Of a DNA stretch of 64,000 bases, positions 1 through 64,000 are shown piece by piece (within the stretch, counting starts at the first letter, position 1; each line of letters begins with the position of its first letter). Source of the DNA: Comamonas sp. (GTDB lineage: Bacteria > Pseudomonadota > Gammaproteobacteria > Burkholderiales > Burkholderiaceae_C); contig JAQVCA010000001.1 in NCBI GenBank assembly GCA_028690035.1, forward strand, positions 95,940 to 159,939, given 5' to 3'. The position numbers and the translations under genes were made by a program. The notes under the pieces were generated by a model. It had not been told where the DNA came from and made no database searches. It was given only the letters and a program-made list of their open reading frames with translations.

Positions 1-680
1 GCGGCGCTCAGCACATAGGGGCTGCTCTGGCGCTCTTGCAGCACCACGCAACCGTTGGTATTGCCCGGCACGCCCAACAAACTGCACAGCTGGGCCAGCA
101 GATCGTGGGCAAAGGCGGGCAGATCGGTGCGCTGGCACAGCACGGTAGCGGCATGCTGTACACGCTCTAGCGCCTGCTGGCCTGCCTGCAACTGGCGCAA
201 ATGGGTGTAGGCCGTCAGCGCACGGCGCAGGCTGGCAAACAGGCTATGCGGTTCGGCCCATTGGCTGGGGGCCACGCATTCGTCGATGTCGTAGCGCTCA
301 ATGCACTCCCACACCGGCATGGCATGGTGAGCCCCTACCAGCCACAGCAGTCGTACCGTGTGGTTGCCCAGGTCTTCGCGGATGTACTGCACCAGGGCCA
401 GCGCATCTTGCAGTGCGGGGACAGCATCGATCAGCACCAGCGCACAGTCGCCGGTGCGCGCCAGCAGTGCGCGCGCGTGCTCGACCGTGGCGGCCTGCTG
501 CACCGCGAGGGTGCGCCCTTGCACCTGCAGGCGCTGCTGTGCCAAAGCCAAAGCGGCCTGTGCCTGGGCGCAGCCGCCCACCAATAACACCTGCCAGCTG
601 GGCTGGGCCGCAGGGGGGATGGGCACCGCCGCGCCACGATCCCCGGCAAGGTGCATGTGCGTTTTATTGTCGTGTGCCAT
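1..680 (-). CDS. DUF3369-type response-regulator-like protein, partial (C-terminus beyond left edge)
   Basis: This reading frame is absent from the ORF track because it runs off the left edge; I translated it by hand from ATG 680 (an in-frame GTG lies at 686). It reads MAHDNKTHMHLAGD..., then a receiver-like fold (SWQVLLVGGCAQAQ ... CALVLIDAVPALQDALALVQYIREDLGN) and the start of a second domain. The wording YIREDLGN ... ERYDIDE and ...SLRRALTAYTHLRQLQAG matches the DUF3369 family, whose members usually end in an HD-GYP, GGDEF or kinase domain; that output domain is off the window. The receiver looks inactive. The acidic pair (normally VDDE) is GG, the Thr/Ser and Lys positions are lost, and only the Asp of LIDAV remains. 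The output function is unknown. Confidence 0.75.
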   Translation of the reverse strand, partial: MAHDNKTHMHLAGDRGAAVPIPPAAQPSWQVLLVGGCAQAQAALALAQQRLQVQGRTLAVQQAATVEHARALLARTGDCALVLIDAVPALQDALALVQYIREDLGNHTVRLLWLVGAHHAMPVWECIERYDIDECVAPSQWAEPHSLFASLRRALTAYTHLRQLQAGQQALERVQHAATVLCQRTDLPAFAHDLLAQLCSLLGVPGNTNGCVVLQERQSSPYVLSA

Positions 681-758
681 CGTCACATTCTGTTCGCGCT
701 GTCTGACGCTTGTGTGTCATGTTCGAGCGCCTGGGGGAGCGTTGCGGAGGGAAATTAT

Positions 759-832
759 TTTTTTCATAGCTGCTTTCGCTTGTTTTTATTGGTTTTTTCA
801 TGTTTTTTATAATCAAACCGTTGTCTGGCCTG
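759..832 (+). repeat. Dispersed repeat monomer (copy R1)
   Basis: The stretch catagctgctttcgcttg, followed by a T-rich tail with ggttttttcatg, matches the roughly 50-bp monomer found about a dozen times in this window. It lies in the AT-rich gap between the DUF3369 gene and the ogt stop, both on the minus strand. See the repeat finding for the family. Confidence 0.6.
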
Positions 833-1319
833 CCTCTAACGCTAGCAAATACTGTTTGCGCGCCAGCCCACCGGCATACCCCGTGAGCTGCCCCTGGCTG
901 CCGATCACGCGGTGGCAGGGCACCAGAATGGCGATCTTGTTCTGCCCATGGGCCTGGGCCACCGCGCGCACGGCCCGGGGCTGGCCCAGGTGCGCGGCCT
1001 GCTGGGCATAGCTGCAGGTCTGCCCCCAGGGGATGCGCTGCAAGGCCTGCCAGACGCGCTGCTGAAAGGCGGTGCCCACGCCATCCAGAGGCACATCAAA
1101 GTGCCGCCGCTGCCCAGCAAAGTAGGCGTGCAGCTGCTGCTCAACCTGGGCCAGCACCCCATGACCGCCGCTGTGCACGGGCCCGCGCGCCTGCTGCACC
1201 TGGGCCTGGGCGCGCGCCAGATGGGCTTGATCGGTAAAAGCCAGCAGGCACAGGCCCTGCGCACTGGCCAGGGCAAGCATATCGCCCAGTGGGGTGGCAA
1301 ACGTGGCAGCGTGCAGCAT
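813..1319 (-). CDS. ogt: Methylated-DNA--[protein]-cysteine S-methyltransferase
   Basis: This is a suicide DNA-repair enzyme that moves the methyl group of O6-methylguanine (and O4-methylthymine) onto its own cysteine. The active-site motif IPVCHR-type is present as LVPCHRVIG, followed by GYAGGLARKQYLLALE, both diagnostic of Ogt/AGT. The length of 168 aa fits the single-domain form without an Ada N-terminus. The ORF track starts 50 codons earlier (1469), but that extension is low-complexity and antisense to nothing conserved. I start at MLHAATFATPLGDML because the N-terminal domain begins there and cobO ends just upstream (26 bp). It is probably the last gene of the cobO transcript. Confidence 0.9.
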   Translation of the reverse strand: MLHAATFATPLGDMLALASAQGLCLLAFTDQAHLARAQAQVQQARGPVHSGGHGVLAQVEQQLHAYFAGQRRHFDVPLDGVGTAFQQRVWQALQRIPWGQTCSYAQQAAHLGQPRAVRAVAQAHGQNKIAILVPCHRVIGSQGQLTGYAGGLARKQYLLALEAGQTTV

Positions 1320-1345
1320 GGAAGTGGAAGATGGGGGCGGGGGGG

Positions 1346-1915
1346 TCAATCCTCGATGCCGCGCTGGGCAGGCACCCCGGCGTTGAAGGCATGTTTGACC
1401 TGGCGCATGTCGGTCACGGTGTCGGCCAGATCGATGATCTCTTGCGGGCAGTTGCGCCCGGTCAGGCACACATGCACGTGGCCGGGGCGCTGGCGCAGGG
1501 TGTCCAGCACCTCATCCACCGGCAGCCAGCCAAAAATCAGGGGGTAGGTGACTTCATCGAGCACCACCAGAAACTGCTCACCCGACAGGATGTCGGCCTG
1601 GGCCTTGGCCCAGCCATCGCGCGCCAGCTGGGCCGAATGCTCCAGGTCTTTGCTGTCCCACGAAAAGCCGTCGCCCAGGCCTTCCACACTCAGACCCACG
1701 CGCTCGGCCAGGCGGTGTTCGCCAAAGCGGGCGCTGGGCACTTTCATGAACTGATAGACCTTCACCGCCTTGCCCCGGCCCAGGGCGCGAAACGCCAAAC
1801 CAAACGCGGCGGTGCTTTTGCCCTTGCCATCGCCCGTGTTGACAATCACCAGACCACGGCGTTCGCCTTCGGGCTTGGTGTAAGGTTTTTCGGTGGGAGG
1901 GGCTTGAATTTCCAT
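1346..1915 (-). CDS. cobO: Cob(I)yrinic acid a,c-diamide adenosyltransferase
   Basis: CobO/BtuR/CobA adds the 5'-deoxyadenosyl group of ATP to reduced corrinoids in cobalamin synthesis and salvage. Visible features are the P-loop GDGKGKST at about residues 29-36 after LVIVNTG, the block VYQFMKVP, LVVLDEVTYPL (Walker-B-like) and the C-terminal CLTGRNCPQEIIDLADTVTDM with the family's GRNCP. The length of 189 aa is normal. It follows btuD by 124 bp on the same strand and completes a cobalamin uptake/salvage group. I saw no B12-box-containing riboswitch in the gap upstream. Confidence 0.93.
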   Translation of the reverse strand: MEIQAPPTEKPYTKPEGERRGLVIVNTGDGKGKSTAAFGLAFRALGRGKAVKVYQFMKVPSARFGEHRLAERVGLSVEGLGDGFSWDSKDLEHSAQLARDGWAKAQADILSGEQFLVVLDEVTYPLIFGWLPVDEVLDTLRQRPGHVHVCLTGRNCPQEIIDLADTVTDMRQVKHAFNAGVPAQRGIED

Positions 1916-2039
1916 AGCTTGATACGCGCACGGGGCAAGGGTTTACCTGCGATTTGGCAATTTTTAACAGTGCGCATTGTCACCGCATTTCGATACACAT
2001 CGGTGCATCAGGGTAGCTGAACCCGCTGCTGCGCCACCA

Positions 2040-2807
2040 CTAGCAGGGCAGCGCCAGCCACAGACCATCGACCTGACGCACCCGGATGCGCTGCGCAAAC
2101 ACCTGCTCCAGCGCGGCGTGGGTGCGGGCGTCGGCGGTCGGCCCCTGGTGCAGCACCCTGCCCTCCTGCATGACGATCAGGTGATCGGACTGCAACGCAA
2201 TGCCCAGCTCGTGCAAGACGCTCACCACCGTGGCGCCCTCGGCCACCAGCTGGCGTGTGGTGTGCATCCAGTCGCTTTGGTGCGGGGGATCGAGGTTGGC
2301 CAATGGCTCGTCCATCAGCACCACCTGGGCCTGCACCGCCAGCGCCCGCGCCAGCAGCACGCGCTGGCGCTCGCCGCCCGAGAGCTGGGCCACGGGGCGG
2401 TGGCGCAGCGCCCAGGCCTGCGTGCGCTGCAAGGCCGCCTCCACCACCGCGTGGTCGTGCGCGCTGGGCCCGGCCAGCCAGCCCTGGTGGGGCAGGCGCC
2501 CCAGCATGGCCACCTCGTAGCCGCTCAGGTCGGCCACCACCGCTTCGCCCTGCCCCAGCCAGGCCAGGTGCTGCGCCCGGCGGCGGGCAGGCCAATCCGG
2601 CAGCGGCTGGCCCAGCAGCTCGACCTGCCCCTGGCAGGGCCGCAGCCCCGCCAAAGCCTGCAGCAGGGTGGACTTGCCCGCGCCATTGGGGCCAACCACC
2701 GCCGTCCATGCGCCCTGGGGCACTGCCAATGCCACCCGGTGCAAAATTGAACGTTTTTCGGCAAAAACGCAGAGCTGGCAAGCGCTGATAGCTATGCTTT
2801 TTTTCAT
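2040..2807 (-). CDS. btuD: Cobalamin ABC transporter ATP-binding protein (BtuD/FecE type)
   Basis: This is the ATPase of the vitamin B12 importer. It shows Walker A VVGPNGAGKSTLLQ, the signature LSGGERQRVLLARAL and Walker B VVLMDEPLANLDPP in the right order, and 255 aa is a normal length. The track ORF runs to 3770, but everything upstream of MKKSIAIS is a shadow of btuC in another frame. ATG 2807 overlaps the btuC stop (ATGA), giving translational coupling. Oddly, the first roughly 20 codons (MKKSIAISACQLCVFAEKRS) lie in a copy of the dispersed repeat, so the repeat supplies the start codon and first strand of the protein. BtuD is favoured over iron-siderophore FecE because btuF and cobU/cobO are linked. 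Confidence 0.9.
   Translation of the reverse strand: MKKSIAISACQLCVFAEKRSILHRVALAVPQGAWTAVVGPNGAGKSTLLQALAGLRPCQGQVELLGQPLPDWPARRRAQHLAWLGQGEAVVADLSGYEVAMLGRLPHQGWLAGPSAHDHAVVEAALQRTQAWALRHRPVAQLSGGERQRVLLARALAVQAQVVLMDEPLANLDPPHQSDWMHTTRQLVAEGATVVSVLHELGIALQSDHLIVMQEGRVLHQGPTADARTHAALEQVFAQRIRVRQVDGLWLALPC
2752..2806 (-). repeat. Dispersed repeat monomer inside btuD 5' end (copy R2)
   Basis: On the minus strand the sequence reads catagctatcagcgcttgcc, then agctctgcgtttttgcc: the same monomer (AGCTGC-n-CGCTTG-n-tail) seen in intergenic copies. Here it overlaps the btuC stop and btuD start and is translated in frame. Confidence 0.65.
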
Positions 2808-3808
2808 GCCATTTCCCGCTGCTGACCACGGTGCATCAGCCACAGCAAATAGCTGCCGCCCAGCAGTGCCGTGAGCACGCCCACCGGCAGCTCCTGCGGT
2901 GCCAGCAGGCTGCGCGCCAGAATGTCGGCGCCCAGCAGCAGCAGCCCCCCCATGGCGCTGGCCAGCCACAGGCTGCGCCGGTAGGGCGCGCGCACCAGTC
3001 CGCGCACCACATGGGGGGCCGCCAAGCCGACAAAGGCGATCAGCCCGGTGTGCGCCACGGCGGTGCCGGTGGCCAGCGCCAGCACGGCAATCAGTGCGGC
3101 GCGCAACGGTGCCAGCGGCAGCCCCAGGCTGGCGGCGGTGGCTTCCCCCAGGGCAAGGGCATCCAGCACGCGCGCCAGCGTCCAGGCGGCAGCGCTGCAC
3201 ACCAGCCAGACTGCGGCCATCAGCGCGCAGGCGGGCCAGCCCACCAAGGCGGTGCTGCCCAGGCCAAATGCCTTCATGGGCTGCAGCAGGTCGGGGTGGC
3301 GCAGCTCCAGCACCTCGCGCAGCGCCCCCAGTACCACCCCGACCACCACACCGGCCAGCAGCAAACGCAGGCCGTTGTGCGCCCCCTGCGCCAACACCAG
3401 GGCCAGCAACACCGCCGCTGCCGCCCCCACAAAGGCCATGCCCGTCATACCCAGGTGCTGCAACCACACCAGCCCCGCCGCCGTGCCCAGGGCACCGCTG
3501 CCAGCCAGCAACAGCGCCAGCGCTGTGCCCAGCGCAGCCCCTGAGGCGCTGCCCAGCAAAAAAGGATCGGCCAGCGGGTTGCGAAACAAGCCCTGCGCCA
3601 CCGCACCGGCCAGCCCCAGCAGCGCACCGGCCAGCCAAGCGCCCAGGCTGCGCGGCAGGCGAATCTGCCAGAGGATTTGCTGGGTGATGGCGTCGTAGGG
3701 CGGCCACAGCACCTCCAGCCCCACGCTGCCCACGGCCATGCCCAGCAGCAGCAGTACGACGCTGGCCCACAGCAGCACAGGGCCCAGCCAGCGGCGCTCA
3801 TGGCGCAT
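2804..3808 (-). CDS. btuC: Cobalamin ABC transporter permease (FecCD family)
   Basis: This is a polytopic inner-membrane permease of the BtuC/FecCD type, 334 aa. Segments typical of the family are visible: RLPRSLGAWLAGALLGLAGAVAQGLFRNPLADPFLLGSASGAALG near the N-terminus and GLIAFVGLAAPHVVRGL ... LLLLGADILARSLLAPQELPVGVLTALLGGSYLLWLM near the C-terminus. I start at MRHERRWLGPVLLW (ATG 3808). The longer track start (3979) lies inside btuF and encodes nothing conserved. The 5' end overlaps btuF by 11 bp and the 3' end overlaps btuD by 4 bp, so btuF-btuC-btuD are tightly coupled. Confidence 0.93.
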   Translation of the reverse strand: MRHERRWLGPVLLWASVVLLLLGMAVGSVGLEVLWPPYDAITQQILWQIRLPRSLGAWLAGALLGLAGAVAQGLFRNPLADPFLLGSASGAALGTALALLLAGSGALGTAAGLVWLQHLGMTGMAFVGAAAAVLLALVLAQGAHNGLRLLLAGVVVGVVLGALREVLELRHPDLLQPMKAFGLGSTALVGWPACALMAAVWLVCSAAAWTLARVLDALALGEATAASLGLPLAPLRAALIAVLALATGTAVAHTGLIAFVGLAAPHVVRGLVRAPYRRSLWLASAMGGLLLLGADILARSLLAPQELPVGVLTALLGGSYLLWLMHRGQQREMA

Positions 3809-4664
3809 GGCGCGGGGCTTTCTCACGCAGGCACTGCGCCAGCAGGTGCGCGGCCTCGGCCATGCGTGGGCCAGGGCGCACCAAAATATCGATCTGCGCC
3901 GGGGCAAAACGGCAGATGCGCCCGTGCTGCACGGCCTGCAAGCCTGCCCAGCCCGGAACGTTCTGGGCACTGCCCTCACTCTGAATGATCACGTCGGGCG
4001 CTGCGCGCAGCACAAACTCGGGGCTGAGTTGCGGAAACGGCCCCAGACTGGCAGGTACCACGTTCTCGGCCCCCAAACGGGTCAGGATGGCACCAATGAA
4101 CGACTGCGGGCCGGCCGCAAAGGGGCCACGCCCCACTTCAAAGTACACGCGCACGCCACGTACCGAGGCGGGCACGCTGGCGGCAGCGGCGTCTATGTCG
4201 GACTGGATGCGCTGCCACAGGGCATCGGCCCCCTGCGCAGCGGGCACTTGCAGCACATCGCCCACGCGCTGCAGCAGGGTGTGTACCTCAGCCAGGGTGT
4301 CGGCATCCAGCGCGACGGTGCGAATGCCCAGGGCATGCAACCGCTGCACCGCCGGGGTCGAGCGCGACAGCAGCACCACATCGGGGCGCAGGGCCACAAT
4401 CGCCTCGATGCTGGGATCCAGCCCACCGCCCACCACCGGCAGCTGTGCGATGAACTCGGGGGGCCAGCTCGAATACCGATCCACCCCCACCAAACGCGCG
4501 CAGGCGCCCAGCGCGCACACTGCCTCGGTCAACGCGGGCTGCAAGCTGACGATGCGCTGCGGCGGCCCAGACGACACAACGGGCGATGCCTGCACGGCCC
4601 TCCCCGAACCCCAGCCGATGCTGCCCAGCACCAGCACCGCCAACAGCAGCCGCAAGGCGCTCAC
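3798..4664 (-). CDS. btuF: Periplasmic cobalamin-binding protein
   Basis: This is the substrate-binding component of the B12 importer. It has a Fe3+-siderophore/BtuF-like fold, recognisable by QRIVSLQPALTEAVCALGACARLVGVDRYSSWP, then LDPSIEAIVALRPDVVLL, and a C-terminal SPEFVLRAAPDVII. A hydrophobic export signal (ALRLLLAVLVLGSIGWGSG) precedes the mature part. The track start (4724) lies inside cobU. GTG 4664 gives a GTGA overlap with the cobU stop and puts the signal peptide at the N-terminus, so I prefer it (288 aa). A closely related siderophore-binding role is excluded only by the cob/btu context. Confidence 0.9.
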   Translation of the reverse strand: MSALRLLLAVLVLGSIGWGSGRAVQASPVVSSGPPQRIVSLQPALTEAVCALGACARLVGVDRYSSWPPEFIAQLPVVGGGLDPSIEAIVALRPDVVLLSRSTPAVQRLHALGIRTVALDADTLAEVHTLLQRVGDVLQVPAAQGADALWQRIQSDIDAAAASVPASVRGVRVYFEVGRGPFAAGPQSFIGAILTRLGAENVVPASLGPFPQLSPEFVLRAAPDVIIQSEGSAQNVPGWAGLQAVQHGRICRFAPAQIDILVRPGPRMAEAAHLLAQCLREKAPRHAP

Positions 4665-5305
4665 GCCGCACCGCCTTTGAGCACCAGCGGCAGGCCTGCG
4701 GCCATCAGCGTGACGCGCGTGCATGCCTGCGCCACCTGTTGATTGAGCAGCCCCAGCGCATCGACAAAAGCACGCACCTCGCGCCCCAGGGGGATAACGC
4801 CCCAGCCAATTTCATTGCCCACCAAGACAACCGGCCCTGGCGCATGTGCAATTGCTTCTAAAAAAAGAGCTGATTGCGCTTGCCAGTCTTGGTTTTCATG
4901 CCTTTTTTTTACAAAATCTTCAGCCCATGGGGCCTCGGCACTTCCCAGCGACGGGGCGGGCATCAGCCAGTTGGTGAGCCACAGCGTCAGGCAATCGATC
5001 AGCACCAGGCGGTGCTGTGCACTGTGGGCGCGCACCGCCTCTGCCAGATGCCAAGGCACAGATTCGGTCTGCATGCGGGGCACGCGCTGGGCGCGCTCTT
5101 GGCGATGGCGGGCAATGCGCGCCTGCATTTCGGCATCGGCGGGCAGCGCAGTGGCCAGCAGCACGGCTTGGTGGGCAGCGTCAGCCTGCAACCAGCGCTG
5201 GGCCAACGCCTCTGCGTGGCGCGATTTGCCGCTTTTTTGTCCACCCAGCACCAGCTCGGCCCCACGGTGCCCAGCCTCGGGGTTTTTGGTTGAAAACACC
5301 ACCAT
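4661..5305 (-). CDS. cobU: Bifunctional adenosylcobinamide kinase / adenosylcobinamide-phosphate guanylyltransferase
   Basis: CobU phosphorylates adenosylcobinamide and then attaches GMP during assembly of the lower cobalamin ligand. The P-loop GGQKSGKSRHAE (about residues 21-32), the basic block IARHRQERAQRVP, LVLIDCLTLWLTNWLM and VVLVGNEIGWGVIPLGR are all present. At 214 aa it is about 30 residues longer than the enterobacterial enzyme. Much of the excess is FVKKRHENQDWQAQSALFLEAI, encoded by an in-frame copy of the dispersed repeat between the NWLM and VVLV segments. It is the first gene of the cobU-btuFCD-cobO run. The 121-bp upstream gap has no recognisable B12 riboswitch. Confidence 0.92.
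   Translation of the reverse strand: MVVFSTKNPEAGHRGAELVLGGQKSGKSRHAEALAQRWLQADAAHQAVLLATALPADAEMQARIARHRQERAQRVPRMQTESVPWHLAEAVRAHSAQHRLVLIDCLTLWLTNWLMPAPSLGSAEAPWAEDFVKKRHENQDWQAQSALFLEAIAHAPGPVVLVGNEIGWGVIPLGREVRAFVDALGLLNQQVAQACTRVTLMAAGLPLVLKGGAA
4852..4913 (+). repeat. Dispersed repeat monomer inside cobU (copy R3)
   Basis: The sequence aaaaagagctgattgcgctt, followed by gccagtcttggttttcatgcc and a T run, matches the single-copy form of the repeat. It sits wholly within cobU and preserves the frame. Confidence 0.65.
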
Positions 5306-5409
5306 GCCTTTTCAAAAAAACCGGCCATTGTAGAAGGCCTAAATGCAAACAAAAGTATCAAGCCTGCACACAGACACCATCGGTATCACACCTGCAGGCA
5401 CAGCAAGCC

Positions 5410-5415
5410 TACAAT
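5410..5415 (+). promoter_or_regulatory. Possible -10 element of the zapB-like/zapA operon
   Basis: TACAAT lies 12 bp before the ATG at 5427. This would start transcription about 5 nt upstream of the start codon, giving a nearly leaderless mRNA. No strong Shine-Dalgarno is present, which agrees. No clear -35 was seen. Confidence 0.4.
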
Positions 5416-5426
5416 AACGCCCTTGC

Positions 5427-5639
5427 ATGACCACATCTTCACCTATTGACGCCCTGGCACCCCGTGTTGAGCAACTGCTGGAGCAATACCAGCAGCTGCA
5501 GCAGGCATACAGCGACCTGCAGGCACAGCTGGCCACCATCACCCAAGAGCGGGATTCTCTGCGCTTGCGCCTGCAGGCGGCGCGTGCGCGGGTGGATGCA
5601 TTGATTGAACGCCTGCCCGTCAACCAGGAACGACCATGA
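5427..5639 (+). CDS. ZapB-like coiled-coil protein (TIGR02449-type)
   Basis: This 70-aa protein is almost entirely heptad-patterned coiled coil (LEQYQQLQQAYSDLQAQLATITQERDSLRLRLQAA). Proteins of this length and pattern directly upstream of zapA in beta- and gammaproteobacteria are annotated as TIGR02449/ZapB-like and presumed to be division-ring accessory factors. Its stop overlaps the zapA start by 4 bp (ATGA), so the two are translationally coupled. The function is inferred from position and coiled coil only. Confidence 0.75.
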   Translation: MTTSSPIDALAPRVEQLLEQYQQLQQAYSDLQAQLATITQERDSLRLRLQAARARVDALIERLPVNQERP

Positions 5640-6073
5640 GCCAAGTCCCGGTCAAAATTTTGCAGCAGGACTATGTCCTCAGCTGCCCGGATGGTCAGGA
5701 GGTGGCACTGCGTGAGGCTGTTGCCAAAGCCAACCAGGCCATGCAACCTCTGTGCGAAACCGCTAAGGTGCGCACACGCGAACAAGCAGCGGTGCTGGTG
5801 GCGGTGAATTTCGCCTTTCAGAATCAAGCCCTGCAAAAACACATCGCCCAGCTGGAACAACAACTCACCCAGCTGGCGTTGTCGTCGGCAGCAGTGGCCG
5901 AAGCCCAGACCCTGCCCCAGGAAGACCTTGCCAGCACAGAGCGCATGCAAGCACTCTGTGAACGTATCGACGCAGTGTTGCACCCCAAGCGCATCAGCGA
6001 TGATCACGCCACGCACAGCCCTCCCCCAGAGTCCGTGCCTGAAGCTGGCCTTGCGCCAATCCAAGCGCCATAA
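5636..6073 (+). CDS. zapA: Cell division protein ZapA
   Basis: ZapA binds and bundles FtsZ at midcell. The N-terminal half fits the family: VPVKILQQDYVLSCPDGQEVALREAVAKANQAM..., then a long helix REQAAVLVAVNFAFQNQALQKHIAQLEQQL that forms the antiparallel coiled coil. At 145 aa it is longer than the usual 100-110 because of a low-complexity Pro/Ser-rich tail (about residues 120-145). It is followed by 6S RNA, the conserved zapA-ssrS arrangement of many proteobacteria. Confidence 0.88.
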   Translation: MSQVPVKILQQDYVLSCPDGQEVALREAVAKANQAMQPLCETAKVRTREQAAVLVAVNFAFQNQALQKHIAQLEQQLTQLALSSAAVAEAQTLPQEDLASTERMQALCERIDAVLHPKRISDDHATHSPPPESVPEAGLAPIQAP

Positions 6074-6112
6074 AACACCCGCAAGCTGCCATGCCTGCGG
6101 TGCTAGGGATGC

Positions 6113-6118
6113 TAAAAT
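6113..6118 (+). promoter_or_regulatory. -10 element of 6S RNA promoter
   Basis: TAAAAT, preceded by TG at the extended -10 position (gatgctaaaatt), lies 6-7 nt before the predicted 5' end of 6S RNA at about 6124. Confidence 0.5.
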
Positions 6119-6121
6119 TGC

Positions 6122-6299
6122 AACTGTCTGCAATCCCGTCGGGCTTTATATTGCCTTGAACCAATGCTCATTGAGCACGGGCTTGGAACATCGTCCAGCA
6201 AGCGTGAGCGTCTCGCGTCAGATGAACCCAATGCTGGTCTGACCTCGCCCACCTGAACCCCCGGTTCAGGTTGACGGCTCGGTGGTTTTGCAGACACCT
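6122..6299 (+). ncRNA. ssrS: 6S RNA
   Basis: 6S RNA mimics an open promoter and sequesters sigma70 RNA polymerase in stationary phase. Evidence: it lies directly downstream of zapA. The ends pair perfectly (TGTCTGCA at 6125-6132 with TGCAGACA at 6289-6296), closing a transcript of about 175 nt. The 3' half contains cacctgaacccccggttcag then gttgacggc, closely resembling the conserved E. coli segment around CACCTTGAACCAAGGGTTC. Exact ends are inferred from the closing stem. The gene converges on the TauE/SafE-type gene, whose stop is only 14 bp away. Confidence 0.85.
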
Positions 6300-6312
6300 C
6301 TGCCTGCTGTTT

Positions 6313-7002
6313 CTACGCGCACCACAGCGCCGGGCCATGCACGGCATCTAGCCACAATGCCCAAAGCGCAACGCCAACAAGCATCAAACCCGCTGCACGC
6401 GTCCCCCAAGCAGCCCGCCAGCGGCCTACCCTGCCCTGCAATACGCGCCACGCCACAGGCGCAATCCACAGCCACACGCCACTACCTACGCCAAAGGCCA
6501 GCATCGCCAATGCACCCGATGCGGCATTCGCACCCAGTGCAGCCACCAGCACTGCCGAGTACAACAACCCGCAAGGTAGTAAAGCCCAGGCCACCCCTGC
6601 AAAGACTGTGCCGCCAGGACGCTGCACCAAGGGCTGCACTTTGGCCCAAACGGCACGCCCGGCTCTCTCCAACCACTGTGGCTGCTGGCCCTGAAAGACC
6701 ATCAGCCCGCCCCAGAACAAAATCGCCAGATGCATCCCTGTCCAGAGCGGACGCAACCACGCCGTGCGATCAGCCAGCCAGGCGAGCTGACCAACAGCCA
6801 CTGCAGCCACCGCCCCCAACAGGCTGTAACCGAGCAGCCGCCCGGCATGAAAACCCAGCCACCCCCAATTGAGCCGCTGACCCTGCGCCAGTTTTCCTTG
6901 ATTGGCGACCAAGGCACAAGGCGCCGCACACATTGCAAGACAATGGGGCCCACCCGCGAGCCCCATGACCAATGCCGTCCACAACAAAGAAGCGAGAAAC
7001 AT
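6313..7002 (-). CDS. Sulfite exporter TauE/SafE-like (UreH/CcoH-region type) membrane protein
   Basis: This 229-aa protein has about six hydrophobic segments. The N-terminal GLAGGPHCLAMCAAPC motif (a GPHC..MC cysteine signature) is typical of the DsbD-like/UreH-type subset of TauE/SafE proteins found beside cytochrome oxidase, fnr and hemN genes. A second conserved block, VFAGVAWALLPCGLLYSAVLVAAL, repeats the P-C-G motif. Such proteins are thought to move copper or other metal ions, or reductant, for oxidase maturation; the substrate here is inferred from context. It follows hemN by 5 bp, so it is probably co-transcribed from the FNR-type promoter. Confidence 0.82.
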   Translation of the reverse strand: MFLASLLWTALVMGLAGGPHCLAMCAAPCALVANQGKLAQGQRLNWGWLGFHAGRLLGYSLLGAVAAVAVGQLAWLADRTAWLRPLWTGMHLAILFWGGLMVFQGQQPQWLERAGRAVWAKVQPLVQRPGGTVFAGVAWALLPCGLLYSAVLVAALGANAASGALAMLAFGVGSGVWLWIAPVAWRVLQGRVGRWRAAWGTRAAGLMLVGVALWALWLDAVHGPALWCA

Positions 7003-7007
7003 AGGGA

Positions 7008-8390
7008 TCAGATGATCCGCGAAAAACGCTCCCGGCTTCTATCGGCTTGCAAATAGCGATCAAACGCCAAGGCTACTCCGCGCACAAAAAACCAGCCTTT
7101 GGGCGTGACACGAATGCAATCGTCCAAAATTTCCACCAAGCCCTCATCTTGTTGTGCACGCAAAATCTCGAACTCAGGGGCAAAGTAAGTCTTGGCATCG
7201 ATCAGCCAAGCACTATTGATCGACTCGAACAGCAACTCTCCTTGACACATGATGGACATGATCACTGCACGGCGAATCAGATCGTCCTTGCTCAGAGCCA
7301 GGCCACGTACCACGGGTAGCACCCCTTGATCGATCAGGTCGTAGTAGTCTTCAAGGGTTTTGGCGTTTTGGCTATAAGTGGATCCAATGCGCCCAATCGC
7401 TGACACACCCAGCGCAATCAAATCGCAATCGGGCTGCGTGCTGTAGCCTTGAAAATTGCGATGTAAGCGACCTTGCCGCTTGGCCACGGCCAGCGTGTCG
7501 TCGGGCAATGCGAAGTGATCCATACCAACGTACACATAGCCTGCGTCCATAAAGCTATCAATGGCTGCAGACAGCATCTGCAGTTTGTCACCGGCAGGAG
7601 GTAAATCTTCACGCAGAATGCGCCGCTGTGGCTTAAAGCGCTCGGGCAAATGCGCATAGCCATACAGTGCAATGCGGTCTGGACGCAACTCGCGCACTTG
7701 CTGCAGCGTGCGCGCGAACGATTGCGGTGTCTGTTTGGGCAAGCCATAAATCAAATCCACATTCAGCGATTTGAACCCGATGGCGCGCGCACCCTGCACC
7801 AAATCAAAGACCTGCTCTGCGGGCTGCTCGCGATGCACGGCGACCTGCACATCGGGGTCAAAGTCCTGTACACCAAAGCTCAGGCGGTTGAACCCCATGT
7901 CCCACAACGCCTGCAAGCGCTGCACGGTCACGGTGCGCGGGTCGACCTCAATAGAAAACTCTCCGGCAGGATCCAGCTCAAAGCGCTGGCGCAGGGTCTG
8001 CATCAACCGATGCAGCTCTTCATCCGAAAGAAATGTGGGAGAGCCGCCCCCAAAATGCAGCTGGCTGACGACCTGCCCACGCCCCAGATGCTGCACATGC
8101 AAATCGAGCTCGCGCTCCAGGTACCCTAGATAAGTAGTGGCACGTTCGTGGTGCTTGGTGATGATTTTGTTGCAGGCGCAGTAGTAGCACAGCGACTCAC
8201 AAAACGGCACATGCACATACAGCGACAGTGGCTGCACTGCCGTGGCCGAAAGCACCTTGCGCTGCTTTAGGGCCACGATGTAGTCGTTGGCCCGAAATGC
8301 CTCCACAAAGCGGTCTGCCGTGGGATAAGAGGTGTAGCGCGGCCCAGGGACGTCATAGCGACGCAGCAGATCAGGCGTGACAAGACTCAT
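7008..8390 (-). CDS. hemN: Oxygen-independent coproporphyrinogen III oxidase
   Basis: HemN is a radical-SAM enzyme that decarboxylates coproporphyrinogen III to protoporphyrinogen IX without oxygen. The cluster motif CESLCYYCACNK (about residues 65-76) has the C-x3-C-x2-C-x-C spacing of genuine HemN, which also distinguishes it from HemW. LHFGGGSPTFLS, SIEVDPRTV and NVDLIYGLPKQT follow in order. The length of 460 aa is standard. ATG 8390 is chosen over the track's TTG 8396 because AAGGAG lies 10 nt upstream of the ATG but only 4 nt from the TTG. It is divergent from fnr across an FNR-like palindrome. Confidence 0.95.
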   Translation of the reverse strand: MSLVTPDLLRRYDVPGPRYTSYPTADRFVEAFRANDYIVALKQRKVLSATAVQPLSLYVHVPFCESLCYYCACNKIITKHHERATTYLGYLERELDLHVQHLGRGQVVSQLHFGGGSPTFLSDEELHRLMQTLRQRFELDPAGEFSIEVDPRTVTVQRLQALWDMGFNRLSFGVQDFDPDVQVAVHREQPAEQVFDLVQGARAIGFKSLNVDLIYGLPKQTPQSFARTLQQVRELRPDRIALYGYAHLPERFKPQRRILREDLPPAGDKLQMLSAAIDSFMDAGYVYVGMDHFALPDDTLAVAKRQGRLHRNFQGYSTQPDCDLIALGVSAIGRIGSTYSQNAKTLEDYYDLIDQGVLPVVRGLALSKDDLIRRAVIMSIMCQGELLFESINSAWLIDAKTYFAPEFEILRAQQDEGLVEILDDCIRVTPKGWFFVRGVALAFDRYLQADRSRERFSRII

Positions 8391-8421
8391 GGGCAAACTT
8401 CTCCTTGTTTAACCAGACGAT

Positions 8422-8427
8422 TCTCAA
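8422..8427 (-). promoter_or_regulatory. Possible -10 of hemN promoter (class II FNR-dependent)
   Basis: Read on the minus strand this is GAGAAT. It predicts a transcription start near 8416, which places the FNR palindrome centre (8457.5) at about -41.5, the class II activation position. Confidence 0.4.
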
Positions 8428-8450
8428 ATAAAAAAACACATTCCGCGCTT

Positions 8451-8464
8451 GACGTGTGTCAAGC
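8451..8464. promoter_or_regulatory. FNR box (perfect palindrome)
   Basis: TTGAC-GTGT-GTCAA is a perfect dyad matching the FNR/ANR consensus TTGAT-N4-ATCAA with the accepted C/G variant. It lies between divergent hemN and fnr and is centred about 41.5 bp from plausible starts on both sides. Confidence 0.75.
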
Positions 8465-8488
8465 ATTTATTTAAAAGAAAACGGGTGA

Positions 8489-8508
8489 TAATTTGACTTG
8501 GGTCAGAC
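8489..8508 (+). promoter_or_regulatory. fnr -10 element with overlapping second FNR-like site
   Basis: GATAAT (8489-8494) gives a start near 8500, and the upstream FNR box then sits at -41.5. A second near-palindrome TTGAC-TTGG-GTCAG (8495-8508, one mismatch) covers that start and would be expected to repress, suggesting autoregulation. An 8-bp hairpin CACCAGAA/TTCTGGTG (8515-8534) lies in the resulting 5' UTR. Inference from sequence only. Confidence 0.5.
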
Positions 8509-8608
8509 ACACCACCAGAACATTTTCTGGTGCTATCTGGCTTGCAGTTTCTGCATCTTTGTTTGTCTTTTTGCCTTTTGACCGGCACAGCCACTGGCCG
8601 CAAGTTCA

Positions 8609-9333
8609 ATGACACCTAGCCCCCCATCCAAGTTACCTGCTCCAACTGCAATTTGCGCGAACTGTGCATGCCGATGGGTCTAGACCCCGAACAAATGCAG
8701 CGTGTCGAAGAAGTGGTGGCCACCCGACGCAAGGTCAAGCGCGGGGACATGCTGTTTCAGAACGGCGAAGCTTTTACCTCGCTCTATGCCATCCGCACCG
8801 GTTTTTTCAAGACCTGCGTGGCCACCGAAGATGGGCGCTACCAAGTCACGGGTTTTCAAATGGCCGGAGAGATCGTCGGTCTGGACGGCATCGTTACCAA
8901 CCACCACTCCTGTGATGCGATTGCTCTGGAGAATGCTGAAGTTTGCGTCATGCCCTTCAACCGGCTGGAAGAAATTTCGCGCGAAGTCACGGCCCTGCAA
9001 TCGCACGTCCACAAGGTGATGAGCCGCGAAATCGTGCGCGAGCACAGCGTCATGCTGCTACTGGGCAGCATGCGTGCCGAAGAGCGTTTGGCAGCGTTCA
9101 TCTTGAACTTGGTGCAACGCCTGCATGCTCGGGGGTTTTCATCGTCCGAGCTGATACTGCGCATGACACGCGAAGAGATCGGCAGCTACTTGGGTCTGAA
9201 GCTGGAAACCGTCAGCCGCACATTCTCCAAGTTTGTCGAAGACGGCATGGTCGAGGTCAAGCAACGCCATGTGCGCATCATTGACCCCGACGCGCTGCAG
9301 CGCCTGGTGAACACTTCACGCGAAAACCGCTAA
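8609..9333 (+). CDS. fnr: FNR-type oxygen-sensing Crp-family transcription regulator (apparent 5' frameshift)
   Basis: FNR activates or represses anaerobic genes through a [4Fe-4S] cluster. The effector domain (LYAIRTGFFKTCVATEDGRYQVTGFQMAGEIVGLD) and the helix-turn-helix MTREEIGSYLGLKLETVSRTFSKF, with the FNR-type E-x2-S-R DNA contact, are clear. The track ORF begins at TTG 8653, which would drop the first two cluster cysteines. Reading the same frame upstream gives CSNCNLRELC (C-x2-C-x5-C as in FNR), but that frame meets TAG at 8617 with no usable start. ATG 8609 joins it if the six-C run at 8620-8625 had seven C, giving MTPSPPIQVTCSNC... and 241 aa. I annotate that span and flag the frameshift. 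It is divergent from hemN and probably regulates it. Confidence 0.88.
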
Positions 9334-9336
9334 GAC

Positions 9337-9591
9337 TCACAGGTACCACTGCAAAGCCTGCTGATTGCGCTCCGTGGTGAACCACTGCGGCTCTAAGCTG
9401 AGCCGATCGGGGCGCACGGGATCCTCGCGCCCCACCAAGTACACCATCATTTCCCTACGGCGCAGCACCACATGGCTGACGGTTTCTTCGCGCCCACCCT
9501 GCATGACGCGGGTACCAGGTTTAAACACCGGCATCTGAAACAAGCGAGGCCGCGAAGGGATCTCATGAGAAAAAGTACGGTTGAACGACAT
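9337..9591 (-). CDS. Conserved hypothetical protein, 84 aa
   Basis: I do not recognise the family. From MSFNRTFSHEIPSRPRLFQMPVFKPGTRVMQGGREETVSHVVLRRREMMVYLVGREDPVRPDRLSLEPQWFT it looks like a small soluble beta-rich protein, with an alternation resembling KOW/SH3-like folds (GTRV..GG..ETVSHVVLRR..MMVYL). It has no signal peptide or membrane segment. I start at ATG 9591, with AAGG 7 nt upstream, rather than the track's 9612. It is convergent with fnr with only 3 bp between the stops. Confidence 0.6.
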   Translation of the reverse strand: MSFNRTFSHEIPSRPRLFQMPVFKPGTRVMQGGREETVSHVVLRRREMMVYLVGREDPVRPDRLSLEPQWFTTERNQQALQWYL

Positions 9592-9706
9592 TCTGAAGCC
9601 TTGTAGTTGCACACAATCGGTAGTCGTCCTATCGGCACCTGCTACAAAAAATTAAGAACTTTCTGCATCCCAGACAGCGAACCAATGAAGGATTGAAGGA
9701 TTTCTT

Positions 9707-10729
9707 GTGCGCCTTAAGCTCGATAATTTTACGCTGGCGTTATTGATCAGCGTCACCCTCGCCAGCCTGTTGCCCGCCACAGGCGCCATGGCCCGCATTC
9801 TGGATACCACCACAACTTGGGTGATTGTGCTGCTCTTTTTCCTGCACGGTAGCAAGCTGTCGCGCCAGGCGATTTGGGCGGGCATTGGCCATTGGCGCCT
9901 GCACCTGGCGGTGGTCGCCACCACGTTTGCGGTGTTTCCACTGCTTGGCTGGGCGCTGCAGCCCCTGTGGTCTTGGCTGCTACCCGCACCGTTGGTGCAA
10001 GGCATGTTATTTCTGTGCGCCCTGCCCGCCACCGTGCAATCGGCCATCACCCTGACCAGTGTGGCGCGCGGCAATATTGCCGCGGCCGTGTGCAGTGCCT
10101 CAGCGTCTACCCTGCTGGGCATTGTGTTTACCCCGCTGCTAGTCGGGCTGCTGTTGACGCAAGGCACCAGCCACACTGGAGGCAATCCGCTGGACGCTGT
10201 GGCGCGCATTGCCATGCAGTTGCTGCTGCCTTTTGCCGTGGGCCACCTCTTGCGCCCCTGGTCCAGTGGCGTGCTGCAGCGCCTTGGCAGCCATGTGCGC
10301 ATCGTGGATCAGGGCTCGATTCTGCTCGTGGTGTACACCGCCTTCAGTAGCGCGGTGGTTGCGGGCCTGTGGCAACAGATGCCCCTGCCAGCCATGGCCG
10401 TGTTGTTTGCTTTGTGTGCGCTGCTGCTGGCCACGATGATGCTGTGGTGTGTGTGGCTCAGCCGCCGCCTGGGCATGAACAGTGCCGACGAGGCCACGGT
10501 GCTGTTTTGTGGCGCACAAAAAAGTCTGGTCAGCGGCATACCGATGGCCAAAGTGCTGTTCTCGGCCTCGGTGGTGGGCCCCATGGTGCTGCCCGTGTTG
10601 CTGTTTCACCCGATGCAGATCATGGTCTCTTCGCTGATTGCGGCCCGTTACGGTGCGCGTGCCAGTATACCTACCGATCAGTCGTTGCCGCCACAACCAG
10701 CGCAGACCCCACCCTCTCATGACCGCTGA
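9707..10729 (+). CDS. Bile acid:sodium symporter (SBF/YfeH-type) family transporter
   Basis: This 340-aa protein has about ten membrane segments. The text matches the SBF-like YfeH subfamily (ALLISVTLASLLPATGAMA, LLFFLHGSKLSRQAI, LFLCALPATVQSAITLTSVARGNIAAAVCSASASTLLGIVFTPLL). GAQKSLVSGIPMAKVLF near the C-terminus corresponds to the family's second conserved crossover. The substrate is unknown; characterised SBF relatives move organic anions with Na+. The start is GTG 9707, preceded by GAAGGA at good spacing. It overlaps the following phospholipase-D gene by 11 bp, so they are probably an operon. Confidence 0.85.
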   Translation: MRLKLDNFTLALLISVTLASLLPATGAMARILDTTTTWVIVLLFFLHGSKLSRQAIWAGIGHWRLHLAVVATTFAVFPLLGWALQPLWSWLLPAPLVQGMLFLCALPATVQSAITLTSVARGNIAAAVCSASASTLLGIVFTPLLVGLLLTQGTSHTGGNPLDAVARIAMQLLLPFAVGHLLRPWSSGVLQRLGSHVRIVDQGSILLVVYTAFSSAVVAGLWQQMPLPAMAVLFALCALLLATMMLWCVWLSRRLGMNSADEATVLFCGAQKSLVSGIPMAKVLFSASVVGPMVLPVLLFHPMQIMVSSLIAARYGARASIPTDQSLPPQPAQTPPSHDR

Positions 10730-12317
10730 ATGGCGCGCCCTGCGGCGCTGGCTGGTTTATGGCGCGCTAAGTGCCGTGCTGCTGGAGCTGGGGGGCTGCG
10801 CCCTACCACCGCTGGATGGACGCAGTATCAGCAGCGCCACGCCCACCAGCGCCACGCAAGGCACTGTGTTGGGACACAAGTTGCAGCGGCTGCGCCAACA
10901 GGCACAGCCCCAGGCAGAGGACAGCGGCATCTTCCCCCTGACCGGCCCCAGCGAAGCCTTTGCCGCGCGCGTGCTGCTGGCCCAGACCGCTGAAAAAACG
11001 CTGGACGTGCAGTACTACATCTGGCGTGCCGATACCAGCGGCCTGATGCTGCTGCACGCGCTGTGGCAGGCTGCCGAGCGGGGCGTGCGCGTGCGCCTGT
11101 TGCTGGACGATGGCGGCAGCGCCGGGCTGGACAGCATCTTGCACGCTTTGAACCAGCACCCGCACATTGAGGTGCGCCTGTTCAATCCCTTGGTGCTGCG
11201 CTGGCCGCGCACGCTGGGCTACCTGCTGGACGTTGCACGCACGAATCGGCGCATGCACAACAAATCGTTCACGACCGACAGCCAAGCCAGCATTGTGGGA
11301 GGGCGCAATATTGGCGACGAATACTTTGGCACCCTGCAGGAGACACTGTTCTACGACCTGGACGTCCTGGCGGCGGGCCCCGTGGTACAGGATATTGCGC
11401 AGGACTTTGACCGCTATTGGGCCAGCCTGTCGGCCTACCCGCTGGAGCGCATTGTCACTGTGCCCTACGCGCTGGACTTACCCACCCTGGGCGCACGCAT
11501 GGCGCAAGCTGCGGCCAGCGAACAAGGCCAGCGCTACCAGCAAGCCCTGCAGCACAGCAGCCTGCGCCGCTGGCTGCAGCAAGGCAACCCCGCCTGGCTA
11601 TGGGCACCGGCGCACCTGGTCAGCGACCACCCTGCCAAGGCGCTGGGCCAGGCCAACGGCCAGCAGCTCATGGGCGCACAACTGGCACGCGCCATCGGCC
11701 AACCGCGCCATACGGTGGATTTGGTGTCGCCCTACTTTGTGCCCACAGCAGCAGGCATCCAGGCATTGCAACAACTGCGTGCCCAAGGCATTCAAGTGCG
11801 TGTGTTGACCAATGCGCTGGAGGCCACCGATGTCGCCCTGGTACACGCCGGCTATGCCCGCTACCGCCCGCAACTGCTGCGCCTGGGCGTAGAGCTGTAT
11901 GAGCTGCGCCGCCAGACCCCGCCTCCTGCACTGCAGGCCGATGTGCCACGCAGCCAGCGCCGCTGGCTGCTGGCCAGCAGCGGCTCATCGCTGCACGCCA
12001 AAACTTTTGCCATTGATGGCACGCGCGCTTTTGTTGGCTCGTTCAACTTCGATCCGCGCTCTGTGCTGCTGAACACCGAAATGGGACTGCTCATCGAAAG
12101 TCCGGTGCTGGCCGAACGCATCCACAGCGCTTTTGACGAGGCCGTGCCCTGGCACGCCTACCGCGTACAGCTGGGCGAAGATGGGCAGCTGCAGTGGCAC
12201 AGCACCTTGCCCGCCACGCAAGCCCCACACATTGAGTACCGCGAGCCCAACAGCCGCTGGTACAAGCGCTGGGGTTTGTGGCTGCTGCAGCACCTGCCCA
12301 TCGAACCTTTGTTATAA
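10719..12317 (+). CDS. clsC: Phospholipase D-family cardiolipin synthase (ClsC/YmdC-like), predicted lipoprotein
   Basis: This 532-aa protein has two HKD catalytic motifs: HNKSFTTDSQASIVGGRNIGDEYF in the first half and HAKTFAIDGTRAFVGSFNFDPRS in the second. This pattern and the C-terminal RWYKRWGLWLLQHLPIE...L resemble ClsC/YmdC-type enzymes that make cardiolipin by phosphatidyl transfer. A lipobox-like LELGGC follows an N-terminal hydrophobic stretch, suggesting a membrane-anchored lipoprotein. ATG 10719 is preferred over the track's 10638, which lies in the upstream gene's frame shadow. The stop is followed at once by a two-armed repeat at the convergent junction. Confidence 0.85.
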   Translation: MTAEWRALRRWLVYGALSAVLLELGGCALPPLDGRSISSATPTSATQGTVLGHKLQRLRQQAQPQAEDSGIFPLTGPSEAFAARVLLAQTAEKTLDVQYYIWRADTSGLMLLHALWQAAERGVRVRLLLDDGGSAGLDSILHALNQHPHIEVRLFNPLVLRWPRTLGYLLDVARTNRRMHNKSFTTDSQASIVGGRNIGDEYFGTLQETLFYDLDVLAAGPVVQDIAQDFDRYWASLSAYPLERIVTVPYALDLPTLGARMAQAAASEQGQRYQQALQHSSLRRWLQQGNPAWLWAPAHLVSDHPAKALGQANGQQLMGAQLARAIGQPRHTVDLVSPYFVPTAAGIQALQQLRAQGIQVRVLTNALEATDVALVHAGYARYRPQLLRLGVELYELRRQTPPPALQADVPRSQRRWLLASSGSSLHAKTFAIDGTRAFVGSFNFDPRSVLLNTEMGLLIESPVLAERIHSAFDEAVPWHAYRVQLGEDGQLQWHSTLPATQAPHIEYREPNSRWYKRWGLWLLQHLPIEPLL

Positions 12318-12415
12318 AAATAAGAGCTATTTTCGCTTTTCCCTATTGGTTTTTAAATATAAAAAATACAAAAAATCAATATATTCAGGCGCTAGCAGCT
12401 CCTAAATAAAGAGCG
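12316..12415. repeat. Dispersed repeat, inverted pair (copy R4)
   Basis: A left arm aaaataagagctattttcgc and a right arm ggcgctagcagctcctaaat flank an AT-rich core. It fills the gap between convergent clsC and the DUF4124-like gene. This copy is more degenerate than R11 or R12. Confidence 0.6.
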
Positions 12416-12418
12416 CAA

Positions 12419-12931
12419 TCAGTTGCCCGGCAGGCGCTGGATTTCGCGCTCGATACCCTGCACATCGTTTTCCAAGCGCGCGATCTTGGACTTAAGATCG
12501 TTGACGCGCGCCTCGTACAGCTCGGGCTTGCTGTCTTCCAGTTCGGTCTTGGCAGGTTGCCCGTTGTTGTACTCGGCCTGCAGGGTGCTTAGACGCTGCT
12601 GCGCCTTGGTCAGCTCGGCCTGCAAAATGGCACGCGCATCGTTGTCGCGTGCCTGCTGCTGGCCTGCATCCACCTGCGTACCCGCAGGCCCCTTGTTCAG
12701 CCGTGGCGCTGGCGCCGATGTGCCCGCCGCAGGCGGCACACTGCCGCGCTGGGTATGCACCACCGTTACCGAGCCGCCCTCAATCACATGGCAATTGCGC
12801 TGCTTGGCCACTGCGGCGTTGTTGGTGTATTCATTGCCGCAGCGGTAGATACGATCCTGACTCCAGCCCCACGGCGCGGCCACCAGCAGGGCCACCGCAC
12901 ATACGGAGCGGACGATGGTTGGTTGATGCAT
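12419..12931 (-). CDS. DUF4124-like exported protein with C-terminal coiled coil
   Basis: This 170-aa protein has an N-terminal signal peptide (VRSVCAVALLVAAPWGWSQ). A short domain follows, DRIYRCGNEYTNNAAVAKQRNCHVIEGGSVTVVHT, whose IYRC..EYTN pattern is typical of DUF4124-type periplasmic proteins. After a Pro/Ala linker comes a coiled coil (AELTKAQQRLSTLQAEYNN ... LKSKIARLENDVQGIEREIQRL). The start MHQPTIVRS (ATG 12931) has AAGGGGAT upstream; the track start 13090 overlaps phaR and is a shadow. The function is unknown. Confidence 0.75.
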   Translation of the reverse strand: MHQPTIVRSVCAVALLVAAPWGWSQDRIYRCGNEYTNNAAVAKQRNCHVIEGGSVTVVHTQRGSVPPAAGTSAPAPRLNKGPAGTQVDAGQQQARDNDARAILQAELTKAQQRLSTLQAEYNNGQPAKTELEDSKPELYEARVNDLKSKIARLENDVQGIEREIQRLPGN

Positions 12932-13080
12932 GGCTTGATCCCCTTCACAAGAATCCCCGATTGTGCAATGCACCACCGTTTGCGCCAAGGAAGTTGTGCT
13001 GTATTGCTTGCAGCCCCCCTGCGCGTGCCTAGAATGGTGCGGACTACTACAACGTACAAACGCCCCCTGAAAGTGACGCG

Positions 13081-13578
13081 ATGACCGCACAGAGCTCCGA
13101 GCGCGCCGAGCGCGTGATTAAAAAATACCCCAACCGCCGCCTATACGACACCAGCACCTCCACTTACGTCACCCTGGCCGAGGTTAAACAGCTGGTCATG
13201 CAACACGAGCCCGTGGTCGTCAAAGATGCCAAGACTGGCGAAGACCTGACCCGCTCAATCCTGCTGCAAATCATTCTGGAAGAAGAGGCCGCTGGCGCCC
13301 CCATGTTCAGCGAGGCCATGCTGGCCAACATCATTCGCTTTTATGGCCATGCCATGCAAGGCCACATGGGCAACTACATCGAGAAAAACGTGCAGATGTT
13401 TTCGGACTTCCAGTCCAAACTGGCCGAGCAAACCGGCAGCCCCGATGCCTGGGCCAAGATGATGCAGATGCCCCAAGCGATGCTGCCTGCCGGGTATGCC
13501 GAGCAAATGCAAAAGGCCCAGGACCAAATTCGCCAGCAAACTGAGCAAATGATGGGCATGTTTGGCTTGAAACGCTGA
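13081..13578 (+). CDS. phaR: Polyhydroxyalkanoate synthesis repressor PhaR
   Basis: PhaR binds PHB granules and DNA and represses phasin and related genes in Burkholderiales. The conserved N-terminal DNA-binding block is RVIKKYPNRRLYDTSTSTYVTLAEVKQLV, and LTRSILLQIILEEEAAGAPMFSEAMLANIIRFYG is the PHB-accumulation domain. The Gln/Met-rich tail (MQKAQDQIRQQTEQMMGMFGLKR) is also typical. The length of 165 aa is normal. It is divergent from the DUF4124-like gene (149 bp apart) and convergent with the chemoreceptor gene. Confidence 0.93.
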   Translation: MTAQSSERAERVIKKYPNRRLYDTSTSTYVTLAEVKQLVMQHEPVVVKDAKTGEDLTRSILLQIILEEEAAGAPMFSEAMLANIIRFYGHAMQGHMGNYIEKNVQMFSDFQSKLAEQTGSPDAWAKMMQMPQAMLPAGYAEQMQKAQDQIRQQTEQMMGMFGLKR

Positions 13579-13599
13579 GCCACGCTGCCCATCATGGGG

Positions 13600-13625
13600 C
13601 GGGGTGGCGCACCACCCCCGTCTTG
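13600..13625 (+). terminator. Probable rho-independent terminator after phaR
   Basis: GGGGTGG-CGCA-CCACCCC forms a 7-bp stem followed by a weak T tract (cgtcttgttt). It lies 22 bp past the phaR stop, before the convergent chemoreceptor stop. Confidence 0.5.
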
Positions 13626-13626
13626 T

Positions 13627-15228
13627 TTAGCCCTGTCTTTGTGGGAGCGGCAGAGATGCCCGTGCCGGTGCTGCTGCCGTCCCTGCCAATTTGAAGGCCG
13701 ACACGGCTTCACGCAGTTGCTGTGCCTGTGCATACAAATGCGCAGCCGCCGCGCTGGACTCTTCCACCAAAGCCGCGTTTTGCTGCGTCATCTGATCGAG
13801 CTGCGCAATGCTGGTGTTGACTTGGGCGGCGCCGTTGCTTTGCTCCCCCGTGGCGGCATTGACCTCGGCCACGATGTCCTGCACCCGGGTGACGTTGTCC
13901 AGAATGCTCTGCATGGCTTCTACGGCCTGCTGCACCTGCTGGTGGCCGCTGCTGACACTTTGCAAGTTGGTGTTGATCAGCTGGCGAATTTCCTTGGCCG
14001 CCGTGGCGCTGCGCTGGGCGAGTGTGCGCACTTCCCCGGCCACCACAGCAAACCCTCGGCCCTGCTCGCCCGCTCGGGCTGCTTCTACGGCGGCGTTCAG
14101 CGCCAAGATGTTGGTTTGGAAGGCAATGCCATCGATCACGCCGATGATGTCGCCAATTTTTTGGCTGCTGTGTTGCAGCTCTTGCATGGTCTGCTGTACC
14201 AGCTGTGCTTTGGCAAAACCTTCGTGGGTGGCTTGGCTGGAGCTGCGCGACAGTGCTTCGGCTTGGCGTGTCGAGTCCGAACACTGCTGTGCCGAGCTGC
14301 TCAATTGCTCAATGGCGGCAGCGCTTTCTTCCAAGTTGGCGGCTGTGGCCTCGGTGCGGGCACTCAGGTCGTTGCTGCCACTGGCCACCTGCGCACTGGC
14401 GGTGGAAATGCTTTCTGAGGCCTGCAGCACCTTGCGCAAAGTGTCGTTCAAGGTATCGCGCATCTGGTCGATGGACCGCAGCAACTGGCCGCTTTCATCG
14501 CGGTGGTAGTGGGCCTGTGGGGCGGCACTCAAATCCAGGTGGGCAATCTCCTGCGCCGCCTGCTGGGCGCGGCGCAAAGGTGCAGTGATGCTGCGCGAGA
14601 CATACAGCGCCATGGCAATCCCCAGCCCTAGGGCCGACAGGGTGAAAGCCACCAGGTGCCAGATGCTCTCCTCGCGCGCCTTGCGGCTGTCTTGCGCCAG
14701 CTTGTCCAAGGTGGCATGTTGGTGCCGTGTCAGATCGTCCACAGCCTGTAGGTAGGCACGCATGGTCGGTTCAAAGCGCTCGGTGAACACCTGCTCGGCC
14801 CCAGATACATCGCCCTCGTTTTTCAGTTTGGCGATGTCTTTGCGCAGCCCCAAGTATTCATCGCGCAGCTTGGAGGCTTTGTCCATCAATGCCAGTTGCT
14901 CGGGCGATTTGAGGTTGGCCAGGATGATTTTCATCTGCTTGGCGGTATCGGCCGTGGCGTCTTTGGTGGGTTTGTCAAAATAAGGCACCAAAATCGCATC
15001 CGAGCTTTTGGCAATGGCCGCTGCGCGCTGCACCCCCGCCGTCACGTTGTTGGACCAGCGCTCCAGCGCGCGCTCTGTGACCAGCACCTCATCGATCATG
15101 TGGCTCAGGATGCGATCTTGCTGCACCGACTGGTAGATAGACAGTGCGGTGCTGCCGACAAACAACAACAAAATGCTTGCCAGTACCACAGCAAATTTGC
15201 GGCCAATCGGTAAGTCGCCAAAGGACAT
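13627..15228 (-). CDS. Methyl-accepting chemotaxis protein
   Basis: This 533-aa transmembrane chemoreceptor has TM1 at about residues 12-32 ([21 protein letters not shown]). A four-helix-bundle periplasmic domain of roughly 155 residues follows, then TM2 ([25 protein letters not shown]), a HAMP region and a cytoplasmic signalling coiled coil. The hairpin tip is [35 protein letters not shown]. No CheR/CheB-binding pentapeptide ends the protein. I start at [13 protein letters not shown] (ATG 15228) because AGGAGA lies 6 nt upstream; the track start 15585 lies in the kinase gene. It lies 76 bp downstream of the sensor kinase on the same strand and may share its transcript. The ligand is unknown. 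Confidence 0.93.
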
Positions 15229-15304
15229 GCGTTCTCCTCGTTTTTTAGTCATGGGATATTGATCTGCGCGGCTTGCTGTCCCCATCCGGGGCGGAGCAAA
15301 CCAT

Positions 15305-16714
15305 TCACACCAGCGGGGCCCAGGGCCCCAAGGTGGCAGTGAGACGATTGTGTGCCAACACAAAGTGCATCGGCAGCCCGATGGCTTGCGCCAGCGCAAA
15401 AGCCAGTGCGATGCCCAAACCCGCATGGTGGGCGGTGCCGCCTTCGGAATCCTTGCGCCAAAAGCGCACGCCCAGATGCTCCAGATCTGCAGCCTGTAGA
15501 TGGGGCGCCGTGTTGGTGATGGCCAGCATCCAGCCCGCGTTGCTGCGCTCCAAGCGGCAATCGATGGTATCGCCCACCGGGGCATATTCCATGGCGTTGC
15601 GCAGCAGGTTGGAGATGATGCGCTCCAAGATGCCCTGATCGCTTTGAATCCAGGCCGCTGCGGGCAGCTGGGTCTGCACCTGCACCGTCTGCGCGGCAGG
15701 CTGGCGTTGGCACAGCGGTAGCAGCTCGCGCACCAGGGCGGCCAAATCCAGCGGGTCCAAAGCCAAGGCCTGTTGGCCAGACTCCAGGCGTGCCACCAAA
15801 AGCAGCGTGTCCACGCTGCGCTGCATGCGCAGGCAAGACTGGATCGCCGCCTGCAGTGCCTGGCGTGTATGCACCGGATCGGGGTCGGTCAAAGCGCTTT
15901 CCGCGCTGGTGCGAATTTCGGCCAGCGGGGTGCGCAGCTCATGTGCCACATCGCTGGCAAAGCGGCGCTCGCGCTCGATGGCGCTGTACAGGTGGTGCAA
16001 ACCCAGATTGAAGGCATCGACAAAGGGCCGCAGCTCGCGCGGGAAATCCCCGCCCAGCGGCTGCAGCGGTTGATCGGCGCGCAGATTGCCCACCACCGTA
16101 CCGGTACGCTCCAAAAACACCACCACACGGCGCACCAGATACAGCGCCAAGCAGGTGGCCAGCACCGTGGCCAGTGCAATACCGCCCACCAGGGCCCAGT
16201 GGACGCGCCGCTCGGTGCGATCCCAGTCTTCGCGCTCGGTGGCCACCACCAGCGTGTGAAAGCGCCCTCCAGACACCGGTACCCGGGTGGCCAACGCCCG
16301 CCCGGCATGGCCGTCGGGCAATGTGACATCGTAGTAGCGCGGCGTGCCTTGCTCGACCGGCCCCAGCGGCAGCGTGGCCCCGGCACTGCTGGGCGAGCGC
16401 AGCACCACGCTGCCCGACTCTGGGTCAAACAGCGTAAAAAACTCCGTGTGGCCGCTGGGCTCGTATTCGGGCATCAGCATGTGCAGGGTTGTGGCATCCA
16501 GTGCCTGCAGTACCCGCGACACAGCCGCCGAGCGCTGCATCAGCGACGTGTCCATGCGCTGGTAAATGGCCTGGTCGATCCAGTACTCCAGCGCCAGAAA
16601 CAGCACGGCAAACGTACCGCCGATGCACAGCACCAGCCCCAGCGCCAGGCGGCGCTGCAGCGACCAAGAGGCCGCAGGGGGTGCGGGCAGCGATGGGCGG
16701 GAGAGCAATTTCAT
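15305..16714 (-). CDS. Sensor histidine kinase, two-component system
   Basis: This 469-aa inner-membrane kinase has TM1 at about residues 22-45, a roughly 120-residue periplasmic sensor region and TM2 ([21 protein letters not shown]). The H-box is [17 protein letters not shown], the N-box [16 protein letters not shown] and the G-box [15 protein letters not shown]. An unusual aromatic FWRKD replaces the common F-box. It follows the response regulator by 7 bp. Because the pair is divergent from a heavy-metal RND operon it resembles CusRS/CzcRS-type systems. The actual ligand is inferred from that position only. Confidence 0.9.
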
Positions 16715-16721
16715 TCAGCGT

Positions 16722-17387
16722 TCAGGGCACAACATAGCCAAAGCCTCGGCGCGTCAGTATCACATCGTCCAGGCCCTGCTGCCCCAGCTTGGTGCGCAGG
16801 GTACTAACGATCACCTCCACCACTTTGTCTGAGGCATCGCTGCTGCTGTCGTACAGGTGCTCAAAAATTTGCGCCCGCGACAGCGTGGTGCCCTGACGGC
16901 GCAGCAGCAGCTCCAGCAAGGCGTACTCCTTGGGTGTCAACCCCAAATCACGCCCCCCAGATTTGGCCGTGCGTGAGCGCGGATCGACCTCTAGCGCCCC
17001 CAGACGCAGCACCGGAACGTCGCGCTGTGGCGAGCGGCGCACCAGCGCACGCAGACGCGCCAGCAGCTCCGCCAGTTCGAAAGGCTTGGTCAGGTAATCG
17101 TCGGCCCCGGCATCCAGGGCACGCACGCGATCGTCCAACGCCTCGCGCGCCGACAGCAGCAGCACCGGGGCGGCCTGTGGGTTGCGGTTCAGCTCGCGCA
17201 GCACGCCCAGACCATCCAGACGGGGCAGCATCCAATCGAGAACAATCGCGTCGTAGGGGTAGCTGCTCAAGAACGTCAACGCCATCTGGCCATCGGTGGC
17301 CACGTCGCAGGCGTAGCCCTCCAGTTGCAGGCTGCGGCTCAAAGCCTGGGCCAGGGTTTGTGAATCCTCAACAATCAGTACACGCAT
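16722..17387 (-). CDS. OmpR/PhoB-family response regulator
   Basis: This 221-aa regulator has an intact receiver: acidic pair in VLIVEDSQTL, phosphoacceptor Asp in AIVLDWMLPRLDG, LLLSAR and the Lys of YLTKPFE. The winged-helix output domain is visible as LTPKEYALLELLLRRQGTTLSRAQIFEHLYD ... VEVIVSTLRTKL ... ILTRRGFGYVV. I start at MRVLIVED (ATG 17387), since earlier codons in the track are leader sequence. It probably binds the direct repeats in the intergenic region with the metal-efflux operon. Confidence 0.92.
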   Translation of the reverse strand: MRVLIVEDSQTLAQALSRSLQLEGYACDVATDGQMALTFLSSYPYDAIVLDWMLPRLDGLGVLRELNRNPQAAPVLLLSAREALDDRVRALDAGADDYLTKPFELAELLARLRALVRRSPQRDVPVLRLGALEVDPRSRTAKSGGRDLGLTPKEYALLELLLRRQGTTLSRAQIFEHLYDSSSDASDKVVEVIVSTLRTKLGQQGLDDVILTRRGFGYVVP

Positions 17388-17391
17388 AAAA

Positions 17392-17448
17392 TTTATATAA
17401 AAACAGCCGATAAGGCTTATCTGGCAAGCGAAAGCAGCTACCAAAATA
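17392..17448 (-). repeat. Dispersed repeat monomer (copy R5)
   Basis: On the minus strand it reads ggtagctgctttcgcttgcc, then agataagccttatcggctgttttt, the single form of the repeat. It lies in the divergent regulator/efflux promoter region. Confidence 0.6.
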
Positions 17449-17453
17449 ATACC

Positions 17454-17471
17454 AAAGCTTTTTCAAAGCTT
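17454..17471 (+). promoter_or_regulatory. Tandem direct repeat, candidate response-regulator operator
   Basis: AAAGCTT occurs twice (17454-17460 and 17465-17471) with an 11-bp period, one helical turn. This is the usual geometry of OmpR-type regulator sites. It lies between the divergent regulator and efflux genes, 57 bp before the adaptor start. Confidence 0.4.
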
Positions 17472-17527
17472 CACTGCCCACAATCGGGGGAAATGCTTAT
17501 TGGAACTTTCCCGTTGACTGTATTGCC

Positions 17528-18793
17528 ATGACCGATTCCCGTACCCCTCTTCCCCCAGCACACCCCGGTTTGGTGGGGCGCACCAAGGCGCTGGCGCTGG
17601 CCGCTGTGGTGACCGCTTGCGCTGCAGCCGGCTACGGCTGGTGGGCCACCACCGCACGCACGCCGGCCTCCAGCGCGTCCCGTCCTACGCCCACCCTGGA
17701 GGCACACATCGGCCAGGATGGCAGTGTGGTGCTCAGTGCCGTGCAGCTGCGCGCGCAAGGTGTAGAGACCGCACCTGTGCGTGCCACCGATGTGGTGGCG
17801 GTCGAGGGCCTGATGGCCCAGGCCATGGTGCCCCTGGCAGCCAGTGCCCAGGTGGTGGCACCGTACAGCGGCGTGGTCACGCGCCTGTTGGTCGATGAAG
17901 GCGCCCTGGTGCGCCAGGGCCAGGCCCTGGCACGCATTCAAAGCCAAGAGGTGCTGAGTGCCGAGGCCGAATTGGCCCGCGCGCGCACCGAAGCGGCCAC
18001 CGCCCGCCTGCAGGCCCAGCGCGATGTAGCGCTGCTGGCAGAAGGCATCATCGCCGCAGCGCGCCATGAACAATCGCAGGCCCGCGCGGCAGCGGCACAC
18101 AGCACGCTGCAGCAAGCCCAGGGCGCGCTGGCGCGTCTGCGGCCCGTGGCCGGAGGCGCTGCGGGCGAGTACGAGCTGCTGGCCCCCATCGCGGGCCAGG
18201 TGGTGCGACGCCAAGTCGTCCCAGGGCAGGCGGTGGCGGCGCTAGAAGCGGCGTTCGTGCTGGCCGAGCCCGGGCAGCTGGACCTTTTCTTTTCGGCCCC
18301 CTTGCGCCTGCGCAGTGACTTGCACCCGGGTTTGAACGTGCGTTTGCCCGATGGCATGCTGGCCCAGGTGCAGGCGGTGGGTGCCGATGCCGATGCCGCC
18401 AGCCAGAGCCTGCGTGTGCGCGCGCGCCTGCAGGCCGCCCAAGGCGCCGCCCTGCCGTATGCAGCCGGCCAGCAAATGCGCGTCAGCCTGCAGCTGCCCG
18501 CCCCACCCCAGACGCTGATCGTGCCCACCTCGGCACTGCTGCCCGCCGGGGCTGGGCATGTGCTGTTTGTGGCGCAGCCCCAAGCCGACACCCAGCCAGC
18601 CCAGGTGCGCATCCACGCGGTGGCGGTGCAGCTGCTGGGCGACAGTGCCACTGGCAGCGCCGTGCGTGTACTGCCAGTGGCCGATGCCAGCGCTGCCACG
18701 CCGACCTTGGCAGCGGACATGCAGGTGGTCACACGGGGCACAGCGTTGCTCAAGTCCATGATCCCGATGCCTGCCACGCCCCCGGCGCTGTAA
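17528..18793 (+). CDS. Heavy-metal efflux RND periplasmic adaptor (CzcB/CusB-like)
   Basis: This 421-aa membrane-fusion protein bridges the inner-membrane pump and the outer-membrane channel. It has an N-terminal membrane anchor (ALALAAVVTACAAAGYGWWA). Two lipoyl halves (VVAPYSGVVTRLLVDEGALVRQGQALARIQSQEV and ELLAPIAGQVVRRQVVPGQAV) flank an alpha-helical hairpin (AELARARTEAATARLQAQRDVALLAEG). No His/Met-rich metal-binding extension is visible, unlike CusB or CzcB of Cupriavidus. It is the first gene of a tight four-gene operon, 15 bp before the pump gene. Confidence 0.88.
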   Translation: MTDSRTPLPPAHPGLVGRTKALALAAVVTACAAAGYGWWATTARTPASSASRPTPTLEAHIGQDGSVVLSAVQLRAQGVETAPVRATDVVAVEGLMAQAMVPLAASAQVVAPYSGVVTRLLVDEGALVRQGQALARIQSQEVLSAEAELARARTEAATARLQAQRDVALLAEGIIAAARHEQSQARAAAAHSTLQQAQGALARLRPVAGGAAGEYELLAPIAGQVVRRQVVPGQAVAALEAAFVLAEPGQLDLFFSAPLRLRSDLHPGLNVRLPDGMLAQVQAVGADADAASQSLRVRARLQAAQGAALPYAAGQQMRVSLQLPAPPQTLIVPTSALLPAGAGHVLFVAQPQADTQPAQVRIHAVAVQLLGDSATGSAVRVLPVADASAATPTLAADMQVVTRGTALLKSMIPMPATPPAL

Positions 18794-18808
18794 GAAGGGA
18801 CTGCACCT

Positions 18809-21800
18809 ATGTTGTCTCGCCTGATTGAGTTTTCCCTGCGCCAGCGTGCGCTGGTGCTGCTGGTGGTGCTGGCTTTGGCCGCTGCGGGCCTGGCCTCGTT
18901 CCTGAAGCTGCCCATCGATGCCTACCCGGACATCTCGCCCACCCAGGTCAAGCTGATCCTCAAAGCCCCCGGCATGACACCCGAAGAGGTGGAGTCGCGC
19001 GTCATCGCGCCGCTGGAAATGGAGCTGCTGGGCGTGCCCAAGGGGGTGATGCTGCGCTCTACCGCCAAATACGCGATTGCCGACATCACGCTGGACTTTG
19101 CCGAAGGCAGCGATATCTACTGGGCACGCCAACAAGTGGCCGAGCGCTACGCCAGCGTGTCGGACAACCTGCCCGAAGGGGTGAGCGGTGGCCTGGCGCC
19201 GATTTCCACCCCCCTGTCGGACGTTTTCATGTTCACCCTGGAAGGTGGCGGCCTGAGTCTGGATGAACGCCGCTCCCTGCTGGACTGGACGCTGCGCCCC
19301 GCCCTGCGCACCTTGCCGGGCGTGGCCGATGTCAACGTGCTGGGCGGTCAGGCCAAAAGCTTCACCGTCGTGCCCGACCGTGCGCGGCTGTCCGCTGCCG
19401 GGCTGAGCTTTGCCGACATCACCACCGCCATTGGCCAGAACAACCGCAACGATGGCGCAGGCCGCCTGGAAGCGGGCGAAAACACCCTGATCGTGCGCGC
19501 CGAGGGCGCCATTCGCCACCTGCAGGATTTGTCGCAGGTGGTGCTGCGCCCCGGCACCGCCACATCCCCCCCCACCTTGCTGGGCGATGTGGCCAGTGTG
19601 CGCACCGAGGGCTTGACGCGCTACGGCGCCGTCAGCCGCGATGGCACCGGCGAAACCGTGCAAGGCATTGTGGTGGCGCTGCGCGGTGCCGATGCCTCCA
19701 CCCTGGTGCAGGCCATTCGCACCCGCCTGGATGAGCTGGCCCCCAGCCTGCCGCCTGGCGTGAAGGTGGTGCCGTTTTACGACCGCAGCACGCTGATTGC
19801 CCGTGCCGTAGGCACCGTAGAAAGCGCGCTGCTGGAAGCCACGGCGCTGGTCATCGTGCTGCTGCTGCTGTTTTTGGGCGAATTGCGCGCCGCCTTGGTG
19901 GTGGCCCTGATGGTGCCCCTGGCGGCACTGGGCACGTTCTTGCTGATGCGCCTGACAGGCATGAGCGCCAATTTGATGAGCCTGGGCGGCCTGGCCATTG
20001 CCATCGGCATGCTGGTGGATGCGGCGGTGGTGGTGGTGGAAAACGCCGTCAGCCGCCTCGACCCCACCGCCCCAGGGGCGCAGCTGCCACGCCTGCACCG
20101 CATATTTGCAGCGGCGCGCGAGGTGGCCGTGCCCGTGGCCTCAGGCATTCTCATCATCTGTCTGACGTTTATGCCCTTGCTCACCCTGCAGGGGCTGGAA
20201 GGCAAGCTGTTTGTTCCGGTGGCCTTGACGATCGTGTTTGCGCTGGCGGTGTCGCTGCTGCTGTCGCTCACTTTGGTGCCGGTGCTGGCATCGCTGCTGC
20301 TCAAGGAGCATGCGCACCGTGAGCCTTGGGTCATGCGTGGCGCTCTGCGCCTGTACACACCGCTGCTGGAATCGGCACTGCGCCACCCACAGCGCGCATC
20401 GGCTGTGGCCCTGGCAGCGTTGGCACTGGGCGTGGCCGCCTACTTGGGCACCGGCAAAGCCTTTATGCCCACGATGGATGAGGGCGACATCCTGCTGCAG
20501 TTGCAAAAACCCCCATCCATCGGCTTGCAGCGTTCGCTGGAGATCGATTTGGCGGTGCAACGCGCTGTGGGCGCTGCCGTACCCGAGGTGCAGCACAGCA
20601 TTGCCCGAGTAGGCTCTGACGAGCTGGGCCTGGACCCCATGGGCCTGAACGAGACCGACATGTTCATGCAGCTGGCACCGCACCAAGAGTGGCGTGTGGC
20701 CGACAAAGAAGCCCTGAGCACTGAGATCCGCAAGGTGATGGAGGACTTCCCCGGCCTGGAGTTTGGCTTCACCCAACCCATCGAGATGCGCATTTCTGAA
20801 ATGCTCACCGGCAGCCGTGGCGATGTGGCCGTCAAACTGTTTGGCCCCGATTTGCACACCCTGGGCGACCTGGCCCAGCGCATGGCCGCCAGCATCGAGA
20901 AAGTGTCCGGCGCGCGCGATGTGCTCACCCAAGCCAGCGACACCGTGGAATACCTGCAGGTGCAGGTCGATACCCAGGCTGCGGGCCGCGCTGGCCTGGC
21001 TGTGACGCAGATTCAGGATGAGCTGCGCGCCCAACTGGAAGGCGTGCCTGCCGGTGTGGTGATTGAGCCCGACCGGCGCACCCCCATCGTGGTGCGTGGC
21101 GACGCCCAGCTGCGCACCTCGGCCGAGCGCTTTCAGGATCTGCGCCTGGCGCGTGGTGACCAAGGGGACATCCCGCTCACGGCCCTGGCCAGCATCGGTA
21201 TCACCGATGGCCCCGTGCTGGTGCGCCGCGAAAACGGCTCGCGCTTTGCCCTGATTCAAGCCAGCGTCAGCGGTCGCGATCTGGTTGGCTTTGTGGCCGA
21301 AGCCCGCGCCGCCGTCGCCCGCGATGTGCCCCTGCCCCCCGGCTACCGCGTGGAATGGGGTGGCCAGTTCGAGAACCAGCAGCGCGCCGCCGCCCGCCTG
21401 GGGCTGGTGGTGCCCGTGGCACTGGCGCTGATCTTTTTTGTGCTGTTCATGACCTTTGGCTCGGTACGCCAAGCCACGCTCATCTTGGGCAACGTGCCCT
21501 TTGCCATGGTCGGCGGCATGGCCGCGCTGTGGCTGTCCGGGCAGTACCTGTCGGTGCCCGCATCGGTCGGTTTCATCGCGCTGCTGGGGATTGCCGTGCT
21601 CAATGGCCTGGTGCTGGTGACGCACTTCAACCACCTGCACGCGCTGGGCTTGCCCATGGAGCAGGTGGTGCGCGAAGGCTCGCTGCGCCGCTTGCGTCCC
21701 GTGCTGATGACGGCCTCCATCACCGCTTTTGGCCTAGTACCCTTGCTGCTGGCCTCAGGCCCGGGCTCGGAAATCCAGCGACCCCTGGCGATTGTGGTGA

Positions 21801-21922
21801 TCGGAGGTCTGGTCAGCTCCACCGCGCTGACGCTGGTGCTGCTGCCCGTGCTGTACCGCCGTTTTGGTCAAACCCACGCCATCCCCTCCACGCCACATCT
21901 GTCCCAAGGAGGTGCCGCATGA
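18809..21922 (+). CDS. Heavy-metal efflux RND transporter permease (CzcA/CusA family)
   Basis: This 1037-aa inner-membrane proton/metal antiporter has the heavy-metal (HME) hallmarks: SDIYWARQQVAERYASVSDNLPEGV near residue 100 and the TM4 motif GGLAIAIGMLVDAAVVVVENAVSRL, with the essential Asp of the proton relay. The TM4 text is closer to the CusA/HME3-4 type (GGIAIAIG..VDAA) than to the CzcA type (DFGIIVDGAV), so monovalent or other metals are as likely as Co/Zn/Cd. The stop overlaps the DUF3240 gene start (ATGA). Confidence 0.9.
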   Translation: MLSRLIEFSLRQRALVLLVVLALAAAGLASFLKLPIDAYPDISPTQVKLILKAPGMTPEEVESRVIAPLEMELLGVPKGVMLRSTAKYAIADITLDFAEGSDIYWARQQVAERYASVSDNLPEGVSGGLAPISTPLSDVFMFTLEGGGLSLDERRSLLDWTLRPALRTLPGVADVNVLGGQAKSFTVVPDRARLSAAGLSFADITTAIGQNNRNDGAGRLEAGENTLIVRAEGAIRHLQDLSQVVLRPGTATSPPTLLGDVASVRTEGLTRYGAVSRDGTGETVQGIVVALRGADASTLVQAIRTRLDELAPSLPPGVKVVPFYDRSTLIARAVGTVESALLEATALVIVLLLLFLGELRAALVVALMVPLAALGTFLLMRLTGMSANLMSLGGLAIAIGMLVDAAVVVVENAVSRLDPTAPGAQLPRLHRIFAAAREVAVPVASGILIICLTFMPLLTLQGLEGKLFVPVALTIVFALAVSLLLSLTLVPVLASLLLKEHAHREPWVMRGALRLYTPLLESALRHPQRASAVALAALALGVAAYLGTGKAFMPTMDEGDILLQLQKPPSIGLQRSLEIDLAVQRAVGAAVPEVQHSIARVGSDELGLDPMGLNETDMFMQLAPHQEWRVADKEALSTEIRKVMEDFPGLEFGFTQPIEMRISEMLTGSRGDVAVKLFGPDLHTLGDLAQRMAASIEKVSGARDVLTQASDTVEYLQVQVDTQAAGRAGLAVTQIQDELRAQLEGVPAGVVIEPDRRTPIVVRGDAQLRTSAERFQDLRLARGDQGDIPLTALASIGITDGPVLVRRENGSRFALIQASVSGRDLVGFVAEARAAVARDVPLPPGYRVEWGGQFENQQRAAARLGLVVPVALALIFFVLFMTFGSVRQATLILGNVPFAMVGGMAALWLSGQYLSVPASVGFIALLGIAVLNGLVLVTHFNHLHALGLPMEQVVREGSLRRLRPVLMTASITAFGLVPLLLASGPGSEIQRPLAIVVIGGLVSSTALTLVLLPVLYRRFGQTHAIPSTPHLSQGGAA

Positions 21923-22278
21923 GCACATCCCAACACCCCAACCCCACCGATACCGCAACCAAGCCCCCCACGCATACCGAATGGGTGCGCCTGAATCTGG
22001 TCTTTCCCCCCGCTTTGGAGGACGCCATCACCGACACCCTGATTGCCGACCCTTCTCTGCCCGGCTTCACCTTGCTACAGGCCGAAGGGCACAGCAGCGA
22101 CTTTGCCAACGCCAGCATCCGCGAGCAGGTGCGTGGCCGCGTCGATAAGCGCCTGCTCTGGATTGTCACCGAACGCCAGCGCGTGGACGATCTGCTGGCC
22201 AGCTTGCGCCAACGCATCAGCTCGCGCGATGTGCGTTGGTGGCTGGAGCCTGTGCTGGCTGGAGGGCGATTGGTATGA
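21919..22278 (+). CDS. DUF3240 family protein in metal-efflux operon
   Basis: This 119-aa protein fits the DUF3240 pattern (VFPPALEDAITDTLI ... LPGFTLLQAEGHSSDF ... IREQVRGRVDKRLLWIVTER ... WWLEPVLAGGRLV). These are small PII-like proteins commonly encoded beside CzcA/CusA pumps, with unproved roles, perhaps as metal-responsive modulators. It begins at ATG 21919 with a strong AAGGAGG and overlaps both neighbours by 4 bp. Its insertion between the pump and outer-membrane-factor genes implies stoichiometric expression with them. The track shows it only as part of a longer ORF from 21355. Confidence 0.82.
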   Translation: MSTSQHPNPTDTATKPPTHTEWVRLNLVFPPALEDAITDTLIADPSLPGFTLLQAEGHSSDFANASIREQVRGRVDKRLLWIVTERQRVDDLLASLRQRISSRDVRWWLEPVLAGGRLV

Positions 22279-23573
22279 AGCTTTTCCCTTCCTTGCATGC
22301 CCTGGCGCTGGCCTGTGCCGCTGGCTGCGCCGCTGGATCGGCCCTGGCGCAAGACGCCACCGCCCCTTGGCTACCGGCCCCAGCCCAAGTTGCCGCAGCC
22401 CTGCAAGCACAGCCCGTGGTGCGCGCAGCGGCCGAGCGTGTGCAGGCGGCCAGCGCCACCCAACGCGCCCTGGAGGTGGGCAGCCACGAGCTGCAAGCCA
22501 ATGCAGGCGTACAGCAGCGCCATGTGCGCGATGAACAGCGGCGCTACCACGAATGGGAACTGGGCCTGAGCCGCACCCTGCGCCTGCCGCGCAAGGCGGC
22601 GCTGGATCGGCAGATTGGCGACGGCACCTACCACTTGGCCCGCTTGCGCCTGGAAGATGCCGAGCACCAAGTCGCCCGGCGCCTGCTCGATGCCTGGATG
22701 CACTGGCTGCGCTCCAGCGCCCTGGCCGACGAGACCGCCGCGCAAAGCCAGCTGCTGGAGCGTGAACGCGACGCTGTGGCGCAGCGTCTGGCGCTGGGCG
22801 ATGCCGCACAGCGCGATGTGGATGCCCTGGAAGCCGAGCGCGCCACCCAAGCCGCACAAGCCCTGATGGCCCGCGATGCCCAGGCTGCCGCACGCCACCT
22901 GCTCATCGTGGGCTTTGCCCCGATAGCCGTGCCCGATCAACCCGCCCCCCTACCCGATCCGACCGAGTGGCTGGATCACACCCCAGACTGGCGCGCACGC
23001 ATCCTCTCGGAAAGTGCCGAGGTGGCCATTGCCCGCAGCGCCAGTCGGCTGCAAGCACGCACCGCCGAACGGGCGCGGGCCGAGCGCACCCCAGACCCCA
23101 CGGTCGGGGTGCGCATCCTGTCCGACCGCGGCGGGCGCGAACGCACCGTGGGTGTGGTGCTGTCTGTGCCGCTGGGCACGGCGCACCGCAGTGCCATCGC
23201 CGCCACGGAAACCGCCAACGCCCATGCCACCGAGGCCGAAGCCGCCGACGTACTGCGCACCATTGAGCAAGAGTCTTGGCTGGCGGTGCAGACGGCGCAC
23301 AGCACACTCGCCCAGTGGCAAGCACTGCAGCAAGCCCTGGCCGCTCAGACCGCCGCCAGCCAGCGCACGCACAAAGCCTGGGAGTTGGGCGAAGCCTCCT
23401 TGAGCGAATACCTGCTGGCACTGCGCAATCTGCACCAAGCGCGCTTGGCAGAAACACAGGCCCGGGTGGATGCCTTGCAAGCGGCCTTGCGGGTGCGCAT
23501 CGATGCCCATGCCCTCTGGCATTCGGCCACCGGGCCCCAGGAGGGCGCACACGATTTATCTGAAAATAAATAA
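22275..23573 (+). CDS. TolC-family outer-membrane efflux protein (CzcC-like)
   Basis: This 432-aa protein has a signal peptide (LHALALACAAGCAAGSALAQ) and two long helical repeats typical of TolC/CzcC channels: WELGLSRTLRLPRKAALDRQIGDGTYHLARLRLEDAEHQVARRLLDAW and TVGVVLSVPLGTAHRSAIAATETANAHATEAEAADVLR. The late KAWELGEASLSEYLLALRNLHQARL is the standard second helix pair. The start MKLFPSLHAL (ATG 22275) overlaps the DUF3240 stop. It completes the tripartite metal pump. Gene order (adaptor, pump, DUF3240, channel) differs from czcCBA. Confidence 0.88.
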   Translation: MKLFPSLHALALACAAGCAAGSALAQDATAPWLPAPAQVAAALQAQPVVRAAAERVQAASATQRALEVGSHELQANAGVQQRHVRDEQRRYHEWELGLSRTLRLPRKAALDRQIGDGTYHLARLRLEDAEHQVARRLLDAWMHWLRSSALADETAAQSQLLERERDAVAQRLALGDAAQRDVDALEAERATQAAQALMARDAQAAARHLLIVGFAPIAVPDQPAPLPDPTEWLDHTPDWRARILSESAEVAIARSASRLQARTAERARAERTPDPTVGVRILSDRGGRERTVGVVLSVPLGTAHRSAIAATETANAHATEAEAADVLRTIEQESWLAVQTAHSTLAQWQALQQALAAQTAASQRTHKAWELGEASLSEYLLALRNLHQARLAETQARVDALQAALRVRIDAHALWHSATGPQEGAHDLSENK

Positions 23574-23579
23574 TATCGC

Positions 23580-23608
23580 TTGCGATAAATATAAAAATTA
23601 CGCATAAT
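23580..23608 (+). promoter_or_regulatory. Sigma70 promoter upstream of small-protein/RRM genes
   Basis: TTGCGA (23580-23585) and CATAAT (23603-23608) are separated by 17 bp, and the start is predicted near 23615. Transcription from here would give a leader of about 130 nt before the MGHF protein and over 430 nt before the RRM gene. Confidence 0.6.
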
Positions 23609-23744
23609 GAGCGCTTGCTTTTGCGACACTTGTCGCCCCGCTGGCCTGCAGAGCTGCAGCCAGCGTGGTTTCTCACAGCTCACGCAGCCGGTCTTGCAGA
23701 CACTGCGTTTTTGATTGCCTCACATTCCACCGATTTCCATCCCT

Positions 23745-23960
23745 ATGGGCCACTTCGTCGTCTCGCCCGCGACACACCCCACCGCTTGTGGCCGCTACAG
23801 TGCCTCCTTTGCCGTACACCGCGCCAAAGACAGCAGCCAGCGCCGCCGCCGTGTCTTTCGCTTTGATACGACGTTTGCCTCGCGCGAAGCCGCCCGCATT
23901 TTTGCCGTCACCCAGGGCTGGGTGCAGACCTGCATCTCGCCGGCTGCGGCATTCCAGTGA
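23745..23960 (+). CDS. Conserved hypothetical protein upstream of RRM gene
   Basis: This 71-aa basic protein reads MGHFVVSPATHPTACGRYSASFAVHRAKDSSQRRRRVFRFDTTFASREAARIFAVTQGWVQ. I recall similar short Burkholderiales proteins (a beta hairpin plus a helix, with ...RFxSxEAAxxFAxxQG), but no function is known. I start at MGHF; the track begins ten codons earlier without support. It shares the promoter at 23580 with the RNA-binding protein gene 88 bp downstream. Confidence 0.6.
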   Translation: MGHFVVSPATHPTACGRYSASFAVHRAKDSSQRRRRVFRFDTTFASREAARIFAVTQGWVQTCISPAAAFQ

Positions 23961-24048
23961 ACGCAGGTTTGCGTCTCACCCCCTCGAATCTCTCCTTATT
24001 TCCTTCGGCACGCCCCAACCTGCGCGCCACTTTTACAAAGATCCTCTC

Positions 24049-24399
24049 ATGAGCAGCAAAATCTATGTGGGCAACCTGCCCTACTCCGTGACCGACGCCA
24101 ACCTGGAAAGCAACTTTTCCGCCTTTGGCCCCGTCTCCTCCGCCAAGGTCATGATCGACCGCGACACCGGTCGCTCCAAAGGCTTTGGCTTTGTCGAAAT
24201 GGCTTCCGCTGAAGTCGCCCAAGCCGCCATTGATGGCCTGAATGGCGTCTCGGTCGATGGCCGCGCCATCGTCGTCAACCTGGCCCGTCCCCGTGAAGAG
24301 GGCCGCAGCGGCGGTGGTTACAACGACGGCGGCTACCGCTCCAGCAAACGCTCGGACGTGGGCTACGGCTCGGGCGGTTTTGGTGGTGGCCGCTACTAA
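24049..24399 (+). CDS. RNA-binding protein with single RRM and Gly-rich tail
   Basis: This 116-aa protein has one RNA-recognition motif: RNP2 is KIYVGNLPY at the N-terminus and RNP1 is KGFGFVEM at about residue 45. The Gly/Arg/Tyr-rich tail ([29 protein letters not shown]) matches bacterial Rbp-type cold- or stress-associated proteins. The track ORF from 23665 contains its untranslated leader; ATG 24049 directly precedes the domain. An efficient terminator follows at 24447. Confidence 0.9.
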
Positions 24400-24446
24400 A
24401 GCGCCCCCCGCCCGGCACGCGTTGCCTGGGTAAGTGCCCAAAGCAC

Positions 24447-24477
24447 AAAGACCGACTCCCTGGAGCCGGTCTTTTTT
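24447..24477 (+). terminator. Rho-independent terminator after RRM gene
   Basis: AAGACCG-a-CTCC-ctg-GAGC-CGGTCTT stem-loop followed by a T6 run, 48 bp beyond the RRM stop. Confidence 0.85.
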
Positions 24478-24510
24478 CATGGCGCAAACACCCCGCGCAA
24501 GGCGGCGCAC

Positions 24511-24587
24511 TAAAATTGCGCCCACCGACGATGGCCATCCTCCCATCGCTCTTGCATACAAAGGCACCCCGGGTGCCTTTTTTCTTA
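24511..24587 (+). promoter_or_regulatory. Short transcription unit (leader or sRNA) ending in a terminator before rimO
   Basis: A -10-like TAAAAT (24511-24516) is followed by a hairpin CGATGG/CCATCG and then a strong terminator AAAGGCACC-ccg-GGTGCCTTT with a T run (24560-24587). The unit would make an RNA of about 60 nt and stop before rimO. It could be an attenuated leader or a free-standing sRNA. Confidence 0.35.
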
Positions 24588-24620
24588 TTGCCTTGCGCGT
24601 GTTTGCGCTTTTTATTTTTT

Positions 24621-26012
24621 ATGACCAGCTCCTCCAGCGCCCCCAAAGTCGGCTTCGTTTCCCTCGGATGCCCCAAAAACCTCACCGATTCGGAACTCAT
24701 CATCACCCAGCTCAGCGCCGAGGGCTACCAGACCGCGCGCAGCTTTGCCGGGGCCGATCTGGTCATCGTCAACACCTGCGGGTTCATTGACGATGCCGTC
24801 AAGGAAAGCCTGGACACCATTGGCGAGGCGCTGGCCGAAAACGGCAAGGTCATCGTCACCGGCTGCCTGGGCGCGCGCACCAACGAGGCGGGCAGCAACC
24901 TGATTGCCGACATCCACCCGCGCGTGCTCGCCGTCACCGGCCCCCATGCGGCGCAAGAGGTGATGGATGCCGTGCACCAGCACCTGCCCAAGCCGCACGA
25001 CCCGTTCATCGATCTGGTGCCCAACCTGCCCGGCGCGGTGGGTGAGGCGGGCATCAAGCTCACGCCGCGCCACTTTGCGTATTTGAAGATTTCCGAGGGC
25101 TGCAACCACCGCTGCACCTTCTGCATCATCCCCAGCATGCGCGGCGATCTGGTGTCGCGCCCGATTGGCGATGTGCTCAAGGAAGCCAAAGCGCTGTTTG
25201 CCGGGGGCGTCAAAGAGCTGCTCATCGTCAGCCAGGACACCTCGGCCTATGGCGTGGACATCAAGTACCGCACCGGCTTTTGGGATGGGCGCCCGGTCAA
25301 GACGCGCCTGTTCGAGCTGGTGCAAGAGCTGGGCCAGCTGGCGCGCGAATACGGTGCCTGGGTGCGCCTGCACTACGTGTATCCCTACCCCAGCGTGGAC
25401 GACATCCTGCCGCTGATGGCCCAGGGCCTGGTGCTGCCGTATCTGGATGTGCCGCTGCAGCACAGCCACCCCGATGTGCTCAAGCGCATGAAGCGCCCGG
25501 CCAGCGGCGAGAAAAACCTCGAACGCATCCAGCGCTGGCGCGAAATCTGCCCCGAGCTGGTGATCCGCTCCACCTTCATCGCCGGTTTCCCGGGCGAGAC
25601 CGAAGAAGAATTCCAGCACCTGCTCGATTTTGTGCGCGAAGCGCAAATCGACCGCGCAGGCTGCTTTGCCTACAGCGATGTCGAGGGCGCAGCAGCCAAC
25701 GCCCTGCCCGGCCAGCTGCCGCAAGCCGTGCGCGAAGAGCGCCGCGCGCGCTTCATGGCCGTGGCCGAAGCCGTGTCCACCGAGCGCCTGCAGCGGCGCG
25801 TGGGCCAGACGATGCAGGTGCTGGTCGATAAAGCGCACAGCCTGGGCAAAAAAGGCGGCATCGCCCGCAGCTGGGCCGATGCGCCCGAGATCGATGGTCT
25901 GGTGCATCTGCAGCCCATTGCCAAGGCCAGCCAGCAATACAAAGTGGGCGACATGCTCAAGGTGCGCATCACCGCCACCCAGGGGCACGATCTGGTGGGC
26001 GAGGTGGTGTAA
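24621..26012 (+). CDS. rimO: Ribosomal protein S12 methylthiotransferase RimO
   Basis: RimO is a radical-SAM enzyme that adds a methylthio group to an Asp of ribosomal protein S12. It has the N-terminal UPF0004 domain ([16 protein letters not shown] ... [14 protein letters not shown]). The radical-SAM cluster is [15 protein letters not shown] (about residues 154-168), and a C-terminal TRAM domain ([36 protein letters not shown]) follows. The length is 463 aa. The track start (24516) reads through an upstream terminator; ATG 24621 gives the expected N-terminus but has no clear Shine-Dalgarno. Confidence 0.95.
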
Positions 26013-26021
26013 CGCAGCGCG

Positions 26022-26116
26022 CTCTTAATTAAAGAGCTGCTTGCGCTTGTTCGATAACGGTTTCAGGTACAAAGATGCCTGAAACCGTTTTTTTATGTGC
26101 GCTAGCAGCTACTTTT
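26022..26116. repeat. Dispersed repeat, inverted pair (copy R6)
   Basis: The left arm is aaagagctgcttgcgcttgt and the right arm gcgctagcagctactttttat, flanking an internal hairpin. It fills the convergent rimO/ispF junction, and its right end supplies the last codons and stop of ispF (LLYKK). Confidence 0.75.
26056..26094. terminator. Terminator hairpin inside repeat R6
   Basis: AACGGTTTCAGG-tacaaagatg-CCTGAAACCGTT is a perfect 12-bp stem followed by a T run on the plus strand. It should terminate rimO transcription. Confidence 0.8.
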
Positions 26117-26597
26117 TATAGAGCAGCGCCACGGCGCGCGCTTCCATGCTCTGGCGCTGGCCCACGGGGCCGAGCTTTTCTGCCGTCTTGGCCTTGACGT
26201 TGATTTGCCCCACATCCACGCCCAGCGCCTGGGCGATGGCTGCGCACATGGCCGGAATGTGCGGCGCCAGCTTGGGCGCCTGGGCGACGATGGTGCTGTC
26301 GATATTGATCACTTCATACCCGGCAGCGCGCACGCGGCGCATGGCCTCGGTGAGCAGCACCACCGAGCTGGCACCGTAGAACTGCGCGTCCGTATCCGGA
26401 AAATGGCGGCCAATGTCGCCCAGCGCGGCGGCGCCCACAATCGCGTCGGTGATGGCGTGCAGCAGCACATCGGCATCCGAATGGCCCAGCAGGCCGTGGT
26501 CGTGCGGCACCTGCACGCCGCCCAGCATCAAGGGGCGGCCGGGCACCAGGGCGTGAACATCCCAGCCCTCGCCCATGCGTAGATTCATCAGGTTCAT
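26109..26597 (-). CDS. ispF: 2-C-methyl-D-erythritol 2,4-cyclodiphosphate synthase
   Basis: IspF catalyses the fifth step of the MEP isoprenoid pathway. Zn-binding and active-site text is clear: [70 protein letters not shown], then [17 protein letters not shown] and the C-terminal [15 protein letters not shown].... The length of 162 aa is normal. ATG 26597 has AGGAA at good spacing, so I prefer it to the two upstream GTG codons. It follows ispD with a 101-bp repeat-bearing spacer. Confidence 0.95.
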
Positions 26598-26607
26598 CAC
26601 CACTTCC

Positions 26608-26700
26608 TATGCATAAAAAAATAGCTGCCAGCGCTTGCTGGGCAAGCGTTTGCGGCCTAAATAGTCCAAAATTTTTGGGATTAAAAAAGTTAGAAAATTC
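26608..26700 (+). repeat. Dispersed repeat monomer with tail (copy R7)
   Basis: aaaaaatagctgccagcgct then tgctgggcaagcgtttgcggcc and an AT-rich tail. It lies between co-directional ispD and ispF. Confidence 0.65.
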
Positions 26701-27490
26701 AGAAAAATCGATTGCCTGGCTCAGGCACCACGGCGCTGCTGTGCGCAAAGCGCTGCGTGGTGGTGCTGCTGTGGCGGTAGGCCAGCACGGCGCTGGCCAG
26801 GGCAAAGTCCTCGGGGTAGGTGACCTTGAAGTTGTGCGCGCCGCCGGGCACCAGCTTGGGGCGGTGGCCCGCCGCTTCCATGGCGCTGGCCTCGTCGGTA
26901 GCGGCATCGCCCAGACGCTCCAGGGCCTGCAGCAGCGTGCCCAGGCGAAACATTTGCGGCGTCTGCGCCAGCCATTTGTCGCTGCGGTCCACCGTGGCCA
27001 CCACGCGCACGCCGCCTGCGCCGGTGACGGCGGTTTTGACGGTGTCGGGGATTTTGTGCGCCAGCAGGCCGCCCACGCTGTCGTCGGCACATTCACCCAT
27101 CAGCGCGCTGATCTGCGTGGCCGTGACCAGGCAGCGCGCGGCGTCGTGTACCAGCACCCAATCCTCAGCGTGCGCGCCGCGCTCCAGCAGGGCGCGCAGC
27201 GCGCCCATCACCGTCTGCGCGCGCGTGGCGCCGCCACAGGGCACGGTGAAGTAGCTGGGCGCGGGGTAGGCGTCCAAAAACGCATCGCCCGGTGCCACCG
27301 CCACCAGGGTGGCGCTCAGCTCGGGCACGGCGGCAAAGGCCATCAGGGTGTGCAGCACCAGGGGCTGGCCCAGCAGCGGCTGGTATTGCTTGGGCAGGCT
27401 GGGGTCGGCCATGCCCGGGGCAATGGCGCGCGAGCCGGTGCCCGCGCAGGGCAGAACCGCCCAAAAGCGTGTGGCAGAAGATTGCGTCAT
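26699..27490 (-). CDS. ispD: 2-C-methyl-D-erythritol 4-phosphate cytidylyltransferase
   Basis: IspD couples MEP with CTP in the MEP pathway. It shows the nucleotide-binding N-terminus FWAVLPCAGTGSRAIAPGMADPSLPKQYQPLLGQPLVLHTL, then VLVHDAARCLVTATQI, DTVKTAV, TPQMFRL and ATDEASAMEAAGHRPKLVPGGAHNFKVTYPEDFALA. The family usually ends soon after this last block. Here a roughly 20-residue tail (YRHSSTTTQRFAHSSAVVPEPGNRFF) runs to the repeat. I start at MTQSSATRF (ATG 27490). It pairs with ispF as in most proteobacteria and is divergent from mfd. Confidence 0.93.
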   Translation of the reverse strand: MTQSSATRFWAVLPCAGTGSRAIAPGMADPSLPKQYQPLLGQPLVLHTLMAFAAVPELSATLVAVAPGDAFLDAYPAPSYFTVPCGGATRAQTVMGALRALLERGAHAEDWVLVHDAARCLVTATQISALMGECADDSVGGLLAHKIPDTVKTAVTGAGGVRVVATVDRSDKWLAQTPQMFRLGTLLQALERLGDAATDEASAMEAAGHRPKLVPGGAHNFKVTYPEDFALASAVLAYRHSSTTTQRFAHSSAVVPEPGNRFF

Positions 27491-27598
27491 GGGCGGCATT
27501 CTAAAATCGCCCTCCCGTGCAATTTCTTTCGCACCCTGGGCCGCTGCGCACAGCGGCTGTTTTTGTTGGGGCTGCCGCCCGCTGTTTTGCCCGCCTTC

Positions 27599-30500
27599 AT
27601 GTCGCTGCCACGCTTAACCCCCGGTCACAAGTTTTCTTTGCCCCTGCCCACGCCCAGCGCCGATGCCTTGCTGCTGGCGCAACTGGCCCAGCGCCAGGCT
27701 GCGGCCGGGCAGCTCACTGCCATCGTCTGCGCCGAAGCCAGCGACGCGCACCGCCTGCAAGAAGAAATCGCCTTCTTTGCCCCGGCGCTGCGCTGCGTGC
27801 TGTTTCCCGACTGGGAGACGCTGCCCTACGACAGCTTCTCACCGCACCAGGATTTGATCAGCGAGCGCCTGGCCACGCTGTGGGCCATCTGCCAGGGGCA
27901 GGCCGATGTGGTGCTGCTGCCCGCCAGCACGGCGCTGTACCGGCTGGCACCGCTCTCATTCCTGGCGGCTTACACCTTTGTGTTTGAGCAAGGCCAAAAG
28001 CTCGATGCCGAGCGCCTGAAAGCGCAGCTGACCCTGGCGGGCTACCAACACGTCAGCCAGGTGGTGGGCCATGGCGAGTACGCCGTGCGCGGCAGCTTGA
28101 TCGACCTGTTCCCCATGGGCAGCGAGGTGCCCTACCGCGTGGACCTGTTCGACGACGAGATCGACTCCATCCGCACCTTCGACCCCGACAGCCAGCGCAG
28201 CCAAGACCTGGTGCAGCATGTGCGCCTGCTGCCCGGGCGCGAGTTTCCGATGGACGAGGCCGCGCGCACCCAGTTTCGCCAGCGCTGGCGCGAGCTGCTG
28301 GAAGGCGACCCGACCAAAAGCCGTATCTACAAAGACATGGGCGCCGGGCTGGCCACGGCGGGCATTGAGTACTACCTGCCGCTGTTTTTTGACGCAACGG
28401 CCACGGTCTTTGACTACCTCGGCCCCCAGGCCACGCTGGTGCTGCATGGCGAGATGGAGGTGCCGCTGCAGCGCTTTTGGCACGACACGCAAGAGCGCTG
28501 GCGCATGGTGCAAGGCGACCCCGAGCGCCCCGCCCTGCCGCCGCACACGCTGTTTTTGAGCGCCGAGCAGTTCTACACCCTGGCCAAGCCCTACGCCCAG
28601 CTGGTGCTGCGCCCCGCACAGGCTGGTGCTGCCGAAGGCGAAGGGCAAGGCACCGGCCCAGGAGCGCGCGACGCAGCAACCGCGCCCCTGCCCCCGCTGG
28701 CCGCCGAGCGCCATGCCGATGAGCCGCTGCAGCGCCTGCAGCACCACCTGCAGCAGTTGGCCGCACAGGGCCGCCGCGCCCTGGTGCTGGCCGAAAGCCC
28801 GGGCCGACGCGAAAGCCTGCTGGACTTTCTGCGCGCCAGCAGCATCACCCCGGTCGGCTTTGACAGCCTGCAGGCCTTTGTGGACAGCCCGCAGCAGCCC
28901 CTGGGCATCGCCGTCAGCGCGCTCATGCGCGGCTTCAGCTGGCGCACACACGGCATTGATCTCATCACCGAGGCCGAGCTGTTCGAGACCAGCGCCAGCG
29001 GCGTGCGCCGGCGCAAAAAGCAAGAGCAGGTCAGCGATGTGGACATGCTCATCCGCGACCTGTCGGAGCTGAAAATTGGCGACCCCGTGGTGCACAACCA
29101 GCACGGCATTGGCCGCTACCATGGCCTCATCCACATGGACATGGGCCAAACCAACGCCGATGGCAGCCCGGTGCTGCAAGAGTTTCTGCATCTGGAATAC
29201 GCCGACAAGGCGGTGCTCTACGTGCCGGTGAGCCAGCTACAGCAAATCAGCCGCTACACCGGCGTGACGCCCGAATCGGCCCCGCTGCACAAGCTGGGCG
29301 GCAGCCAGTGGGAAAAAGCCAAGCGCAAAGCCGCCGAACAGGTGCGCGATGCCGCGGCCGAGCTGCTCAACATCTACGCGCGCCGCGCCGCGCGCCAAGG
29401 CCATGCTTTCCGCCTGAACCCGCAGGACTACGCGCAGTTTGCGCAAGACTTTGGCTTTGAAGAAACCGCTGACCAGCAAGCGGCGATTGCTGCGGTGATC
29501 GGCGACCTGATCAGCCCGCAGCCCATGGACCGACTGATCTGCGGCGATGTGGGCTTTGGCAAAACCGAAGTGGCCTTGCGCGCCGCCTTTGTCGCCGCGA
29601 TGGCGGGCAAGCAAGTGGCCTTTCTGGCTCCCACCACCTTGCTGGCCGAGCAACACTACCAAACGCTGGTGGATCGCTTTGCCAAGTGGCCGGTGCGCAT
29701 TGCCGAGATGAGCCGCTTTCGCACCACCAAAGAGATCAATGCCGCCCTGAAAGGCCTGGCCGAAGGCAGCATCGACATCGTCGTAGGCACGCACAAGCTC
29801 TTGAGCGCCAACACCAAATTTCACGACCTGGGCCTGCTCATCATCGACGAAGAACACCGCTTTGGCGTGCGCCACAAAGAGGCCATGAAGCAGCTGCGCG
29901 CCGAGGTCGATGTGCTGACGCTGACCGCCACGCCCATCCCCCGCACCATGGGCATGGCGCTGGAAGGCTTGCGCGATTTATCGGTGATTGCCACCGCCCC
30001 GCAACGGCGTCTGGCGATCAAAACCTTTGTGCGCTCTGAGAGCCAGGGCGTGATCCGCGAAGCCGTGCTGCGTGAATTCAAACGCGGCGGGCAGGTGTAC
30101 TTTTTGCACAACGAGGTAGACACCATTGAAAACCGCCGCCAAGCGCTGCAAGAGATCCTGCCCGAGGCGCGCATTGCCATTGCCCACGGCCAGATGCCCG
30201 AGCGCGAACTCGAGCGGGTGATGCGCGACTTTGTCGCCCAGCGCTTCAACCTGCTGCTGTGCTCGACCATCATCGAAACCGGCATCGACGTACCCACCGC
30301 CAACACCATCATCATGGCGCGCGCCGACAAGTTTGGCCTGGCCCAGCTGCACCAGCTGCGCGGGCGCGTGGGCCGCAGCCACCACCAAGCCTATGCCTAC
30401 CTGATGGTGCCGGACGTGCAAAGCCTGACCAAACAAGCCCAGCAGCGCCTGGAAGCCATCCAAGAGATGGAAGAGCTGGGCAGCGGCTTTTATCTGGCCA

Positions 30501-31114
30501 TGCACGACCTGGAAATTCGTGGTGCCGGTGAAGTGCTGGGCGAGCACCAGAGCGGCAACATGATGGAAATTGGCTTCCAGCTCTACAACGAGATGCTGTC
30601 CGAGGCCGTACGCAGCCTGAAAAACGGCAAAGAGCCCGATTTGCTCTCGCCCCTGCAAGCGGCCACCGACATCAACCTGCACGCCCCGGCGCTGCTGCCC
30701 AGCGACTACTGCGGCGATGTGCAGCTGCGCCTGTCGCTGTACAAAAAGCTGGCCACGGCCAAAACCAGCGACCAGATCGACACCTTGCTCGAAGAAATCG
30801 TCGACCGCTTTGGCAAGCTGCCCGCCCAGGCGCAAACGCTCATCGACACGCACCGCCTGCGCGTGCTGGCCGAGCCCTACGGCGTGGTGAAGGTGGATGC
30901 CACCCCGGGCGTGATCCTGATCACCTTCAAGCCCAACCCGCCGATCGATCCGATGCACATCATCGGCCTGATCCAGAAGAACAAACATATCAAGCTGGCG
31001 GGCAACGACAAGCTGCGCATTGAGCGCGAGCTGCCCGATCCTGCTGCCCGTGCCCAGCTGGTGCGCGATATTTTGAAAAATCTGGGTCAACCGCTGACCA
31101 CGCAAGCGGCATAA
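27599..31114 (+). CDS. mfd: Transcription-repair coupling factor
   Basis: Mfd displaces RNA polymerase stalled at lesions and recruits UvrA. In 1171 aa I see the UvrB-homology region (CVLFPDWETLPYDSFSPHQDLISERLATLW), the CarD-like RNA-polymerase interaction domain (LKIGDPVVHNQHGIGRYHGL), helicase motif I (GDVGFGKTEVALRAAFVAAMAGKQVAFLAPTTLLAEQH), motif II DEEH, QLHQLRGRVGRS and the TRCF C-terminal domain. A low-complexity linker (AAEGEGQGTGPGARDAATAPLPP) interrupts the N-terminal half. The track start at 26609 lies in repeat and ispD-antisense sequence; ATG 27599 (MSLPRLTPGHKF) is the true start. A GC hairpin with a T-rich 3' side (27540-27567) lies in its leader. Confidence 0.96.
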   Translation: MSLPRLTPGHKFSLPLPTPSADALLLAQLAQRQAAAGQLTAIVCAEASDAHRLQEEIAFFAPALRCVLFPDWETLPYDSFSPHQDLISERLATLWAICQGQADVVLLPASTALYRLAPLSFLAAYTFVFEQGQKLDAERLKAQLTLAGYQHVSQVVGHGEYAVRGSLIDLFPMGSEVPYRVDLFDDEIDSIRTFDPDSQRSQDLVQHVRLLPGREFPMDEAARTQFRQRWRELLEGDPTKSRIYKDMGAGLATAGIEYYLPLFFDATATVFDYLGPQATLVLHGEMEVPLQRFWHDTQERWRMVQGDPERPALPPHTLFLSAEQFYTLAKPYAQLVLRPAQAGAAEGEGQGTGPGARDAATAPLPPLAAERHADEPLQRLQHHLQQLAAQGRRALVLAESPGRRESLLDFLRASSITPVGFDSLQAFVDSPQQPLGIAVSALMRGFSWRTHGIDLITEAELFETSASGVRRRKKQEQVSDVDMLIRDLSELKIGDPVVHNQHGIGRYHGLIHMDMGQTNADGSPVLQEFLHLEYADKAVLYVPVSQLQQISRYTGVTPESAPLHKLGGSQWEKAKRKAAEQVRDAAAELLNIYARRAARQGHAFRLNPQDYAQFAQDFGFEETADQQAAIAAVIGDLISPQPMDRLICGDVGFGKTEVALRAAFVAAMAGKQVAFLAPTTLLAEQHYQTLVDRFAKWPVRIAEMSRFRTTKEINAALKGLAEGSIDIVVGTHKLLSANTKFHDLGLLIIDEEHRFGVRHKEAMKQLRAEVDVLTLTATPIPRTMGMALEGLRDLSVIATAPQRRLAIKTFVRSESQGVIREAVLREFKRGGQVYFLHNEVDTIENRRQALQEILPEARIAIAHGQMPERELERVMRDFVAQRFNLLLCSTIIETGIDVPTANTIIMARADKFGLAQLHQLRGRVGRSHHQAYAYLMVPDVQSLTKQAQQRLEAIQEMEELGSGFYLAMHDLEIRGAGEVLGEHQSGNMMEIGFQLYNEMLSEAVRSLKNGKEPDLLSPLQAATDINLHAPALLPSDYCGDVQLRLSLYKKLATAKTSDQIDTLLEEIVDRFGKLPAQAQTLIDTHRLRVLAEPYGVVKVDATPGVILITFKPNPPIDPMHIIGLIQKNKHIKLAGNDKLRIERELPDPAARAQLVRDILKNLGQPLTTQAA

Positions 31115-31126
31115 GGAGAAGGTGCG

Positions 31127-31792
31127 ATGCCTTTTTTAGAAACCGCGCTGGCGGCTCTGGCCTTGGGCGTGGCGCTGCTGCTGCGCCCGTGGCGCCAGTT
31201 GGCCAGCAGCCGCCCCCTGGTCACGCAAACGCATGGTGACCTCAGCGCGCTGTGGACGCCGCTGCTGGCCACCTTGGTCATCCTGCCGTGGCTGTGGGCG
31301 CTGCCCACGCTGCACAAAATGCCGCTGCAATTGCAGTGGTCGGGCGCGTGTCTGGTCACGCTCACTCTGGGGTGGCCGCTGGCGGTGCCCACGCTGCTGG
31401 CGGTGGGCGCTATTGCTTGCCTGCTCTCGCCCGGTTTGGATGCCGAAGCGGCACTCAAACTCAGCGTGTGGCACGGTCTGGTGCCCGCCACATTGGCCCT
31501 GTGCTGGGGCGCGCTGCTGCGCCGCTTTTTGGGTACCAAGGTGTTTGTCTATATCTTTGGCCGGGGCTTTGTCGGCACCGTGCTGTGCCTGTTTGCCTCG
31601 GGCCTGCTGGCACAACTGGCGGGGGAACAGCTGCCCGGCGTGCACCAAGAGCTGGGCAAAATCGCACGCTGGCTGATGGCCTGGGGCGATGCCGTCATCA
31701 CCGGCATGATGGCCGCCGTGTTCGTAGCCTATAAACCCCAATGGCTGGCCACCTGGTCGGACGATTTGTATTTGTATAACAAAAATGGCTAA
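31127..31792 (+). CDS. Energy-coupling-factor-type ABC transporter permease-like protein (CbiM-related, orphan)
   Basis: This 221-aa membrane protein has about six hydrophobic segments. The C-terminal text FVYIFGRGFVGTVLCLFASGLLAQL ... AWGDAVITGMMAAVFVAYKPQWLATWSDDLYLY matches a Pseudomonas/Burkholderiales family annotated as energy-coupling-factor permease and related to CbiM. Classical CbiM partners (CbiN, CbiQ, CbiO) are not nearby, so its role as a metal permease is uncertain. It lies 12 bp after mfd with AAGGAGAAGG before the start and probably shares its transcript. Its stop lies inside repeat R8. Confidence 0.7.
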   Translation: MPFLETALAALALGVALLLRPWRQLASSRPLVTQTHGDLSALWTPLLATLVILPWLWALPTLHKMPLQLQWSGACLVTLTLGWPLAVPTLLAVGAIACLLSPGLDAEAALKLSVWHGLVPATLALCWGALLRRFLGTKVFVYIFGRGFVGTVLCLFASGLLAQLAGEQLPGVHQELGKIARWLMAWGDAVITGMMAAVFVAYKPQWLATWSDDLYLYNKNG

Positions 31793-31832
31793 AACGCTTG
31801 TCCAGCAAGCGGTTGCAGCTATTCTTTTCAAC
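31780..31832 (-). repeat. Dispersed repeat monomer (copy R8)
   Basis: On the minus strand: aatagctgcaaccgcttgct then ggacaagcgttttagccattttt. It overlaps the stop codon of the ECF-type permease gene and precedes serB. Confidence 0.65.
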
Positions 31833-31880
31833 CAAGCACACCGCTATTGCTGCGGTGGGCACTTCTTCTTGTTACGCTGT

Positions 31881-32588
31881 ATGAGCACTGAAATCTCCCC
31901 CGGTCTGGTCGTGAAAGACACCCCTCTGTCGCAAAAACTCAGCGACTACCAACTGATCGCTTTCGACATGGATTCGACCCTGATCACCATCGAATGCATC
32001 GATGAAATTGCCGATGCCGCTGGGCGCAAGGCCGAGGTGGCCGCCATCACCGAAGCGGCCATGCGCGGTGAGATCACCGACTTCAAAGACAGCCTGCGCC
32101 GGCGTTTGGCACTGCTGCAGGGCGTGCCCGTCAGCCACCTAGAGGCGGTGTTCACCGAACGCCTGCGCTTCAATCCCGGTGCGCAGGAGTTGATGGCGGC
32201 AGCGCGCGCTGCTGGCCTGAAGACGCTGCTGGTGTCGGGTGGCTTTACGTTTTTTGCCGATCGTGTCAAGGCCGGTCTGGGCATGGACTTCGCCCGCGCC
32301 AACCAGCTGGAAGTACACGATGGCCACCTGACTGGCCGCCTGATCGAACAGTGCTGGGGCGATATTTGCGACGGTGCTGAAAAGCGCCGCACCCTGCTGG
32401 AAGTGGCCAGTCTGCTGGGCGTCGCCCCGGCACAGTGCATTGCCGTGGGCGATGGCAGCAACGACATTCCCATGATGGAAGCGGCGGGCCTGTCCGTGGC
32501 CTACCACGCCAAGCCGCGCGTGCGCAGCGTGGCCAAGGTGTGCATTAATGAAGGTGGCCTGGATCGTTTGCTGGAACTTTTGCGCTGA
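31881..32588 (+). CDS. serB: Phosphoserine phosphatase
   Basis: SerB is a HAD-family enzyme performing the last step of serine synthesis. The catalytic motif is AFDMDSTLITIECIDEIAD (nucleophile Asp and acid Asp), motif II LLVSGGFTFFADRV and motif III CIAVGDGSNDIPMMEAAGLSVAYHAKP. At 235 aa it lacks an N-terminal ACT domain, as usual in Burkholderiales. I start at MSTEISPGL (ATG 31881); the track start lies in the repeat. It lies downstream of mfd and the permease on the same strand. Confidence 0.95.
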   Translation: MSTEISPGLVVKDTPLSQKLSDYQLIAFDMDSTLITIECIDEIADAAGRKAEVAAITEAAMRGEITDFKDSLRRRLALLQGVPVSHLEAVFTERLRFNPGAQELMAAARAAGLKTLLVSGGFTFFADRVKAGLGMDFARANQLEVHDGHLTGRLIEQCWGDICDGAEKRRTLLEVASLLGVAPAQCIAVGDGSNDIPMMEAAGLSVAYHAKPRVRSVAKVCINEGGLDRLLELLR

Positions 32589-32700
32589 TTTTTTTTCTGA
32601 TGCCCGCCGCTTGTCTGCGAGGGCAAGCGGCACCATGTACCTAATACGTACGCTACAGCAGCCAGTGCTGCAGGTATTTTTCTTCTTATAAGGGACTTTT

Positions 32701-33246
32701 GTGAACACTTCTTTGCGCACCACCGCTTCTGTCATCGCTGTCACCGTTGCAGCCCTGGCTGCTCCTTCGCTGGCCCACGCCAAGCGCATGGGCGCTAGCA
32801 AGTCGGCGCCCCGTCCAGCAGCGGCCCGCCCTGCGGCTCCCGCTCCCCAGCCTGCAGCCCCCGCTGCTGCTGCCAAGCCCGCCACACCGGCCACGCCCGC
32901 AACACCTGCAGCCCCTGCCCCCGCCGCCGCTGCAGCACCTGCTGCGGCCCCAGCGGCAGCGGCGGCACCAGCAGCTGGTGGCTCGGGCATGATGGGCACC
33001 ATCGCAGGCGCTGCGGTGGGTGCCGTCGCAGGCACCATGGCAGGCAATGCACTGGCTGGCGCCATGGGTGGTGGCTCGGAAGCCGACGCCAAGGCCGAAG
33101 CCGATGCGAAAGCCAAGGCAGATGCCGAAGCCAAGGCCAAGGCTGAAGCAGAAGCCAAGGCCGCTGAGGCCGAGGCCGCTGCCCTGCAAAAGCAGCTGGA
33201 AGCCGCCCAGGCCAAAGCCGCTGCTGCACGCTCGGCTGCCCAATGA
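32701..33246 (+). CDS. Exported Ala/Pro-rich protein with glycine zipper and Ala/Lys coiled coil
   Basis: I do not recognise this 181-aa protein. It has a signal peptide (TASVIAVTVAALAAPSLAHA) and a low-complexity Pro/Ala stretch (about residues 36-95). A glycine-zipper segment follows (MMGTIAGAAVGAVAGTMAGNALAGAMGGG), resembling membrane-associating Gly-zipper domains. The tail is Ala/Lys/Glu with TolA-like periodicity (ADAKAKADAEAKAKAEAEAKAAE). The start is GTG 32701 after AAGGGACT. It might be an envelope-associated structural or stress protein; this is inference from composition only. A hairpin GCCGCTTG/CAAGCGGC lies upstream (32606-32631). Confidence 0.7.
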   Translation: MNTSLRTTASVIAVTVAALAAPSLAHAKRMGASKSAPRPAAARPAAPAPQPAAPAAAAKPATPATPATPAAPAPAAAAAPAAAPAAAAAPAAGGSGMMGTIAGAAVGAVAGTMAGNALAGAMGGGSEADAKAEADAKAKADAEAKAKAEAEAKAAEAEAAALQKQLEAAQAKAAAARSAAQ

Positions 33247-33388
33247 GATAAAAACGTATAAAGATTGATTTCTTTATAACCAAACAACGTTTTTGTTGAA
33301 GCACTCTGTGGGTCTAAGCGCTACACTGGTGGCCTTGTCCCTCAGAGTACCCACTCAAGGGTGTTGTGACTTTTCATTCTTGCCCACC

Positions 33389-34174
33389 ATGCTGAAAAAA
33401 ACCCTGACTGCTGTGGCTATCGCCACCCTGGCCTTCACCGCCCAAGCTGCCGATGTATTGAAAGTGGCTGCTACCGCTGTGCCCCACGCCGAAATCCTGA
33501 ATTTCGTCAAACCCCAGCTCAAGGCCCAGGGCATTGAACTGCAGGTGAAAGAGTTCAGCGACTACGTGCAACCCAACGCTGCCGTGCAAGACAAACAGCT
33601 CGATGCCAACTTCTTCCAGCACCAGCCCTATCTGGACAGCTACAACAAAGACCGCAAGAGCGACCTGGTGCAGGTGCCCAATGGCAAAGTCCACGTAGAG
33701 CCCTTTGGCGCCTACTCCAGCAAGATCAAGACGATTGCAGAGCTCAAAGACGGCGCAACCGTCGCCATCCCCAACGACCCCTCCAACGGTGGCCGCGCGT
33801 TGATTTTGTTGGCCAAGCAAGGGCTGATCGCACTGAAAGACCCTGCCAGCCTGACACCCACGCCGCTGGATATCGTCAAAAACCCGAAAAAACTCAAGTT
33901 CAAAGAGCTCGAAGCGCCTCTGCTGCCGCGTGCCCTGGCCGATGTGGATCTGGCCCTGATCAACACCAACTACGCCATAGAAGCCAAGCTCAACCCCACC
34001 AAGGATGCATTGTTCATTGAAGGGGCCGATTCGCCCTACACCAACATCGTGGCGGCTCGCAAGGATCGTGCCGAGGGTGCCGACATCGCCAAACTGATGC
34101 AAGCCCTGCGCAGCCCCGAGGTGAAGCAGTTCATTCAAGAAAAATACCAGGGTGCGGTGGTGCCCGCCTTCTAA
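33389..34174 (+). CDS. metQ: Methionine ABC transporter substrate-binding protein
   Basis: This is a MetQ/NlpA-family periplasmic binding protein of 261 aa. Characteristic text: VAATAVPHAEILNFVKPQLKAQGIELQVKEFSDYVQPNAAVQDKQLDANFFQHQPYLDSYN, then KVHVEPFGAYSSKIKTIAELKDGATVAIPNDPSNGGRALILL. The signal (LTAVAIATLAFTAQAAD) appears to be a type I site, without the usual NlpA lipobox cysteine. I start at MLKKTLTAV (ATG 33389), not the track's 33293. Its presumed partners metN and metI are 1.4-3 kb away on the opposite strand, separated by three unrelated small genes. Confidence 0.92.
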   Translation: MLKKTLTAVAIATLAFTAQAADVLKVAATAVPHAEILNFVKPQLKAQGIELQVKEFSDYVQPNAAVQDKQLDANFFQHQPYLDSYNKDRKSDLVQVPNGKVHVEPFGAYSSKIKTIAELKDGATVAIPNDPSNGGRALILLAKQGLIALKDPASLTPTPLDIVKNPKKLKFKELEAPLLPRALADVDLALINTNYAIEAKLNPTKDALFIEGADSPYTNIVAARKDRAEGADIAKLMQALRSPEVKQFIQEKYQGAVVPAF

Positions 34175-34195
34175 GGCATATCCCCGATGAAAACC

Positions 34196-34222
34196 AGAGC
34201 ACGGCCCAGGCCGTGCTTTTTT
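34196..34222 (+). terminator. Rho-independent terminator after metQ
   Basis: AGCACGGCC-CA-GGCCGTGCT perfect stem followed by T6, 22 bp past the metQ stop. Confidence 0.88.
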
Positions 34223-34317
34223 ATGTCGGCACAGTGCAGGTTTTCACGGTTGCAGCGCCAGTTTTCGCTGGCATGATGTGCGGCTGATGCGTTTTCCACT
34301 ACCTATCAAAATTTGCT

Positions 34318-34623
34318 ATGACCGATACGACCATCCCCTTGAGCAAGGCCATCACCAAAGGATTGAGCGAAGTGACGCGCGAGCGCACCTTGTTGATCCA
34401 TGCACAACAAATGGGCAACGGCAACCCCAAGGTCATCAACTTCCGGGGCGATGTGGCCGAGGATTACCAGTACGACAAAATCAAGCCGCTCTCCACCAAA
34501 GCCCAGGCCATGGGCAACGTGGTGGTCATCGAGGGCGAAAGCCAGAAAACCGGCACGGTGGGCAATTACCAAATCTTGGCCAACCAGTGGGGCTTGCTCG
34601 AAGCACTGGCCAAGTTAGGCTAA
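34318..34623 (+). CDS. Conserved hypothetical protein, 101 aa
   Basis: I do not recognise the family. The sequence TDTTIPLSKAITKGLSEVTRERTLLIHAQQMGNGNPKVINFRGDVAEDYQYDKIKPLSTKAQAMGNVVVIEGESQKTGTVGNYQILANQWGLLEALAKLG looks like a well-folded small cytoplasmic protein, with no signal or membrane segment. ATG 34318 is the only good start, with a weak ribosome-binding site. The stop is followed immediately by inverted-pair repeat R9. Confidence 0.6.
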   Translation: MTDTTIPLSKAITKGLSEVTRERTLLIHAQQMGNGNPKVINFRGDVAEDYQYDKIKPLSTKAQAMGNVVVIEGESQKTGTVGNYQILANQWGLLEALAKLG

Positions 34624-34716
34624 AACCATAGCTGGCTGCGCAGTTCTGGCAATGTTTTTTAAATAAAAATTCTTAAAAAACCTTGCCAGATAAGCGACAG
34701 CAGCTATAAAAATTAT
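34622..34716. repeat. Dispersed repeat, inverted pair (copy R9)
   Basis: The left arm is aaaaccatagctggctgcgc and the right arm agataagcgacagcagctat, with an AT-rich core. It spans the whole convergent junction and touches both flanking stop codons. Confidence 0.7.
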
Positions 34717-35189
34717 GACTCTTCAGCCTCGTGGCGCATCTTGCGCCCCAGCTCCTGCACGTTGAAGTCCAGCAGCTTTGTGGCCAGCACGGTCTCCCAC
34801 AGAAAACCGGCCAGGGCACAGATAAACGACACCACGCCCGCTAAAAAACAGCTGAACACCGCCACCCCGTGGACACCCCACTCGGGGCCGATAAACAGCA
34901 GCACGATCGTTAGACCAATCAGAAAGCCGCACAGCGTCAGCAAGCCAATCGATAAATTGGCCAGACGCCCGCGTGAGCGCAGGTAATCGAGTTCGTGCAG
35001 ACCACGATCGATTTCAGCCTGCTCTGCGCTGTGCCGAATGGCTTGCGCCACCACCCGCGCGCGGTCGATGATGCGCGCCAGACGCCCTGCTACGACGGAA
35101 ATCATGCCCGCCACAGCGGTAAGAAAAAATACCGGTGCCAGCGACAGCTGCACGCTGTGCGTGACGCTGTCCATATCCATTGCCATCAT
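34713..35189 (-). CDS. DUF2721 family inner-membrane protein
   Basis: This 158-aa protein has three hydrophobic segments (SLAPVFFLTAVAGMISVVAGRLARI, LSIGLLTLCGFLIGLTIVLLFIG, VAVFSCFLAGVVSFICALAGFLWE). The Arg-rich text between the first two, GRLARIIDRAR...LHELDYLRSRGRLAN, is the DUF2721 signature. The function is unknown. It is divergent from the DUF3149 gene. Confidence 0.82.
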   Translation of the reverse strand: MMAMDMDSVTHSVQLSLAPVFFLTAVAGMISVVAGRLARIIDRARVVAQAIRHSAEQAEIDRGLHELDYLRSRGRLANLSIGLLTLCGFLIGLTIVLLFIGPEWGVHGVAVFSCFLAGVVSFICALAGFLWETVLATKLLDFNVQELGRKMRHEAEES

Positions 35190-35351
35190 GGTTAATTTGC
35201 ATTGGGTCGTACGTACCGTTGGGGATCAGGCCAGTTGCCTGCCCATCCATTGCACGCATTGACTTGTGTCAATTGAAGAAGCACGGGAAGCGTGGATATT
35301 AGATGCATTGCGTTTATCCCATCCAATGTTTACAAGCAAGGCGAGGCTTTT

Positions 35352-35516
35352 ATGAAAATGTTGATCGACTTATTCTCTACCGATTACGGTCTGATGAGCT
35401 TGATCGTGATCGCGATTGTGGTTGCCATGTGGATTTGGTTCACCATTTTGTTCATGGGCAAGATCCGTCTGGGGGAGGATCCCACGCGGAATGCGTCCAA
35501 GAGCGGCAAGTCTTGA
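35352..35516 (+). CDS. DUF3149 family small membrane protein
   Basis: This 54-aa protein has one transmembrane helix: MLIDLFSTDYGLMSLIVIAIVVAMWIWFTILFMGKIRL. The LFxTDYGLMS start is the DUF3149 hallmark. I start at MKMLIDLF (ATG 35352), with AGGCGAGG upstream, rather than the track's 35292. The function is unknown; a bidirectional terminator follows at once. Confidence 0.78.
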   Translation: MKMLIDLFSTDYGLMSLIVIAIVVAMWIWFTILFMGKIRLGEDPTRNASKSGKS

Positions 35517-35535
35517 GGGCGGTGACCTGTTTTTC

Positions 35536-35562
35536 AAAAGCTGCCTTGGGCAGCTTTTTTTA
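35536..35562. terminator. Bidirectional rho-independent terminator
   Basis: AAAGCTGCC-ttg-GGCAGCTTT with T runs on both strands, between convergent DUF3149 and metI. Confidence 0.85.
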
Positions 35563-35595
35563 TTGGGCACCGATCACCCGCATGGGCCTGCACTC

Positions 35596-36261
35596 TCAAC
35601 GGTGGCTGATGCGACGCACCAGCCAATCGCCCAGACTTTGAATGATCTGGACAAACACGATCAGCACCAGCACCACCACCAGCATCACATCCGGCAAAAA
35701 GCGCTGGTAGCCGTAACGAATGCCCAAGTCGCCCAAGCCTCCTCCCCCCACAGCCCCAGCCATGGCAGAGTAGCCCGTCAAGCTCACCAGGCTGATGGTC
35801 AACGCGGCCACAATGCCAGGCATGGCCTCGGGCAAAAGTACCTTCAGCACGATTTGGCTGGTGCTGGCGCCCATGGCCTGGGCCGCTTCGATCAGGCCAG
35901 CATCGACTTCGCGCAGCGCCGTTTCCACCAAACGCGCCATGAAAGGCGCCACCGCCACTGTCAGTGGCACCACTGCCGCCCACGTGCCAATGGAAGAGCC
36001 GGTAACCCAGCGGGTGAAGGGAATGATGGCCACCAGCAAGATGATGAACGGGGTGGAGCGTGCGGCATTCACCAATCCGCCCACGATGGCATTGAGCGGC
36101 GGGTTGGGCAGGATGCCGCCACGATCGGTCAGGCGCAAGAACACGCCCAGTGGCACACCGAATACGGCACCCAGCAGGCCGGAGATGCCCACCATGATGA
36201 TGGTCTCCCACAGCGCCTCAAGCAGCAACTGCACCATCATTTCCGAAAAATTCTCAAACAT
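35596..36261 (-). CDS. metI: Methionine ABC transporter permease
   Basis: MetI is the inner-membrane permease of the D/L-methionine importer. At 221 aa it has about five membrane segments. The permease EAA-loop text is [80 protein letters not shown], an excellent MetI match. The track merges it with metN in one 572-codon ORF; the true start is MFENFSEMM (ATG 36261), where the intact metN would end 8 bp inside metI. Confidence 0.9.
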
Positions 36262-37314
36262 GCTGTGTCCCTTCCTGCTGCACGCGCACCTGCACGCCCT
36301 GGGCCTGCAGATAGGCCACCGCCACAGCAATCTGGCTGGCCCCTCGGCAAACACGGCCAGAGAGCCAAAGGTCTCGCCCTGAATTTCATCGATTTGCCCA
36401 TGCAAAATGGACAAATCCAGCCCCAGCTCACGGATTAAATGCGAGAGCACCGGCTCGTATGCACTGGCCCCGGCGTACGACAAACGCAGCAGCTGTCCGC
36501 TGGCACCTGCAGGTAATTTTTGCGAGAGTGCCTGCACCCGCTGCAGCACGCCCTGAGGCAGCTCTTGCGGCACGATTTCATCGATCAGGCTGTAGGTGAT
36601 GGGCTGCTGCGGCTGGGTGAAGACCTGCAACACGCTGCCCAGCTCGACCACGGCGCCGGCATCCATCACTGCCACGCGGTCGGCAATGTGTTTGATGGCC
36701 TGCATTTGGTGCGTGATCAGCACCACCGTGACCCCCAGCTCGCGATTGACCTGGCGCAACAGCTCTAGGATGGAGCGCGTGGTTTCCGGATCGAGCGCAC
36801 TGGTGGCCTCGTCGGAGAGCAGCACCGTGGGCTTGCTGGCCAATGCCCGCGCAATGCCCACACGCTGCTTTTGCCCCCCGGATATCTGCGCCGGATAGCG
36901 ATCGGCCAGGTGGGCCAGCCCCACCAGCTCCAGCAGCGGCATGACGCGGGCACGAATTTGCGCCGGCGCCACGCCAGCCAGCTCCAGGGGCAAGGCCACG
37001 TTGTCGAACACGGTGCGCGAGGACAGTAGGTTGAAGTGCTGAAACACCATCCCGATTTCACGGCGCGCCTCGCGCAGTTGGGCTTCGCCCAAGGCCAGCA
37101 AATTGCGACCATGTACCCATACCTGACCTGCCGTGGGGCGATTGAGCAAGTTGATGCAGCGCACCAGTGAGCTTTTGCCAGCACCACTGCGCCCGATGAT
37201 GCCGAAGATCTCTCCAGCCTGAATGTCTAAATTGATGTTTTTGAGCGCATGCACCGGCCCAGATGGGCCAGCGTAGGTCAGGGACATGTCCCGAATGTCG
37301 ATCATGGGTGTCAT
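36254..37314 (-). CDS. metN: Methionine ABC transporter ATP-binding protein (apparent frameshift near 3' end)
   Basis: MetN is the ATPase of the methionine importer. It shows Walker [21 protein letters not shown], signature [16 protein letters not shown], Walker [14 protein letters not shown] and the C-terminal ACT-like NIL domain that senses methionine ([51 protein letters not shown]). After AEG the frame becomes [18 protein letters not shown] and runs into metI. Adding one G to the GGGG run near 36345 restores [28 protein letters not shown] and a stop at 36254. It is either a base-calling artefact or a real frameshift. Confidence 0.9.
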
Positions 37315-37350
37315 GCTATGTATGACTTTCAGAAAAGCAGGTGTGGCACT

Positions 37351-37938
37351 TCAACGTTCATGCACATAAGGTTGGGCAAACACCCCACGCAGACCAAGGG
37401 ACTGCTCCTTATCCTGCCCCTGATAAATCTGTTGCAGCAGGCGCTTTAGGGCATTGAAGGCTGGACTGAAATGCTCACCCGAGGCCATGCTTTCCTCATA
37501 GACCACCCCACCGGCGGTCACACGCACCAGCACGCCGCGCGACACCACCAAACGCTCCAGCGTATCCATGGGCAACTGAAAGGCTGTTTGTCCAGGGCCC
37601 ACAGACTGTTCAGCTGCCAGGGTGCGCACCCGCATAGGGCCATTGGGACGGGCCCGAAACTCCACCATGTCCACCGGAGGGTGCGTCCCACGTGTAAAGC
37701 CCACGGTCAAGGTTGCCTGACGAGGCTTGCTGTCGCTCCACTGCAAGCCCAAGGTCGGGCAATGCAGGACGTTGACGCAATCGAGGCGTACAGGGGCAAA
37801 CACCGCGCTACGCACTGCCCCGCTGGCATCCTTCTCTACCCGTACGCCCTCCACCACCGCGACGGACTGTGGTTCCGACGACGCACAGCCCAGCAAACCT
37901 ACTGCGGCCAGTGTGCAGATGCTCCAGAAAATTCGCAT
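37351..37938 (-). CDS. Predicted lipoprotein of unknown function
   Basis: This 195-aa protein has a signal peptide ending in the lipobox VGLLGC (MRIFWSICTLAAVGLLGCASS). The mature part (SDSKPRQATLTVGFTRGTHPPVDMVEFRARPNGPMRVRTLAAEQSVGPGQTAFQLPMDTLERLVVSRGVLVRVTAGGVVYEE) looks beta-rich. I do not recognise the family. I start at MRIFWSIC (ATG 37938); the track start lies 25 codons earlier in the divergent promoter region. It lies 36 bp upstream of metN on the same strand and may be co-transcribed. Confidence 0.7.
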   Translation of the reverse strand: MRIFWSICTLAAVGLLGCASSEPQSVAVVEGVRVEKDASGAVRSAVFAPVRLDCVNVLHCPTLGLQWSDSKPRQATLTVGFTRGTHPPVDMVEFRARPNGPMRVRTLAAEQSVGPGQTAFQLPMDTLERLVVSRGVLVRVTAGGVVYEESMASGEHFSPAFNALKRLLQQIYQGQDKEQSLGLRGVFAQPYVHER

Positions 37939-37988
37939 ATCTTTTGACCTTTCTTGGGACAAACTCATGTCCTGTGAGCCGTGATGCT

Positions 37989-38004
37989 TCAGTGTATTTA
38001 CTGA
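37989..38004. promoter_or_regulatory. Palindrome in the lipoprotein/nsrR divergent region
   Basis: TCAGT-GTATTT-ACTGA is a perfect dyad 52 bp from both flanking start codons. It could be an operator, possibly for NsrR itself, although it does not closely match the usual ATGCATTT-n-AAATGCAT motif. Confidence 0.35.
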
Positions 38005-38055
38005 TGCAATCACTAACTCATCTACGATTAAAGAAATCTTGTTACAGTGCCAAAT

Positions 38056-38559
38056 ATGCGCTTGACCTCTCTCACCGATTTTTCTCTACGCATGCTCATG
38101 CATGTGGCACAGCACCCGGATCGGCTGTGTACCATCGCTGAAGTCGCACAGATTCAGCGTATTTCACAAACCCATCTCATGAAGGTGACCCACCAGCTGG
38201 CACTGCAAGGCTGGCTCACCACCGTGCGCGGCAAAGGCGGTGGTATCCGTCTGGCCATGCCGCCAGAAAAAATTGGTATCGGAGCCGTCGTACGCAGCAT
38301 AGAGCCCAGCTTTGCTATCGTGGAGTGCTTTAGCGAGGACAACACCGGCTGTCGCATGACAGGCAGCTGCCGTCTGGCCAATGTTTTCGATGGGGCGCTG
38401 CAGGCCTTCTTACAGCATCTGGATCGCTACACGTTGGCCGATATGCTCCCAGGGCTGCCCGCTTTGCAGGCAGACAAGGCCCTGCCGGTTCACATCTTCC
38501 GCACGGCCCATACCAATACCAATACAAAGAAGTCGCCAAAAGGCAGCACCCTTGCATAG
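38056..38559 (+). CDS. nsrR: Rrf2-family nitric-oxide-sensing repressor NsrR
   Basis: This 167-aa winged-helix regulator begins MRLTSLTDFSLRMLMHVAQHPDRLCTIAEVAQIQRISQTHLMKVTHQLALQGWLTTVRGKGGGIRLA, near-identical in layout to NsrR, including the RGKGGGI wing. The Fe-S ligands are the three cysteines in CFSEDNTGCRMTGSCRL (C-x7-C-x5-C). NsrR represses NO-detoxification genes until its cluster is nitrosylated. None of the usual targets (hmp, norB, ytfE) is adjacent. ATG 38056 is preferred to the track's GTG 38047. Confidence 0.92.
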   Translation: MRLTSLTDFSLRMLMHVAQHPDRLCTIAEVAQIQRISQTHLMKVTHQLALQGWLTTVRGKGGGIRLAMPPEKIGIGAVVRSIEPSFAIVECFSEDNTGCRMTGSCRLANVFDGALQAFLQHLDRYTLADMLPGLPALQADKALPVHIFRTAHTNTNTKKSPKGSTLA

Positions 38560-38576
38560 CGCTGAAATTGGCACAC

Positions 38577-38627
38577 CCCACAGGCACAACGCTACATACA
38601 TACACACATGCCGCAGCGCACCTGTGG
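38577..38627. other. Inverted repeat between convergent nsrR and ilvD
   Basis: CCCACAGG and CCTGTGGG are separated by about 34 nt. There is no T tract, so it is a weak terminator candidate at best. Confidence 0.3.
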
Positions 38628-38644
38628 GCAGAGGGTGGAGGCTC

Positions 38645-40504
38645 TCAGTCGTCCAGCAAAGATAGGTCGCGCACGGCACCCTTGTCGGCGCTGGTGACCA
38701 GCTTGGCGTAGGCCTTCAGCGCGGCAGAGACCTTGCGTGGGCGCGCTTTGGCAGGTTTCCACCCCTTCGCATCCTGCTCGGCACGACGGCGCGTTAGCTC
38801 TTCATCACTCAGCAGCACCTGAATGCTGCGGTTGGGAATATCGATGCGAATTTTGTCGCCATCGCGTACCAAGCCAATCGCACCACCGGCCGCCGCTTCG
38901 GGCGAACAATGGCCAATCGACAACCCGGAGGTCCCCCCCGAAAAACGACCATCGGTGAGCAACGCACAGGCCTTGCCCAAACCTTTGCTCTTGATGTAAC
39001 TGGTCGGGTACAGCATCTCTTGCATGCCCGGGCCACCCTTGGGGCCCTCATAGCGCACGATGACCACATCACCGGCCTTGACTTTGTCGCCCAGGATGTT
39101 GGCGACGGCCTCGTCCTGCGATTCGGTCACATGGGCGCTGCCCTCAAAGACCAGAATCGACTCATCCACCCCGGCGGTTTTCACCACGCAGCCATCCAGG
39201 GCGATGTTGCCGTACAGCACGGCCAGCCCCCCTTCGGTGCTGAAGGCGTGCTCCACCGAGCGAATGCAGCCTTCGGCGCGATCCTGATCCAAGCTGGGCC
39301 AGCGCTGGTTTTGGCTGAAGGCCACCTGGGTCGGCACGCCACCAGGGGCCGCCTTGAAAAACTCATGCACCGAGGCATCTTGTGTGCGCTGCACATCCCA
39401 CTGTGCCAGGGCATCGCCCAGACTGGGGGCGTATACCGTGGGCACATCGGTGTGCAGGCGTCCAGCACGCTCCAGCTCCCCCAGGATGGCCATGATGCCG
39501 CCTGCGCGGTGCACATCCTCGATGTGGTACTTGTCGGTGTTGGGCGCCACTTTGCACAGCTGCGGCACCACGCGCGAGAGGCGGTCGATATCGCGCATAG
39601 TGAAGGGGATCTCGGCTTCCTGGGCAATGGCCAGCAGGTGCAAGATGGTATTGGTCGATCCACCCATGGCAATGTCCAGCGTCATGGCGTTTTCAAATGC
39701 CTTGAATCCCACCGACCGTGGCAAGATACGCTCGTTGTTGCCTTCGTAGTATTCGCGCGCCAGCTCAACGATGCGGCGACCAGCGCGCTTGAAGAGCAAC
39801 TCACGATCGGCATGCGTGGCCAAAACGGTACCGTTGCCAGGCAGCGACAGGCCCAGCGCTTCGGTCAGACAGTTCATCGAGTTGGCCGTGAACATGCCTG
39901 AGCACGAGCCGCAGGTGGGGCAGGCACTGCGCTCCACTTGCGCGATGTCGGCTTCATTGACAGAGCTGTCCACGGCCATAACCATGGCATCGACCAGATC
40001 CAGCTTTTTGGCGCGGAAGGTCTGGGTACCCGGCACCGCCAGCTGTACCTTACCCGCCTCCATCGGCCCACCCGAGACAAAAATCACCGGGATATTCAAG
40101 CGCATCGCTGCCATCAACATGCCGGGGGTGATCTTGTCGCAGTTGGAAATGCACACCATGGCATCGGCGCAGTGCGCATTCACCATGTACTCCACACTAT
40201 CGGCAATCACATCACGGCTGGGCAGCGAGTACAGCATCCCATCGTGACCCATGGCGATGCCATCGTCCACCGCAATCGTGTTGAACTCTTTGGCCACACC
40301 GCCTGCGGCTTCGATCTCGCGCGCCACCAACTGCCCCAAGTCTTTCAGATGCACATGCCCGGGCACAAACTGCGTGAACGAGTTGACCACAGCGATGATG
40401 GGTTTTTGAAAATCCGCATCTTTCATGCCAGTGGCGCGCCACAGGGCGCGAGCACCGGCCATATTGCGGCCAGCAGTGGAGGTTTTGGAACGGTAAGCGG
40501 GCAT
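38645..40504 (-). CDS. ilvD: Dihydroxy-acid dehydratase
   Basis: IlvD dehydrates dihydroxy acids in branched-chain amino-acid synthesis. The Fe-S ligands and substrate motifs are clear: [83 protein letters not shown] and [24 protein letters not shown]. The length is 619 aa, the [4Fe-4S] E. coli-type size. I start at [27 protein letters not shown] (ATG 40504); the track extension to 40738 is not conserved. Confidence 0.97.
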
Positions 40505-40619
40505 GTCGGTCTCTGGTCGTGACGAAAAACAAAAGGCCCAAAGCAGCAACGCGCTCAGGCCATGCACATGGCGGGGATTATCTCGCACCAGAGGCAGCAG
40601 CCAGCGTGCTGGCCTGCAA

Positions 40620-40880
40620 TCACTTGCGCTTGCGCGCAGCAGCCCCCAAGGCTTCACGACTCTTGCGCAGACGTTCTGCCTTGCGCGCATCAACGCGCTC
40701 CATGACTTTGCGCCGGGTAAATCCGGACGCGTCGGCATAGGCCCACCACACCGAAGTCAAGCCAAACAGGCCAATCACCCACCACCACGACAAGTTGGCC
40801 ACCCAGGCGATGTCCAGGGTTCCGTTGTGTACCAAGGCTTTCAACACCGCCATCATCACCGCTATTGCCAGCAACCACAT
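40620..40880 (-). CDS. TIGR04438 family Trp-rich small membrane protein
   Basis: This 86-aa protein has two hydrophobic segments: [17 protein letters not shown] and [28 protein letters not shown] basic helix follows, [26 protein letters not shown]. The SWWW...WWAYAD pattern defines the Burkholderiales Trp-rich family TIGR04438, of unknown function. I start at MWLLAIAV (ATG 40880) with AAGGAAA upstream. Confidence 0.8.
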
Positions 40881-41060
40881 ATGTTTTTTCCTTTTCAATG
40901 ACGCACCATCGACAGCCATGAGCTGTCCCCAGAGGCACGATATTGTGCTGATGGCCCCAGGTTTTGAGAGGCAAGAGTTGGTGCGAGATGCTCAAGTGTC
41001 AGCTTTCCGCAAGCCACCCTTGAATAATGGCGCCACCATAATTCTCGAGGAGACCACTAA

Positions 41061-42962
41061 ATGACCCCGTTCGCAGATTTTCACCGCCGATCCATAGCCC
41101 CCGAAACACGCGATGCCTTCTGGCTCGAACAAGCACAGGCCATCGACTGGCACCGCCAGCCCCAGCAGGGCTGCGACTACACCAGCCCGCCATTTGCTCG
41201 CTGGTTTGCAGATGGCCAGCTCAATCTGTGCCACAACGCGATTGATCGGCACTTGACCATGCGGGGAGATCAGGCGGCCATTGTGGCGATTTCCACCGAA
41301 ACCAACACGGAAAAAGTCTACACCTACGCCCAATTGCACCAAGAAGTGCAGCGCATGGCAGCGGTGCTGCAGTCTTTTGGGGTAGGCAAAGGCGACCGGG
41401 TGCAAATTTACATGCCCATGATTGCCGAAGCCGCCTTTGCCATGCTGGCTTGCGCACGTCTGGGCGCCATCCACAGTGTGGTGTTCGGCGGTTTTGCCTC
41501 GGTGTCGCTGGCCTCGCGCATTGACGATGCGCAGCCCAAAGTCATCATCAGCGCCGATGCTGGCTCACGCGGTGGCCGGGCCATTGCCTACAAACCCCTT
41601 TTGGATGAGGCTCTGCAACTGGCCAAGCACCAGCCCAACGCCGTGCTGATGGTCAATCGCGGCTTGGCCCCCATGGCCATGCAAGCAGGCCGCGACCACG
41701 ACTGGACGGAACTGCGCGCGCAGCATGCGCAGGCCCAAGTGTCCTGCACTTGGGTACAGGCCACCGACCCCAGCTATATCCTCTACACCAGCGGCACCAC
41801 CGGCAAACCCAAAGGCGTACAGCGCGATACCGGAGGCTACGCCGTGGCTCTGGCGGCCAGCATGCAGCATGTCTTTCACGCTCAGGCTGGACACACCTTC
41901 TTCTGCACCAGCGACATCGGCTGGGTGGTGGGCCACAGCTACATCATCTATGGGCCGCTGTTGGCGGGCATGACCACCATCATGTACGAGGGCCTGCCCA
42001 CCCGACCCGATGCGGGCATCTGGTGGAGCTTGGTGGAAAAGTACCGCGTGACGCACATGTTCTCGGCCCCCACCGCCGTGCGCGTGCTGAAAAAACAAGA
42101 CCCCGAATACCTCACCAAGTACGACCTCTCCAGCCTGCAGGCCTTGTGGCTGGCCGGTGAACCCCTGGATGAGCCCACAGCACAGTGGATCAGCGGCGCC
42201 CTGCAAGTGCCCATCATCGACAACTACTGGCAAACCGAAACTGGCTGGCCCATCCTCACCTTGTGCAACGGCGTAGAAAAACAGTCCAGCCGCTTTGGCA
42301 GTCCGGGTAAGGCGGTGTATGGCTACAACGTCAAATTGCTGGACGAAAACACCGGCCAAGAGCTCACCGAACCCAACCAAAAAGGCGTTCTGGCTATTGA
42401 AGGCCCCCTGCCCCCCGGCTGCCTGCAAACCGTCTGGGGCGACGATGCACGTTTTGTCTCGACCTACTGGAGCAGCGTGCCCGGACGGCAGATTTACAGC
42501 ACCTTCGACTGGGGCATTCGCGATGCCGATGGCTACTACTTCATCTTGGGACGCACCGACGATGTGATCAACGTCGCTGGGCACCGCTTGGGCACGCGCG
42601 AGATCGAGGAAAGTATCAGCGGCCACGCTGGCATCGCCGAAGTGGCGGTGGTGGGTGTGGCCGACAAGCTCAAAGGCCAAGTGGCCATGGCCTTTGCCGT
42701 GCCACGCCATGCCGAGCAGGTGGCCACCGCCGAAGGACAGGCCGCGCTGGAAGCCGAGGTCATGCAGCAGGTCGATAGTCAGCTGGGTGCCGTGGCACGC
42801 CCCGCGCGCGTGCTGTTTGTCACCACCTTGCCCAAAACACGCAGTGGCAAGCTGCTGCGCCGCGCCTTGCAGGCCGTGGCCGAGCAGCGCGACCCTGGCG
42901 ACCTGACCACCATGGAAGACCCTAGCGCGCTGCAACAAGTCAAAGAACTGTTGACGACCTAA
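41061..42962 (+). CDS. prpE: Propionate--CoA ligase
   Basis: PrpE is an acetyl-CoA-synthetase-like AMP-forming ligase that activates propionate. The adenylation motif is YILYTSGTTGKPKGVQRDTGGYAVAL (about residue 235); the PKGV..DTGGY text favours PrpE over Acs. Other motifs are VFGGFASVSLASRIDD, DNYWQTETGWPI, GRTDDVINVAGHRLGTREIEE and the acetylatable Lys in PKTRSGKLLRR. The length of 633 aa is normal. GAGGAG precedes ATG 41061, and a -10-like AATAAT lies about 35 bp upstream. No other prp genes are present. Confidence 0.93.
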   Translation: MTPFADFHRRSIAPETRDAFWLEQAQAIDWHRQPQQGCDYTSPPFARWFADGQLNLCHNAIDRHLTMRGDQAAIVAISTETNTEKVYTYAQLHQEVQRMAAVLQSFGVGKGDRVQIYMPMIAEAAFAMLACARLGAIHSVVFGGFASVSLASRIDDAQPKVIISADAGSRGGRAIAYKPLLDEALQLAKHQPNAVLMVNRGLAPMAMQAGRDHDWTELRAQHAQAQVSCTWVQATDPSYILYTSGTTGKPKGVQRDTGGYAVALAASMQHVFHAQAGHTFFCTSDIGWVVGHSYIIYGPLLAGMTTIMYEGLPTRPDAGIWWSLVEKYRVTHMFSAPTAVRVLKKQDPEYLTKYDLSSLQALWLAGEPLDEPTAQWISGALQVPIIDNYWQTETGWPILTLCNGVEKQSSRFGSPGKAVYGYNVKLLDENTGQELTEPNQKGVLAIEGPLPPGCLQTVWGDDARFVSTYWSSVPGRQIYSTFDWGIRDADGYYFILGRTDDVINVAGHRLGTREIEESISGHAGIAEVAVVGVADKLKGQVAMAFAVPRHAEQVATAEGQAALEAEVMQQVDSQLGAVARPARVLFVTTLPKTRSGKLLRRALQAVAEQRDPGDLTTMEDPSALQQVKELLTT

Positions 42963-43060
42963 GCGCCACACGCTGCCCTCCACGGTAGCGCACCTAAAAT
43001 GCAGCAGGGCACACCAGTGCCCTGTTTGTTTTTGCCCCTACAAAATCGAAAGAGAACACC

Positions 43061-44452
43061 ATGTCGTCCACCAGCCCTGCCATTTTCAAAGCCTACGACA
43101 TCCGGGGCATCGTCCCCAGCAGCTTGGACGAAAGCGTTGCCCGCCAACTGGGCCGCGCCTTTGGCAGTGCTGCCCTGCGTGCAGGCGAAAGCACGGTGGC
43201 CGTGGGACGCGATGGGCGCCTGAGCGGCCCTGCCCTCTCCCAGGCATTGGTGGCAGGGCTGATGGACGTGGGCGTGCACGTCATCGACGTGGGCATGTGC
43301 ACCACCCCGATGCTTTACTTTGCGGCCAGCACGCTGTGCTCCAGTGGCATCCAGGTGACGGGCAGCCACAACCCCAAGGACTACAACGGCTTCAAGATGG
43401 TGCTGGCCGGTCGCGCCATTTATGGCGAGGAAATCCAGGCGCTGCGCCGCTGCATCGAAACGCAGGATTGGCAGCTCCAGGAAGGCGCTACCCTGCGCCA
43501 CGAAGATGTGCTCCCCGCCTACCAAGCGCGCATCGTGGGCGACATTCGCCTGGCCCGCCCCATGAAGGTGGTGGTCGATTGTGGCAATGGCGTTGCGGGT
43601 GCCAGCGCCCCCAACCTGCTGCGCGCCTTGGGCTGTGAGGTGGTGGAGCTGTTCTCGGACGTGGACGGCAACTTCCCCAACCACCACCCCGACCCCAGCA
43701 AGCCCGAAAACCTGCGCGATGTCATCCAGGCGCTGCAAGACACCGATGCCGAACTGGGCTTGGCCTTTGACGGCGATGGCGACCGCCTGGGCATCGTCAC
43801 CAAAGACGGCCAAACCATCTACCCCGACCGCCAGATGGTGCTGTTTGCCCAGGACGTGCTGCGCCGCCAGCCCGGCGCGCCGATTGTGTTCGACGTCAAA
43901 TGCAGCCAGCAGCTGGCCCCGGCGATCCGCGCCGCTGGCGGTGTGCCGCACATGTACAAAACGGGCCACTCGCTGGTCAAGGCGCACATGAAGGAGCTGG
44001 ACGCCCCCCTGGGCGGCGAGATGAGCGGCCACATCTTTTTCAAAGAACGCTGGTACGGCTTTGACGATGGCACCTATGCCGCCGCGCGCCTGCTGGAGAT
44101 CGTCAGCCGCCATGCCAGCCCCAGCGACCTGCTCAACGCCCTGCCCACCAGCTTCAGCACCCCGGAGCTGAACGTGGCCTGCGCCGAAGGCGAACCGCAC
44201 ACCCTGGCCGCACAACTGCAGGCCTTGGCTCCCAGCGCCTTCAGCGCCCCGGCGCAAATCTGCACCATCGACGGCCTGCGCGTGGACTGGCCCGATGGCT
44301 TTGGCCTGATCCGTGCCAGCAACACCACCCCCGTGCTGGTGCTGCGCTTCGAAGGCCAAACCCCCGAGGCACTGACGCGCATCGAGGGCGACATGCTGGC
44401 GCTGCTGCGCCGTGTCAAAGCCGATGCCGCCCTGGGCGCCGCCGCGCACTGA
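43061..44452 (+). CDS. algC: Phosphomannomutase/phosphoglucomutase (AlgC type)
   Basis: This 463-aa enzyme interconverts hexose 1- and 6-phosphates for surface polysaccharide and LPS precursors. Four family signatures appear in order: FKAYDIRGIVP, the phosphoserine loop GIQVTGSHNPKDYNGFK, the metal-binding loop AFDGDGDRLGIV, and GGEMSGHIFFKERWYGFDDGTYAA. The C-terminal domain has DGLRVDWPDGFGLIRASNTTPVLVLRFEG. It is separated by 21 bp from waaA, consistent with a role in LPS core assembly. Confidence 0.92.
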   Translation: MSSTSPAIFKAYDIRGIVPSSLDESVARQLGRAFGSAALRAGESTVAVGRDGRLSGPALSQALVAGLMDVGVHVIDVGMCTTPMLYFAASTLCSSGIQVTGSHNPKDYNGFKMVLAGRAIYGEEIQALRRCIETQDWQLQEGATLRHEDVLPAYQARIVGDIRLARPMKVVVDCGNGVAGASAPNLLRALGCEVVELFSDVDGNFPNHHPDPSKPENLRDVIQALQDTDAELGLAFDGDGDRLGIVTKDGQTIYPDRQMVLFAQDVLRRQPGAPIVFDVKCSQQLAPAIRAAGGVPHMYKTGHSLVKAHMKELDAPLGGEMSGHIFFKERWYGFDDGTYAAARLLEIVSRHASPSDLLNALPTSFSTPELNVACAEGEPHTLAAQLQALAPSAFSAPAQICTIDGLRVDWPDGFGLIRASNTTPVLVLRFEGQTPEALTRIEGDMLALLRRVKADAALGAAAH

Positions 44453-44473
44453 CCCACGCAGGAGCCACGCTGC

Positions 44474-45766
44474 ATGAACCTTGCCCGCGCTCTGTACAGC
44501 CTGCTGACCTGGGCCGCCCAGCCGTTGCTCCGGCGCAAGCTGCGTCGCCGCGCCCAGGCCGAGCCGGGCTACGCCCAAGCCATTGCCGAGCGTTTTGGGC
44601 ACTACCAGCCCCCCGACCTGGGGCGCGATGGCGCTGGACAATGGATTTGGATCCACGCCGTTTCCTTGGGCGAGACCCGCGCCGCCGCCTTGTTGCTGGA
44701 GCCGCTGCGCGCCCATCTGCCCAGCATGCGCGTACTGCTCACGCACAGCACCGCCACAGGCCGGGCCGAAGGCGCCAAACTGCTGCACCCCGGCGATGTG
44801 CAGGTTTGGCTGCCCTGGGATACACCCGGTGCGGTGCAACGCTTTCTGGAGCAATTTCGGCCCCTGGTGGGCATCTTGATGGAAACCGAAGTCTGGCCCA
44901 ACCTGGTGGCCTACTGCCGCCAGGCGAGCATCCCCCTGGTGCTGGCCAATGCACGTCTGAATGCCAAATCCTTTGCCGGAGCACAACGCTGGCGCTCCCT
45001 GTCCCACCCGGCCTATGCAGGCCTGTCGGCCGTACTGGCCCAAACCCAGGAAGACGCCGAACGCCTGCGCCGCCTGGGCGCCCCCGTGACGGCCATCATG
45101 GGCAACCTGAAGTTCGATGTGCAACCCGATGCCGCCCTGCTGGCCCAAGGGGCCGCGTGGCGGGTCGCCGCCCACCGCCCCATCCTGCTGCTGGCCAGCG
45201 CCCGCGAAGGCGAAGAAGCGCAATGGCTGGCGCAGTGGCGCACGCAGCCCGACATGCGCCGCTACCAGTGGCTGATCGTGCCGCGCCATCCCCAGCGCTT
45301 TGACGCTGTGGCCGAGCTGCTGACCCAGTCCGGGTTGCAGGTGGCTCGGCGCAGCCAATGGGGGGAGCGCATGCCGCCACGCGATGCCGATGTCTGGCTG
45401 GGGGACAGTTTGGGCGAAATGCCCCTGTACTACGCCTGCGCCCAAGTCGCCTTGCTGGGCGGCAGCTTTGCGCCACTGGGCGGTCAAAACCTGATCGAAG
45501 CGGCCGCCTGCGCTTGCCCCGTGGTGGTGGGCCCACACAGCTTCAACTTTGCGCAGGCTGCCGAACAGGCCTGTGCCGTGGGAGCGGCGCTGCGCGTCAC
45601 GGACATGGCCCAGGGCGTGCAGCAAGCCATGGCACTGGCCCAGCACCCCAGGGCACTGGCCCAGGCACGCCAAGCGGCGCTGGCCTTTGCCCAGGCCCAT
45701 CGGGGCGCGGCGCTGGCCAGCGCACAGGCCATCGCCCGCCTGTTGGTGCAAGCAGACCATCATTAA
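44474..45766 (+). CDS. waaA: 3-deoxy-D-manno-octulosonic acid (Kdo) transferase
   Basis: WaaA (KdtA) adds Kdo to lipid IVA on the inner membrane. The text fits the GT30 family: WIWIHAVSLGETRAAALLLEPLRAHLPSMRVLLTHSTATGR, VGILMETEVWPNLVAYCRQASIPLVLANARLNAKSFAG, GNLKFDVQPDAALL, LLASAREGEEAQW and LLGGSFAPLGGQNLIEAAACACPVVVGPHSFNFAQ. The length of 430 aa is normal. A repeat monomer follows the stop at once. lpxK and kdsB at the right end of the window belong to the same pathway. Confidence 0.95.
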   Translation: MNLARALYSLLTWAAQPLLRRKLRRRAQAEPGYAQAIAERFGHYQPPDLGRDGAGQWIWIHAVSLGETRAAALLLEPLRAHLPSMRVLLTHSTATGRAEGAKLLHPGDVQVWLPWDTPGAVQRFLEQFRPLVGILMETEVWPNLVAYCRQASIPLVLANARLNAKSFAGAQRWRSLSHPAYAGLSAVLAQTQEDAERLRRLGAPVTAIMGNLKFDVQPDAALLAQGAAWRVAAHRPILLLASAREGEEAQWLAQWRTQPDMRRYQWLIVPRHPQRFDAVAELLTQSGLQVARRSQWGERMPPRDADVWLGDSLGEMPLYYACAQVALLGGSFAPLGGQNLIEAAACACPVVVGPHSFNFAQAAEQACAVGAALRVTDMAQGVQQAMALAQHPRALAQARQAALAFAQAHRGAALASAQAIARLLVQADHH

Positions 45767-45826
45767 AAAGCAGAGCTGCTTGCGCTTGACTGGTAAGGGT
45801 TTAAGCCATATTTCTTATAAATTTCT
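45766..45826 (+). repeat. Dispersed repeat monomer (copy R10)
   Basis: aaaaagcagagctgcttgcg then cttgactggtaagggtttaagccatattt: a good example of the single form. It lies between waaA and the pseudouridine synthase gene (same strand). Confidence 0.7.
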
Positions 45827-45829
45827 ACC

Positions 45830-46747
45830 ATGTACAACACGCACGATCCCCAGGTTCTGCCGCTGCGTGCAGGGGTCAAACCCAGCTGTGTGGTGTTGCC
45901 CACCCAAGGCCAGGGCCTGACGCTGGACTACCTGTGCCAGCGTCTGCCCTCGGTGCCGCGTGACGACTGGCTGCGGCGCATGGCCCAAGGCCAAGTGGTG
46001 GATGAGTTGGGCCGCCCGGTCAGCGCACAGACCCCTTTCCTGCACGGGCTGCGCGTGTACTACTACCGCGAGGTGTCCCAGGAGCCGCCCATGCCCTTTC
46101 GTGCCCAGGTGCTCTACCAGGATGCGCACTTGGTTGTGGCCGACAAGCCGCACTTTCTGCCCGTCACCCCGGGCGGGCGCTACATCCAGCACACCTTGCT
46201 GGTGCAGCTGAAAAACCAGCTGGGCCTGCCTGAGCTGTCGCCCATCCACCGCATCGACCGCGATACCGCTGGGCTGGTCTTGCTGGCCGTGCAGCGTGGT
46301 GATCGGGGGGCGTACCAAGCGCTGTTTCGCGAGCAGCGCGTACACAAGGTGTACGAAGCCATCGCCCCCTACCAGGCCGAACTGCACTTTCCGCGCACGC
46401 ACCGCAGCCGCATGGCAGAAAGCGGGCATTTCATCCGCATGCACGAAGTGCCCGGCGCACCCAACAGCTGCACCCAAATGGCGCTGCTGGAGCACAACGC
46501 CCACTGGGCGCGCTACCGCCTAGAACCGATCAGCGGCAAGCGCCACCAGCTGCGCGTGCACATGGCTGCGCTGGGCCTGGGGCTGCGCGGTGACGGCCTG
46601 TACCCCGCCGTCCACGATGCGCCCGAGGGCGACTTTTCGCGCCCGCTGCAACTGCTGGCGCAGCACATCGCCTTCACCGACCCCCTCACTGGACAAGCGC
46701 GCAGCTTTCACAGCCAATTGCGTCTGGAGCCGTTGCCTGCGTGCTAA
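45830..46747 (+). CDS. RluA-family pseudouridine synthase
   Basis: This 305-aa enzyme isomerises uridine in structured RNA. The catalytic motif is SPIHRIDRDTAGLVLLAV (Asp in HRIDRDTAG), preceded by VLYQDAHLVVADKPHFLPVTPGG and followed by RYRLEPISGKRHQLRVHMAALG. It lacks a clear S4 domain: the N-terminus (GLTLDYLCQRLPSVPRDDWLRRMAQGQVVDELGRPV) is an S4-like remnant. It matches the YjbO/TruC-like subgroup; the exact RNA target is not predictable. The stop lies 15 bp before tRNA-Gly, so the tRNA promoter overlaps its 3' end. Confidence 0.88.
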   Translation: MYNTHDPQVLPLRAGVKPSCVVLPTQGQGLTLDYLCQRLPSVPRDDWLRRMAQGQVVDELGRPVSAQTPFLHGLRVYYYREVSQEPPMPFRAQVLYQDAHLVVADKPHFLPVTPGGRYIQHTLLVQLKNQLGLPELSPIHRIDRDTAGLVLLAVQRGDRGAYQALFREQRVHKVYEAIAPYQAELHFPRTHRSRMAESGHFIRMHEVPGAPNSCTQMALLEHNAHWARYRLEPISGKRHQLRVHMAALGLGLRGDGLYPAVHDAPEGDFSRPLQLLAQHIAFTDPLTGQARSFHSQLRLEPLPAC

Positions 46748-46762
46748 GATTGGCAGCTTATC

Positions 46763-46836
46763 GCGGGTGTCGTTCAATGGTAGGACTCTTGCTTCCCAAG
46801 CAAATAACGTGGGTTCGATTCCCATCACCCGCTCCA
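46763..46836 (+). tRNA. tRNA-Gly (anticodon CCC)
   Basis: The 74-nt gene folds as a cloverleaf: acceptor GCGGGTG/CACCCGC, D arm GTTC/GGAC, anticodon loop TTCCCAA (anticodon CCC), T loop GGTTCGATTCC, and an encoded CCA end. It closely matches E. coli tRNA-Gly(CCC). The anticodon stem CTTGC/GCAAA has a C-A mismatch at 27-43. An extended -10 (TGCTAAGAT, 46742-46750) lies 12 bp upstream, over the end of the pseudouridine synthase gene. Confidence 0.95.
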
Positions 46837-46887
46837 GTCGCCACCCGTTGGTGGTTTGCACACACCGCCTTAGCCATACCAGCTCGC

Positions 46888-46915
46888 GTACCCCCAGGTA
46901 CAGCGGGTTTTTTTG
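46888..46915 (+). terminator. Possible terminator after tRNA-Gly
   Basis: GTACC-CCCA-GGTAC hairpin, then agcggg and a T7 run starting at 46908. The stem is short and the T run is 6 nt beyond it, so support is moderate. Confidence 0.4.
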
Positions 46916-46924
46916 TATCCAGCC

Positions 46925-47761
46925 ATGCCCCAGACTCCCTCTCAGCCCCGGTTTGGCGCCATCATCATCGGCGATGAAATTCTCTCGGGCAAACGCCAGG
47001 ACAAGCACCTGCCCAAACTGATCGAGCTGCTGGCCGCGCGCGGCTGCACCCTGTCCTGGGCAGAGTATGTGGGCGATGAGCGCGCACGCCTGACCGAGGT
47101 GCTGGCGCGTGCGCTGTCCGGCAACGATGTGGTGTTCAGCTTTGGCGGCATTGGCGCCACCCCCGACGACCACACGCGCCAGTGCGTGGCCGCCGCGCTG
47201 GGCGTAGAACTGGTCGCGCATAGCCAGGCGCAAGCCTTGATCGTGCAGCGCATGCAAGAGATGGCGGCAGAAAAAGGCGAAACCTTTGCGCCCGAGCGCG
47301 CCGACAACGTGCAGCGCCTGCAAATGGGCATGCTGCCGCCGGACGCGCAGATTGTGCCCAACCCGTACAACCGCATCCCAGGTTTTAGCTGCCGTGGGCC
47401 GCAGGGCGCCTGGCTGCACTGCGTGCCGGGCTTTCCGGTCATGGCCTGGCCCATGGTGGCCTGGGCACTGGACGAGCACCACCGCGCGCTGCAGCGCCAG
47501 CAGGCCTACACCGAGCGCTCCGTCATCTTGTTCCAGGCGCAGGAATCGGCCCTGACACCGCTGATGGAAGCCACCGAGCAGCGCCACCCGGGCCTGAAAG
47601 TGTTCAGCCTGCCCAGCGTTGATCACCCCGAATATGGCCTGCACATTGAGCTGGGCATCAAAGGCCCCAGTGCGTTGGTGGACCAGGTGTGGGACGATTT
47701 TTGCGCGGCGCTGCGTGCGCATGGGGCAAAATTTGGCCCCCAGTTGCAGCGCAGCATTTAA
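46925..47761 (+). CDS. MoCF/CinA N-terminal-type molybdopterin-binding domain protein
   Basis: This 278-aa protein belongs to the competence/damage-inducible CinA-like MoaB/MogA-fold group (RFGAIIIGDEILSGKRQDKHLPKLIELLAARGCTLSWAEYVGD, then VVFSFGGIGATPDDHTRQCVAAALGVEL). It lacks the C-terminal nicotinamide-nucleotide amidase domain of full CinA, so it is a stand-alone MoCF protein, like some Burkholderiales homologues of unknown role. I start at MPQTPSQPRFG (ATG 46925); the track's TTG 46913 lies in the terminator region. Confidence 0.85.
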   Translation: MPQTPSQPRFGAIIIGDEILSGKRQDKHLPKLIELLAARGCTLSWAEYVGDERARLTEVLARALSGNDVVFSFGGIGATPDDHTRQCVAAALGVELVAHSQAQALIVQRMQEMAAEKGETFAPERADNVQRLQMGMLPPDAQIVPNPYNRIPGFSCRGPQGAWLHCVPGFPVMAWPMVAWALDEHHRALQRQQAYTERSVILFQAQESALTPLMEATEQRHPGLKVFSLPSVDHPEYGLHIELGIKGPSALVDQVWDDFCAALRAHGAKFGPQLQRSI

Positions 47762-47835
47762 CCTATTTTTTAGTTGCCACACCGCGCGCAGCACCCCTTT
47801 TTTCATAGCAAGCAATTTTGCTGGAGTAACCCCTA

Positions 47836-49251
47836 ATGGCCAAAACCATAGCCGACGTGATGCAGATGGTGGAGGACTACGAAGTCAAGTTCGTGGACCT
47901 GCGCTTCACCGATACCCGTGGCAAAGAGCAGCACGTCACCGTTCCTGTATCGCACTTCGATGAAGACAAATTCACCGAAGGCCACGCCTTTGATGGCTCA
48001 TCCATGGCAGGCTGGAAAGGCATTGAAGCCTCGGACATGCAGCTCATGCCCGACCCTGCCACCGCCAACATCGACCCCTTCTTTGAAGAAACCACGCTGT
48101 TTTTGCAGTGCGACGTGGTCGAGCCCGGCGATGGCAAGGCCTACGACCGCGACCCGCGCAGCATTGCCAAGCGCGCCGAGGCCTACCTGAAAGCCTCCGG
48201 CCTGGGCGACACCGCCTTCTTCGGCCCAGAGCCCGAATTCTTTTTGTTCGATGGCGTGCGCTGGGACAACCAGCCGGGCAACACCTTCTACGAAATCCAA
48301 GAGTACGAAGCGCCCTGGAACAGCAGTGCCCAGATCGAAGGCGGCAACAAAGGCCACCGTCCGCGCACCAAAGGCGGCTATTTCCCCGTGCCGCCGGTGG
48401 ACAGCACACAAAACATCCGCGCCGAAATGGCGCTGCTGCTCGAATCGCTGGGCATCCCCGTCGAAGTGCTGCACCGCGAAGTGGCCGGTGCGGGCCAAAA
48501 CGAGCTGGGCACGCGCTTTTCCACCCTGGTGCAGCGCGCCGACTGGACGCAGGTGCAAAAGTACGTGATCTGGAACGTGGCGCACAACTACGGCAAGACC
48601 GCCACCTTCATGCCCAAGCCTTATGCGGGCGACAACGGCTCGGGCATGCACGTGCACCAGTCGGTCTGGAAAGACGGCAAAAACCTGTTTGCCGGCGACG
48701 GCTACGCGGGACTGTCGGACTTTGCGCTGTACTACATCGGTGGCCTGATCAAGCACGCGCGCGCGCTCAACGCCATCACCAACCCCGGCACCAACAGCTA
48801 CAAACGCCTGGTGCCCGGCTTTGAAGCCCCGGTCAAACTGGCCTACTCGGCCAAGAACCGCTCGGCCTCTATCCGCATCCCCTACACCAGCAACCCCAAG
48901 GGCCGCCGCGTGGAAGCGCGCTTCCCCGATCCGCTGATGAACCCCTACCTGGGCTTTGCCGCATTGCTGATGGCCGGTCTGGATGGCGTGGAAAACAAAA
49001 TCCACCCCGGCGAAGCCGCCACCAAAGACCTGTACCACCTGCCCCCCGAGGAAGACCGCCTGGTGCCCACCGTGTGCCACAGCCTGGATCAGGCCCTGGA
49101 AGCGCTGGACCAAGACCGCGCCTTCCTCACCAAGGGTGGCGTGTTCTCCAACGACATGCTGGACGCCTACATCGCCCTGAAGATGGACGAAGTGACGCGC
49201 TTTCGCCAAGCCGTACACCCGATTGAGTACGACATGTACTACTCGCTGTGA
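47836..49251 (+). CDS. glnA: Glutamine synthetase, type I
   Basis: GlnA forms glutamine from glutamate, ammonia and ATP; it is a 12-mer in type I. It has 471 aa with the N-terminal beta-grasp ([29 protein letters not shown]), [33 protein letters not shown] and [20 protein letters not shown]. The adenylylation loop [10 protein letters not shown] contains the regulatory Tyr, implying GlnE/GlnB control. GGAGTAA precedes ATG 47836. No ntrBC follows; instead the convergent iclR gene lies beyond repeat R11. I saw no clear sigma54 site in the 74-bp leader. Confidence 0.97.
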
Positions 49252-49282
49252 CCGTCGGGCGCGTGCTGCGCGCCGCTGAGCA

Positions 49283-49383
49283 GTCCTAAAAAAGGAGCTA
49301 CCAGCGCTTGCCTAAACTCAGTTTCAGACCAAGAAAGGCTTGAAATTTAATTTAGGCAAGCGCTGGCAGCTTTGTTTTTTGTA
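49283..49383. repeat. Dispersed repeat, inverted pair (copy R11)
   Basis: The best-preserved copy: gctaccagcgcttgcctaaa pairs with tttaggcaagcgctggcagc across an AT-rich core, with A and T runs outside. It lies between convergent glnA and the IclR gene and could terminate both. Confidence 0.85.
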
Positions 49384-49411
49384 GCACGGATGTGCTGGCG
49401 GTCTTGTGTGC

Positions 49412-50227
49412 TCAGGCCACCGTGCCTGCAGGGATGGGCGTGCCCAGCAGCTTTTCCATGGCATCGCGCACCGCCAGCAGCTCGCCCAGCACCTCGGTAA
49501 AGCGCTGCGGCATGCGCGCACTGGGCACCAGCACCAAGATGGCATAAGCCCCACGGTAGGTGCCAATGGACACCGCCAGCGCGCTGATCCCGGGCACCAC
49601 ATCGTCGCAATCGGTGGCATAGCCCTGCTGGCGCACCTGATCAATGTCGCGCAGCAGCGCTTTGAGTGCCGCCGGGGGCTGCGGCGCCTCCTGCGCGATC
49701 CAGTCTTTGACGGCGGCATCGTCCATGCGCGCCAGCAGCACCTTGCTCACCGCCGTGATCTGCGAAGGCGGCGTGATGCCCAGCGGCGGCACCACGCGCA
49801 GGATTTGCTCGCCCACTGCGGCATCGACGATGTGGATTTTTTGCATCTGCATGCGTGCCACACACACCGTCTCTTGCAGCTTGAGGGCCAGCTGCTCCAC
49901 ATGGGGCTTGAGCACCGGCACGATGTCCGAGTGCGTCTGGTACAGCATCTGCCCCAGTGCTGGGCCTATGCGAAAGCCCGTCGGCCCGGCAGGCTCGACG
50001 ATGTTCTCGGCCACCAGCGCCGCCACGATGCGCTGTACCGTGGAGCGTGGCAGCGCCACCTCGTGGGCAATCGCCGCCAGGCTCATGCCGCCAGCATGGC
50101 AATGGGCGCTGAGCGCACGCATGATGCGATTGACACGGGCAATGACTTGAATACCGCCACTGGTGGGCTGGCGCTCATCGCCATCGGGGCTGTCAGGGCT
50201 GTCGGGGGGCAAGGAATGGGTGCTCAC
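49412..50227 (-). CDS. IclR-family transcriptional regulator
   Basis: This 271-aa regulator has an N-terminal winged helix (VIARVNRIMRALSAHCHAGGMSLAAIAHEVALPRSTVQRIVAALVAENIVEPAGPTGFRIGPALGQM). The IclR effector domain follows (ETVCVARMQMQKIHIVDAAVGEQILRVVPPLGITPP ... RQQGYATDCDDVVPGISALAVSIG). It is divergent from a drug-type RND operon. This mirrors TtgV and TtgT of Pseudomonas, IclR-family repressors of ttgGHI/ttgDEF, so a role as efflux repressor is a reasonable inference. The start is GTG 50227 without a clear Shine-Dalgarno. Confidence 0.9.
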   Translation of the reverse strand: MSTHSLPPDSPDSPDGDERQPTSGGIQVIARVNRIMRALSAHCHAGGMSLAAIAHEVALPRSTVQRIVAALVAENIVEPAGPTGFRIGPALGQMLYQTHSDIVPVLKPHVEQLALKLQETVCVARMQMQKIHIVDAAVGEQILRVVPPLGITPPSQITAVSKVLLARMDDAAVKDWIAQEAPQPPAALKALLRDIDQVRQQGYATDCDDVVPGISALAVSIGTYRGAYAILVLVPSARMPQRFTEVLGELLAVRDAMEKLLGTPIPAGTVA

Positions 50228-50494
50228 AGGGGTATCGGGGTATCGGGGCGGCGGGTTGATCAGGTGTAGCGGTGCGAGGGGGTGTGTTCAGAAAAAAAAC
50301 CAAGGCGCAAGCGCTTGAGCTTATCTCCTTTGGCCACCACGGGCTTGTGGCAAGCGCACAAAAGCGTCCTTCTACAAAACAATACACTGCACCGCACAGC
50401 GATACACCAACCAGGCGGCAGCATGTTCAGCGTCCTTTTCATTTTTCATGGGCGCATATGCGTGCCGTTCCCAATAAGAGGAGCGTAAATACCC

Positions 50495-51643
50495 ATGAAC
50501 GTGAAGTTTTCCCAGTGCGCGCGTGCGCGATCGGTGATGGCGGTGACCGCGGCACTGGCCGTGACCGTGCTGGCTGCCTGTGGTGGCTCTGCCAACCCAC
50601 AGGCAGCCAGCCCCCCAGGCCCAGCGGCCGTGGGCGTGTTTGAGGTGCAAACCCAGCCCGTGGCTTTGCATGCTGAGCTGCCGGGCCGCACCCTGGCTTC
50701 GCGCGTGGCCGAGGTGCGTCCTCAGGTCAGCGGCATCGTGCAAAAGCGCCTGTTTGAAGAAGGCAGCATGGTGCAGCGCGGCCAGCCCCTGTACCAGATC
50801 GACCCGGCCACCATGAACGCGCGCCTGGCCAAGGCCCAGGCCCAGCTGCAAAGCGCCGAAAGCCTGGCCCAGCGCTACACCGCGCTGCGCGAGCAAAAAG
50901 CCATCAGCCAGCAGCAGTACGACGACGCCATGAGCGCTTGGCGCAACGCCCAGGCCGATGTGGAGCTGGCGCGCATCGACACGGTGTACGCCAAGGTGCT
51001 GGCGCCGATTACCGGACGCATTGGGCGTTCGCAAGTGACCGAAGGGGCCCTGGTGAGCGTGGGTCAACCCCAAACGCTGGCCACGGTGCAGCAAACCGAC
51101 CCGATGTACGTGGACATGCAGCAGTCCATGGCCGACATCCTGCGCCTGCAGGCGGCCAACGCCCAGGGCAGTGCCCAGGTGCGCCTGACGCTGGAAGACG
51201 GCAGCGCCTATCCGGTCACAGGCAGCCTGAAATTCTCGGAGCTGAATGTGGACGAAAGCACCGGCAGCGTCGCGCTGCGCGCCACCTTTGCCAACCCACA
51301 GGGCGTGCTGCGCCCGGGCATGTTCGTGCGCGCCCATATCCAGACGGCCACCAAGCAAGATGCCCTGCTCGTGCCCCAGCAGGCCGTGTGGCGCAACACC
51401 CAAGGCCATGCCATGGTGTGGGTGGTGGGCGCAGACAGCATCGCCAAGCCGCGCCCCGTGAACGCGGTGCGCACGGTGGGCAACACCTGGCTGGTGGAAG
51501 GGGGATTGCAGCCCGGGGAGAAGGTGATCACCGAAGGCCTGCAAAAGCTGCGCGGCGAGATGCCCGTGACGCCCGTGCCCGCCACGAATGTGGACATCGT
51601 CACCGACCTGTCCGCCGTGGGCGCGACGGGCCAGGGTGCGTAA
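50495..51643 (+). CDS. Multidrug efflux RND periplasmic adaptor (AcrA/MexA/TtgG-like)
   Basis: This 382-aa membrane-fusion lipoprotein has a signal ending in VLAAC (MAVTAALAVTVLAACGG). The lipoyl domain is RPQVSGIVQKRLFEEGSMVQRGQPLYQIDPATMNARLAKAQAQL, the hairpin follows, then DTVYAKVLAPITGRIGRSQVTEGALVSVGQ and a beta-barrel (VRPG-type LRPGMFVRAHI). It is the first gene of a three-gene operon, 19 bp before the pump gene, and 267 bp from the divergent IclR start. Confidence 0.92.
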   Translation: MNVKFSQCARARSVMAVTAALAVTVLAACGGSANPQAASPPGPAAVGVFEVQTQPVALHAELPGRTLASRVAEVRPQVSGIVQKRLFEEGSMVQRGQPLYQIDPATMNARLAKAQAQLQSAESLAQRYTALREQKAISQQQYDDAMSAWRNAQADVELARIDTVYAKVLAPITGRIGRSQVTEGALVSVGQPQTLATVQQTDPMYVDMQQSMADILRLQAANAQGSAQVRLTLEDGSAYPVTGSLKFSELNVDESTGSVALRATFANPQGVLRPGMFVRAHIQTATKQDALLVPQQAVWRNTQGHAMVWVVGADSIAKPRPVNAVRTVGNTWLVEGGLQPGEKVITEGLQKLRGEMPVTPVPATNVDIVTDLSAVGATGQGA

Positions 51644-51662
51644 AGGGTAAAGGGTTTACAGC

Positions 51663-54600
51663 GTGTCTAAATTCTTTATCCATCGCCCCATCTTTGCCTG
51701 GGTGCTGGCCATTGCGGTGATGCTGTTGGGCATCCTGGCCATCAAGGCCTTGCCCATCAGCCAGTACCCCGACGTGGCCCCACCGGCAATTGCCATTTCG
51801 GTGACCTACCCGGGCGCCTCGGCGCAGACCGTGCAGGACACGGTGGTTCAGGTCATTGAGCAGCAGCTCAACGGCCTGGATGGCCTGCGCTACATCACCT
51901 CGGCCAGCGAGTCCGATGGCTCGATGCAGATCGTCGTGACCTTCGAGCAAGGCACCGACCCCGACATCGCCCAGGTGCAAGTGCAAAACAAGCTCAATCT
52001 GGCCACGCCCATGCTGCCGCAGGAAGTGCAGCAACAAGGCATTCGCGTAGCCAAGTACCAGATGAACTTCATGCTGGTGGTGGGCCTGGTGTCTGAAGAC
52101 GGGCGCATGAACTCCGAAGACCTGGCCGACTACATCGCCTCCCATTTGCAAGACCCGATCTCACGCACCGTGGGCGTGGGCGACTTCCAGCTGTTTGGCG
52201 CGCCCTACGCCATGCGCATCTGGCTGGACCCGGCCAAGCTCAACGCCTACCAGCTCACCCCCTCGGACGTGGTCGCGGCCGTACGCAGCCAGAACGTGCA
52301 GGTGTCTGCCGGTCAGCTGGGCGGCCTGCCCACCCTCAACGATAAGGTGCAGCTGCAGGCCACGGTGCTGGGCAAGACGCGCATGAAGACAGCGGACGAG
52401 TTCCGCCAGATCATGCTCAAAGTTCAACCCAACGGCGCGCAGGTGCGCCTCAAAGACGTGGCCGAGGTGGCACTGGGTGGGCAGTTCAGCGCTATTTCCA
52501 GCAAGTTCAACGGCAAGCCTGCCTCAGCCATGGCGCTGCGCCTGGCCACGGGCGGCAACGTGCTCGAATCGGTGCAGGCCGTACGCGCCACCATCGCCCA
52601 ACTGGAGCCCAACTTCCCCGCCGGCGTGCAGGTGGTCTATCCGTACGACACCTCGCCGGTGGTGCAGGTGTCCATCGATTCGGTCATCAAGACGCTGCTC
52701 GAAGCCATCGTGCTGGTGTTCTTGGTGATGCTGCTGTTTCTGCAAAGCGTGCGCGCCACCATCATTCCTACCCTGGCTGTGCCGGTGGTGCTGCTGGGCA
52801 CGTTTGGCATCTTGCTGGTGGCAGGTTTCACCATCAATTTGCTGACCATGTTTGCCATGGTGCTGGCCATTGGCCTACTGGTGGACGATGCCATCGTGGT
52901 GGTGGAAAACGTCGAGCGCTTGATGCATGAGGAGCAACTCTCGCCCAAGGAGGCCACCCTCCAATCGATGGGACAAATTTCGGGCGCCTTGGTCGGTATC
53001 GGTCTGGTGATTTCGGCGGTGTTCGTGCCCATGGCCTTTATGGATGGCTCCACGGGAGTGATTTACCGCCAGTTCGCCATCACCATTGCAGCGGCCATGT
53101 CGCTGTCGGTGCTGGTGGCGCTGATCTTCACGCCTGCGCTGTGCGCCACCCTCCTCAAAGCCCCCGTGCCGGGCAAAAAGCCCGCCCGCTTCTTTGCCTG
53201 GTTCAACCGCGTGTTCAACGCCAGCGCCAGCGGCTACGCCCTGGGCGTGGAAGGCATCCTCAAGCGCAATAAGTGGTTTTTTCTGCTCTACGTGCTGCTG
53301 CTGGCAGCGCTGGTGGCGTTGTTTGCGCGCATTCCTACGGCATTTTTGCCTGAGGAGGATCAAGGCACGATGATCGTGCAAGTGCAGCTGCCGCCCAACG
53401 CCTCAGCCGCGCGCACCGACCAGGTGCTGCAGGCCGTCAGCCAGCATTTGCTGGACAACGAAAAAGACACCGTACACAGCGTCATGGCGGTGAACGGTTT
53501 CAACTTTGCCGGGCGTGGCCAGAACAACGGCCTGCTGTTTGTCGAGCTCAAACCCTTTGAGCAGCGCCAAGGCGCGCACCAGCACCTCAAGGCGCTGTAT
53601 GGCCGCACCTGGGGCTTTGTCAGCCAGCTCAACGATGCGTTGGTCATCCCGATCATGCCGCCGGCAATTTTGGAGTTGGGCAATGCCACCGGCTTTGACT
53701 TCTACCTGCAAGACAACGGCGGCGTAGGCCACGAGATGCTGATGCAGGCGCGCAACCAGATGCTGGGCATGGCGGCGCAAACGCCACAGCTGGCGCTGGT
53801 GCGCCCCAACGGCCTGTCCGACGAGCCGCAGTACCAGATCGAGATCGACGAAGAAAAAGCGCGCACGCTGGGCCTGAGCCTGGCGGACATCAACGCCACC
53901 ATGTCGATTGCCTGGGGCTCGGCCTACATCAACGACTTTATCGACCGTGGCCGTGTGAAGAAGGTGTTCCTGCAAGGCCAAGCCGACGCCCGCGTAGGCC
54001 CGGAAGACTTCGCCAAATGGTATGTGCGCAACAACGTCGGCAAGATGGTGCCGTTCAGCGCCTTTGCCAGCGGTCAATGGGTGTATGGCCCAACCAAGCT
54101 GGAGCGCTTCAACGGCGTGCCTGCTGTGCAGATTGTGGGCAGCACCGCGCCGGGCGTGAGCACGGGCGATGCGATGCACATCGTCGAAGGCCTGGCCCAG
54201 CAACTCCCCCCGGGCGTGGACTTGGTGTGGACAGGCCTGTCCTACGAAGAAATCAAAGCCGGCGACCAAAGCGCCTGGGTGCTGGCCTTGTCCATGCTCA
54301 TGGTGTTCCTGTGCCTAGCGGCCCTGTACGAGAGCTGGTCCATCCCCTTCTCGGTGATGCTGGTCGTGCCTCTGGGCATCCTGGGCGCGGTGCTGGCCAC
54401 GCTGGGCCGTGGTTTGACCAACGACGTGTTCTTCCAGATCGGCATGATCACCACCATGGGCCTGGCGGCCAAAAACGCCATCCTGATCGTGGAGTTTGCG
54501 CGCGAGCTGTATGAGGACGAAGGCAAGCCGCTGTTCCAAGCCACAGTGGAAGCGGCGCGCCTGCGCCTGCGCCCCATCGTCATGACCTCGATGGCTTTTG

Positions 54601-54824
54601 TGCTGGGCGTGCTGCCGCTGGCCATTGCCACGGGCGCATCCAGCGGCAGCCAGCACTCCATTGGCACCAGCGTGGTCGGGGGCACCCTGGCGGGCACCTT
54701 CCTGGCCATGTTCTTTGTGCCGCTGTTCTTCTATGTGATCGCCCGCCTGATGCAGCTGGTGCGCCAGCGCCGCCCGGCCCCCGTGGCGCCAACCACCGGC
54801 ACTGCCGAGGAGAAAACCACATGA
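51663..54824 (+). CDS. Multidrug efflux RND transporter permease (AcrB/MexB/TtgH, HAE1 type)
   Basis: This 1053-aa drug/proton antiporter begins [60 protein letters not shown], the classic HAE1 start. TM4 holds the paired Asp of the proton relay ([23 protein letters not shown]), unlike the single Asp of the metal pump at 18.8 kb. [19 protein letters not shown] and [12 protein letters not shown] follow. The start is GTG 51663, and the stop overlaps the channel gene by 4 bp. The substrate is probably organic solvents or antibiotics (family inference). Confidence 0.95.
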
Positions 54825-56266
54825 AACTGCACACCCTGACCGGCGCCCTGGCGCTGGCGGGGCTGTTGAGCGCCTGCTCCATGGCCCCCACTTATGAAAA
54901 ACCCGCCGCCCCCATCGCCGCCAACTGGCCCTATGCGCAAGCGCACGCCAGCGCCGCAGTCACCGCCGCCGCCACCCCCGTACCGTGGCAGCAGTTCTTT
55001 GGCAATGCGCCGCTGCAAGAGGTCATCGCCCTGACCCTGGCCCACAACCGCGACCTGCGTGCGGCGGCCCTGAATGCAGAATCTTTTCAGGCGCTGTACC
55101 GCATCCAGAAAGCGGATACAGCTCCTTCTATCGGAGCGCAAGCAGCCGGCACGCGCCAGCGTCTGCCCGCCGATGTGGCCAACGCCGACGCGCCCGTGAC
55201 CTCTGGCACCTACACCGTGGGCCTGGGCATGGTGGCCTACGAGCTGGACCTGTTTGGCCGGGTGCGTTCGCTCAACGAACAAGCGCTGCAGACCTACCTG
55301 GCCATGGACAGCACGCGCAAGGCCACCGAACTGAGCCTGGTGGCCGCTGCCGCCAGCGCCTGGATCGCCTGGCAGGCCGACCAGCAGATGCTGGACATCG
55401 TCACCCGCACCCTGGCGGCCAATGAGCAAGCGCTGCAGCTGATCGTCGCGCAGGTCGAACACGGCATTGCCACCGACCTGCAGCGCCACCAGGCGCAAAG
55501 CGCCGTGGACAGCGCCCGCGCCCAGCACGCCCAGCTGGTGCGCGCCGTAGAACAAGACCTCAACGCCCTGCAAGCTTTGGTGGGCGCGCCATTGCCCGCC
55601 TCGGTTTTGGACACCCGGGTTGCGCCCCAGGACTGGCAACTGGCCGCCCTGCCCGTGGGCCTGCCCGCGCAGGTACTGCAGCAGCGCCCGGACATCCTGG
55701 CCGCCGAGCAGCAGCTCCAGGCCGCCAACGCCAACATCGGCGCCGCGCGCGCCGCGTTCTTCCCCAGCATCTCCCTCACGGCCAGCGCGGGCACGGCCAG
55801 CAGCGACTTGTCCGGCCTGTTCCAGGGCGGCTCTGGTGCCTGGAGCTTTGCGCCGCAGATCAATATCCCGCTGTTCAGCTCCGGGCGCCTGCAGGCCAAC
55901 CTGGACTACGCCACGCTGCAAAAAGACCTGCGCGTGGCCCAGTACGAAAAAGCCATCCAGACCGCCTTCCGCGAAGTGGCCGATGGCCTCTCGGCACGCC
56001 ACACCCTGGTGCGCCAGCTCCAGGCCAACCAGGACCTGGTCAGCACCACGGGCCAGTACCTGAACCTGGCCCAGCTGCGCTACGACGCGGGGGTGGACAG
56101 CTACCTGACCGTGATCGATGCCCAGCGCAGCTTGCTGGGTGCCGAACTGGGCGCTGCGCAGACGGCACTGCAGCAGGCGCTGTCGGAGGTGGGTTTGTTC
56201 AAGGCGCTGGGTGGGGGGATGCTGGAGATGCCGGAAATGTCGCAAATGCCTGCCGCCGGGCAGTAG
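54821..56266 (+). CDS. NodT/OprM-family outer-membrane efflux lipoprotein
   Basis: This 481-aa trimeric channel subunit has a signal and lipobox ([17 protein letters not shown]). The two OEP repeats are [43 protein letters not shown] and [76 protein letters not shown] closes the second. It completes the AcrAB-OprM-type pump. Repeat R12 and the icd terminator follow. Confidence 0.93.
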
Positions 56267-56282
56267 TCCCTGGTTGCATACT

Positions 56283-56395
56283 GCGCTGCTAAAAACATAG
56301 CTGCTCGCGCTTGCTGAATCACGATTTCAGAAGAAAACTCTTTGAAATCAAGAATCCACAAGCGCAAGCAGCTATGTTTTTTATAAAGCGGCAGC
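56283..56395. repeat. Dispersed repeat, inverted pair (copy R12)
   Basis: aaaaacatagctgctcgcgc at the left and agcgcaagcagctatgtttt at the right pair as long arms around an AT-rich core. It lies between convergent oprM-type and icd genes. Confidence 0.82.
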
Positions 56396-56421
56396 GTTGG
56401 GTACCTGGATGGCCTGAAGAC

Positions 56422-56449
56422 AAAAAAAGCCACCCCTTGCGAGGTGGCT
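56422..56449 (-). terminator. Rho-independent terminator of icd
   Basis: On the minus strand GCCACC-tcgcaagg-GGTGGC is followed by a T7 run. A second hairpin, CCGACC-cgaa-GGTCGG (56458-56474), lies between it and the icd stop. Confidence 0.85.
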
Positions 56450-56485
56450 GAACAGAGCCGACCCGAAGGTCGGGCCTAGAGGTAC

Positions 56486-58723
56486 TTATGCCGCCAGGCT
56501 GGCGATGGCGCTGTTGAAGGTGCTGCTGGGGCGCATCACGGCTTCCAGCTTGTGGGTGTCAGGCAGGTAGTAGCCGCCGATGTCTGCCGCTTTGCCCTGC
56601 ACGGCCAGCAGCTCTTGCACGATTTTGGTTTCGTTCTCAGCCAGTTGCTGGGCCAGCGGCGCAAACTTGGCTGCCAGCGCAGCGTCTTCGGTTTGTGCAG
56701 CCAAAGCCTGGGCCCAGTACAGCGCCAGGTAGAACTGCGAGCCACGGTTGTCGATCTGGCCGACCTTGCGCGATGGCGACTTGTTCTCGTCCAGCAGCTT
56801 GCCGGTGGCTTGGTCCAGGGTTTTGGCCAGCAGCTTGGCGCGGGCATTGTTTTCCTTGATGCCCAGGTCTTCCAGCGAGACGGCCAGCGCCAGGAATTCA
56901 CCCAGCGAGTCCCAGCGCAGGAAGTTTTCTTCCACCAACTGCTGCACGTGCTTGGGCGCAGAGCCGCCCGCGCCGGTTTCGTACATGCCGCCGCCAGCCA
57001 TCAAAGGCACGATGGAGAGCATCTTGGCCGAGGTGCCCAGCTCCAAAATCGGGAACAGGTCGGTCAGGTAGTCGCGCAGGATGTTGCCGGTCACCGAGAT
57101 GGTGTCCAGACCACGGGCCACGCGCTCCAGCGTGTAGCGCATGGCGCGCACTTGGCTCATGATTTGGATGTTCAGGCCGCTGGTGTCGTAATCCTTCAGG
57201 TATTTTTCGACCTTCTTGATCAGCTCGGCTTCGTGTGGACGGTAGGGATCCAGCCAGAACACGGCAGGCATACCCGAGTTGCGCGCGCGCGTCACCGCCA
57301 GCTTCACCCAGTCGCGGATGGCGGCGTCTTTCACCTGGCACATGCGCCAGATGTCGCCAGCTTCGACGTTTTGCGTCAGCAGCACTTCGCCGGTGGCGAT
57401 GTCCACGATGTCGGCCACGCCGTCTTCGGGGATTTCAAAGGTCTTGTCGTGGCTGCCGTATTCCTCGGCTTTTTGTGCCATCAGGCCCACGTTGGGCACG
57501 GTGCCCATGGTGCGCGGGTCGAAGTTGCCGTGCCATTTGCAGAAGTTGATCATCTCCTGGTAGATGCGGGCAAAGGTGGACTCAGGCATCACGGCCTTGC
57601 AGTCGTACGGCTTGCCATCCGAACCCCACATCTTGCCGCCGTTGCGGATCATGGCGGGCATGGAGGCATCGACGATGATGTCGTTGGGCGAGTGGAAGTT
57701 GGTAATGCCCTTGGCCGAATCGACCATGGCCAGCTCAGGACGGTGCTCGTGGCAGGCGTGCAGATCGCGCTCGATTTCTTCGCGGACCGAGCTGGGCAGG
57801 GTCTGGATTTTTTCGTACAGCGTGGCCATACCGTTGTTGACGTTGATGCCCAGCTCATCGAACAGCTTGCCGTGCTTCTCGAAAGCTTCCTTGTAGTAAA
57901 TCTTGACGCAGTGGCCAAACACGATGGGGTGCGACACCTTCATCATCGTGGCCTTGACGTGCAGCGAGAACAGGATGCCTGCCTCCTTGCAGTCGGCCAG
58001 TTCTTTTTCGTAGAACTCGCACAGCGCCTTCTTGCTCATGAACATGGAGTCGATGACTTCACCTTCGAGCAGCTTGACCTTTTCTTTGAGCACCAGCGTG
58101 GCACCGCTCTTGGTAGTGAGCTGCATGCGCACATCGCGGGCCTTGTCCAGGGTCATGGATTTTTCGCCGTGGTAGAAGTCGCCTTCGTGCATGTGCGAGC
58201 AGTGGGTCTGCGACCACTGCTTCCACTCGCCCATGGAGTGGGGGTTTTTCTTGGCGTAGTTCTTCACTGCAGCCGGTGCGCGGCGGTCGGAGTTGCCTTC
58301 ACGCAGCACGGGGTTGACGGCCGAGCCCAGGCACTTGGCGTAACGCGCCTTGATTTCTTTTTCGGCGTCGGTGCTGGGGTTCTCGGGGTAGTCGGGAACG
58401 GCGTAGCCCTTGCTCTGCAGCTCTTTGATGGCCGCCACCAACTGGCCCACCGAGGCGCTGATGTTGGGCAGCTTGATGATGTTGGCGTCGGGCTGCAGGG
58501 TTTTGCTGCCCAGCTCGTTCAGGGTGTTGGGTACGCGCTGCGCTTCGGTCAGGAAGTCGGGGAACTCGCCCAGGATGCGGGCAGCCACGGAAATGTCGCT
58601 GGTTTCTACGTTCACGCCAGCGGTGGCGGCAAAGGCTTGCACCACGGGCAGGAAAGCGCCCGTGGCCAGGCGGGGGGCTTCATCCGTCAGGGTATAGATG
58701 ATGGTCGGTTGCTGTGTAGTCAT
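56486..58723 (-). CDS. icd: NADP-dependent isocitrate dehydrogenase, monomeric type
   Basis: This 745-aa enzyme oxidises isocitrate to 2-oxoglutarate in the TCA cycle and is the monomeric (IDH-II) form, unrelated in sequence to the dimeric one. Text is diagnostic: [141 protein letters not shown] and [17 protein letters not shown]. The long upstream region carries two TCTT-N4-AAGA boxes. Confidence 0.97.
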
Positions 58724-59021
58724 TGCTTGCTTTTGGCTCTATAGGGTTGCTGCAGACATGGGGCGCCCGGGCGTCCACCGCGCAGTGCGGGGAACTGAGG
58801 GGAAGGCGGCCCTCCTCCACGGAAGCCGCGTGCAACTGTCGGCCCGCTTCCAGCTTGTGACTGGGCGCATTTCGCATCATTGCAATTGACTTCCACCATG
58901 CAAAATTCTACCTGCTCTCGGTGGTTTTACCTAACTCTTATACAAGACCTACGAAAAAATTCTTCTATAAGACCAGGATTGGCACCGATGGACATCCGCC
59001 TGCATGGCCAGCCACAAGCGT
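58724..59021. other. icd upstream intergenic region
   Basis: With the adjoining terminator, this gap between icd and sodB exceeds 300 bp and I find no gene in it. It holds the icd promoter region and two TCTT-N4-AAGA boxes; the short ORFs listed there (58680-58889) show no conserved features. Confidence 0.5.
58937..58973. promoter_or_regulatory. Two TCTT-N4-AAGA boxes upstream of icd
   Basis: TCTTATACAAGA (58937-58948) and TCTTCTATAAGA (58962-58973), both followed by CC, are 25 bp centre to centre. They are imperfect palindromes, resembling an operator for a dimeric GntR-like central-metabolism regulator. They lie about 215-250 bp upstream of icd and downstream of sodB. Confidence 0.4.
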
Positions 59022-59053
59022 AAAAAAACCCGCTGGCTTGCACCAGCGGGTTT
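59022..59053 (-). terminator. Rho-independent terminator of sodB
   Basis: On the minus strand AAACCCGCTGG-tgcaag-CCAGCGGGTTT runs into a T run; it lies 45 bp beyond the sodB stop. Confidence 0.9.
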
Positions 59054-59098
59054 CTAGGCATAGCCGCCGCGTGCCACGCACGCAAGCGGCTGAGGCAT

Positions 59099-59683
59099 TT
59101 AGGCGGCAAAGTTGGCCTGGGCAAATTCCCAGTTGGCCAGGTGGTTCAGGAACACTTCCACAAACTTGGGACGGGCGTTGCGGTAGTCAATGTAGTAGGC
59201 GTGTTCCCACACGTCCACTGTCAGCAGCGCCTTGTCGGCGGTGGTCAGGGGCGTACCGGCAGGGCCGGTGTTGACGATGTCCACGCTGCCATCGGGTTTT
59301 TTCACCAGCCAAGTCCAGCCAGAACCAAAGTTACCCACGGCAGACTTGGTGAACTCTTCCTTGAACTTGTCAAAGCTGCCCCACTTGGCGTTGATCGCGT
59401 CCAGCAAAGCGCCGGTCGGTGCGCCACCGCCTTGGGGCTTCATGCAGCTCCAAAAGAAGGTGTGGTTCCAGATTTGCGCTGCATTGTTGTAGATGCCGCC
59501 GGAAGATTTTTTGACGATTTCTTCCAGGCCCATGTTTTCAAACTCGGTGCCTTTTTGCAGGTTGTTCAGGTTGACCACATAGGCGTTGTGGTGCTTGCCA
59601 TGGTGAAACTCCAGGGTTTCTTGGCTGTAGTGGGGGGCCAGTGCATCGATGGCATAAGGCAGTGCGGGCAAGGTATGTTCCAT
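59099..59683 (-). CDS. sodB: Superoxide dismutase [Fe]
   Basis: This cytoplasmic enzyme dismutates superoxide. Metal ligands are visible: His in [13 protein letters not shown], His in [11 protein letters not shown], and Asp/His in [23 protein letters not shown]. The Fe-type signatures [12 protein letters not shown] and GGGAPTG...LLDAI support SodB rather than SodA. The length of 194 aa is normal. It is a single gene with its own terminator; a weak Shine-Dalgarno precedes ATG 59683. Confidence 0.97.
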
Positions 59684-59803
59684 GGTGTTTCCTTTGGTTG
59701 GTTAGAGGTTGCTAGGTGAATTGCTTCGGCGGTCATTGTAAGAACAAGCGCCTAACGCATTGGCACCTGCACACGCAAGTCCGCACAAGCTGGGCGTTGC
59801 TGC

Positions 59804-61126
59804 CTAGAGCAAGCGCGGCGGCACCACCGTCACATCCACCTGGCCATCGGTCAGGTGGGCCTGCAAGGCAGCGCCCACGGGGGCCTGGGCCACGGTGCTG
59901 ATCGGCCGCCCATGCATATCCGATAGCCAGGCAAAGCCGCGCGCCAGCACCTGCTGGGGATTGAGCAAATCCAGCCGCTGCTGCAGCAAGGCCAATTGCT
60001 GACGCTGTTGCTGCAGCTGGCGCTGGGTTTTTTGCTTCAAATCCTGCTCTAACCCTTGCTGGGCCAGCGTAAGCTGCTGCAATTTTGAACGCAGATAGAC
60101 CTGCATCTGCTGCCCCTGACGCAGACAATCCAGACGCTGGTGTTGCAGCGACCGCTGGGGTTTCCCTAGGCGCAGAGCCAAGCTATCCAAACTCTGCTGC
60201 TGGGCTTGCAAGCGCTGGCGCATGCGCTGCTGCACCCGGTGGTACACATAGTGCAGTTGCAACAGGCAATCGCTGCGCGCAGGAGCGGCCAGCTCGGCAG
60301 CGGCAGTGGGGGTGGGTGCACGCACATCGGCACAAAAATCGGCGATGGTGAAATCGGTCTCATGGCCCACACCGCTGACGATGGGCACCGGGCTGGCCAC
60401 GATGGTGTGCGCCAAAGCCTCATCGTTGAAGGCCCACAAGTCTTCGGGGGCACCGCCACCGCGTACCAGCAAGATGGCGTCGATGACCGGTGCCCCCTCC
60501 TGCACGGCGGATCCCCGCTGCTGTGCCAGCGCATACAACTGTTCCAGTGCCGCCATCAGCGACCGCGGTGCGCCCTCTCCTTGCACCAAGGCAGGTGCCA
60601 ACACCACCGGAATATGCGGAGCACGGCGCTGCAAAGCGGTGGCCACATCGTGCAAAGCTGCCGCGCCCAGGGAAGTGACCAGCCCCAGCCCCCGGGGCAT
60701 GGCAGGCAAAGGGCGCTTGCGCTGGGCATCGAACAAACCCTGGGCTTGCAAGCGCGCTTTCAGGCGCAGAAACTGCTCCATCCAGGTACCCTGACCATCG
60801 CGCTGCAGGCGCTCCACAATCAGTTGCAAATCTCCACGCTGCTCGTACACCCCCAGCTGCCCCTGCAGCTGCACCCGGTCGCCATCGCGTGGCACAAAGT
60901 CCAATTGCTCCGCAGCACGGCGGAACATGGCGCAGCGCAGCTGACCGCCTTCATCTTTGATAGAAAAATAGCAATGTCCGCTGGCTGCACGCGAGAAACC
61001 CGAGATTTCGCCATGCACCCGTACCGGGTTGAAACGGGTTTGCAAACTGTCGGCAATGGCGCGACACAGGGCCACAACGCTCCAGACTCTGGGCGCGGCC
61101 GAATCGGCCTGAGAAGAGATCGACAT
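59804..61126 (-). CDS. xseA: Exodeoxyribonuclease VII large subunit
   Basis: XseA with XseB degrades single-stranded DNA in mismatch repair and recombination. It has the N-terminal OB fold (VWSVVALCRAIADSLQTRFNPVRVHGEISGFSRAASGHCYFSIKDEGGQLRCAMFR) and the catalytic block PRGLGLVTSLGAAALHDV...RRAPHIPVVLAPALVQGEGA. AILLVRGGGAPEDLWAFNDEALAHTIVASPVPIVSGVGHETDFTIADFCADVRAPTPTAAAELA follows, with a long Gln-rich coiled coil. At 440 aa it is of usual size. ATG 61126 is preferred to the track's TTG 61135. It is divergent from exbB. Confidence 0.95.
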   Translation of the reverse strand: MSISSQADSAAPRVWSVVALCRAIADSLQTRFNPVRVHGEISGFSRAASGHCYFSIKDEGGQLRCAMFRRAAEQLDFVPRDGDRVQLQGQLGVYEQRGDLQLIVERLQRDGQGTWMEQFLRLKARLQAQGLFDAQRKRPLPAMPRGLGLVTSLGAAALHDVATALQRRAPHIPVVLAPALVQGEGAPRSLMAALEQLYALAQQRGSAVQEGAPVIDAILLVRGGGAPEDLWAFNDEALAHTIVASPVPIVSGVGHETDFTIADFCADVRAPTPTAAAELAAPARSDCLLQLHYVYHRVQQRMRQRLQAQQQSLDSLALRLGKPQRSLQHQRLDCLRQGQQMQVYLRSKLQQLTLAQQGLEQDLKQKTQRQLQQQRQQLALLQQRLDLLNPQQVLARGFAWLSDMHGRPISTVAQAPVGAALQAHLTDGQVDVTVVPPRLL

Positions 61127-61252
61127 AAAGGTCAAAACGCAAAAATTGGTGCTTTGCGCCGCCTACGCAACGCCTTAACTGCCTTGAGCCCTAAAGCAGC
61201 TGGGCCATAATCGCAGGCTGATTTCCACACCACTAGCGCGGAGAAGAACAAG

Positions 61253-61882
61253 TTGTTGTCCATCATACAGGCCGCTGGCTGGCCGATTTGGCCCCTGATT
61301 GCATGCTCTATCCTGGCCCTGGCGCTGATCGTCGAGCGCTTCATTTCGCTCAAGGCCAGCAAAATCACCCCTCCAGCTCTACTGGACGAAGTCATTTCTG
61401 TCTCGCGCCAGGGCGTGCCCGGGCAGCAGATGGTCGAGCAGCTGGCCCAAAACAGCGTACTGGGTGAAGTGCTGGCCAGTGGCCTCAAAGCCGTTGCCAC
61501 CACGCCCCACATCAGCGAGGAAGACCTGCGCGCCCAGATGGAAAGCGCAGGTCGCGCCGCCGCCCACAAGCTGGAGCGTTACTTGGGTGCGCTGGCCACC
61601 ATTGCCTCGGCCGCGCCCCTGCTGGGCCTGCTGGGCACGGTGATTGGCATGATCGAGATTTTTGGCTCGCAAGCCGGCGGCGGCGCTGTCGGCACAGGCA
61701 ACCCGGCCCAGCTGGCCCATGGCATCTCGATCGCGCTGTACAACACCGCTTTTGGTCTGATCGTGGCCATCCCGGCGCTGATTTTCTGGCGCTATTTCCG
61801 CGCCCGTGTGGACAGCTACCTGCTGACCCTGGAGCTGGCCAGTGAACAGTTCGTGCGCCATCTGCTGCGCCTGCGCGGCTGA
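61253..61882 (+). CDS. exbB: MotA/TolQ/ExbB proton-channel family protein
   Basis: This 209-aa inner-membrane protein has three membrane segments (WPIWPLIACSILALALIVERFISL; ASAAPLLGLLGTVIGMIEIFG; ISIALYNTAFGLIVAIPALIFWRYF). It contains the TolQ/ExbB motif LGLLGTVIGMIE..F. With the ExbD downstream it forms a proton channel energising TonB. TTG 61253 or TTG 61256 is the start, after GGAGAAG. It heads the conserved exbB-exbD-lpxK-trm112-kdsB operon. A -10-like CATAAT lies near 61206. Confidence 0.9.
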   Translation: MLSIIQAAGWPIWPLIACSILALALIVERFISLKASKITPPALLDEVISVSRQGVPGQQMVEQLAQNSVLGEVLASGLKAVATTPHISEEDLRAQMESAGRAAAHKLERYLGALATIASAAPLLGLLGTVIGMIEIFGSQAGGGAVGTGNPAQLAHGISIALYNTAFGLIVAIPALIFWRYFRARVDSYLLTLELASEQFVRHLLRLRG

Positions 61883-61933
61883 TGGGTGGCATCTGCCCCA
61901 CACTGCCCACCACTGCCCGCACAGGAGCGCTTC

Positions 61934-62365
61934 ATGGCCATGAACTTTCGCAAACAGCGCACGCAAGAGCCTGAGATCAACCTCATCCCCTTCATCGATG
62001 TGCTGCTGGTGATCCTCATCTTCCTGATGCTGACCACCACCTACAGCAAATTCACCGAAATGCAGCTGACCCTGCCCAGCGCCGATGTTGAGCAGCTGCG
62101 CGACCGCCCGCGCGAGCTGATCGTGAGCATCGGGGCCGATGGACGCTACGTCATCAACAAAACCGAACTGCAAAACCGCAGCGTGGACGGCATTGCCAGC
62201 GCCATGCTCGGCGCCGCCCCAGCGGGCAGCGACAGTGTGGTCATCATCAGCGCCGATGCCAATGCGCCGCACCAGTCGGTGGTGTCTGCCATGGAAGCGG
62301 CGCGCCGGGCCGGGCTGTCGCAAATCACCTTTGCGACGCAATCGTCTGCTGCCGCAGGCCAGTAA
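61934..62365 (+). CDS. exbD: Biopolymer transporter ExbD/TolR family
   Basis: This 143-aa protein has one N-terminal membrane helix holding the functional Asp (EINLIPFIDVLLVILIFLMLTTTY) and a periplasmic domain (LIVSIGADGRYVINKTELQNRSVDG...VVIISADANAPHQSVVSAMEAARRAGLSQITFATQ). I start at MAMNFRKQRTQEPEINL (ATG 61934) with AGGAG upstream; the track extension to 61886 is not supported. Confidence 0.92.
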   Translation: MAMNFRKQRTQEPEINLIPFIDVLLVILIFLMLTTTYSKFTEMQLTLPSADVEQLRDRPRELIVSIGADGRYVINKTELQNRSVDGIASAMLGAAPAGSDSVVIISADANAPHQSVVSAMEAARRAGLSQITFATQSSAAAGQ

Positions 62366-62420
62366 GCGCGCGTTGCACGGCTGCACCACTTTCTGGCAGG
62401 GCTAGAGGTTCGCTGGCGCT

Positions 62421-63434
62421 ATGGACTGTGCCCGTCTGCGCCGTATGTGGCACAGCCGCCGCTGGCCTGCTTGGGCGTGGCTGCCACTGGCCTGGCTCTA
62501 CGGCGCGTTGGTCTGGCTGCCGCGCTGGGCCTACCGCTGCGGCTGGCGCCAAGCCGAGCATGCAGGCATCCCCACACTGGTAATTGGCAACGTGGTGGCT
62601 GGTGGCGCAGGCAAAACGCCCGTCACGCTGGCCACGGTGCAGCACCTGCAGGCACGCGGCTGGCGTCCCGGCATTGTTGCCCGGGGCTATGGCCGCCATC
62701 TGAACGACTGCCGGGCGGTCCATCCAGACAGTGAGGCCTGCGCTGTGGGCGATGAGCCGCTGCTGCTGGCACGTGCCAGTGGCGTGCCGGTGTACGTCGC
62801 CCCACAGCGCATCACTGCGGCGCGCGCCTTGCGCGCCGCCCACCCTGAAGTCAACATCCTGCTGTGCGACGATGGCTTGCAGCACCATGCCCTGGCACGC
62901 GATCTGGACATCTGCGTTTTTCACGATCAGGGCATCGGCAATGGCTGGCTGCTGCCCGCAGGCCCGCTGCGTGAGGCCTGGCCCCGCCCGGTGGACGCCA
63001 TCTTGTATGCCGGGCCCTGCCCACCGCTGCCCAGCCCCAGCACACCCCACTTTGCCGTGCAGCGCCGTTTGGCGCCGTACGCGCTGTCTGCCGATGGCAC
63101 ACGCATCCCTTTGCACACCCTGCAGCATCAGCCCGTGCATGCCATCGCCGCGATTGCCCGCCCAGAAGATTTTTTTGCCATGCTGCGCAGCCAGGGACTG
63201 CATTTGGCGCACACAGAAGGCCTGCCAGATCACTTCGATTTCAAGAGCTGGAAGCGCTTATCCAGCAAGGGTAAAACCCTGATTTGTACCGAAAAAGATG
63301 CCACCAAGCTGTGGCCCCTGCACCCCGATGCCCTGGCCGTGCCGCTGTGCCTGAACATCGACCCCGCCTACACCCAGTGGCTCGATGGGCAACTGCGCCG
63401 CCTATCATCGAACGCAACGCCGACATCGCCCTGA
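62421..63434 (+). CDS. lpxK: Tetraacyldisaccharide 4'-kinase
   Basis: LpxK phosphorylates the lipid A disaccharide at the inner membrane. It has an N-terminal membrane helix (WAWLPLAWLYGALVWLPRWAY), the P-loop VIGNVVAGGAGKTPVTL, then GIVARGYGR, CAVGDEPLLLARASGVPVYVAPQR, LLCDDGLQHHALARDLDICVFHDQGIGNGWLLPAGPLRE and TLICTEKDATKL. The length of 337 aa is usual. The segment FKSWKRLSSKGKTLI just before CTEKD is encoded by sequence closely resembling the dispersed repeat. It precedes trm112 and kdsB. Confidence 0.95.
   Translation: MDCARLRRMWHSRRWPAWAWLPLAWLYGALVWLPRWAYRCGWRQAEHAGIPTLVIGNVVAGGAGKTPVTLATVQHLQARGWRPGIVARGYGRHLNDCRAVHPDSEACAVGDEPLLLARASGVPVYVAPQRITAARALRAAHPEVNILLCDDGLQHHALARDLDICVFHDQGIGNGWLLPAGPLREAWPRPVDAILYAGPCPPLPSPSTPHFAVQRRLAPYALSADGTRIPLHTLQHQPVHAIAAIARPEDFFAMLRSQGLHLAHTEGLPDHFDFKSWKRLSSKGKTLICTEKDATKLWPLHPDALAVPLCLNIDPAYTQWLDGQLRRLSSNATPTSP
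63246..63290 (+). repeat. Candidate repeat monomer inside lpxK (copy R13)
   Basis: agagctggaagcgcttatcc, then agcaagggtaaaaccctgattt, resembles the single form (AGAGCTGC-n-GCGCTTG-n-AAGGGTTT). The protein does not appear longer than E. coli LpxK here, so this may be replacement or coincidence. Confidence 0.4.
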
Positions 63435-63473
63435 TGTGGTTCCCCCTCCACTTTTGCTATTTTTTTGCCCGCT

Positions 63474-63665
63474 ATGGACCCCAAACTGCTTGAAATTCTG
63501 GTCTGCCCCGTCACCAAAGGCCCGCTGACCTACGACCGCGAACACCAAGAGCTGCTCTCGCGCAGCGCTCGCCTGGCCTACCCGGTGCGCGACGGCATCC
63601 CGGTGCTGCTGGAAAACGAGGCCCGCACCCTGAGCGACGACGAGCTGGAGCAGCTGGCACCATGA
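63474..63665 (+). CDS. Trm112 family protein
   Basis: This 63-aa protein of the UPF0434/YcaR group is a Trm112-like zinc-finger fold with degenerate ligands (one Cys in [47 protein letters not shown]). Trm112 proteins partner methyltransferases; the bacterial function is unclear. ATG 63474 is preferred to TTG 63465. The stop overlaps the kdsB start (ATGA), as in the conserved lpxK-ycaR-kdsB order. Confidence 0.9.
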
Positions 63666-64000
63666 CCCCGCCCCGCTTTCATGTGCTGATTCCAGCGCGC
63701 CTGGCTTCCAGCCGTCTGCCCAACAAACCCTTGGCCGATATTGCCGGCCTGCCCATGGTGGTGCGCGTGGCGCAGCAGGCACAGCGCAGCGCTGCCACCC
63801 AAGTGGTGGTGGCGGCCGACCATGCCAGCATCGTGGACGCCTGTCGCGCCCACGGCATCACAGCGGTATTGACGGCCAGCGATCACCCCAGCGGCAGCGA
63901 CCGCCTGGCCCAGGCCTGCGAGCTACTGGGTTTGGATGGCGACGATCTGATCGTGAACGTGCAAGGCGATGAGCCGCTGATCGAGCCCGCCCTGATCGAT
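63662..64000 (+). CDS. kdsB: 3-deoxy-manno-octulosonate cytidylyltransferase, partial (3' end beyond window)
   Basis: Not in the ORF track because it runs off the right edge; translated by hand from ATG 63662. It reads [42 protein letters not shown], then [42 protein letters not shown] and [42 protein letters not shown] and NVQGDEP are CMP-Kdo synthetase hallmarks. It activates Kdo with CTP for WaaA. About 113 residues are visible. Confidence 0.95.

Follow-up and report, generated by a model that had tools for sequence, protein, structure and literature searches.

The window analysed here is a 64,000-nt stretch from Comamonas sp. (GCA_028690035.1, contig JAQVCA010000001.1, positions 95,940-159,939 of the forward strand). 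Rfam recognized a single tRNA in it and placed the copies of the repeat described here under no family. These copies occur as single elements (S) or as inverted pairs (P), listed below with their profile scores in bits:

756..818, plus strand: S element, anchor 777, 41 bits, intergenic between co-directional genes
813-1319: gene following the 777 element, an ogt-type methyltransferase
2743..2805, minus strand: S element, anchor 2784, 34 bits, between ABC transporter ATPase and permease genes; site kept in the orthologous junction of a second Comamonas (G043)
4856..4918, plus strand: S element, anchor 4877, 49 bits, inside the adenosylcobinamide kinase/guanylyltransferase gene (4661-5305, minus strand); same place in the G043 orthologue
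12313..12412, unstranded: P element, anchors 12334+ and 12391-, 44 and 40 bits, 57-bp core spacing, between a cardiolipin-synthase-like gene (+) and an unnamed gene (-); kept in G043
17389..17451, minus strand: S element, anchor 17430, 46 bits, in a divergent junction, in front of a response regulator gene
26023..26122, unstranded: P element, anchors 26044+ and 26101-, 55 and 49 bits, between rimO (+) and ispF (-); kept in G043
26611..26673, plus strand: S element, anchor 26632, 51 bits, divergent ispF/mfd junction
31770..31832, minus strand: S element, anchor 31811, 58 bits, overlapping a stop codon, upstream of serB; kept in G043
34618..34717, unstranded: P element, anchors 34639+ and 34696-, 34 and 48 bits, between two unnamed convergent genes; the corresponding G043 junction carries one half-site
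45762..45824, plus strand: S element, anchor 45783, 64 bits (the window's best), overlapping the stop codon of waaA (Kdo transferase) and upstream of an RluA-family gene; kept in G043
49284..49383, unstranded: P element, anchors 49305+ and 49362-, 36 and 45 bits, between glnA (+) and an IclR-type regulator gene (-)
56287..56385, unstranded: P element, anchors 56308+ and 56364-, 48 and 55 bits, cores 56 bp apart, flanked by a NodT-type outer membrane gene (+) and the gene for monomeric isocitrate dehydrogenase (-)
60028..60090, minus strand: S element, anchor 60069, 36 bits, inside xseA (59804-61075, minus strand)
63234..63296, plus strand: S element, anchor 63255, 43 bits, inside lpxK (62421-63434, plus strand)
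1925 (plus strand, 19 bits) and 55114 (minus strand, 13 bits): weaker half-sites

The copies inside xseA (60.07 kb) and lpxK (63.25 kb) imply that some copies are coding. Every pair in the window (12.3, 26.0, 34.6, 49.3 and 56.3 kb) lies between convergent genes, as an earlier note on this DNA had observed, and the five occupy as many of the ~9-10 convergent junctions in our gene calls.

Genome-wide statistics were derived from 1.07 of the 2.92 Mb of this Comamonas genome (G000), taken as stretches. A profile trained on one contig and then run over the 1.07 Mb detected 306 half-sites, compared with one in the reversed sequence that served as control; in a separate scan at E<=1, the matches numbered 178 versus 0-1 in reversed sequence. 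The family and nearly all copies listed in the earlier note are therefore real, and the repeats of the 1.07 Mb could be classed into 207 elements (96 P and 111 S).

The half-site is built on an AGC-N7-GCT core (ATAGCTGCNNGCGCTT) with rigid A/T tracts on its flanks, those 3' of the core lying two, three and four helical turns from the core centre. AGC...CGC is invariant in the core, and informative columns extend over >50 bp. The S form stands alone and spans ~62 bp, and the P form is a fixed 90-bp dyad with cores 57 bp apart by anchor; the two differ in the right half, which reads AAGSGTTTNAGCC...W4...AAAWTT in S and AAGGATTTCAG...W4...mirror in P. The pairs are better described as one dyad of rigid length than as two loose monomers, since core spacing over the 1.07 Mb is 57 bp in 81 of 85 pairs and 56 bp in 4 of 85. 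All W tracts are depleted in TpA steps (the observed low was reached in 0 of 500 shuffles), AAAA and TTTT interchange in these tracts, and in roughly one single out of six the T run that termination would need reads AAAA. The S stem displays no covariation, stem pairs being observed as often as expected at every position. Arms within a pair share 2.9 more matching base pairs per element than arms of different pairs (z = 7.3).

Across the 1.07 Mb, pairs were found in convergent (29), co-directional (44) and divergent (0) junctions and inside genes (12), and the corresponding numbers for singles were 14, 38, 7 and 52. Pairs are present in 29 of 80 convergent, 44 of 405 co-directional and 0 of 103 divergent junctions, which represents an enrichment of convergent over co-directional junctions (odds ratio 4.7, p = 1.4e-7). 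The rule previously drawn from the window, that pairs mark convergent gene ends and singles do not, thus stands as a bias of pairs but not as an exclusive rule, because 44 pairs are co-directional and 14 singles convergent. Strictly inside genes lie 47 of 111 singles, in either orientation, and 10 of 96 pairs (57 of 207 elements in all), and the in-gene P sites use one common reading frame, the stop-free one. Among the 86 pairs outside this set, 72 have a stop codon within 30 bp.

All 11 orthologous site-bearing junctions examined in G043 (~86% protein identity) retain the site, one pair being now a single. Identity between the species reached 90% in informative columns versus 52-53% in uninformative columns and flanks, a comparison that is partly circular because sites had to score in both species. 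The sites stay in place though the neighbouring bases are saturated. All four in-gene elements with a G043 orthologue keep the site, three of them with no nearby gap and the fourth with a 9-residue gap at the orthologue's called N terminus. Codon alignments with orthologues are ungapped at xseA, lpxK and a gene at 282.6 kb, all of which contain singles. The xseA site, whose motif is also present in the G043 and G034 copies, has no gap in the Comamonas orthologues aligned except L098 (2-codon gap), and lpxK carries the motif in several Comamonadaceae genera, with equal protein length in many genera without it. These gapless alignments imply that the in-gene singles tested originated by base substitution rather than insertion. 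The insertion test covered in-gene singles, the genes with in-gene pairs being without orthologue in the G043 contig used; the shared stop-free frame had at first suggested that in-gene pairs might have inserted in frame, a reading set aside on the gapless singles tested. Of the 135 genera sampled in the family, up to 35 carry the motif and ~100 lack it, and some Comamonas are motif-poor or motif-free.

The elements are evenly spaced along the genome, about one per 5 kb, with coefficients of variation of 0.64, 0.65 and 0.60 on three contigs versus ~0.93 (0.90-0.97) in class-matched nulls. Dyads exclude each other, with 9 P-P neighbours within 4 kb versus 30 expected; S-P neighbours are also depleted (50 versus 75 expected), and S-S neighbours show no effect. 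Operon structure was rejected as the cause of P-P exclusion, because class-matched nulls continued to give 30 against the observed 9 when the minimum gap was set to 40, 100 and 130 bp. Low-GC islands are somewhat poorer in elements (1.54 versus 2.06 per 10 kb elsewhere, p ~0.03), a weak effect.

We tentatively favour, as quite possible though short of probable, the reading that a protein recognises the copies as one motif in double-stranded DNA, a candidate self-DNA uptake signal of the lineage. Known uptake sequences, from Pasteurellaceae and Neisseriaceae, combine AT tracts with a core of 9-12 bp, and to our knowledge rigid dyads have not been described for them; the density of the Haemophilus influenzae USS is ~1 per kb, above that of the Comamonas elements. 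Similar to the USS of Haemophilus and other Pasteurellaceae and the DUS of Neisseria, the Comamonas motif is over-represented, with hundreds of copies on both strands inside and between genes, combines a core with rigid AT tracts, forms inverted pairs at gene ends, is relatively evenly spaced and accumulates in place (PMC7811141, PMC5217627). Unlike these signals, it is degenerate and 50-90 bp long in place of a short, nearly invariant core, and has a fixed 57-bp dyad form with an exclusion zone of ~4 kb around dyads. The USS of H. influenzae are relatively evenly distributed, and rigid, slightly bent AT tracts beside their core accompany better uptake (PMC7811141). The putative reader would be the DNA-uptake machinery, which is what would make the motif a self-DNA uptake signal. 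The competence protein ComEC was detected in G000 over the cut-off, and the ComEA model scored below its cut-off, a weak match for that part of the machinery; ComEC is also found in motif-poor or motif-free Comamonas, so the motif cannot be predicted from the machinery.

Part of the motif has been noticed before. Two 'potential novel motifs' were listed in 2017, one from Acidovorax ebreus, GCTTAT(N)5AAGCG, and one from Polaromonas naphthalenivorans, ATAGCT(N)22CAAAAG (PMC5217627, Table 7). The former matches positions 18-33 of the S motif, and its 114 copies (44 convergent, 4 divergent and 59 co-oriented) are distributed over gene orientations much like the Comamonas elements; the latter fits the S motif at the ATAGCT end only. 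Only a two-word fragment is thus on record, and the full motif, the pairs, the in-place evolution, the spacing rule and a function are absent from that report (PMC5217627). An exact-sequence literature search with the core words retrieved no paper, and no published uptake signal for Comamonadaceae was found in the literature.

A less likely explanation, although one with an appreciable chance, is a nucleoid-architecture site, at which a DNA-wrapping or looping protein of the Lrp, Fis or IHF kind binds S and P every ~5 kb, thereby organising the chromosome. Such a protein would explain the helical phasing of A tracts and cores, the fixed 90-bp dyad and the even spacing equally well, and the P-P exclusion below 4 kb and the lack of strand polarity also agree with it. 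However, the absence of the motif from most genera and from some Comamonas would be odd for a core chromosome function, neighbouring singles do not avoid each other, and no cognate protein was identified.

The earlier note had proposed bidirectional terminators or mRNA 3'-end protectors, consistent with the pairs at stop codons and convergent ends. Pairs beside stop codons may indeed additionally help to end transcripts, since their arms co-match beyond the arms of other pairs. As the cause of the family, however, this role is improbable: more than a quarter of the elements are strictly inside genes, with singles in either orientation, and convergent junctions have a separate canonical terminator beside the pair in 5 of 18 cases. 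A terminator-like hairpin was seen in P junctions in only 3 of 18 convergent cases and 1 of 24 co-directional ones. Moreover, S stems show no covariation, W tracts flip to AAAA, and conservation lies in the sequence, not the pairing.

A mobile palindromic element (BIME/REPIN/MITE or Rickettsia-type), once dispersed by a transposase and by now in decay, has a similarly slim chance of being the source. It would account for dispersed dyads with 'half' copies, for the patchy distribution among genera and for an array on one G000 contig (C7), where S copies abut REP-like sequence next to a RAYT-like reading frame that is truncated. However, the tested in-gene copies align without gaps, including to orthologues from many motif-less genera, no clean empty site was seen, and conserved positions, almost no indels, A/T interchange in the tracts and even spacing also argue against it. 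The REP-like sequence at C7 is the truncated frame's own, differs from the repeat and is absent from the other 1.07 Mb. G000 yielded no matching RAYT; its sole PF01797 match adjoins a TnpB-like frame, as in IS200/IS605, and the RAYT-like genes of relatives have no significant repeat copy within 2 kb; a RAYT was therefore rejected as the driver, and the BIME/REP kinship assumed earlier is not borne out. The elements resemble REP, BIME and REPIN in their dispersed fixed-length inverted pairs and single copies, mostly at 3' ends, but lack a cognate RAYT, a GTAG/CGTC tag, a constrained hairpin in each unit (singles show no covariation) and a purely extragenic location. Beta-proteobacterial repeat elements (BRE), in the part of their description used here, share a length of ~90 bp, occurrence in Bordetella and Comamonadaceae and some copies in genes, but have 69% GC, tandem arrays and variable copy number; only their GC content and tandem form served to reject identity with them (PMC3110155). 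Rickettsia palindromic elements likewise form dyads within open reading frames, with a fixed frame as in P, but are insertions relative to orthologous genes, which was not observed in the cases tested, all singles.

A replication-polarised signal such as KOPS or Chi was ruled out at this sensitivity and is highly improbable. Strands seemed one-sided among the matches listed, but the complete G081 list is mixed on both strands and G000 singles are divided 31+/32- on stretches of constant negative GC skew.

If the copies are uptake signals, selection or transmission bias would keep them in place across the genome. DNA fragments bearing a site would be preferentially taken up and recombined, and sites would consequently accumulate where they are harmless, at 3' ends and tolerant coding positions but not in promoters, until their density ended near one site per transforming fragment. 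Sequence-specific natural transformation has been reported for Verminephrobacter and Acidovorax of the same family, in which the uptake sequence was not identified (PMC4212676). With slightly more reserve, we suggest that the motif might be the missing self-DNA uptake signal of Comamonadaceae and the first of a long, DNA-shape-read kind, in which a strong dyad renders other sites within ~4 kb superfluous, leaving, as we propose, roughly one signal per transforming fragment. A vague 'BIME-like repeat' is in any case replaced by a defined dyad with a spacing rule and clear predictions. The motif is a concrete, testable candidate for the signal behind the sequence-specific transformation reported in Comamonadaceae in 2014. 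Should it prove to be a nucleoid site instead, it would be a sequence-specific, chromosome-organising motif of unusual length and even spacing.

The repeat family described in the earlier note is real: across 1.07 Mb (37%) of the 2.92-Mb genome that contains the window (G000; contigs C14, C9 and C3), sampled together with stretches of relatives, a 52-column half-site weight matrix, trained on one contig and applied at a threshold of ≥12 bits, recovered 306 half-sites versus 1 in reversed sequence. The scores were bimodal and nearly all lay well above the threshold. Scaled to the whole genome, the count amounts to ~830 half-sites; the core AGCTGCNNGCGCTTG, with at most one mismatch, occurs 316 times genome-wide, as against 6 for the reversed pattern.

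The single element (S, ~62 bp, one half-site) has a gapless logo with invariant AGC at positions 8–10 and CGC at 17–19, TTT at 34–36, and A/T tracts at 0–3, 44–47 and 53–57. AGC-N7-GCT forms a dyad centred on position 14; relative to this centre, the tracts at ~35, 45.5 and 56 are offset by two, three and four helical turns, and the outer tract at 0–3 is ~2 bp out of this phase. The tracts take the forms AAAA, TTTT, ATTT and AAAT, with TpA steps rarer than in all 500 column shuffles in each of five tract sets. Such interchange combined with TpA depletion is, as judged from sequence, the mark of rigid narrow-groove DNA that would be read by its shape. The inverted pair (P) is a 90-bp dyad of two half-sites, centred between positions 45 and 46; of 85 pairs, 81 have their cores 57 bp apart and four 56 bp. 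Besides these there are one 79-bp pair and a few compact 16-bp palindromes, and no head-to-head pairs were seen among those examined. In a covariation test, pairing in the S quasi-stem equaled expectation at every position, whereas the arms of P showed 2.9 more matching pairs per element than shuffled partners (z = 7.3), indicating some stem or homogenization effect in pairs. The central 15 bp of S (positions 18–32) occur in two mutually reverse-complementary forms, GCTTGCTGGGTAAGC and GCTTACCCAGCAAGC, as though this middle part of the quasi-palindrome were able to invert.

Gene context was scored in the 1.07 Mb with a purpose-written codon-usage dynamic-programming caller, whose small-gene calls are uncertain, and only gaps of ≥40 bp were taken into the junction counts. 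Pairs occupied 29 of 80 convergent, 44 of 405 co-directional and none of 103 divergent junctions, with 12 inside genes; the corresponding counts for singles were 14, 38 and 7, with 52 inside genes. The enrichment of P in convergent junctions (odds ratio 4.7, p = 1.4e-7) bears out one part of the proposal that pairs are confined to convergent gene ends; the exclusivity, contradicted by the co-directional and in-gene pairs, was a small-sample effect. Pairs avoid divergent promoters (p = 4e-5), 10 of 96 are strictly intragenic (47 of 111 for S), and 72 of the 86 remaining P have a stop codon within 30 bp. Of 18 convergent junctions with P, 5 have a canonical terminator next to the pair and 3 have one within it; a terminator role for P can be secondary. 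At C14 280297–280474, and in the orthologous junction of the related Comamonas genome G043, a strong ordinary terminator directly precedes P.

The genome belongs to a Comamonas, its LpxK being 82% identical to that of the closest named record, from an uncultured Comamonas sp. Comparison with G043 (~86% protein identity) revealed a site in all 11 orthologous junctions that bear sites in G000, one P now being single. Among 18 orthologous half-sites, columns above 1 bit were 90% identical, versus 52% for uninformative columns and 53% for flanks, a comparison that is partly circular as sites had to score in both species. All four in-gene singles with a G043 orthologue keep the site, three without gaps nearby and the fourth with a gap at the called N terminus of the G043 orthologue. 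At the xseA site (window 60069), whose motif is common to close species, every Comamonas orthologue displayed aligns gaplessly except one, which has a two-codon gap. The motif of the lpxK site (window 63255) is also present in lpxK of other Comamonas, Acidovorax and Giesbergeria and, in weaker form, of Rhodoferax and Polaromonas; many motif-less genera have equal protein length at the site with different codons. These gapless alignments and conserved positions imply that the sites tested (the in-gene ones all S) arose, and are kept, by substitutions, which argues against insertion of a BIME, REPIN, MITE or Rickettsia-type element.

No RAYT transposase matching the family was found in G000 or linked to copies in relatives. 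The sole Y1_Tnp (PF01797) match in G000 (L033:1486–2997; C3 ~349500) adjoins a TnpB-like frame, the arrangement seen in IS200/IS605 elements. Most Comamonas examined (L067–L074) carry one RAYT-like Y1-transposase gene each (237 aa in G001), with no significant S or P within 2 kb. Contig C7 of G000 (L228:1–3040, L228:14815, L229:7079–16481) harbors an array in which AAAAGGACACCCACTTTRGTGGAGC recurs ~14 times, mostly right next to an S element, with toxin-antitoxin-like gene pairs (RelE, Gp49/HigB-like with HTH antitoxins, HicB) scattered among the copies; AAAAGGACACCCACTTTRGTGGAGC was not found in the other 1.07 Mb examined. A truncated reading frame in this array (MTRPRSSLISLADTPWYHVVNRC...), without a Pfam match, is presumably RAYT-like.

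Elements are evenly spaced, with CVs of 0.64 (C14), 0.65 (C9) and 0.60 (C3) versus 0.90–0.97 in nulls that retained both element number per junction class and junction positions; only 0 to 2 of 1500 nulls were as even. Distances below 4 kb numbered 9 for P-P (30 expected), 50 for S-P (75 expected) and 39 for S-S (44 expected), and a circular-shift test of S against P agreed with the S-P deficit. The P-P and S-P deficits show that S and P are functionally linked, with P the dominant form and a redundancy range of ~4 kb. The elements have no strand polarity. Element-free stretches of low GC (0.38–0.59; C14:1–32500, C9:48300–65100 and C3:1–10500), one of them rich in short genes, have the appearance of prophage or acquired DNA.

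An exact 16-mer occurs in at most 35 of 135 sampled Comamonadaceae genera, an upper bound because one chance match counted as presence; a genome can contain as many as 350 copies, and ~100 genera lack the 16-mer. The 57-bp pair is found in Comamonas and two further genera, other genera having S and compact palindromes; counts within Comamonas range from 0 to 84. A 2017 motif survey (PMC5217627) counted 114 copies of GCTTAT(N)5AAGCG in Acidovorax ebreus, a spaced word that plainly falls within the S motif, and also listed ATAGCT(N)22CAAAAG in Polaromonas naphthalenivorans, which has ATAGCT in common with S. Neither the complete motif nor a function for it was found in the open-access literature.

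Any mechanism has to explain a long double-stranded motif specific in sequence and shape, in-place evolution, in-gene sites, even spacing, few-kilobase exclusion and lack of polarity. The main rival to an uptake signal is a nucleoid-organizing protein as reader of the sites. The S/P motif differs from uptake signals in length, degeneracy and dyad form, and ComEC is also present where the motif is absent; both count against uptake. Uptake signals would satisfy most of the facts to be explained. In H. influenzae, a core with rigid bent AT tracts is associated with uptake, the copies are spread fairly evenly and one site is enough for long fragments (PMC7811141). Within the Comamonadaceae, Verminephrobacter eiseniae takes up DNA selectively via type IV pili, and the Acidovorax strains tested were transformed by same-species DNA only (PMC4212676). 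These shared properties, together with selective transformation in the family, make the S/P motif a candidate for the DNA uptake signal of the Comamonadaceae.
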